Shown here: one piece after another, positions 1 to 33,750 of the stretch | Position numbering within the stretch: position 1 is the stretch's first letter | Layout of the letters: each line of letters opens with the position of its first letter | Made by a program: the position numbers and the translations under genes | Assembly (NCBI GenBank): GCA_009602725.1 | Contig: WELB01000036.1 | Span: 462,631-496,380 of the forward strand | Direction: 5' to 3' | DNA length: 33,750 nt | From: Spirogloea muscicola | Taxonomy: Eukaryota; Streptophyta; Zygnematophyceae; Spirogloeales; Spirogloeaceae | The notes under the pieces: generated by a model | Databases searched by the model: none | Told to the model about the DNA's origin: nothing | What the model saw: only the letters and a program-made list of their open reading frames with translations

Positions 1-100
1 GTTACTTAGCGCTTCCCCTGGCCCCCTTCTCGTACTCTGTTCATTCTTTTTCGGGCTGGTTGTTCCAGCCCCTATTCTCAATGGGCGAGCACTTTCTTCT
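1..100 (+). mobile_element. Type-A retrotransposon 3' tail (left arm)
   Basis: This is a 5'-truncated fragment that contains only 3' UTR. It runs from TTAGCGCTTCCCC through the GGGCTGG/CCAGCCC stem-loop to the terminal GGGCGAGCACTTTC. Comparison with the complete short insertion at 17,412-17,578 identifies it as the end of a non-LTR element. Confidence 0.75.
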
Positions 101-167
101 TTTTTCAATTTGTGCGCACCGGGCGCACCTTCTCCTCTGTATTATGTAGCCTTGTTTAGATTGCCCG

Positions 168-267
168 AGAAGAAAGTGCTCGCCCATTGAGAATAGGGGC
201 TGGAACAACCAGCCCGAAAAAGAATGAACAGAGTACGAGAAGGGGGCCAGGGGAAGCGCTAAGTAAC
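168..267 (-). mobile_element. Type-A retrotransposon 3' tail (right arm)
   Basis: This is the same tail in the opposite orientation and is identical to the left arm over 100 nt. On the minus strand, the sequence just upstream (270-345 in plus coordinates) is a type-C tail that lies in plus orientation. Confidence 0.75.
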
Positions 268-269
268 CG

Positions 270-393
270 AGACTCTGCCTGAACAATGTGTTGGCTTGAA
301 TTGGCCTCCCTACCGTTTCATGCGCCCCACGCCTTCCTTCTCTCTTCGCTCCTCCCAATCCTAAACCTTGTCAACTCTAATGGGCTGGTCTAT
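270..393 (+). mobile_element. Type-C tail followed by a degraded B-like hairpin tail
   Basis: Bases 270-345 read CTGCCTGAACAATGTGTTGG...CATGCGCCCCACGCCTTCC, a diverged version of the type-C tail also found at 17,041-17,110 and 33,550-33,630. It is followed by GGGCTGGTCTATCACAGC, a decayed version of the B hairpin. A truncated coding fragment on the same strand starts right afterwards. Confidence 0.6.
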
Positions 394-652
394 CACAGCG
401 TACCCGTGGCCGAGGATGTGCACGGGGCACTCGAGTCCCAGTGGCTCGACCTGCTAGCCAGGCTTGCGCGACGCGCTGTGTCCCGCAGGCGAGGTGAGCA
501 GCTGACTTCAACGCCGCTGGCTCGTGGGCCCAGCTTTATTGCATGCGTCTTACAGTGTCCCTCCAGCGGTCCATGGCCCACGCCTTGCATCTGCGCGCTG
601 GCCGTGCTCTCGCTGCAGCCTCTGGCTTTCGTCAGGGGGATTGCTTTCCGAT
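391..652 (+). pseudogene. Retrotransposon ORF, C-terminal fragment (frameshifted)
   Basis: The translation includes DVHGAL, QWLDLLARLARRAVSRRRGE and, in another frame, HLRAGRA- and ASGFRQGD-like stretches. These match the last ~90 residues of the intact ORF at 26,275-30,603. At least one frame change lies near 500-540. The LTRGY end is missing because a second fragment takes over at about 650. It is a dead, 5'- and 3'-truncated copy. Confidence 0.75.
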
Positions 653-880
653 GAGGTATTTCGCACTGCCGTCCACCGGCTCCTGAGACTGCCGCCTCCA
701 TGTCTCCAGGGTGTGCGTCAGTTTGTATGCCGAGTCTGGGGAGCTGGCCGCTCACCAGCGGAGCACTTTGGCGTCATGCCGCTCCAGGAAAGGGCCGACG
801 GTCTCCACGCCCGTCGCGTAGACCTGGTGGCCACCCCACAGGCCGGCGGGCCACGTCCTCTCCTGGAAGTCACAATAACC
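649..880 (+). pseudogene. Retrotransposon endonuclease-region fragment
   Basis: The frame reads DEVFRTAVHRLLRLPPPCL, then HARRVDLVATPQAGGPRPL. This corresponds to the segment around the C-terminal zinc knuckle and the RxD motif of the restriction-like endonuclease. The knuckle cysteines and the region between them are largely deleted. In the full ORF this segment comes before the part encoded at 391-652, so the order here is reversed. Two separate fragments, or a rearrangement, are joined. Confidence 0.75.
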
Positions 881-1395
881 CCTATTCAACAACCGCGAGT
901 TGGAACAGCTTGCAGCAGGAATAATATTCCCACGCCAAAGTATAGACGCGGTAGCCAAAGAACGGCCTGCATACAGATGCACGGCAATGGCCTGGGAATG
1001 CTGGAGTGGACTGGAGAGGCGTACATGGTACAGCTGAGCAGCGACCTGGCAGCATTATAGTCAGGCCCAGCTGGCCTTGATGCCAGGTCACGCTTGCTGC
1101 GCAAGCTGCTGGAGAAGGTCGAGCCACGTAACTGAAGGTGCGCGGTGCACATGCATTGGAAGGTGGGCCAAGTCAGTGCAACATTGATGCGAAAGGGCGA
1201 AGGGAGTGCAAGCAACGAGTGTACACAAAGCGAAGCTCTAGTCAAGGACGGGCTAAGGATGCAGGGGCTAATAGTGCACAAGCGCATGAAGGAGGCGAGG
1301 GTTGTAGGAGGGCCAAAAGATCAGAAGAACTGGACAAAAAAGTAAGCCGAGACAAAGAATAAGAAGTAAGGTTGCTGAGTGGTCGCCAAGGGGAC
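881..1395. other. No gene recognised
   Basis: I see no conserved motif, and the open frames here have no recognisable content. It is probably decayed repeat sequence. Confidence 0.4.
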
Positions 1396-1790
1396 TAGAA
1401 GTGAGCTCTTCCAAAGGGGGCGAGGGCTGTGAAAAGCCAGCCCAGAAAGCTTGGGCAAGATGTAAAGGGCCGCAAGGTGCCAGACTCACACAATTATGCA
1501 AGGGGGGACTGGCCGCAAGAAGTGAGCTCTTCCAAAGAAGAAAGACTTCAACGGCCCAAAGGGCCAGAAGGAGCTGCCGTTTTAGCAATTAGTATCTTGC
1601 TTCTTGCGCCATCCGGCCCCTCCAAACCTTGCCCATTCCTTTGGGCTGGCCTCTCACAGCCACCAGTGCATTTGGAAGCGCTTTTCCTGTTGCACAGAAG
1701 AAAGACTTCAAAGGTCCAAAGGGCCAGAAGGCGCAAGAGAGAGAAGGCGCGCGGTGCGCTTGAAATTTCAAGCAGCCGCAGATCAGAGAT
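1396..1790 (-). repeat. Retrotransposon tails with a 36-nt direct repeat
   Basis: Bases 1,536-1,571 and 1,696-1,731 are direct copies of one 36-nt sequence with two mismatches, 160 nt apart. AGTGAGCTCTTCCAAAG occurs at about 1,400 and 1,521. A minus-oriented hairpin tail (GGCTGTGAAAAGCCAGCCC) lies near 1,427-1,446, and a plus-oriented B hairpin (GGGCTGGCCTCTCACAGCC) at 1,643-1,661. Related GAGCTCTTCC tails are found near 23,620 and 26,036. Confidence 0.65.
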
Positions 1791-1792
1791 GC

Positions 1793-2185
1793 TAGGCTCC
1801 TGGAAGTGGGTCCCCTGGCCAGAGCCAGAGGCAGCAGCGAGGGCTCTGCCAGCACGAAGGTGCAGCGCGCGGGCCACAGACCTCTGCAGCGAGACGGCCA
1901 AGCGCATACGGTACACTTGCGCCAGCGACCCGGCTGCAGGAAAGTCTACCGTCTCCCCGCGGAACCGACGGGCGATGGTGTGGCGGGCGAGCTGAGTGAG
2001 CAGCTCGAGCCACCGAGCGCCTAGCGCCCCATGGGTGTCAATCGCCAAAGGGAAGAACTCGTCTTCCCGCGGATGGTCGGCGTACTTGAGCTCTTTAGCC
2101 CGAGCGGCGCAGGCGACTGCATACCCAGCTTTGGTGGCACTTTTGGCTGGGTGTGAGCGGTCGTATGCGGCGTTGGGCACCTATC
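1793..2185 (-). pseudogene. Retrotransposon ORF, C-terminal fragment
   Basis: The minus frame includes AKELKYADHP, DTHGALGARWLELLTQLARH, AGSLAQVYRMRLAVSLQRS and HLRAGRALAAASG, and ends at SISDLRLL. These line up with the final ~130 residues of the intact ORF at 26,275-30,603. The last residues (xRGY-stop) are lost, and unrelated tail sequence follows directly. The frame is otherwise open, so this copy may be fairly young. Confidence 0.8.
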
Positions 2186-2200
2186 CTACTAGCCACTCGC

Positions 2201-3110
2201 TTGGCTGGGTGGTTTGCACTTTCCGGCACCTTTTGACTTTATACAAACCTTATTGGCTGGCCTGACACCGCCATTGCCCCTTTCTATAGGGCATCTTCCT
2301 CCTCTCTTACATTAAGCCGCAGCTAAAGCAGTGAGAGAGAAAAAAGGAATACTTCGCTTTTCAAAGGGGTCTGCCGTGCAGGTCCCCTTCAGTGGCTCAT
2401 TTGCATTGGTCTGACAAGGACGCCGAGGCGGCTGCACACGTAGATACACGAGGCATGTATATTTTACAACGAGCTACCATTTCCCAGCCGCTCCCAAGCT
2501 GAAGCAGTTACCAATTTATAAAGTAGGTCATCAGCAGGTGAGTCATACTTCTGAAACGCACATATGGGCTTCTTGGTTGACTTCGTGGGCTTCTATCTGA
2601 GCAATTCCGGAGGGCTTCGTCAGATTTATCTGCAACAACACAGACACCATCTGCGCGAGCCATTATCTTTGCTTTCGCTTGTCGCACATGGACACCTGCT
2701 TTGCTTCGTGTTGCCTGCTTGGATTCTTACACAACACTTATCTCTCTACTTTGGCCTTTCGACGTCGTACGGCAGTCAACGCTTTGTGGCATGGCATGGC
2801 GGTTCAATATGTAGAGACGCTTCCCTTGTAGCTGGTGGCTGTGAAAGAGAGAAGCAATGCCTGTGAAAGGCGGGCCTGAATGTGATGCACATGTGAGAGA
2901 AGGCGCGCGATGCGCATGAAATGAATGGTTGGCCAACTTAAGCCAAAACACTGTTTAGACAAAAGCTAGTGCGGGGAGCGGGGCTACAGAAACCGAAACC
3001 TTATGCCAAGGCGGCTAAGGTAACAGTGTGACGTTAGTACCATCAGTGATCACTTACAAAGTTGACAAGGTGGCCAATCACAGCCATCGCACTGTACTGG
3101 AAGAGTCTTC
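2201..3110. other. No gene recognised; contains one type-C tail (-)
   Basis: A 100-residue open frame at 2,564-2,866 has no recognisable content. At about 2,893-2,990 there is a type-C tail on the minus strand (GAGAAGGCGCGCGATGCGCA plus GGCCAACTTAAGCC). It continues into AAAAGCTAGTGC, which also follows the C tail at 22,985. Confidence 0.45.
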
Positions 3111-3112
3111 CT

Positions 3113-3236
3113 TCTTCTCTGACCTGCGGCTGCTTAGCAGGGGTTACTGAGTGTTTCGTAGCTGCTTAATTCCATGTGTGCTTTCTTCATTTGGGCTGGC
3201 CTTTTCCAGCCCCTATGCTCTGCGGGCGAGCCCTTC
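3113..3236 (+). mobile_element. 5'-truncated type-A retrotransposon copy
   Basis: It starts in the last codons of the ORF (DLRLLSRGY-stop). The 3' UTR follows, with stem GGGCTGG (3,193-3,199), a 6-nt loop and CCAGCCC (3,206-3,212), ending GCGGGCGAGCCCTTCT. The layout is the same as in the insertion with target duplications at 17,412-17,578. Confidence 0.75.
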
Positions 3237-3345
3237 TCTATTTCTTTAGCGCTTTCCCTGGCCCCTTCAAACTTTGTTACTCATTTTTTCTGGGCTGGCC
3301 TGTCCCAGCCACGGCCCTCGCCTGGAAGCGTCTCTCTTCTTACTC
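3237..3345 (+). mobile_element. B-like 3' tail directly behind a type-A tail
   Basis: It begins inside a 3' UTR (TTTAGCGCTTTCCCTGGCC) and carries a GGGCTGG (3,292-3,298) / CCAGCC (3,305-3,310) hairpin followed by ACGGCCCTCGCCTGGAAGCG. It follows the type-A tail end without a gap and in the same orientation. Confidence 0.65.
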
Positions 3346-3777
3346 CAACACGCTAACTTGGGGAACGGCTAACATGGTGGCGGAGCATCGCCACGGAAGC
3401 CAGTGCCCCTGACTAACGGATTCGAAGCGTACACATCAGGCAAGCAAGGGCTGTGAATGAGCCAAAAGCCAAAAAAAAGCCAAAGAAAGGACATAAAAGT
3501 CAAGGCGTGGGGTTGGCTAGCGGGCCTTCGCTCTCGATACCCCTACCCCCGGCCGCCGTCAGTGTCGGCGACTGACGGGTTGCCCTTGCCTCTGGCGTGC
3601 CTTCGCCTGCCTGCCTCTGGCCCTCCGCGCGCTCCGCGGCGCAGCTCGTCGGGGCCGCCACACCGCCCAAAACGACGCCTTGAGCCGCTCCTGCAGCACG
3701 AATCACTGCCGTGCTAGACGGCGCTGAAGCCTTCCCATGTAGAACACCTGCCAGGCTCGGCTGCAGGGCCGGCTGCG
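3346..3777 (+). other. Probable promoter and 5' leader of the ATG14-like gene
   Basis: From about 3,500 to 3,720 the sequence is GC-rich and has no conserved coding motif. It lies directly upstream of the ATG at 3,778. No clear TATA box was seen. The role is inferred from position only. Confidence 0.3.
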
Positions 3778-6700
3778 ATGGGAGCCATTGCCTGTGCCGC
3801 CTGCGAGCGCAGCAACCAGGAGTTTGTCTGCCCCTCGTGCATCAGAGGGAAGTAGGTTCTACGAGCACACCACGACATATCGTCGAATTTGTCATGTTGG
3901 CTTACATTACCAAGTGCCAGCCTGTTGTCTACCTCTGAACTGCATCGCATACATACTAAGATTTGTCACCTTACGAATCTGGACTTTCATTCATGGCGCC
4001 TGATGTTACCGTTATCACGCTGCTTATTGTCATTATCCTGAAGCATGGCAATCAGCCAAGTGTTCGCAGTGTCAAGGAGAGGCAGCGAATGCTGAGCCAG
4101 CGCATCCAGGAGCGAGATCGACTGAGGGACTCTACACAGGCGCGCTTAGGAGAAGAGGTGTAGACACACATCCTCGACGTGCAGTAGTCGATTACATAAT
4201 GGACAGATATCTCTTTGCCAACATAAGGCTTTGCAAAGTGTTCAATGTGGAATTCCAGGTGTGAGCATTCAGAGTATAGACACCACTCCAGCTTATCCTG
4301 CGAGCAGGTTCAGTTCGCCTTGTGGGCCACTGAGTAGATGTACTCGCCTCTGCGTCCTCTTTTTGCCTTCGGTAACAGGATGCCTTTCTAATGCACTGGA
4401 GATGGAGGGACGAAGCTACTGAACGGAGGGCACACCTGCGAATTAGGATCAAGGAAGCTCAAAGAGCCCTCATTAGAGGTCAGTATCGCGGACAGCCTCC
4501 CAGTGAGAATCTTATTCAGAAGGCTTGCTCCGTCCTCGCCAGGCACTTCTGCGCAGCTGGATACGCATAACAGACATCCAGCTAGTCATAGGACAAGTAA
4601 GGATTGAAGAGGATTGTGTCAGAGACCTTCCGCAGCAGCTAGTCCAAGGGTATCTGATGACCAAGGGTTTCCCTACTGTCCTACTGCTTGCTTTGCTTTG
4701 CAGACCCCTGAATCGTGTTTCCTTGGCATGTCAACAGTTGTGGAGAAGCTCGACGGCTTAGTAAGAAGCGTGCATGTGCGGGCAACGAAAGTGGCAGCTG
4801 CCAAGGACAAGGTGAGCATCCTGCATGTATTGATGCCCCTCAAAAGCAGAGCAAAGAAGAATAATGGGCAGTTTTAGGCAATCTATGATTTGTTCTCACC
4901 ATTGATCTCCCTCTGCTGGCCTGAACATTACACTGCCCAATCTGACGCATAATATCTCCAGTATAGTGCAGTATAGTCCAAGTTCTACTGCATCGCGGTC
5001 CATGTCCACAGTATGAATTAGAACTTGAGCAACCAATTAGTGTTGACGAAGAATATGAGCTGCTCTCAGAAGGTTTCTGTAGGTCCAGGTAGCTCACATT
5101 GCCCAGAAACTGCTGATTACCTTCGAGGACTATAAATTATGTGCATGCGATTGTGTATGCTTATTCAAAGATCTCATCCTGCTATGTGCAAATATCAGCT
5201 GACTTCCACAAAGGATGAGCTTCTTGTGCATCACTTTCCCGACCTTCTTCAAGCTCAGCTACTTAGCAGCGTAATGGGATTGCAATTAGCTACAACTCTT
5301 TGCATATCCTCTCTCAGCTTCTTGAGTATCTTCTCCATTGAAGCTGTGATGATGTTCTTGGTTGTACATGCAAGTTTTCCATCACCAGGCTGATACTTTC
5401 ATCTCTAAGGTTGCCTAAGGGTTGCCTGATCACATTGTCCCTTCTGACATGTTGCAGAGTAATATCTTGTCGGAGCTCCATCGTCAGAGGCAATTTCTTG
5501 TGCGCCAGCTCCGTGTCATTCTTCCACTGTAATCGGTATCCAGCATTGTCCTTCTCAGATTTATTCCATTCAGCACGCACTGTATGAGGTGTCCTCCTTC
5601 ATAAGGCGTAATGATGTGCTGAATTTGTTGAGCTTGTCATGACTCAAAGTCAGGATAATCCAGTAAGTTAGATCCGGGATTTATTTGGGGTTCAGGTTGC
5701 AGTCTGTGATTTCTGAACAGTAGCTGTCCACAAGCTTGCAAGTTGCAGAGGAAGTGACTTGCCTAAATAGCTACTATGCATCTGTAAGAAAAGTAAAAGC
5801 TTGTGCATCATACCACATCACACGAGGAAGCACACAAGCCTTACGTGACAATCAGATAGTACTGCAGAAGGCAGCCGACAGGTGACGCATCTTAGACTGC
5901 CTCATCTCTTGTGACAGGCTGTTGTGGAATCGCCAGATGTATGGGATGGCTCAGAGCGAGTTACCCAAGTCATACGCGTATGTGGTTTACGCCTTCCCAA
6001 GGACGACAACCCTCTTCTTCTACCACCAGCAGAGCTTGCTGTAGCTCTTGGGTACTTTTCAGCCCCTACCTACATGCAGCTGCCATGACTGTCAGACTTG
6101 TCAATACTGGGGGCTCCATGTACGGAGGTTCATGTACAGAGCTTGAGATTGACGACCCTGACTGCTTGTAAGCAGGTATCTACTTCATTTTCTTGACGTT
6201 TTGGCAACATATTTATCAAGCCCGCTTTTGCACTGTGCAAGCTTTGCTGTAAGCCACAACCCATTCTCTTATTGGTGCAGGGCATGCATTGAAACACGGG
6301 GGTAACAGTTCACATCAATGCCTTGTGGGGCTCACCAAGCTACTGAGATGGACATGCACCTCACGCTAGTCTTGGGTCAGGCGCAGGTCTTACTCACCTT
6401 GCTTGCTGCAGTCCCTGCTTTAGGACAATCTGATCTGGTTGACATGTTGTCCATACCAGGCTTCTTCATCCAAGATATGGCAGCGGGCTTCCTACCTCGA
6501 TAGTCAGCCGGCTGCTTCTAAGTCAGTCGTTCACATGACAACCTCCCAGCGTGCCTGTCTCTGGAACAGTCCAAACACACATACTTTTGCTGTGACAGCA
6601 TGAAGAGTGCAACTTTCTGCAACTTTTAAGACTTGCAGGTGCGGCAATGCTCAGATTTGAACATCGTATGCCTGCAAAGCCTTAGTCGCTGCTTGCTAAC

Positions 6701-7851
6701 ATCGGACGTGTGCCTTGCCAGTTCCCCATACCCACTATTTCTTTCTAGACAGCAGTTGATCGAGGCTCCAGCTGAAAACTCCCCAACAACCCCAACACCC
6801 CCAGTGCAAGAAGAGGAAGTTGCACATCCTGGAAGCACACGGAGGGGCTGCAGGAGGGGTATACTGCTCTTAAGAAGAAGTGTGGCCTGCCTTTGCGCAT
6901 ATCTCAAGGACACTTCCACCAGCAGACATCAAACTTTCACTCAACTTGCTACTTTTGCGGGCCTGGTCCATGTCCTCTCTGACCACACGCATCTGTTACC
7001 TAATAAAGAGAGGTGAAGCTGCCTCTAGAATATCTGCCTCGCCCAGGACCTTTACTTCTCGCAACAACCAAGAGCTAAGCTTGTTATAGGCGTCAAGGAA
7101 ATACCTGGATGCAATTGGTATGCTGCATGCTTCTACTACAACATCCACAGCAGTGTGTACCGTGATGCTCGTTGTCAGCAGCCTAGCTCGCAAGTCCAAT
7201 GTGCTGACCCAACTTCTCTTGTTTCAGGCAAGGATCTGCAAGTCAAAGCAGGAGGTCTTCAGACTCTCTCTCAGACGCACTCTTCCGCACTCTTCAGAAA
7301 CAAGGCCACAGGGATCTCAATATTAAGGTCAGGATTCTAACCCAGGGTCCATTAATGTTTCACTTGCCTTAGTAGCAGCTTTGTCTGACGGACTGATTTT
7401 TCTTTCGCTCTGAACCCGTGCATTGCGTGCTGCTGTAGATTAGCTTGATCCAAAGACATGCTTTGTGCTTGACATGCCGCTTCTCTGTGAGATTACACAC
7501 CTATCAGAGGATGATGCATCCTAAAGTATTGTGTCCCGTCTATGACACAATCTCCTGAGTCTGCAGCCAAGGGTGCAGATGCTCGATAGCAGTACACCTC
7601 GTGCCAGAGCCGACCATCAGCAAGGCGTCGATGATCACAAGAGCTCGAGCAAAAGCCATGCTGAAGAGCTCAAGCGACAAAAGGATGTCGCTTATGAAGC
7701 TTGGAAGCAGGCTGAGGCAGCCAGGTGCCAAGAGGAGACCCACTTCGAAGGCTGGGACTTGATTGAGTCTCCCTACCTACCACCTCCTCCTTCTGAGGAA
7801 GAGAATGTGGAGCACTGGGCACGTGCCATGTTCATTGACATCACAAAGTAG
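3778..7851 (+). CDS. ATG14: ATG14/UVRAG-family autophagy protein, multi-exon
   Basis: This probably encodes the autophagy-specific subunit of the class III PI3-kinase complex (Vps34 complex I). Exon 1 (3,778-3,851) encodes a C-x2-C...C-x2-C pair (CAAC, CPSC), typical of the Atg14 N-terminus. Exons 4,070-4,157, 4,379-4,478, 4,520-4,596 and 4,704-4,811 join in phase through GT-AG introns and encode charged, coiled-coil-like sequence. Further exons are about 5,012-5,082, about 5,171-5,270 (DELLVHHFPDLLQAQ), 5,458-5,528 (SELHRQRQFLVRQL) and about 5,914-6,170 (GLRLPKDDN, AELAVALGY). An exon at about 6,750-7,012 has ILLLRRSVACLCAY, and the last exon is 7,567-7,851 (VEHWARAMFID). The order matches what I recall of plant ATG14. 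Some junctions are unresolved: 5,529-5,913 and 7,013-7,566 may hold missing exons. The frame also breaks near 6,050-6,070, after LGYFS. Family assignment is by motif memory, not search. Confidence 0.6.
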
Positions 7852-8700
7852 CTTGACATAGGACTTGACTTCTCATATTTTGCTTCCTCAAACTGTGAAG
7901 CAGATCCTAGATGCAGTGAATAGGCCAAAAGATTTGTGCCTTCCATTCATCACTTGAAGCTGCAGACGCGAGTGCTCCTTATGATGTTCGTTTCCGATAA
8001 TGATTGTAGCACCACTTAGTCCAAAGCCTGGCTGCTGCCAGATCAAGACAGTTGCCGGTGACTAGATTGTCAATATGATAGAAATGACATGCGATTTAGT
8101 AGATACAGTGGATATTGCAGTTGGCACCATTGCCTCCTTCCACATGTCCACATCCATGGATGTCACAATTTTGATCAAGAAGGGACAAAGATCCACAAGT
8201 CGTCGGATCTTTATCTGACAAACTTTTGCCGCAGGGTATGGCATATCCGAGTGCTTGCAAGTTGCATCAATCGAGTAGGAGCAAGCACTCCCTTTAAAGG
8301 ATGTAATTGGCCGTCTCATTCATATGTGGTCAAGGAAGGTGGCATAGAGTGCTTGCCATGTTGTGTTCACCACTGCTGATGCATAGACAGCAAGTGACAT
8401 ATCTGAACAATCGCAAAGTTGCCCAGAGGCGAACATTCACGTTGCTCTGAGATATTAGAAATTCGCTCACAGATGCATAAGAGATGCTTTGACACACTTG
8501 GTGTAACAAAGTTACGTGGTCGGAACGTCAATGCCATGCGAAAGATAGCTGGAGGGTACCAGGGAGGCTAGCCATCTCACCAGCCGGGCAAATGATGGCG
8601 CGCGACATCCACGAAGGCGCAACCCTGAATAATGGCGTGCGACGGCAACGAAGGCACCGCTCAGAACATCACTTCAGTTGAGGTACACCAGTTGTGGTTA
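7852..8700 (+). other. 3' flank of the ATG14-like gene; no further gene seen
   Basis: The sequence is lower-GC and without recognisable coding. TGTAA, the usual green-algal polyadenylation signal, occurs at 8,302 and 8,502, but such a short motif is weak evidence. Confidence 0.35.
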
Positions 8701-8707
8701 TTAAATA

Positions 8708-8962
8708 GTGGTCAACGGCTACCGGGTATTTGGGGCGTTTCTCTCGAGGACTATCCTCGGGTGCCCAGAAATTTTCGATGATCAGTTTTCCAGAATCGGC
8801 GGCGGCTCCAGCAGCAGAGGTGGCGGCCACGGGTGGACATTTTGTGAGGGCTTTGTGGCAAGTGGCCGAACGCTTCTGTCATTCCTTGAGGTCGGAGACA
8901 GGGCTCCGCCAAAGCCCCTAGAAGCAATTTTCGGAGAGCTTTGTAGGGAAATGGCGCGTTAA
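8708..8962 (+). CDS. Orphan open frame, unrecognised
   Basis: This is an 84-codon open frame in a locally GC-rich patch. An overlapping frame (8,730-8,921) reads PESAAAPAAEVAATGGHF and looks compositionally more like a protein. Neither resembles a family I know. It sits upstream, on the opposite strand, of the type-D retrotransposon tail at 9,013. It may be a fragment of a mobile-element protein or chance. Confidence 0.15.
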   Translation: MVNGYRVFGAFLSRTILGCPEIFDDQFSRIGGGSSSRGGGHGWTFCEGFVASGRTLLSFLEVGDRAPPKPLEAIFGELCREMAR

Positions 8963-9009
8963 GGAGAAGCAGGCAATATCTCAAGAAGAAAGTCGCTTCC
9001 AGTAGAAGA

Positions 9010-12000
9010 GATCGTGTATTAGAAAGAAATGTAGGCCAAATGGCCAGGTACAAAGGCAAGCACATCTAAAAATCTACATAACCTACAGCAGATTGACCCG
9101 CTCAATAACCACGGGTCAAAACATAAAGGTCACTACTCGATGCATGAATACTAGATGCCAGGAACGGAGCCCTTCTGCCACCTACTAGAGCTCGCCCAGC
9201 TTTCTGGTGCAAGGCACTAGCCTGAGCACGCTGCAAACAGGCCGAAACTCGACGTCGCAAGAGCGACAGATATGCAGCTGGCAAGCCCATCTCAGCCGAA
9301 ACACATCTGCGCGTCGAGTGTAGCCTAGATTGGCAATGTGTTGAAGCAGAGTGTGGAAGCGAGGACCCAGACAGCCAAAGATGTCGATTGCAGCTGGCAG
9401 GAGTTGATCGCATTGGGGGTAATCGGAGTAATGCCGCAGTTTTCTTTGCTCTGCTCCGCCCACTGCGTGCCCAGCAATGTGTGTTGATGCTGGGCCTTTA
9501 CATGCCTCCGTAACAACAACGTCGACCAGGGCCCGTGGTCCTCCACCAGGTTGCACGCCCACAGTGTCAAGTGTGCGGCGATGATGACGTCCCTGGGCGT
9601 CCGTGGTGATAGGCATGATATTGTTGACTTCCACGACCGCACGGTAGCCGGCGTCGCGCATCAAGCCCGCCAGGGCATCGCGAAGGAGGTTGTGAATGCC
9701 CACCACTTCTGGTCCAGTGGGGCATCTCAGCATGTGAGTGGCGAGCACAGCACCCTCTGCACGGAAGCCGCACTCGCACTGGCGCACCCCAATCTGGCAA
9801 TTAGGTGGGAGGCCGAGGAAGAGTTGAAGCGATGTCCGAAAGGCCTCGGAGCTGATGCTGAAGGCGTTGGCGACGGGGGGAGAGGTGATCCAGTCAGTGG
9901 CACCAGGTGTGGCCAGAGAAGTGAGTCTTGCCACGGATTGTTCTGAATCTCTGGCAGCCTCCTCAACCTTCTGCGGCGTTCGTCTTCCACTGCCGTAACC
10001 AGTCTGGATTGTGCCCCTCTATCAGAAGCTTGGGCGAGGGTGGAGAATGGCGTGAGTAGGGGTTGGAGAGAGGGGAAAGAGCTGATGGCTGAGTCGCGGA
10101 TGCTCCTCAGATCCGCTTGGAAGGGGAAGGAGCCTTCCTCCACATTGCGTACAGGGTCGTGGAGGCAAGGGAAGCGCATGGGGAGCAGGGAGGCGATCTG
10201 GTGCCAGCAGCCCAGGAAGGCTGCTTGCGCCGTCTGCTCCAACGACCGGCAGCCAAGGCCGCCCATGCGAGTAGGGAGGGAGGCCTGGAGGGAAGCTGAA
10301 GCTGAGGGGAAAGATGAAGAATGTAGTAGGGCTGCCAGGGACTGCTGAAGGGAGTCATCATATTCCTTGTAGAGCTCCGCCACCATGCCCAATGGGGCAA
10401 CTGTCCGTTGCAGATAGCAAGCCCGTTGGCCGATGCAGCGGGTGAGGATGGCCAACGCCAGCTGCGTGTCCCCAAGGAGGGGAAGGGAAGGGAGGGGGGC
10501 GAGGTGTTTTTGAAGGCGTTCCCGCAAGTCCACCGCCACGTGAGCTGGTGTACCGAAGGGGACCTTGAGGATGGCCAGCCCATTGGCAGGGGTCTGACAG
10601 CCGTGGGGGAGCTGAAGGTTGGCAGGGAGACCGCGTGGGGACCAGGCCACGCTCTTGGACGGGCAAACCCGCAGGCCCATCAGGTCCAATTCGCGAACGA
10701 GCAAGGGGTAAGCCGCCATGACTTCAGCTGGAGGTCCAATGATGTGTGTGTCATCCGCGTAGGAAGGGAAGAGGAGGTATGGGTGTTGGCTCTGGGTGCG
10801 CCGAATAGCCCGGCAATGTGCCAATGCAAACAGGATTGGGCTAAGGGGATCCCCCTGGCGTGTGCCAGAAGATGACCACAGCGTCTTCCACGACTCTCCT
10901 GCTTGCCACAGCAGCCGCCCTGGGCGTCCATAGGCCATGAGGAAAAAGGGTATAAGGGAAGGGAAGTGGTCGCGCAGCTCCTCCATAATGACGCTGCGCT
11001 CCACTGTATTAAAGGCGTTAGTGATATCCAGCCCAAGGACCATCATTGAAGGGTCCACATCGAGAGCGGCACGGATGCCGTGGATGAGGGCCTCCGCCCC
11101 GCAGGACATGCCAGCACCAAATTGGTGGGGTGATAGATGGCTGGTCAGCTGGGGTTTCAGCTCGCTGCACACGGCCTTTGATACCAGCCGCATGACAACC
11201 TCCGTCATCGCAATGGGTCTCACTCCGCCTGTTGGCTTTGCAAGGGCTAGCAGGTGGCTGGAGTTTAAGGCATCAGCAATGCGTGGTGGAATGGCAGCCC
11301 TGGCGATGTGCCGGCAGGTGGACAGGAACAGGGAGAAGCTCCTCTCATCCCCATCAAGAAATAGGTCCTGTAGGTGCTCAAAGAGCCATCCAGAAGGGCC
11401 TCCAGACACCATTCGGGGGGCTTTGGTCAGGGCCACACGGAGCGCCTCTGCCGATAGGTCAAGAGGATTGGGGAGCTCGCCGGCCCAGGGCTCAAGGGGG
11501 TGTTGTGGAGGGGGGTAGAGCTGTCGCAAGATAGCCTCTGTGGCGTCGTTGGTAATAGCCAGGGGGTCAGGGCAAAGGGCCTGAGCGGCCCGGGAAAGTT
11601 CTCCTGCCCTGCCAAAGCGTCTTGCGCGCGCTAGAATGCCAGCTGTGGACTGTTGAGAGGGCTGGTTGACTGATCCATTGCGCGCGCGCCGCTGAGAGAG
11701 CGTGACCCGAGCAGCTGCTGCACGTTGCTGAGCCAACTCCTCCCATGCTCCACTTGAAAATTTTGCCAGTCTGTCTTGGAAAGTCTTGCGGCCTCCGACA
11801 CCAAAAGAGGGAAGATGGCCAAGAACAAGCTTGGGGAAAAGCATGTACAAGGCCCAGGCCGCCTCGTCCATAGAGTCCGCTTCGATGCGAGCAAGGTAAG
11901 GTGTAAGAACCTTGATGCACTCACGACGTGCCCATCTGGGAACGTGGCGTAGGTTTTGGATGCCGTCAGGGATGAGGAGGGAGGTGAGGTCCACTGTGGC

Positions 12001-12015
12001 AGCCCAATGCCAGCT
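9010..12015 (-). mobile_element. Type-D non-LTR retrotransposon, 5'-truncated, two frameshifts
   Basis: This is a reverse transcriptase that would copy element RNA at a nicked target, with an endonuclease that would make the nick. Reading leftward, the frame from about 12,015 includes LRHVPRWARRE, GGPSGWLFEHL, KPTGGVRPIAM, motif A LDITNAFN, motif B GTRQGDPL and the catalytic YADD (10,750-10,761). The frame then changes near 9,935 into one with QCECG...THMLRC (zinc knuckle), RRTLDTVG and ALVDVVVTE (restriction-like nuclease core). A second shift near 9,310 is needed to reach MGLPAAYLSLLRRR and the end DLYVLTRGY-stop (9,102). The 3' UTR ends at about 9,013 with GGCCATTTGGCC and TAATACACG. The N-terminal zinc fingers are absent. 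The two shifts make it a pseudogene unless they are sequencing errors. Confidence 0.85.
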
Positions 12016-12019
12016 CTCT

Positions 12020-12310
12020 GAAGAAGGTGAATTTCGTGTATTTGAAACAATCGAAGGCCAGTATGGCCAAGTACAAAGGTAAGCACATCTTATGACGTAG
12101 CAACTAGCATCTAAACTAGAAGAAGGGGGTAGAGGGCGGTGGCTGGGAGAGGCCAAACCAGAAAAAGAAATAACAAAGTCCGAAGGGGCCAGGGAAAGCG
12201 CTAAAGCACACACAGAAAAGCAAGTAGCTACCTAACACTCAGTGAACCCCTACTAAGCAGCCGCAGGTCGGAGAAACTAGTTACCTGGTAGCGTGTCCCC
12301 TGGCGAGGGC
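12020..12310 (-). mobile_element. Two chained tails: A/B-type copy, then a type-D tail
   Basis: Reading leftward, 12,310-12,100 contains DLRLLSRG, then TTTAGCGCTTTCCCTGG and a hairpin decayed on one side (TGGTTTGGCCTCTCCCAGCC). The segment 12,095-12,028 is a type-D tail (TTTGTACTTGGCCATACTGG to AATACACG). The truncated type-D reverse transcriptase starts about 15-20 nt further on, on the same strand. Confidence 0.65.
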
Positions 12311-12900
12311 CAGAGGCGACAGCAAGGGCATGAATATCTCACCACCTGGCCCTTCTGCATTTTGTACCCATTGGACTGCTTACTAAATTACTGGCATTTT
12401 GGCCCGTTAAGTGCCTTGGCCCCAACCTCTGCCTTGCAACAATCCTCGTCCTTGGGCCTGGCGATCCTCATGCACTACAATTGGGTGGCTCGATTTCTAC
12501 CAAAACGATCGTCAAAACAACAAACTACTGACAATGGCTGAGCTCGTGATTATTGTACTTACAGATTACAAATTCTGCTTACGGCCTACCCACGCTATCT
12601 TGTGATTGAAAGGACTTAGGTGGGATGGTCCCGGGCCCACAACAATTATGCCAGCATCTGAGACGGGGTATAACACCATGGATCTGAAGAACAACAATTT
12701 AGATTTGGATGGCCACATGATGCTGCGACCCACAGAAGCAACCAACCCCAGAGCTCATAATGCAGAGCTCCAGTCAGGCTTTGGATTGTTACACATTGTG
12801 CGGATAACGAATGAGGACGATGGAGCTAACTAGTACAAGTACAAGGAATGTGAGCAGCCATGCCATGCATGATGTCTAAAATGAATGGTACAGGATGTTG
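12311..12900 (-). other. 3' flank of the FkbM-domain gene; no gene seen
   Basis: The sequence is lower-GC without convincing coding. On the minus strand, TGTAA lies at 12,793-12,789, about 108 nt past the stop at 12,901. This is a plausible algal polyadenylation signal for the gene upstream of it. Confidence 0.4.
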
Positions 12901-14898
12901 TCAGCTCTGCATAATGTGCTTGAACATGCCCTGCTTACACTTTGCTGGAGATAGAAATACACACTTTGTGGAAGCGGCACCCTCTGGGAGCCGCACACAC
13001 GTCACAAGCTCCAGCCCCATGTTTCTCAAGGACTCCACAGCCAAGGCCTGGAGGACGTCGGCCTCTATGCCGAGCCACCGTGTTGCGAAAGCGAGCAGGA
13101 GCTGACACACAGGCGGCGGCTGCTGCAGGCTGCTCCATGCTTCGATTACGCGCACCTCCATACCCTCCAGGAAGAGCTTCAGCACGTCAATGTGCTCGTG
13201 CCCCAGGATGGCCATGGCGCCTGCCAGCGTCGTCGTGGGCACCACAACCGGCTTGCCGAGCGTGTACGGCTTGGGAATGGATGGCAGTACCGTGAAGCTG
13301 CCAGCAGGTTGGTTGGGCCAATGGATTGACCGTACAGATGCATTGCCCACGTGGCTCGCCAGGCAGATGTTGTGGATCTCGATGCCCAGCGGCAGCAGGA
13401 TGGCAGTGACGGGTTCACGCGCCCACGGCGCGCCAAAGGGCGTGGCATCGAACGTGTGCACGGTGCAGCCCCCGCACTGCTCCACCACGCCCTTTTCCCA
13501 CGACATGTCCTTGTTGATGCCGCCCGAGTATACGATGCTGTCCTTGTGAAGCCCGCCAAGGAAGACTGGCCACTGGCTGTTGTCAAGCCCCACCACAGCG
13601 GGTGCACCGAGCTGGCTGAGCAGGCAGAGCAACTCTGGCGTAGGGCCAGTGTACACCGCAACTTTGGCTTGCAGCTCCGCCATCTCCGCCACACAGCGGC
13701 CATAGCCCCGACCCAACAAGCTTTTGCGGACCGCCGCTCCCTCCGACCCGGCAGTGCGGTCGAAAATGTCCTCCCAGTCGGGCTCCCACTCCTGCTGAGC
13801 ATTGCACAGCTCCACGCCATGCCCTGTGCTCTCCCACCCGGGGTCCACAGCACGCACCAAATCCAGCGCCCTGCTGCTGCCGGTCGCCACTGGCGTGCAC
13901 GGGCGGCACTTGGCGCCGTTCATGAAGCCTCGGCTGCTGAGTGCCACGACCTGCACGCCCTTGGGGCGCAGCGGCCAGCTGTACTTGCGTGTGCTCAGCA
14001 CACAGAACGGCAGGCTGATGCGGCCCACTGGAACGTTGTTCAAAGACATCTGCGCCTGGAGAGCGCGCTCTGAGTTGAGGCCGCGGTAGCCAGCCTTGTG
14101 CAGCTGGTTAAGCAAGCTAAGCCGCCGCAGCGCCACGGTACTGTATACCATGTCGCCCATGCCGAAGCGGTCGTTCAAGCCGCCATACTCGCAGCCAAAG
14201 GGCACGGTGTAACGGCGGGGGTTGTAGGTGGCCAGCGTGTGGGGCGGGCCGGTCCAGAAGGTGTCCACGCGCGTGCGCAGGATCCAGCCGTACTTCACGC
14301 CAGCCGCCGCCTCCCGGTCCTGGATGAGCTTGAGGCAGCCCTCGACGAGGTTGAAGTACTGCAGCAGGCCCTGTTGGACATGGCGCCGCTCGCCCACATG
14401 TAAGCAATGTGACAAAGAAGGCTTGCATCTCCCTCAGCCAGGCCATGGGTGACCCAGAAGCACCGGCGTGGTCAGAGGCGATGCGTCGCAGTGCTACAGC
14501 GCTCGCACTACCTGCACGCCCTGCGGGGAGTCCTGGGGCAGGAGAACGGTCTGCCGGGCGCCGCGCATCTTGATGGGGGTCTGCGCAAACAGCCTGAGCG
14601 ACACTATGTTGGTGGCGTTGAGCAGGATGGTCAGCTTGTGGGCATTCTCGTCCACCGGGACGTGCACGAAGGCGTCGGCGGCCTCGAAGGCCGTCAGGAC
14701 GTGGCGCAGGATGCTGTGCCCGGTGAGCTCGAACATGCGCGCACCGCCGACGAGGCAGATGGCCACCCGCCCGAACTGCAGGCCGCGCCTCGCAGAAAAC
14801 GGGCCGCGCACGGCTCAGCCCGGCGACGCGAACCGAACGCAGCTTCTCAGATGCTGGAAAGGAAGGTCTTACCGAGCTGCTGCTCCGAGCCGCTCACC
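12901..14898 (-). CDS. Glycosyltransferase-like / FkbM methyltransferase fusion, at least 3 exons
   Basis: The last exon (14,370-12,901, 489 codons plus stop) joins in phase 0 to exon 14,775-14,512 across a 141-nt GTAGTG...CAACAG intron. This yields SPQGVQ|GLLQYFNLVEGC. The N-terminal half (VAICLVGGARMFELTG, WILRTRVDTFW, GGLNDRFGMGDM) resembles a plant/algal glycosyltransferase-like family that I believe is filed as DUF7796. The C-terminal half (DSIVYSGGINKDMSWEKG, CTVHTFDATPFG, HIDVLKLFLEGMEVRVIE) resembles FkbM/Methyltransf_21 SAM-dependent methyltransferases. Where the family usually has D-(I/L)-E-G, this protein has FLEG, so catalysis may be altered. A likely earlier exon ends at 14,898 (IPVVYGPQ, donor GTGAGC) and joins 14,775 in phase 0. 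The 5' end is lost in adapter-contaminated sequence. The start is therefore unknown. Confidence 0.65.
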
Positions 14899-15023
14899 TG
14901 GGGGCCGTACACGACGGGAATGCGGTCCCGGTCGGCCGGCGTTGCCTCGTACGCCCGGGCGTCGCGCAGCGGCAAACGGCGGCCCGGCGCGCCACGCCGC
15001 CGCCGCGCCGCCCGCCTGCATTC

Positions 15024-15052
15024 NTTTTTTTTACACGACGCTCTTCCGATCT
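15024..15052 (+). other. Illumina sequencing adapter left in the assembly
   Basis: An N at 15,024 and eight T (15,025-15,032) precede ACACGACGCTCTTCCGATCT (15,033-15,052). That is the 3' end of the standard Illumina read-1 adapter, and the T before it also matches. The T run lies where the adapter has a pyrimidine stretch. This is not biological sequence. Sequences to the left and right of it may not be adjacent in the genome. Confidence 0.97.
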
Positions 15053-15224
15053 AGCAGCGCCGCAGCCCGGGCGCGGCCGCCGGCGCGCAGCGGCCGCCAT
15101 GCGGGGGGCGGGGCTGACGGGGCCGCCATGACGGGGGGACCATCGGCCGTGCCGGCCGAGTGCGCCTAGTGCTAGCTGCCTTGGTGAGCAGAAAGAATAC
15201 ACGATCTTTTCCTTGGTGAGCAGA
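15053..15224. other. GC-rich sequence right of the adapter, then a 17-nt repeat
   Basis: The stretch to about 15,165 is extremely GC-rich and has no recognisable coding. It could belong to the first exon or promoter of the minus-strand gene, or be a chimeric join. CCTTGGTGAGCAGAAAG occurs at about 15,179 and again at 15,213. Confidence 0.35.
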
Positions 15225-15285
15225 AAGCGCGCGCGCATGAAACGAAAAGGGTGGCCAATTCAAGCCAACACGTTCGTAGGCAGAG
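15225..15285 (-). mobile_element. Type-C tail
   Basis: It contains AAAGCGCGCGCGCATGAAAC and GGCCAATTCAAGCCAACACG, matching the other type-C tails. It lies on the minus strand beside plus-oriented B tails. Confidence 0.65.
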
Positions 15286-15331
15286 AGGTTCTCCGACTCC
15301 TCTGATCAGAAAGGTTCTCCGACTCCTCTGC
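15284..15331. repeat. Short tandem duplication
   Basis: AGGTTCTCCGACTCCTCTG occurs twice in a row, about 24 nt apart, joined by ATCAGAAAG. The word TCTGATCAGA recurs at about 15,393 and 15,467 next to the B tails. Confidence 0.8.
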
Positions 15332-15334
15332 AGA

Positions 15335-15475
15335 CCTTGTCCATTCCTTTGGGCTGGCCTTTCCCAGCCACCAGTCAATCTAGCCGCGCTTCCTTTCTGA
15401 TCAGACCTTGCCCATTCCTTTGGGCTGGCCTCTCCCAGCCACCAGTTAATCTGGCCGCGCTTGTTCTGATCAGAA
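15335..15475 (+). mobile_element. Two B-type tails in tandem
   Basis: Each unit reads ACCTTG(T/C)CCATTCCTTTG and then a GGGCTGG/CCAGCC hairpin (15,351-15,369 and 15,422-15,440). Each ends with ACCAGT(C/T)AATCT.GCCGCGCTT. This is the same tail that ends the intact element at 30,725. The two units are in the same orientation, about 71 nt apart. Confidence 0.75.
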
Positions 15476-15836
15476 AGTTGGTCAAGCCTTAGCTGGTTGC
15501 TCAAGAGCTTGTCGATTGCCGTCCGGTATTCGGGCATCAGTTAGCGACCTCTATGTGCTGACTCGTGGTTACTGAGCGGGTCAGCTTAGCAGCAGGTGAC
15601 GTACATTTTACCAGCGTGCTGGTCGTGCATTAGCCCAGGCTAGTGGCTTCCATGGTGGTGGTTTGGCTCCTCAGTATAGCTTGTCAGATATGCATGTGCT
15701 CACTCGAAGATATAAGCGTCCCCTTAGCCAGCTCATTACCCAGTTAAAACAGGACATTTGTAATGCTAGAATTGGCCTCCCTTTCACTTTCATGCGCACC
15801 GCGCGCCTTCTCTCTCGTCAATGTGCTTGCCTTTGT
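15476..15836 (+). mobile_element. Chained type-D, type-C and type-D fragments
   Basis: Bases 15,476-15,612 match the end of the type-D ORF, from an AGAAAGTTGGT word to LTRGY-equivalent codons (GTGCTGACTCGTGGTTACTGA). Bases 15,614-15,815 match the end of a different ORF (YSLSDMHVLTRRY), followed by a type-C tail with CATGCGCACCGCGCGCCTTC. Bases 15,816-15,836 are a type-D tail piece (TGCTTGCCTTTGTACTTGG). All are on the same strand. Confidence 0.7.
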
Positions 15837-16078
15837 ACTTGGCCACACAATGCCGTGCTATGGCCGCCACCTCTGGGTCTCGGCGGAGTGCCTCTTCCCT
15901 GCAGCGAGCTACTCAGACCTGATGTTGCTCCCTCACGAGTACTGAGCTTCGCTCTGCATCGTCTTGTGTTTTGAGTGTAGTCCTTTTCCGGCTCCTCTTT
16001 CTTTTGACTTGGACATTGTCCATTCTTTTTGGGCTGGCTTTGCCAGCCCCTCATCTCTATGGGCGAGCACTTCTTTTC
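15837..16078 (+). mobile_element. 5'-truncated type-A copy
   Basis: It starts with CGTGCTATGGCCGCCACCTC, which corresponds to the AGRALAAASG region of the ORF, and passes the end of the ORF near 15,944. The tail has GGGCTGG (16,031-16,037) / CCAGCCC (16,043-16,049) and ends ATGGGCGAGCACTTC. It follows the type-D tail piece directly. Confidence 0.7.
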
Positions 16079-16119
16079 AAGCCCTCCATCTCTTAATACA
16101 CACTCCATCCCCCCTCTGC

Positions 16120-16990
16120 CTGAAAGACAACCTCGAGTGGCTCTACTGATGGGGGCAAGTGCTGGGAAAAGCCAGCCCGAGAACGATTGACAAAGGTTTG
16201 AAGGGGCCAAATGACGGAGGGGCCTAGAATGCTAAGCAGCTACGAAGGGACCTGAAGATGCCATGTCAAAACGGGGGGAGGGTGGACTACTCAGGAGTTA
16301 CGAGTGAGGAGCCTCAAATCCGACAGACTACCTGCCGGAAAATTATCCCCGTGCTGAAAGCCGGAGGCCGCAGCGAGAGCACGGCCAGCACGCAGGTGCA
16401 AGGCATGGGCCATGGAACGCTGTGGGGAGACTGACAAACGCATGCGTTAGACTTGGGCCCACGAGCCAGCCGCATTGACGTCAGCCGGCTCACCTCGCCT
16501 GCGGGACACAGCACGACGTACAAGCCTGGCCAGCAGGTCGAGCCACTGGGATCCGAGAGCCCCGTGCACGTCCACGGTCAGGGAGACTCGTCTCCAGCTG
16601 GGTGATCGGCGTGTTTGGCCGCCTTGCTGCGAGCGGCCTTCGCCGCAGCGTGGCCAGCCCGCGCGGCAGAGAGCCCCGGGTTGGAGCCGTCAACCACACT
16701 AGTGGTGACCACATCAGCAAAAATTCGCGCGCCACCTCTCGGCGTGGACGCCACCAGGTCGACGCGGCGCGTGTGGAGTCCGTCGGCCCTCTGGAGGATT
16801 GGCATGACAGAAGTATTCTCCATCGCCACCGTGTTTCCGGCTTCCACAAATATGCCAAACATGGCATCCCTGAGGAGGTCGTGTGCAGCGGTGCGTTCAC
16901 CTCCCGTGGCGCAGCAGAGGACATGCGCCGCCAGCTCCGCTGGGTCCGCCGACCGTTCGCAGCACTCGCACTGCAGCACGCCTAGCAGAC
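16120..16990 (-). pseudogene. Retrotransposon endonuclease-region copy with 3' tail
   Basis: The minus frame from about 16,990 reads QCECCERSADPAELAAHVLC (zinc knuckle), GGERTAAHDLLRDAMFGI, HTRRVDLVAS and ARIFADVVTTS. The RxD...DVV pattern is that of a restriction-like endonuclease. After frame changes near 16,590 it continues through GSQWLDLLARL to a DLRLLTR-like end near 16,320, then a decayed tail with a GGGCTGGCTTTTCCCAGC hairpin near 16,160. The zinc knuckle, nuclease and C-terminus are covered, but the reverse transcriptase is missing. Confidence 0.75.
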
Positions 16991-17004
16991 AGGGAGAAAG
17001 CTCG

Positions 17005-17110
17005 GCCAGATTGACTGGTGGCTGGGAAAGGCCAGCCCAAAGAGAGAGAAGGCGCGCGGGGCGCATGAATTGAAAGGGAGGCCAATTCAAGCCAATACAT
17101 TGTTCAGGCA
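17005..17110 (-). mobile_element. Type-C tail chained to a type-B tail
   Basis: Reading leftward, 17,110-17,041 is a type-C tail (CTGAACAATGTATTGGCTTG to CGCGCGCCTTCTCTCTC). Bases 17,040-17,005 are a B hairpin (TTGGGCTGGCCTTTCCCAGC and ACCAGTCAATCTGGCC). The truncated copy at 16,990 follows on the same strand. Confidence 0.75.
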
Positions 17111-17315
17111 GAGTCGAGTGCAGACTAAACAATGCTACATATTACGGAGACCTAATCTAAGGTACCTAAGATGACATTAGTACCCACGGGTGAGCACAAA
17201 CAAATCTGACAAGCTAACTTGGGGAGCTGGAGCGCCGCCACGAAAGCCGGAGGCCTGACTTAGAGCGCGCCCTGCACGTTGATGAAGAGCCAATGCTTGC
17301 GAGCGCTGCAAAAGA

Positions 17316-18845
17316 ATGGACAGGGCGGGGAGAGGCCCAGCAGGTGGTGGACTGCCGTGCGGAAAAGTTCATCCGGCATCCTGAGTGCATCGTAGAGGGG
17401 GAGCACGAAGAAAGTGCTCGCCCATTGAGAATAGGGGCTGGAACAACCAGCCCGAAAAAGAATGAACAGAGTACGAGAAGCGGGCCAGGGGAAGCGCTAA
17501 GTAACAGAAACAAAGCTGCTACGAGACACTCAGTAACCCCTGCTAAGCAGCCGCAGATCAGAGATGCTGGGCTGCTGGGCACGAAGAGCCAGGCTGCCGC
17601 GCCAGGGGAGGAGGCCGACCACAGCCGAGCATAGCCACGCACGTCTGTCGGAGGGAGGAGCCGCAGCGTGGCCGTGAAGGCCGCCTTGTCGACCTCCGCC
17701 AAGTATTGCGCCTGCGCCCGCGAGTCGATGGAGTGGGCCAGCTGCGCAAAAGGGACCAAGCTCTCCGCGAGGGCTGGGTGCTCCACGAGTAATTCGTGTT
17801 GAACGGAGCGGAGCGCACCTAAAAGGCAACGAGCCGGTCGCCACCTCCGCCACAGGCTGACGCAGCATGGGCCGCCCGTCCTGGACGAAGCGCTGCGCCA
17901 CCGACGTAGCGACCTGAGCCCAGCTGCCGAGGTACGCTGGCCTGCAGATGCGAGCAAGCGAGCGGCAGCCAAGGCCGCCGTGGCTGAGGGGACGAGCAGC
18001 CTGGTGCACAGCAGCTGTCGAGTCGAGGAAGCCCGAGTATCAGTTGAGGGCCGCCACGCTTCCCAGGACGCCGGTGTCAAAGATGGCGCAGACATCCAGC
18101 ACCGCGGGGCAGCGAGGTGTAGCCCGCGCAAGTTAGTGGGGCCGCTGGACGATGCTTCTGGTGAGCATGGCCAGGGCCAGCTGCACATCCTGTAGCTCTG
18201 GGAGGCGGGCAGCCGGTTGAAGGTGCTCCTGGAGCCGGGCGGCCAGCTGCACGTCCACGAAGGATGGCGTACCGTAGGGAACCCCCAGGGATGGTGAGGC
18301 CGCTCGGAGGAGTCTGGCATCCGGTGGTGAGAGGCGCGGGGGCAGGCAGGCTGCGAGTCGACCACACGACGCACTTCTCGGCCCGAATGGTCAAGCCGAG
18401 GGCGGCCAGCTGCTGCTGGAGGGTGGCGGTGGCTGCCAGCACATCCCCTGCCGACCAGGGTGGTGTCGTTGGCGTACATCGGCAGGAGACGCTGGGATGC
18501 GCCGCCGCAGTGGCCTTGAGAGCGCAGTTGTGAGCAAACGCAAAAAAGATCCCTGCCAGCGGATCCCCTTGGTGAGTGCCTGTCCTCGACTGCAGCGTCT
18601 CCACCTCACCAATCCAGTCCGCCACAGAAGGTCGCTGGGCTGGCCGTAGCCAAGGCGGAAGACGGGAAGGAAGGATAGGAAGGCGCAGCCCTCAGCTCCT
18701 CGGCGATGGCGTCGCGCTCTATGCTGTTGAAAGCAGTTTGCATAATGACCGCCAGGACGATCCAGTCAGGGTGGAGATCCAGGGCCGCGCGGACGCCGTG
18801 GACGACAGCCTCCCCGCCGCTTTGTAGCCCAGCGCCGTATTAATG
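17316..18845 (-). pseudogene. Decayed reverse-transcriptase copy with nested insertion
   Basis: Frames on the minus strand give pieces of a reverse transcriptase related to the intact one: EAVVHGVRAALDLHP-like sequence near 18,800 and a TGTHQGDPLAGIFFAFAH motif B near 18,560. The catalytic box is changed to YAND (about 18,470), followed by LAEVDKAAFTATLRLLPP and DVRGYARLWSASSPGAAAW (17,600-17,700). The frame then continues at 17,400 with YDALRMPDELFRTAVHHLLG, interrupted exactly by the insertion at 17,412-17,578. There are many frame changes, and the C-terminus after about 17,316 is lost. The YADD-to-YAND change alone should abolish activity. Confidence 0.8.
17412..17578 (-). mobile_element. 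167-bp type-A insertion with 9-bp target duplication
   Basis: GCACGAAGA flanks the insert at 17,403-17,411 and 17,579-17,587. Removing the insert and one copy rejoins the reverse-transcriptase frame of the host copy (AAWLFV to LPLYDALRM). On the minus strand the insert starts in codons for SDLRLLSRGY-stop, carries the 3' UTR and the GGGCTGG/CCAGCCC hairpin, and ends GGGCGAGCACTTTC. This fixes the true 3' end of the type-A tail and shows that it moves as a non-LTR element. Confidence 0.88.
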
Positions 18846-18929
18846 TGGGGCAAGGTGGGTCTGCGCCTGCCAAGACAGAGCCTGCCTGAAAGAGAGCCTG
18901 TCTTTTTATTGAAGTTCTTGAGCGGCTGC

Positions 18930-18990
18930 TGATATAAAAAGAGCGGCTGTGAAAGCCAGCCAGATCCATACAGGTGTCCTTGACGGAGCC
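18930..18990 (-). mobile_element. Hairpin tail remnant
   Basis: AGCGGCTGTGAAAGCCAGCC resembles the inverse of the A/B hairpin. It lies upstream of the decayed copy at 17,316-18,845 on the same strand. Confidence 0.4.
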
Positions 18991-19011
18991 ACATGCTAGG
19001 TAGACGAGCCG

Positions 19012-19390
19012 TTGGAGACTCGTATCCTGCTTTTCGCGCCATCCTGCCTTGTTTGGCTCACGCGGTCCACACGCGCGCCGGCCGCGCTATGGCTGCTGCG
19101 TCAGGGTCTTGGCAGAGTGCCGCTTTTCCTGCTTCGAGTTTTTCTGATTCGTTGTTGCTCACTCGTGGATACTGAGCATCCATCTGCATCATTACGTGTC
19201 CTAGTGTGTAGTTATTTCAATTTCGGCACCGTTTTGTGGCCTTTGTGGCCTGCGGATTTTGTCCATTCTTCTCTGGGCTGGCTTTGCTAGCCCGTCTTCT
19301 TCTATGGGCGAGTCATTTCTTTCAGACCTTGAACATTCCTTTGGGCTGGCAAATCACTGCCACTGCGGTGATTTGGGAAATAGAGCTCCG
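19012..19390 (+). mobile_element. Type-A copy chained to a type-B tail
   Basis: The frame HTRAGRAMAAASGSWQSAAF continues to DSLLLTRGY-stop at 19,175. A tail follows with GGGCTGGCTTTGCTAGCCC (19,275-19,293) and ATGGGCGAGTCATTTCTT. Directly behind it, at about 19,322, AGACCTTGAACATTCCTTTG and a decayed B hairpin begin. Both are on the same strand. Confidence 0.75.
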
Positions 19391-20398
19391 CAGGTGGTCA
19401 GGTAGCAAGCCCGTCGGCCTGCCAGTTTCTGCCATGCAGCTATCACAAGAGCCAGGAGAAGAATGAAGCAACCTCTCTCTATCTCCTGAGAAGCAGAGAG
19501 AGTAGCCAACCAATTTGGTTGCGGTCAAAGGCTGGTTGAAGAGGCTCGTCAAGGGCGGCTTGTTAAGCTGCATTCTAGAATATGCTGTGAAGGGCCCCTT
19601 GGCCTGAGCAGCTAATACCGACCACCTCGTGCACGCGACACAAGCATCACACTGATTGCACAGCATCACACTGATTGCACGCCTGCTTGACGTATGAGTG
19701 TCAGAGGGCGCCTGCTAGCCTGCCCACCATGAGTGGCCGGTTGGTGCTGCGCAAGGAGCTGCAGCCACGCTCGCCGCTTGAAGAGGAGTAGGTGGTGGCG
19801 GTGTAGTGCCTACCGACCCTTGCTCCAGGCTTCTCAACAAGAGGCAATAAATTCTTAAGAAGATCATCCAAGCAGCCTTGTCACTGCTGTCATAGCCAGT
19901 GTGCCGGCAAGCGGCGAAGGCCATGTCGGAGGTGCGGCCAATCCAGTGATGAATATGCAGGGGCAGAGGCGAGTCAACTATCCCGTGATGACCGATACAT
20001 GTGACCAACTTATTTTACCAGTTTTGCTTCAGTGTAGGCCGCTTCTGCCCACAGAAGAACATTATGCCTCGTATCATTGTTCTCTTCTGGTCCTTCCGAG
20101 CCACCTACAGTGACCTACCTCTGGGCTGGCCTCCCACAGACACTGCCCCTCTGCACGACTTGCTATTCGGCAGCACTGTTAGCTTCCTATCTCCTGCAGG
20201 CAACCCTCCCGGCCGTTTGTGAGTACCAGCAACCACTTATCTAGCTCCACAAGCTCTACGCCCGCCCGCGGCGACTTCCCGCCCCACCCCCCAATACTCC
20301 ACACGAGCTCCTGCCTACACTTGAGGAGGAAGTTTTTCACTACGTCAAGCAAACAGCAGCAAGGCAACAATTTGGTCTGTCTCTCGGCTCAGACCTGC
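19391..20398. other. No identified gene; 3' flank of the DUF579 gene and a possible exon
   Basis: A 19-bp tandem duplication (AGCATCACACTGATTGCAC) lies at 19,643-19,661 and 19,662-19,680. On the minus strand, about 19,970-19,824, an exon-like stretch (HHWIGRTSDMAFAACRHTGY, then DKAAWMIFLRIYCLLLRSLE) ends at a possible GTCGGT donor. I do not recognise it. Confidence 0.35.
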
Positions 20399-21698
20399 TT
20401 AGCTTGAGGGGCCTGCTGCAAGCCTTGTTTGTTCTAGCCTTGTTTGCAATGGTGTGCAGAAATCCATGCTCTTACGGTCATCTCCGGATATGTGATAGTG
20501 GCAGAGTAGCCCTCGGCAGACGACTTTATTTTGAGGGCAAAGAAATTCGCTGCTCCATTCCTGCTCGATCCTCCTATTCATGTCGTGCACCAGAACGTCT
20601 ACTGCACCAGGAGACCGTCGATTGCGGGCAAACAGAGCAGCTGTGAAGATGGCACTCATGCGCCCAGGAGACTGCCTCAGGAATCCCACAGGAGCATCCA
20701 CCATGATAACATCCCAGTCCACAGCATACAGTTGCCTGCACAACCACAATCCATTTGTCACAGCAAAGGCGAGGTGCCAAGGGGATTTACATGTGACCGG
20801 TGACCAGCCAAGGCCAACATTGTGAGGAAGTTTGGATCAGAGCCTGATCACAAGAATCCCATCATGTGAAGAAGTGGATGCCACGTCATGTCAGGTAGTG
20901 GGGAAGAATGCAGAAATCTGGGGATCACTGCCAGAGAGTATGTGCTTGGCGTCTTATGAGATGGGTTACTTACTCAGGAAGCTGAGTCAAGGCTAGGTAG
21001 CGGCACTTGCTTGACTGCACATCCTGATGAGGCCTACAGTCTCCAGTTGTTGATCCCTTTGCATAGCCCATCAGCTGATGCGCTTGTCGAAGTTTTGTTT
21101 GGTAAGTAATGTGGTACATTTCCAGGCGAATGTTGAACTGCGTCATCCGCTGTGACCGAAGCTAGAGATTCAGTCACGTAGATCTGCTACTATGGTCTCT
21201 ACAAATGCTTGGCAATTTACCAGATACTACAGGCAGCAGGACACGAGCAAAGGCGATCTGTGCTTAACTATTACCTGGTCAGTACCAACGAGCCAATCCA
21301 CATTGTCTTCCAAGAAGACTGTGCGACCACCCGCATTCAGGGTTGCCCACAGAGGGCTGTCCATGCCCAACCCAAAGACAAGCATATTGCATGGTCCCCG
21401 CTGCTTAAGTATGTTGAGCGTGATCAGGATTTCTGCCTTGAGCAAGCACACACAAAGCAATCTGGCTGGGTCAGTATTTAGCAATGACATATAGTCAGGA
21501 CAAAAAGCACACTGCAGGTTTTGATAACTGCAGCCATGAGCATGTATCGAGCTCATGGAAACGTCGTACCCAACCAGCTCACAAAAGGAGGTCCGCACCA
21601 TTGTTTGCTGAGGTGTGCTGTTAGTCGTTGCATAGTGGAGAAGAGCCCATGCAGCTTGCTCATGGATGCCAGTCTCTCTAGCCACTTTGCCTTGCAAC
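20399..21698 (-). CDS. DUF579 polysaccharide O-methyltransferase (IRX15/GXM-like), 5' incomplete
   Basis: This is likely a SAM-dependent methyltransferase of the DUF579 family. In plants that family includes glucuronoxylan 4-O-methyltransferases (GXM) and IRX15, which act in the Golgi. Four exons join in matching phase: 21,698-21,599 (ALLHYATTNSTPQQTM), 21,436-21,275 (CNMLVFGLGMDSPLW, GGRTVFLEDNVDWL), 21,137-20,974 (MYHITYQTKLRQA, YLALTQLPE) and 20,735-20,399 (VDWDVIMVDAPVGF, PGRMSAIFTAALFARN, DVLVHDMNRRIEQEWSSEFL). Together they give about 253 residues, which covers nearly the whole catalytic domain. The G-x-G-x-D SAM-binding-like segment and the VDAP...PGRM block are intact. The N-terminal membrane anchor and start codon are not identified. 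A proline-rich patch at 22,570-22,800 could be the first exon. Confidence 0.78.
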
Positions 21699-22569
21699 CT
21701 GTAGGAGGCAGGATGATGGTGTGAGGCCAGATGGGTGCTACAAGCGAGAACAGCAGAAGCCCTGTAATACTTCCTGGAAGCCAAGTGCGATGCTCTCGAA
21801 CAGTATAGAGAGCACCAGAGCAGCAGATTAGGTGCCCGAAGAGGTCCAGTATGAGCTAGCATTGGTACATTGTTGATGTGCCGGCATCCTCAGCATTCCA
21901 CCTTCTTTGTAGCAAGCAATCACTTCTAGCTTCCTCTCTGCAAGTGCTGGCTACCAGCAGGGCACTGGCACTGCTCTATCAATCCTACCTATTGCTAAGC
22001 CACCAAAGGTACTGACATGTGGGTGAAGGTGGAGGTGCTGGGTTTGATGAGCAGCTATCAACGCAGACCACTGCTCATGAGCAGGCCACAGTAAGTGCCC
22101 ATACACTACGAAGGGCCTCAGGCTTGGAGGCTCAGGACCAAGGAGTCTCAGTGCCGTTGGATCACTGACAGATTGGAAGATGATAGACAAGAGTGTGCAG
22201 CATGCGAAGGAGAGAATGTCTTACTCGGTGCCGTTGACCTTGAGTGGCTGGTTGGGCTTGCAGATATGGCTGCTGATAGAAGCGCCGTTCAGGAAGATGC
22301 ACACCACCCTGCATTTGCGTCGGTGCACACGTACATGAGGCATGCAGGATATCGAGCAGTGGATCACTCTCTGACGCTCGCCGAGCCTGCTCTCAACACT
22401 CAGGCGCCGGGCGCACAGAAGCAGCACTCCGCTCGGTGGAGCAAGCGCCTTTCTGATCAGCAGCAACTCAATGTAAACTTGCGTCGCAGCTGGCAGGCCC
22501 ACTCACAAGCTCAGGAGGCAGGCCGAAGGGGACGCCTGGCAGAGGTAGAGGCCTATGCTACGGGGGCTT
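21699..22569. other. Possible 5' introns/exons of the DUF579 gene; nothing firmly identified
   Basis: On the minus strand, a strong donor GTGAGT at about 22,504 follows an open stretch (LPLPGVPFGLPPEL). No family match was seen. The plus-strand open frame at 22,095-22,940 is Gly/Ala-rich in its second half and looks like the antisense of a proline-rich frame. Confidence 0.3.
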
Positions 22570-22830
22570 TTCATCGGCGCGGCCATGTGTATGTGGAGGC
22601 CAGGCCAGCTGGCTGTGCCGCAATCGTGGCTGCGAGTGGCCGCACAGCGACCTCAAGGCGCGCACAGCACGGAGAGGGCGACGGCGGCCTTGGCGGCGGC
22701 GGCGGTGGCGGCGGCGGCGGCCTTCGCGGCGCGGCGGGCGGGACGGCGGCGGGCGCGGCGGCCAGGGCGAGTGCCAACTGCGGCGGGCTCCGTTGGCCTG
22801 GGCGCGGCGCTTCAAGTACGGAGCGAGTGG
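22570..22830 (-). other. GC-rich patch encoding a proline-rich stretch, possible N-terminal exon
   Basis: The minus frame reads LALALAAAPAAVPPAAPRRP, then a run of ten prolines and RPPSPSP. A hydrophobic segment followed by a Pro/Ser linker is common at the N-terminus of algal Golgi enzymes. It lies upstream of the DUF579 exons on the same strand, and retrotransposon tails abut it at 22,830. The link to that gene is inferred. Confidence 0.3.
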
Positions 22831-22990
22831 AGGAGGCGCGCGCGGTGCGCATGACATTAAAAAAACGTGTATTAAGAGATGGGGAGGCCATGTGTGGCCA
22901 AGTACAACGGCAAGCAAAATGTCATGCGCGGTGCGCATGACATAAAAGGGTGGCCAATTTGTGACCAATACACTGTTGAGGCAAAAGCTA
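22830..22990 (-). mobile_element. Chained type-C, type-D and type-C tails
   Basis: Reading leftward there is a type-C tail (CACTGTATTGGTCACAAATT to ATGCGCACCGCGCATGACAT). Next comes a type-D tail (TTGTACTTGGCCACACATGG to TTAATACACG), and then part of another type-C tail (TGCGCACCGCGCGCG). All three are on one strand. The type-D tail ends with the same ATACACG as at 9,013, 25,588 and 33,238. Confidence 0.65.
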
Positions 22991-23074
22991 GTGCAAAACG
23001 TGGGGCCTTCATGAACCGAAGCCTTAAGCTACGTGGGCTGAGGTGACGTTGTGAAGATGGCAGCTCCCACGAGC

Positions 23075-23240
23075 AGGCGGTCGTATAGCTTGTCAGATAT
23101 GCATGTGCTCACTCGGGGATGTTAGTGTCCCCCTAGTGTCCCCCTTAGCCAGCTCATTACCCAGTTAACAGGACATTGTAAGGCGAGAATTGGCCTCCCT
23201 TTCAATTTCATGCGCACCGTGCGCGCCTTCTCTCTTTCAA
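23075..23240 (+). mobile_element. 5'-truncated type-C copy
   Basis: It starts in codons for YSLSDMHVLTRG, but the expected Y-stop is altered (GGATGTTAG). A tail follows with TTAGCCAGCTCATTACCCAG, GAATTGGCCTCCC and CATGCGCACCGTGCGCGCC. This ties the type-C tail to an ORF end that reads SLSDMHVLTRGY. CCCCCTAGTGT is duplicated near 23,130. Confidence 0.7.
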
Positions 23241-23335
23241 AAGTACAAAGCGCGCGGTGCGCATGAAGCGAAAGGATGGCCAAGAGGCAAGACAGAGAAG
23301 AGGAGGCGCGCTGTGCGCATGACTTGAGAGGAGAA
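23241..23335 (-). mobile_element. Two type-C tail ends
   Basis: GCGCGCGGTGCGCATGAAGC (about 23,250) and GGCGCGCTGTGCGCATGACT (about 23,305) are two minus-oriented type-C ends. They lie next to the plus-oriented copy before them. Confidence 0.6.
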
Positions 23336-23585
23336 GAAAGCGCGGCCAAATTGACTGGTGGCTGTCACAGGTAAGGGCTAGCACATTGAGGATAGGGGCT
23401 AGGAAGAGCCAGCCCAAAAAAGAATGAACGATGTACGAGAAGGGTCCAGGGGTAGCACTAAGAAATACAAGCACAAGAAGAAGTTGAGCAGCTACGAAGC
23501 ACTCAGTAACCCCTGCTAAGCAGCTTCAGGTCAGATAAAATTGGCTCCTGGAAGCGGGTCCCCTGGCCAGAGCCAGAGAGAGGGA
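23336..23585 (-). mobile_element. Type-A copy and adjoining B tail
   Basis: Reading leftward from 23,585, the sequence includes WPGDP-like codons, then DLKLLSRGY-stop (23,503). The tail TTAGTGCTACCCCTGGACCC follows, then the hairpin GGGCTGGCTCTTCCTAGCCC and a tail-end variant GTGCTAGCCCTTACCTG. The words GTGACAGCCACCAGTCAATT and TGGCCGCGCTTTC belong to a B tail at the left end. Confidence 0.65.
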
Positions 23586-23900
23586 GGCCAAAGCAAGCCA
23601 GTGCACTTCTGTAAATAGTGAGCTCTTCCAGAGTGGGCGGGGGCTGTGATAAGAATGAAAAGACAATTCCGTGAGAGGGCGATGGCTGGGAGAGGCCAGC
23701 CCAGAAAAAGAACAAACAAAGGTCAAAGGGGCCGAGGGAAAGCGCTGAAGCTAGCACACATGATATTCAGCAGCTACGAAACACTCATTGACCCCTGCTA
23801 AGCAGCCGCAAGTCGGAAAAGCTGGGCTCCTAGTAGCGGGTCCCCAAGCAAGGTGAACAGCCAGCCCGGAAAGAAAAGCCAGCACAGAAAGAGTGGACAA
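23586..23900 (-). mobile_element. A/B-type tails
   Basis: Reading leftward there is an ORF-end remnant near 23,820-23,780 (GACTTGCGGCTGCTTAGCAG). The 3' UTR follows (AGCGCTTTCCCTCGGCCCC), then a hairpin GGGCTGGCCTCTCCCAGCC (about 23,703-23,685) and a GAGCTCACTATTTACAG-type end. Confidence 0.6.
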
Positions 23901-24014
23901 GTCCGAAGCGCTGAAAGGCGCCAAGATTACACAGCTATGAAAGTGATTGCAGCAAATGGGAGATAAGTAACCCCGATTCAGCGAGGTCAGTAGCAATCCA
24001 ATCGAGGAGCAAGG

Positions 24015-24725
24015 GCTGTGATACGGCTTGCCACCCACATGCTGCAGTGGCCCACAGGCCCTAAGGTGGTGGGAATCCATAGTCTCGTACGGGACGCCCT
24101 GGCGGACATGATGCGCGACGCCAGCTAACGCGCCATTGTGGAAGCGAGCAATATAATGCCTATCACCACGGATTCTTAGGGACGCCATCACTGTCGCACC
24201 TTGGACATTGTGGGTGTACAACCTGGCGGAGGCCCACGAGCCTTGGTTGATGTGGTGGTGACGGAAGCATACAAGAGTTCCGCTTCGGCGCACATTGCTG
24301 GCCACGCAGTGGGAGGTGCTGAGCAGAGAAAGCTCCGACACTACTCTGACTACCCTCGCAGCGATCACCTCCTTCTGGCGGCATTTGACATTTTCGGCTG
24401 CATGAGTCCTCGCTTCAATACCTTACTGGAGAATATTGCAAGTTTGGGATATGCTCGACGTGAGGATTTGCTTCCAGCTCAGATGGGCATGCCGGCAGCC
24501 TACTTGTCATTCTTGCGACTCGAGTGTCAGCTTGTCTGCTGCGAGCTCAAGCTCATGCGTTGCATCAGAAAGCTGGTCGATCCTTAGCTCAAGAGCTTGT
24601 CAATTGCCGTCCGGTATTCGGGCATCAGTTAGCAACCTCTATGTGCTGACTCGTGGTCACTGAGCGGATCAGCTTAGCAGCAGGTGACATACATTTGTCA
24701 ATGTGCTTGCCTTTGTACTTGGCCA
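24015..24725 (+). pseudogene. 5'-truncated type-D copy (endonuclease region)
   Basis: The frame reads LATHMLQWPTGPKVVGIH, NIMPITTD, RTLDIVGVQPGGGPRALVDV, AEQRKLRHYSDYP and LGYARREDLLPAQMGMPAAY. It runs closely parallel to the nuclease region of the copy at 9,010-12,015. In-frame stops lie at about 24,127 and 24,177, and a third ends the frame at 24,585. The end DSRGH replaces TRGY near 24,660. The tail keeps only TGTGCTTGCCTTTGTACTTG. The frame at the 9,310 frameshift of the other copy is uninterrupted here, which helps to place that shift. Confidence 0.8.
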
Positions 24726-25194
24726 CACGTGCCCTCCATCTCTTAAAAAACACTCATTGACCCTCCCTGTGGCCATATACTACGCACTAGAGTGACCATG
24801 TTTCATGTCCCGTCCACCTTGAGCTCCATAACCGTTGGTCACTACCACCTTACTCTGCCTTGCGCTTACACATTTTATAGGCTTTAATTAGCCTCCCTCT
24901 CAACTCATGCACACTGCACGCCTCCTCTCTCGCTCTTCCCATCAGATCGTCGTACCTGCCCTTTCTTGTTTGTACAGGCTGGCCTTTCACAGCCCTCGCT
25001 CCCTTTGTAAGAGCCCCTTCCTTACATTTCACAGCCCTTGCCCCCTCTAAGGACCTAACTTTCTTTCTGACTTGCGGCTGCTTACTAGAGGTTACCTAGA
25101 GACCATCCGTAATGGTACTTGCTTATTTGTGTATTTCAGCACGTTCTGGCCCCTTCGGACCTCGTCTGATTTCACGGGCTGGCTTTTTGAAGTC
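24726..25194. other. No gene recognised; tail remnants
   Basis: GCCCTCCATCTCTTAA at 24,731 also occurs at 16,079, next to another tail. A decayed type-C tail (GCCTCCCTCTCAACTCATGC) lies near 24,890, and hairpin remnants (GGCTGGCCTTTCACAGCCC) near 24,978. An ORF-end remnant (GACTTGCGGCTGCTTACTAG) lies at about 25,066. Confidence 0.45.
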
Positions 25195-25375
25195 GAGGAA
25201 AGGGCTCGCCCATTGAGGATAGGGGCTGGACAAGCCAGCCCAAAAAAGAATGAACAAAGAACGAGAAGGGGGCCAGAGGAAGCCAGAGGAAGCGCTAAGA
25301 AACCAAAGCACACAAAGAAAGAAAGCAGCTACAAATTACTCAGTGACCCCTGCTAAGCAGCCGCAAATCCTGAAG
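25195..25375 (-). mobile_element. 5'-truncated type-A copy
   Basis: Reading leftward: GATTTGCGGCTGCTTAGCAG (ORF end, LLSRG-like), the 3' UTR with an internal 11-nt duplication (CTTCCTCTGGC twice), hairpin GGGCTGGCTTGTCCAGCCC, and tail end CAATGGGCGAGCCCTTT. Its length and structure closely match the insertion at 17,412-17,578. Confidence 0.75.
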
Positions 25376-25425
25376 TCCTTACCCCTTTTTCTCAACAGCT
25401 CTTCAAACACACCCTTTTTTCCAGT

Positions 25426-25455
25426 ATCCAAAAGCCTTACATAAGGCTTTTGGAT
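25426..25455. repeat. 30-nt near-perfect palindrome
   Basis: ATCCAAAAGCCTTA (25,426-25,439) and TAAGGCTTTTGGAT (25,442-25,455) are exact reverse complements separated by CA. No gene adjoins it, and its function is unknown. Confidence 0.9.
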
Positions 25456-25587
25456 GTGCTTACTCGTTCTGAAAGAGCGAGCTCGAGGTGTCTCCACCGT
25501 CCGAGCAGGTCCTTAAGTGAACGTAGTAAGCTCCAAACGGGCTCCAGCTGTTTGAGGTCAGCCCGAAAGACATGGACAAGGAGGAAT

Positions 25588-25917
25588 TCCGTGTATTAGA
25601 ATCAAATGTAGGCCAAATGGCCAAGTACAAAGGCAAGCACATCTAAAGATCTCCATAACCTACAGCAGATTGACCCGCTCAATAACCACGGGTCAAAACA
25701 TGAAGGTCACTAATCGATGCATGAATACTAGATGCCAGAAACGGAACCCTTCTGTCACCAACTAGAGAGCCCAGCTTTCTGGTGCAAGGCACTAGCCTGA
25801 GCACGCTGCAAACAGGCCGAAACTCGTCGTCGCAAGAGCGACAGATATGCAGCTGGCAAGCCCAGCTCAGCCGGAAACACATTTGCACGTCGAGTGTAGC
25901 CTAGATTGGCAATGTTT
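25588..25917 (-). mobile_element. 5'-truncated type-D copy
   Basis: The copy is nearly identical to the 3' end of the 9,010-12,015 element: RLSWACQLHICRSCDDEFRP, then after a frame change DLHVLTRGY-stop (25,679). The type-D tail follows with GGCCATTTGGCC and TAATACACG at 25,588. It begins abruptly at about 25,917, inside B-type sequence (CCTTGTCCATTTTCCCTT). Confidence 0.8.
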
Positions 25918-26160
25918 TGAAGGGAAAATGGACAAGGTCCGAAGGGGCCGGAAAGCGCTCTATCTCATTGGGCTGGCCTTCCACAGTACCGCCCAAGTCT
26001 GCACAAACAAAAACTCACTGCATTGGAAAGTATGTAAGCTCTTGCAAAGGCGGCGAGGGCCGTGAAAATAAAAAAAACTCCTCCCAAAAGGGGGCCAATG
26101 GCTGTGAAAAGCCAGCCCAAGATAGAATGGACAAAGTCGGGGTATACAGGGGGGGTGGTA
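25918..26160. mobile_element. Mixed B-type tail fragments
   Basis: Minus-oriented GGGGCCGGAAAGCGCT lies at about 25,943. A plus-oriented hairpin GGGCTGGCCTTCCACAG lies at 25,971, and a minus-oriented hairpin (GGCTGTGAAAAGCCAGCCC) at 26,101-26,119, followed by AGAATGGACAAAGTC. Just beyond this the intact element begins. Confidence 0.55.
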
Positions 26161-26274
26161 ACTAAGCATACGGCCACATGCTGCGGCCACACGGCGGGCA
26201 CTTTCTTCTGGGGGTGCCAGCCTGAGCACCTCTCACCCCGGGGGCCGCCGGCGTCGCTGCCGGCGGCGCCCGCC

Positions 26275-29200
26275 ATGGGGCCCGCGGCGCGTCGGCCCCC
26301 TCCCGACCTGCCCCTCGCACCCGTCGCCGCCGCCGCTGTTCCCGCCGTCGCCCTGCCGCCCGCCGCTGCTGCCCTCGCCTCCGCCGCCCCGCTCTCCGCC
26401 GCCCTACCCGCGCCTCCCCGACGCCGCCGGCGGAGTCCGAGTCCGGAGTCGCTCCAGGAGACGCTCATGGCCAAGCACCTGTGTGAGGCGGTCACGACGC
26501 CTCGGCCCAGACTCAGACAGCCCGCCCTCGCCGCCGCCGCCCCACCCGCATGCGCCCGGCGCCGCCGACGGAGCCCGAGTCCGGAGCTGCTCCAGGAGAC
26601 GCTCATGGCCAAGCACCTGTGTGAGTCGGTCGCGACGCCTCGACCCCGGCTTAGGCAGCCCCGCGCCGCGCCTCCAGCGCCGTCGCCGCTTCCTGCCATC
26701 GTTGCCACGCAGTTGCTGCACTTCGTTCGTCGGTCTCCTCCGCCGCCGCCGCCGCCGCCTTTCCCTATCCAGTCGCCTTCTCCTCCTCCTCCTCCCTCTC
26801 CTCCTTCGTCTCCTCCCCCTCCGCCTTCCTCTCCTTCCCCCCCTCCTCCCCCTCCTCCACCTCCTCCTTCTTCTCCTCCCCCTCCTCCTCCTCCTCCTCC
26901 CCCTCCTGCTCCCGCCCTCCCTTCCTCTCCTCCTCCTACTCCTCCTCCTCCTTCCCCTCCTCCGTCTTCTCCTCCTCCTCCTCCTCCGCCACCTCCTCCC
27001 CCCCACTCGCCTCCATCAACGCCCCCCGCGCCATCCTCATCTCCCTCGCCGCCGTCACCCCCGCCACTGCGCCCTCCCCCGTCGACCGAGATGCTGCCGT
27101 GCCCGCTCTGCCAGGTCAAATACAAAGGAAACAAAGGCGTGAAGATCCACCTGCGCACCTGCGGCCCGCGCCACGCCAGTCTCGCCAGCTCGCCTCAGGA
27201 GCAGGCCAGGGAGGAGCACCAATCGCCTCCCGCTCAGCCGCCGTCCCCACCGCCGTCGCCGCCGCCGCCGCCGCCGTCGACGCCGCCCGATGTGGCCGCC
27301 GGAGCGTGCAACCCAACCGCCCCGGTCCTGGCAGCCTCACCCCAGGAGCAGGCCAGGGTGGAGCAAACATCGCCTCCAGCTCTGCCGCCGTCCCCACCGC
27401 CGTCGCCGCCGCCGCCGTCGCCCTCGGCGCCGCCCTCCATTCCGCCCAGCTCGCCTCCGCCGCAGCTCTGCCGCCACTGCCGGAGCCTCTGCACCCCCCG
27501 CAACCTGGCCCAACACGAGCTCGCCTGCGGCCGTCGCAACAATCGTGCGGAGCAGGCGCGTCGCGCAGCACCAGCGGGCGGCCGCGGCCGCAACCGAGGC
27601 AGCCACGGCCGGCGCGTCCCACCGGCGGCGGTCCCACCAGGTCCCCACCACTGGCAATGGGCGGCGGACCTTGACCTGGCTGAGGTCCACCGCCAGGAGG
27701 CCCTCCCACTTCTACGCCATGTGCCGCGGTGGGCGCGCCCACACCTACGCCGTGCCCTCCGACCGGTTCTGCAGCGCATCGTGGTCGACCACAGAGACGC
27801 GGCCGCCTGGACGGTCTTCATTCTCTTCCCCCGACTGCTGCTCGGGCGAGCACCCTCCCAGGGCCACGGCCAAGGCCGCCAACTGCTCCTGGACCGCATC
27901 TACCTCTTTGAGTGCGGGAGCTGGGAGGAGCTCCTGGCGCAGCACGACGCTGCAGTGGCTGCGGCCACCGCAGGCCGCCGCTCTTCGCAGACAGCGCCTT
28001 CGCCCGATCGGGCGGCCAGTGTCCGCCGCGCTCTCCGATACGGCCATGCCGGGGAGCTCTCGAGAGCCGTCCAAGCGCTCGATGATTCGGTGTTGGCGCC
28101 GGCGACTGAGGCCACGCGCGACGCCCTCTCGTCCCTCCACCCCCCGGCGCGCTCTCCCCTGCCTGCGTGGTTGGCTTCCTATGCCCCGCAGGAGGAGGTG
28201 GCCCTCGATGCGGCAGCCTTTCGCAAGGCCCTGCAGAGCAGCCGGCGCGCAGCTGCTGGCGGCCCCTCGCGCATGGTCATGGAGCATTTGCGGGAGCTCT
28301 TCCTTGAGGGGGACGAGGCGGACTTCCGGGCGCTGCACCAGGTGTGCCAACACATGGCCCGAGGTCACGTCCCAGTCAGCATCCGGGACGTGCTCTGTGC
28401 CAGCACACTGATGGCCGTCAGCAAGGTCAATGGCGGCGTCCGCCCAATTGCCATCGGCGAGGTGCTGTACCGGCTGGTGGGTCGGGCTCTATGGCAACAG
28501 CATGCAGGTGCGGCCCAGACACACCTCGCGCCGCATCAATATGGGGCAGGCCTGCGGAGCGGCGGCGAAGCTGTGGTGCATGGGGTGCGGGCTTCCCTTG
28601 ACCTGCACCATGAGTGGGTTGTGCTGGCGGTGGACGTTCGCAATGCGTTCAACTGCGTCGACCGCGCTGCTGTCGCCGAGGAGCTCCGAGAGGCCTTCCC
28701 CACGCTGCTGCCGTTCTTCCGGATGGGCTACGGCCAGCCCAGCGATCTCCTATGGCGGCATGGCACCAACGGGGTGGAGGTCCTCCGGTCTTCCACAGGC
28801 ACGCGCCAAGGGGACCCCCTAGCGGGGTTCTTCTACGCGCTGGCCCACGACCGCGCCCTGAAGGCAACGGCAGCTGCCCACCCGGGCGTCCTCCTGCCAA
28901 CCTATGCCGACGACACGACCTTGGTCGGACCACCAGCTGAGGTCTTGGCTGCCTTCGCCACCTTGGAGGAGCACCTGAAGGAGCTTGGCCTGGACATCTG
29001 CGCTTCGAAGTGTAGCGCTTGGTCCCCCCAAGGACGGACAGCCCTCCCCCGCCTACCCCCCGGCTGCCAGACGCCAGACGGGGGCATCACACTCCTCGGG
29101 GTTCCCTTGGGCTCACCTGCCTTCGTGGAGGAGCAGCTGCGCGGCAAGCTGCAGGAGCACCTCAAGCCGGCGGCCCGCCTCCCTGAGCTGCATGACATGC

Positions 29201-30603
29201 AGCTCGGGCTCGCCATGCTGACGCGCTGCATTGCCCAACGTCCCCTGTACCTGGCGCGCACACTCCCCCCCTCCCCGGCGACGCAGGCTGTGTACGAGAC
29301 CTTTGATGCAGGTATCCTGGCCAGCACAGCGGCCCTGGTCCAACACCCGGCCTTCCTGGAGACGCAGGCCGCAGTGCAACAGGCCTCCCTGCCTGTGAGC
29401 CGCGGGGGTCTCGGCTGCCGGCCGTTGGCTCGTGCCTGCCAGGCAGCCTACCTGGGGAGCTGGTCACAGGTCGCGGCTTCGGTGGCCCAGCGGTTCCTCT
29501 GGCATGGGGGTCGCCTCCTGGAGCCCGCAGTGGCGGACGTCGAGACCGGCGCGTGGCCTTTCCAAGTGGAGCTGCGCACAGCCCGGGATGCGCTGCTGGC
29601 GGGCCACCCCGCCCTGGTGCCGCGGGCCGTCCCCTTTGCGCACCTCTCGCGCACGGCCGACCTCCGGGCCCAAGCTCGCTACATGGCGGAGGTCGATGCG
29701 GCCGCATTCACCAAGGCGCTGGCACTTCTGCCTCCGGCCGACGTCCGGGGCCGCGCGCGGCTACACTCGGCGTCATCACCTGGTGCGGCAGCTTGGCTGT
29801 CTGCGCTCCCTATCTATGACGCGCTGCGCATGCAGGACGACGTCTTCCGTACAGCGGTCCACCGCCTCCTCGGCCTCCACCCACCCTGCCTCAATGGGGT
29901 ACACCAATGTGAGTGCGGCGAGCGCAGCCCAGACGCGGCGAATTTGGCTGCCCACATGCTCAGGTGCGCACGAGGAGGGGAGCGGACCGCCACCCACGAC
30001 CTGTTGCGCAACGCCATGTACGGCATTCTCGTGGAGGCCGGCTACACCGTGGCGCTGGAACACCCCGGCATCATGCCCCTGACTGTCGGAGCGGATGGCC
30101 GCCCTCACACCCGCCGGGCCGATCTCGTCGCCAGTGCGCTGGGCGGGGGTCCCCGGCTCATTGCCGATGTGGTCACTACGGACTGCGTTGTATCCAGCAG
30201 CGACAAGCGTTCATCCGAGGAGGCGGGCTATGCAGTCCGCCTGGCGGCGGGTGCCAAGGAACTCAAGTACGCGGATCACCCCGAAGGCGACGAGTTTGTC
30301 CCACTCGCCGTCGACGTGCACGGAGCCTTTGGGACCAAGTGGCTAGACCTTCTTCACCGCCTTGCTCGTCGTGCGGTGGCCCGTCGCCAGGGGCAGAACG
30401 GCGAGCAGCCTGGCTTCCACGTCGCCGGGTCCCTCGCCCAGGTGTTCAGGATGCGCCTCGCCATTTCCCTCCAGCGGTCTCTTGCGTTTGCCGTCCACCT
30501 ACGTGCCGGCCGCGCCCTGGCGGCTGCCTCCGGGTTTCGTCAGGGCGACGTCTTCCCGCCCTCTAGCTACTCGGACCTGCACTTGCTGACTCGAGGTTAC
30601 TGA
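26275..30603 (+). CDS. Intact non-LTR retrotransposon ORF: zinc fingers, RT, restriction-like endonuclease
   Basis: This single ORF would bind nucleic acid, nick a target and reverse-transcribe element RNA. The frame is open from 26,062, but 26,062-26,160 is antisense tail sequence, so I prefer the ATG at 26,275 (about 1,442 residues). Numbered from 26,062, it has an Arg/Ser repeat (120-200), proline-rich linkers (about 223-343 and 390-465), and zinc fingers C347-C350-H363-C367 and C470-C473-H485-C489. The RT has motif A D858 (VDVRNAFN), motif B TRQGDPLAG (914) and YADD (948-951). A zinc knuckle is C1283-C1285-H1298-C1302. The nuclease has R-R-A-D1354 and ADVVT with D1369, then a Lys-rich helix (AKELKY). 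It ends LTRGY. This layout is that of R2/NeSL/Utopia-type elements; I cannot name the clade. No stop or shift was seen, so it may be recently active. Confidence 0.88.
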   Translation: MGPAARRPPPDLPLAPVAAAAVPAVALPPAAAALASAAPLSAALPAPPRRRRRSPSPESLQETLMAKHLCEAVTTPRPRLRQPALAAAAPPACARRRRRSPSPELLQETLMAKHLCESVATPRPRLRQPRAAPPAPSPLPAIVATQLLHFVRRSPPPPPPPPFPIQSPSPPPPPSPPSSPPPPPSSPSPPPPPPPPPPSSPPPPPPPPPPPAPALPSSPPPTPPPPSPPPSSPPPPPPPPPPPHSPPSTPPAPSSSPSPPSPPPLRPPPSTEMLPCPLCQVKYKGNKGVKIHLRTCGPRHASLASSPQEQAREEHQSPPAQPPSPPPSPPPPPPSTPPDVAAGACNPTAPVLAASPQEQARVEQTSPPALPPSPPPSPPPPSPSAPPSIPPSSPPPQLCRHCRSLCTPRNLAQHELACGRRNNRAEQARRAAPAGGRGRNRGSHGRRVPPAAVPPGPHHWQWAADLDLAEVHRQEALPLLRHVPRWARPHLRRALRPVLQRIVVDHRDAAAWTVFILFPRLLLGRAPSQGHGQGRQLLLDRIYLFECGSWEELLAQHDAAVAAATAGRRSSQTAPSPDRAASVRRALRYGHAGELSRAVQALDDSVLAPATEATRDALSSLHPPARSPLPAWLASYAPQEEVALDAAAFRKALQSSRRAAAGGPSRMVMEHLRELFLEGDEADFRALHQVCQHMARGHVPVSIRDVLCASTLMAVSKVNGGVRPIAIGEVLYRLVGRALWQQHAGAAQTHLAPHQYGAGLRSGGEAVVHGVRASLDLHHEWVVLAVDVRNAFNCVDRAAVAEELREAFPTLLPFFRMGYGQPSDLLWRHGTNGVEVLRSSTGTRQGDPLAGFFYALAHDRALKATAAAHPGVLLPTYADDTTLVGPPAEVLAAFATLEEHLKELGLDICASKCSAWSPQGRTALPRLPPGCQTPDGGITLLGVPLGSPAFVEEQLRGKLQEHLKPAARLPELHDMQLGLAMLTRCIAQRPLYLARTLPPSPATQAVYETFDAGILASTAALVQHPAFLETQAAVQQASLPVSRGGLGCRPLARACQAAYLGSWSQVAASVAQRFLWHGGRLLEPAVADVETGAWPFQVELRTARDALLAGHPALVPRAVPFAHLSRTADLRAQARYMAEVDAAAFTKALALLPPADVRGRARLHSASSPGAAAWLSALPIYDALRMQDDVFRTAVHRLLGLHPPCLNGVHQCECGERSPDAANLAAHMLRCARGGERTATHDLLRNAMYGILVEAGYTVALEHPGIMPLTVGADGRPHTRRADLVASALGGGPRLIADVVTTDCVVSSSDKRSSEEAGYAVRLAAGAKELKYADHPEGDEFVPLAVDVHGAFGTKWLDLLHRLARRAVARRQGQNGEQPGFHVAGSLAQVFRMRLAISLQRSLAFAVHLRAGRALAAASGFRQGDVFPPSSYSDLHLLTRGY
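26419..26660 (+). repeat. 138-bp tandem duplication inside the RT ORF
   Basis: Unit 1 (from 26,419) and unit 2 (from 26,557) are in frame, 46 codons apart. Both encode RRRRRSPSPE-x-LQETLMAK followed by HLCE-x-V-x-TPRPRLRQP. Most differences are single substitutions. It is a basic, RS-like segment that might bind nucleic acid or direct nuclear import. Confidence 0.88.
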
Positions 30604-30725
30604 GAGCCTCCTTGTCGTCTTAGCACTTAGTCTTCTGCTTTTTGTGCCATTCGGCTCCTTTTGACATTGTCCATTCCTTTTGGGCTGGCTCCTCCCAGCC
30701 ACCAGTCAATTCGGCCGCGCTTTTC
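30604..30725 (+). other. 3' UTR of the intact element with B-type hairpin
   Basis: After the stop at 30,601-30,603 come TTAGCACTTAGTCTTC, ACATTGTCCATTCC and the hairpin GGGCTGG (30,682-30,688) / CCAGCC (30,695-30,700). CACCAGTCAATTCGGCCGCG then leads into CTTTTCC. The same tail occurs without an ORF at 15,335-15,475 and 32,940-33,000. It is probably the RNA feature recognised by the element's own reverse transcriptase. Confidence 0.65.
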
Positions 30726-31200
30726 CTCTCAGAACCTCCGTCGCAGCTTCAGCTGGGACCACCTCCAAAACTCCCCTCCCCATTTGTCGGACGTCATGCC
30801 CGTCACCGAGACGGCGGCGTCTGGACATCGTCAGCCTTTCCGCGGAGCGATGGGCCTCGCCATTCCCCTCGACGTCGTACTTTTGACGCTACTAAATCGG
30901 GAGCACCCACGTCGATCGTGCATGACTAGGCAACAACCCACGCGGAGCACAAAAAGATAGGCATTACAAGTAACGGCATCCCAAGGAAACCTCTTCCCTC
31001 TGTGCGCTCTTGACATTCACTGCGGCTACGGGTAAGAATTGGTCTTTCCTCCTCCAGCATCTGTCCCAGCTGGTTGGCGTATGTCTGCGTAGTCGGGGAA
31101 GCAGCTCGAGGCATACGAGCATTCCGCAGCCAATAGCTGCATGTTACAGACCGCGGCTTTCGCTAAATTTGAATTGAACCCTTTGATTTCAGCGTGCTTG
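30726..31200. other. No gene recognised
   Basis: Short overlapping open frames in the first 200 nt have no recognisable content. The sequence then becomes lower-GC and non-coding in appearance. Confidence 0.4.
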
Positions 31201-31300
31201 GCGCGCTCTAAGCCAGGCCATTGGTTTTCGTGGCGGTGCTCCGGCTCCCAACTTAGCCTGTCAAATGTGTATGTGCTCACTTGTCGGTACTGAATTTTTC
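31201..31300 (+). mobile_element. Decayed type-C ORF end
   Basis: CTAAGCCAGGCCATTGGTTT and TAGCCTGTCAAATGTGTATG, followed by TGCTCACTTG, match the type-C ORF end at 15,630-15,710 (AQASGFHGGG, SLSDMHVLTR) with several changes. No tail follows. Confidence 0.55.
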
Positions 31301-32830
31301 TCCAGCCGGCTTTCAATACATGCCCTGATTAGCTGACGGGCTCCAGGTCCCCCGCATGCCGGCCCTACCTTGCCTTCATGACCTACCTGGCCTTCCGGAA
31401 GTTACAGGTACCGACGGTCTCTCCAGGACCAACAGCACTTCCGCTGAAAGAGGCCAATTTAGAAGGGGACAGAGGTGGCCAAGAGGGGCTTTGTGTGGCC
31501 AACTAAGTAGTCAGAGTTGGAGAAAAGGCACCTGCAACCGGGGAATCATTAGAGCAGTGGCTGAGTGTGCATCAAAGTGACCACAGGGCTCTCCTATAAT
31601 ATATTGATTGTTTGATTCAGCCCGACATATGGACAAGTGCTGGGTAAGAGTTGCAGTTGAAGATAACGCTGCTCCAGATAAGTCTAGCGGCTGTCCAGTT
31701 TCACAGCATGCTGTGCCTAGAAGGAGCTACACCTAGTGATGCCTGGTAAGCTTTGGTTCTGCACGAATTGACATTAACAATAACATCTCCATGCAGGACA
31801 TCTACATCAGGCCTCTGAGATACCTGGAACGATATCATAAGACTCTTGCCACATTCGGGCCATTGTACTTTGGCGGCGAATCAGGTGCATTGGGCTCCGT
31901 GACAGGATCTTCCAACAACTTTGCCAGCAAGCCCTTCAGGCAGCAATCAGACAATCTTCATGAAGCATCACCATATACAGAAGCCATGGTGTAAAGCCAT
32001 CAATGCATGTGCCTTTTTCCAGGACTCCACATGCCCCTTTTCAGCCAACGCAAGTCGTGCAGACAGAGAGGGAAGGAGTGCCCTCCCAGAGGCTCGAAGC
32101 TAATACTAGAGCTGTACCTGGAATACGGGTGCGAATCATCAAGTCCTAAGCAAGCGGGCAGGGTCCTCCCCCACCTTCCGAACCCTGTCAATGTTGCTGT
32201 GTGACACTTGGGTTACATTCAGTGCTTCGCCTTTACCTATGCCGCACGTTTGTAGGTGTGATCCACATCCTTACACTGCTGAGCGAGCCAAGCGTGTAGA
32301 CATCAGACCATTTAATTTTGCAGCGCAACGGATGAGTGCATGTGGTGCGAGAGTGCTCAGTCTATGGGGCAAGTAGGACGAAACTGCTGTCAGCAGCCAG
32401 ACAAGCAAGCACAGGCTGCTGTCTTCTACAAGGTATAACGTAGTGCAATCAATTGCCTCCGACGGACCTCATACTAGGCGCGTCGAAATGGTTGCCATCA
32501 CGTCTCGCTTGGGCCCCCGCATCATTGTCAATGTGGCCATTACAGGACTCTTTTGACCACACAGGTAAGGTTCGTCGACCTTGAAGGTAGCGCATGCGGA
32601 CCCCAAGGCCGCCCAGGGCAAAGAATGCCAACTATCTGATGGAGGATGACTTACACCACAATCGCCATAGACATCCACGGGGTACTTAAGACTAGCGGCT
32701 TGACCTCTTTCAGCTTCTTGCAAGCTGAGCGGTGTCTCGATGGCAGGGCCAGCAGGGGAAGCTTGTGAGCTTATATCGTGGAAGAGAAACAGCCCATCAA
32801 ATGAAGGCGTCGGCTGTGAGAGGCCAGCCC
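31301..32830. other. Intron-rich-looking region, gene not identified
   Basis: On the plus strand, 31,797-31,884 looks like an exon: ATGCAG acceptor, DIYIRPLRYLERYHKTLATF, GTGCAT donor. A possible next exon runs from 31,906 (after GTGACAG) to about 31,987. Other short open stretches lie at 32,025-32,090 and 32,465-32,545 (VAITSRLGPRIIVNVAITG). I do not recognise a family and cannot prove that these belong to one gene. Confidence 0.3.
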
Positions 32831-32839
32831 AAAATCATT

Positions 32840-33010
32840 CGACTTGCATCTTCTGACTAGAGGTCACTGCGAGTCCCCTGACTAGAGGTTACTGAGAGTC
32901 CCCCTGTCGTTGTCTTAGTATTTAGCACTCCGGCTCCTTCAGACGTTGTCCATTCCTTTGGGCTGGCCTCTCACAGCCACCAGTCAATCTGGCCGCGCTT
33001 GCTTTATAAG
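32840..33010 (+). mobile_element. 5'-truncated type-B copy with 25-bp tandem duplication
   Basis: The 25-nt unit beginning CTGACTAGAGGT occurs at 32,853-32,877 and 32,878-32,902 with two differences. It covers the ORF end (LTRG-x), the stop and the first 3' UTR bases. The B hairpin follows (GGGCTGGCCTCTCACAGCC, about 32,960), then CACCAGTCAATCTGGCCGCG. Confidence 0.75.
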
Positions 33011-33236
33011 GAATGGACCAGGTCCATTGGGGCCAGAAAGTGCTAAGGCTCACAGCTACACACAGAGGCTACTACGATTGGGTGTTCCATTCCTGGGTAG
33101 CAGCCGCACTTTGAAGCAGCTTCTAGCTGGAACATTGTCACGACGGCGATAGGCAGACGTACGAGGCGAGATACGAAGCTGTGCAAGGCCAAGGGGAGGG
33201 AGGTTGGAAAAGAGAGAGAGAGGGGAAAGGTCGGAC
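33011..33236. other. No gene; short tail remnant
   Basis: GGAATGGACCAGGTCCATTG and GGGGCCAGAAAGTGCTAAGG (33,009-33,050) are a minus-oriented A/B 3' UTR fragment. Nothing else was recognised. Confidence 0.45.
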
Positions 33237-33545
33237 CGTGTATTAGAAAGAAATGTAGGCCAAATGGCCAGGTACAAAGGCAAGCACATCGAAAGATCTA
33301 CATAACCTACAGCAGATTGACCCGCTCAATAACCACGGGTCAAAACATAAAGGTCACTAATCGATGCATGAATACTAGATGCCCGGAACGGAGCCCTTCT
33401 GCCACCTACTAGAGCTCGCCCAGCTTTCTGGTGCAAGGCACTAGCCTGAGCACGCTGCAAACAGGCCGAAACTCGTCGTCGCAAGAGCGACAGATATGCA
33501 GCTGGCAAGCCCATCTCAGCCGGAAACTCATCTGCACGTCGAGTG
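33237..33545 (-). mobile_element. 5'-truncated type-D copy
   Basis: It matches the ends at 9,013 and 25,588 nearly base for base. The frame MGLPAAYLSLLRRRVSACLQ ends at DLYVLTRGY-stop (33,326), and the tail has GGCCATTTGGCC and TAATACACG. On the minus strand it starts right after a type-C tail ending CTTCTCTCTC. Confidence 0.82.
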
Positions 33546-33549
33546 TAGC

Positions 33550-33630
33550 CTAAAGAGAGAGAGAAGGCGCGCGGTGCGCATGAAATTAAAGCGAGGCCAA
33601 TTCAAGCCATTACATTGTTCAGGCAGAAAA
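33550..33630 (-). mobile_element. Type-C tail
   Basis: Reading leftward it runs from CTGAACAATGTAATGGCTTG through GAATTGGCCTC to TCATGCGCACCGCGCGCCTT and a pyrimidine run. The next element begins without a gap, on the same strand. Confidence 0.75.
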
Positions 33631-33750
33631 TGCAGAAAGTGCAAAGAATGCAGCGCAAAGAATGTGGCTACATGAAAAGACGCCCTATACTAGGAGGGCC
33701 GGAGGTGCCACAGAGCGGGGGGAGCCGTGCTGACGGGGGCCATGTCGACT
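33631..33750. other. Window end; short simple repeats only
   Basis: Imperfect repeats of AAAGAATG and GCAGAAAGTGC lie at 33,626-33,672. The GACGGGGGCCATG word at the end resembles 15,116-15,130. No gene was seen. Confidence 0.4.

What the first reader, a model, noticed from the sequence alone, without database searches (positions are those of the whole stretch)
3113..33630. Truncated retrotransposons chained tail-to-head on the same strand
At many junctions the 3' tail of one copy is followed at once by a 5'-truncated copy in the same orientation: about 3,236, 15,405, 15,475, 15,836 and 19,320 on plus; about 33,548, 17,040, 16,998, 12,097 and 12,020 on minus. Members often come from different tail groups. 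R2-type reverse transcriptases are known to jump between templates during target-primed synthesis, which would make exactly this order. Insertion of each new copy into an existing tail would also do so.
Basis: partly seen in the sequence, partly recalled or inferred. Interest (0 to 1): 0.75.

Follow-up and report, generated by a model that had tools for sequence, protein, structure and literature searches.

The report
Retrotransposons nesting in each other's tails
In this alga-like genome, truncated jumping genes look chained in one direction mainly because new copies keep landing inside the pyrimidine-rich tails of older copies, each landing leaving a tail that can be hit again; template-hopping is not needed for most of the chains tested.

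Summary
Same-strand, tail-to-head adjacency of different families is real in the window and genome-wide: neighbouring tails under 30 bp apart are 57 same-strand against 11 opposite, and 139 exact T2-T2 pairs lie within 66 bp in the genome. Most chains tested are not template jumps but serial, nested insertions into older tails. Signs: (a) short target duplications at internal junctions; (b) many "5'-truncated followers" are the distal half of an older tail whose proximal half lies upstream of the inserted copy. A prediction written before fetching held in 15 of 21 cases against 8 of 57 controls. (c) T2 tails resume at a few recurrent sites, 21 of 49 at CCAGCCC|CTATTCTC. The elements encode an RT and, probably, an R2-type restriction-like endonuclease. 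Template jumping remains possible for a minority: outer-end matches are also in excess. Closest precedents are Zepp (nested, L1 clade) and MoTeR (endonuclease-type, telomeric arrays). I call it a new variant of a known kind.

The parts
26038..30600 (+). Open frame of 1,521 codons: two N-terminal zinc-finger-like motifs (seen by eye), RT, C-terminal CCHC plus probable restriction-like endonuclease (T1 family element)
   Evidence: RVT_1 E 1.1e-14; PDB R2 protein E 0.0017; C-terminal motifs in alignment; poor model (pLDDT 50.7) best matches R2Tg 9dou E 5.2e-4 and R2 9nl2 E 3.5e-3
30604..30725 (+). T1 3' untranslated region and tail with hairpin GGGCTGG..CCAGCC
   Evidence: 28 of the 40 best-scored copies end at query position 134-136
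9012..12018 (-). 5'-truncated B-family element with RT frame
   Evidence: tail B
3177..3243 (+). T2 stub inserted in the 3' UTR of a T3 element (T3 halves about 3113-3176 and 3244-3333); CTTT repeated at both ends
   Evidence: uninterrupted T3 copies at minus 12290-12125 and 23835-23655
15331..15474 (+). Two T1 tails in a row; CTGATCAGA occurs three times (before, between, after), i.e. one extra copy per insertion
15609..15816 (+). M copy inserted in a B-like element (host pieces 15469-15608 and 15817-15848); no duplication seen
   Evidence: uninterrupted copy 24564-24728
15849..16078 (+). T2 copy inserted in the hairpin region of the same B-like element (host resumes about 16079-16105); no clear duplication
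   Evidence: uninterrupted copy about 24729-24760
16995..17318 (-). T1 copy inserted in an RT/endonuclease frame with 7-bp duplication CCCTGTC (17319-17325 and 16988-16994); the T1 tail is itself split by an M copy (about 17308-17044) just before its hairpin, TTTG repeated
   Evidence: read by eye; host frame resumes at about 16987
17411..17578 (-). T2 copy (extent approximate) inserted in the same frame, duplication TCTTCGTGC; a similar uninterrupted site was found once elsewhere
12034..12113 (-). B stub after a T3 tail (about 12310-12131), own 8-bp duplication CCTTCTTC on both sides
22866..22920 (-). B stub (extent approximate) inside an M tail; 18-bp duplication ATGTCATGCGCACCGCGC
33237..33552 (-). 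B copy following an M tail (about 33629-33556); only a low-complexity TCTCTCTCTC repeat as possible duplication
19260..19363 (+). T2 tail followed by a T1-like piece; origin unresolved

Best explanation
The window is a nest of non-LTR retrotransposons with an R2-like RT and a probable R2-type restriction-like endonuclease. Shown: copies are usually strongly 5'-truncated, and new copies often sit inside the 3' tail of an older copy of the same or another family, on the same strand, often with a short target duplication. Inferred: the enzyme nicks pyrimidine-rich sites (roughly C|YYTTT on the element's sense strand), copies RNA from its 3' end, and soon stops. Because the tails are pyrimidine-rich on the sense strand and many end in CTTTCTTC-like letters, a tail is a good target mainly in one orientation, and each insertion supplies a new one. 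Repeated rounds give same-strand chains in which the upstream member is often the younger one and the 'truncated follower' is the rest of the tail it interrupted.
For: (1) Target duplications are real: copies outside chains show a match of 7 or more between upstream and downstream flank in 66 of 269 against 4.3% for mismatched flanks. (2) In 34 chained pairs from the systematic loci plus window, the downstream member has its own match of 7 or more in 11 of 34 (control 8.5%), the upstream member in 6 of 34 (control 4.2%), the outer pair in 4 of 34 (control 6.0%). With ten pairs from the T2-T2 loci added and new boundaries: 13 of 44 (12.5%), 9 of 44 (6.0%), outer 8 of 44 (6.2%). (3) Removing a copy plus one duplication restores a site found uninterrupted in another locus for 40 of 218 copies with a candidate duplication of 6 or more (controls 9/135, 6/140, 8/129, 13/118); in 22 of the 40 the restored site is a tail on the same strand, in 2 a tail on the opposite strand, in 16 other repeat sequence. 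(4) Prediction noted, tested: 15 of 21 T1-T2 'chains' have a 3'-truncated T2 tail, the missing proximal half, upstream of T1, against 8 of 57 T1 copies not followed by T2 (Fisher p 2.8e-6). One script miss (L153) is also nested when read by eye, and one script hit (L160) is doubtful. (5) In 49 T1-T2 chains T2 resumes at or near CCAGCCC|CTATTCTC 21 times, in the hairpin loop 9, at CCC|CCTTCTCG or close by 7, just before the hairpin 4, elsewhere 8 (grouped with hand-made patterns). (6) Antisense T1 inside the last ~30 bp of T2 tails is found 8 times in the genome with a pattern of similar strictness. (7) Window junctions read one by one.
Against: Only about a third of chained pairs show an internal duplication. 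Outer-end matches are in excess too: 8 of 44 at 7 or more (control 6.2%) and 19 of 44 at 6 or more (control 17.4%), an excess about as large as that of the internal ones; of those 19, ten also have an internal match of 7 or more and nine do not. Five or six of the 21 test cases stay unresolved, and L145 and L011 look as much like jumps as like nests. The target matrix is partly circular: matches can run into the pyrimidine tail, chance matches are pyrimidine-rich as well (about 0.70 at each position), and a matrix built from them predicts an even stronger bias (8.8) than the real ones (5.0, or 2.7 with a stricter cut); it supports the direction at most. M and T2 at 15,609-16,078 show no duplication. 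The controls are not low (about 5-11%).
Confidence: 0.8

Rival explanations
1. Template jumping: during one insertion the RT copies a short stretch of one RNA, then jumps to the 3' end of another RNA, giving a same-strand chain with one duplication at the outer ends.
For: R2 RT jumps in vitro (PMC8857657, passages). Outer matches are enriched (8 of 44 at 7 or more, control 6.2%; 19 of 44 at 6 or more, control 17.4%), and nine of those 19 have no internal match of 7 or more. L011 (outer AGGGTTGC) and L145 (block inside a T2c element, no internal repeat) fit.
Against: Internal duplications and split tails at the rates given above; recurrent resume sites; three copies of CTGATCAGA around two T1 tails where a jump would leave two. 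L153, at first a jump candidate by its outer repeat, read as T1 nested in a 28-bp T2 stub. Some outer matches are simple pyrimidine runs or tail letters.
Confidence: 0.14
2. Tandem duplication or unequal exchange after insertion.
For: L024 holds three T1 units of about 164 bp in tandem with the same truncation point.
Against: 66 of 93 same-strand neighbours under 60 bp apart join different families. Among the pairs listed I saw equal repeated units only in L024.
Confidence: 0.04
3. Assembly artefact: repeats collapsed and wrongly joined.
For: Adapter-like letters beside an N at window 15,024 and runs of N in some loci (L024; L141) show assembly faults.
Against: Junctions occur at many places on many contigs, many carry duplications and restore intact sites.
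Confidence: 0.02

Closest known systems
Zepp and Zepp-like (ZeppL) LINEs of green algae
   Same: Nested insertion that targets existing copies and makes tandem arrays mostly of 3' ends, because of 5' truncation (stated in PMC8226300, passages, which credits Higashiyama 1997; nested clusters also in PMC3446292, passages).
   Different: Zepp elements are placed among L1 LINEs and form about one cluster per chromosome, thought centromeric; here the C-terminus is RLE-like, several families invade each other's tails, and copies are scattered (112 scored matches to the C-terminus on many contigs, a lower bound).
MoTeR1/MoTeR2 of Magnaporthe oryzae
   Same: RT with a putative restriction-enzyme-like endonuclease; truncated copies; tandem copies always head to tail (PMC7367193, passages).
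   Different: MoTeRs sit in telomere repeats and adjacent copies are separated by telomere repeats; I saw no such spacer at the junctions that I read, but did not search for telomere repeats.
R2 retrotransposons
   Same: RT match (9nl2, E 0.0017), C-terminal motif pattern and best fold match to R2 proteins; template jumping known for the RT.
   Different: R2 inserts at a specific site in 28S rRNA genes (abstract starts); these copies are dispersed, 5'-truncated and lie in varied flanks.

Membership tests
RLE-type (R2-group) non-LTR retrotransposons | Reverse transcriptase domain | tested here: met
   RVT_1 5.2e-17 and 1.1e-14, above cut-off
RLE-type (R2-group) non-LTR retrotransposons | C-terminal CCHC motif and restriction-like endonuclease after the RT | tested here: met
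   RxxD, D and K..Y are invariant in all 8 aligned rows; CxC..HxxxC is kept in the six rows that reach it (meaning of the motifs recalled). Fold search of a poor model (mean pLDDT 50.7) ranks R2Tg 5.2e-4 and R2 9nl2 3.5e-3 first. Against: a profile search of PDB sequences found nothing at E 0.05, so this is moderate evidence.
RLE-type (R2-group) non-LTR retrotransposons | N-terminal zinc fingers | tested here: inconclusive
   Two C2H2-like motifs seen by eye in P0002; Pfam listed only RVT_1 for this protein at E 0.01
R2 proper | Insertion at the R2 site of 28S rDNA | tested here: not met
   The copies read sit in other repeats and varied flanks; rDNA itself was not searched
Zepp-like nested LINE clusters | Nested insertion into existing copies giving same-strand arrays of 3' ends | tested here: met
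Zepp-like nested LINE clusters | L1-type protein (APE endonuclease) | tested here: not met
   RLE-like C-terminus; no endonuclease/exonuclease/phosphatase family listed
Template-jump chains | One duplication at outer ends, none inside | tested here: inconclusive
   Internal duplications and split tails speak against it for most cases tested; an outer excess and cases such as L011 and L145 leave room for a minority

The most novel reading that the evidence does not exclude
In this genome the 3' tail serves twice: as RNA it is the part copied first by the RT, and as DNA it is a favoured, orientation-fixed landing site for related families. Each insertion supplies a new landing site, so the families form a self-feeding, cross-family nest scattered over the chromosomes rather than confined to centromeres or telomeres, with some template jumping added on top.
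Probability: 0.45. Interest if true: 0.62.

Novelty: new variant of a known kind. Interest (0 to 1): 0.46.

Why it matters
It explains an apparently exotic chain arrangement by a simple rule (a tail that is both template end and target), gives a large natural set of insertion sites for an RLE-type element with a loose target, and warns that 'truncated retrotransposon followed by truncated retrotransposon' calls may often be one older copy cut in two. It also supplies a natural test set for how often non-LTR RTs jump templates in vivo.

Tried and rejected
Template jumping as the main cause: not supported (see above), kept as a minority cause. A target matrix as a quantitative prediction of the orientation ratio: the first run gave 4.98 against 57:11 observed, but the chance-match control gave 8.8 and a stricter cut 2.7, so only the direction is kept. 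A first empty-site test had a high control (24-34 of 204-210 against 64 of 254) and was replaced by a stricter one. A first automatic split-tail test counted T1's own hairpin (18 of 21 against 51 of 57) and was replaced. One search's permissive 5' boundaries were replaced by stricter ones. Rfam search of the window: no match. Profile search of PDB with the C-terminal alignment: no match.

The sample is not random over the genome: T1 and B loci come from the first 100 listed places (zero mismatches; T1 on contigs C1-C8, B on C1-C12), so young copies are over-represented. The 60 T2-T2 loci come in listing order from the 100 listed of 139 pairs. The 21 T1-T2 cases are the first 21, in listing order, of the 30 that resume in or after the hairpin, leaving out two inside loci fetched before (one further, L141, overlaps L081). 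Rows dropped: two T1 places and two T2-T2 places overlapping loci already fetched, 8 copies without a boundary and 14 with open 5' ends of 355; from then on, 475 of 530 copies with a 3' end (645 tails) had a usable boundary.
Full report
What the window is. It is crowded with pieces of non-LTR retrotransposons. One open frame of 1,521 codons at 26,038-30,600 (+) and one of 834 at 12,231-9,730 (-) carry a reverse transcriptase domain. The larger has its best solved-structure match to an R2 retrotransposon protein (E 0.0017). In an alignment of its C-terminal part with seven others, RxxD, D and K..Y are invariant in all eight rows, and CxC..HxxxC is kept in the six rows that reach it; I recognise this from memory as the R2-type restriction-like endonuclease. 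A poor model (mean pLDDT 50.7) still ranks two R2 proteins first in a fold search, the top one being the only hit with E below 0.001. A profile search of PDB sequences found nothing. 112 matches to this C-terminus were scored, on many contigs (a lower bound, 110 of 22,478 candidates scored).

Tails. Copies end in one of several tails. I name them T1, T2 (with variants), T3, T4, B and M. T1-T4 share a hairpin GGGCTGG..CCAGCC; T1, T2 and T4 copies often end in letters such as CTTTCTTC. Genome counts of 35-letter patterns with up to 3 mismatches are T1 4,079, T2 6,188 and B 1,909, with 0 in the reversed control. Copies in the sampled loci are mostly short: medians 54 to 149 bp by family, leaving out copies that run to the end of the stretch; split tails shorten some of these values.

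The observation. Scanning the window and 80 sampled loci for tails (428 tails), neighbours less than 30 bp apart are 57 same strand, 10 tail-to-tail and 1 head-to-head. At 30-100 bp the count is 60 against 29. Of 93 same-strand neighbours under 60 bp apart, 66 join different families. In the genome, exact T2 ends lie 6-66 bp apart on the same strand 139 times and tail-to-tail 64 times; the same-strand arrangement needs a very short second piece, the other does not, so the bias is probably stronger than the ratio. T1 followed within 60 bp by T2: 49 same strand, 34 tail-to-tail. The chains are therefore real and general.

Target duplications. For copies outside chains, the longest match between the upstream and downstream flank is 7 or more in 66 of 269, against 4.3% for mismatched flanks. 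So these elements make duplications, and some are still visible; the 52 of 8 or more listed run from 8 to 16 bp (the cut sets the lower end). In 34 chained pairs the downstream member shows its own match of 7 or more in 11, the upstream member in 6, the outer ends in 4; controls are 8.5%, 4.2% and 6.0%. With ten more pairs and new boundaries: 13, 9 and 8 of 44; controls 12.5%, 6.0% and 6.2%; copies outside chains 85 of 391, control 6.3%. Internal duplications are thus about as common as in single copies, as serial insertion predicts. Against a pure serial reading, outer matches are in excess as well (at 6 or more 19 of 44, control 17.4%). Of these 19 pairs ten also have an internal match of 7 or more and nine do not; several of the outer matches are pyrimidine runs or tail letters. 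An older copy's duplication split by a later insert would also give an outer match, so the excess is open to both readings.

Split tails. Reading reconstructed sites showed that a number of inserts sit inside a tail: for example L029 and L045, T1 inside T2 at the same place, CCAGCCC[CTATCCTC] and CCAGCCC[CTATTCTCA]; L033, T1 inside T4; L062, B inside M; window 22,866, B inside M with 18 bp repeated. A systematic test joined the two flanks with one duplication removed and looked for that site in other loci: 40 of 218 copies passed, controls 9/135, 6/140, 8/129 and 13/118; 22 restored a same-strand tail, 2 an opposite-strand tail, 16 other repeat sequence. The controls may be inflated because sites recur.

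A prediction and its test. If T1-T2 chains are T1 copies nested in T2 tails, the missing proximal half of T2 must lie upstream of T1. I noted this, fetched 20 stretches holding 21 of the 30 cases that resume in or after the hairpin, and tested. It held in 15 of 21, against 8 of 57 T1 copies not followed by T2 (Fisher p 2.8e-6). By eye, L153 is a further case (T1 inside a 28-bp T2 stub that has its own duplication of 10 bp, or 16 with one mismatch), while the script's hit in L160 is doubtful. L141, L145, L149, L151 and L159(-) are unresolved; in L145 the block T1 plus T2 stub interrupts a T2c element with no internal repeat, which a jump would also give. L143 and L156 show T1 inserts of only about 20-25 bp.

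Recurrent sites. In the 49 T1-T2 chains, grouped with hand-made patterns on retyped strings, T2 resumes 21 times at or near CCAGCCC|CTATTCTC, 9 times in the hairpin loop, 7 times at CCC|CCTTCTCG or close by, 4 times just before the hairpin and 8 times elsewhere. These four points have a C before and pyrimidines after. Duplication starts outside tails look alike: C in 48% of 44 sites just before, and pyrimidine at the first three positions 0.93, 0.80, 0.73 for matches of 8 or more (44 sites) and 0.90, 0.83, 0.70 for 9 or more (30 sites); chance matches give a flat 0.70, 0.70, 0.68, so part of this is bias. A weaker pyrimidine excess is seen without using duplications: 0.582 in the 10 bp before 475 five-prime boundaries against 0.537 further out. 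Sense strands of tails are 64.8% pyrimidine against 49.0% overall. A matrix from these sites predicts same-strand insertion in tails by 5.0 to 1 (5-95% 3.0-7.7) or, with the stricter cut, 2.7 (1.4-4.8); but a matrix from chance matches gives 8.8, so I use it only for direction. Antisense T1 inside the last ~30 bp of T2 tails occurs 8 times in the genome.

3,236: a T2 stub interrupts a T3 3' UTR; two uninterrupted copies in the window. 15,405 and 15,475: two T1 tails with three copies of CTGATCAGA. 15,836: M and then T2 inserted in one B-like element that is uninterrupted at 24,564-24,760; no duplication seen. 17,040 and 16,998: a T1 copy inserted in an RT/endonuclease frame (CCCTGTC repeated) and itself split by M (TTTG repeated). 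12,097 and 12,020: the two ends of a B stub with CCTTCTTC repeated. 33,548: only a low-complexity repeat; weak. 19,320: unresolved. Eight of ten read as serial or nested insertion.

Mechanism. Shown: strand bias, duplications, split tails, recurrent sites. Inferred: an endonuclease that prefers pyrimidine tracts, target-primed synthesis with early arrest, and tails that supply new targets. The chain order then needs no jump. R2 RT can jump in vitro (PMC8857657, passages read), so a minority of jumps is plausible.

Known relatives. Zepp arises by nested insertion that targets existing copies and makes arrays of 3' ends (PMC8226300 and PMC3446292, passages); the original 1997 paper was not read. 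MoTeR elements have a putative restriction-enzyme-like endonuclease and form head-to-tail arrays in telomere repeats (PMC7367193, passages). My searches (listings, apart from the passages named) listed no paper that I recognised as describing cross-family nesting in tails for dispersed RLE-type elements, but the library is partial and I make no claim of priority.

Noticed in passing
window 15024-15052: An N followed by T's and ACACGACGCTCTTCCGATCT, which I recognise from memory as Illumina adapter sequence, left in the assembly.
   Followed up: no
L024 (G000:C1:1707277-1709311): Three T1 units of about 164 bp in tandem with the same truncation point, next to a run of N; looks like tandem duplication rather than separate insertions.
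   Followed up: partly
L143 and L156: T1 inserts of only about 20-25 bp inside T2 tails, with short repeats at the ends: extremely short retrotransposition products.
   Followed up: partly
window 32-99 and 169-236: Two closely similar T2 tails facing each other tail-to-tail about 70 bp apart.
   Followed up: no
window 26384-26669: A 138-bp unit repeated about twice inside the proline-rich N-terminal part of the T1-family frame.
   Followed up: no
G000 contigs C235, C267, C61, C101, C294, C445: Several strong RT matches lie within tens of kilobases of each other on a few contigs; several 1,237-codon frames score equally or nearly so, possibly another, younger family.
   Followed up: no
window 12904-14433 (-): Frame with DUF7796 (E 1.6e-89) followed by weak methyltransferase matches below cut-off: probably an ordinary gene between the nests.
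   Followed up: no
window 15281-15330: A 26-bp unit repeated 1.9 times just upstream of the first T1 tail, as if target DNA had been copied at the 5' junction.
   Followed up: no
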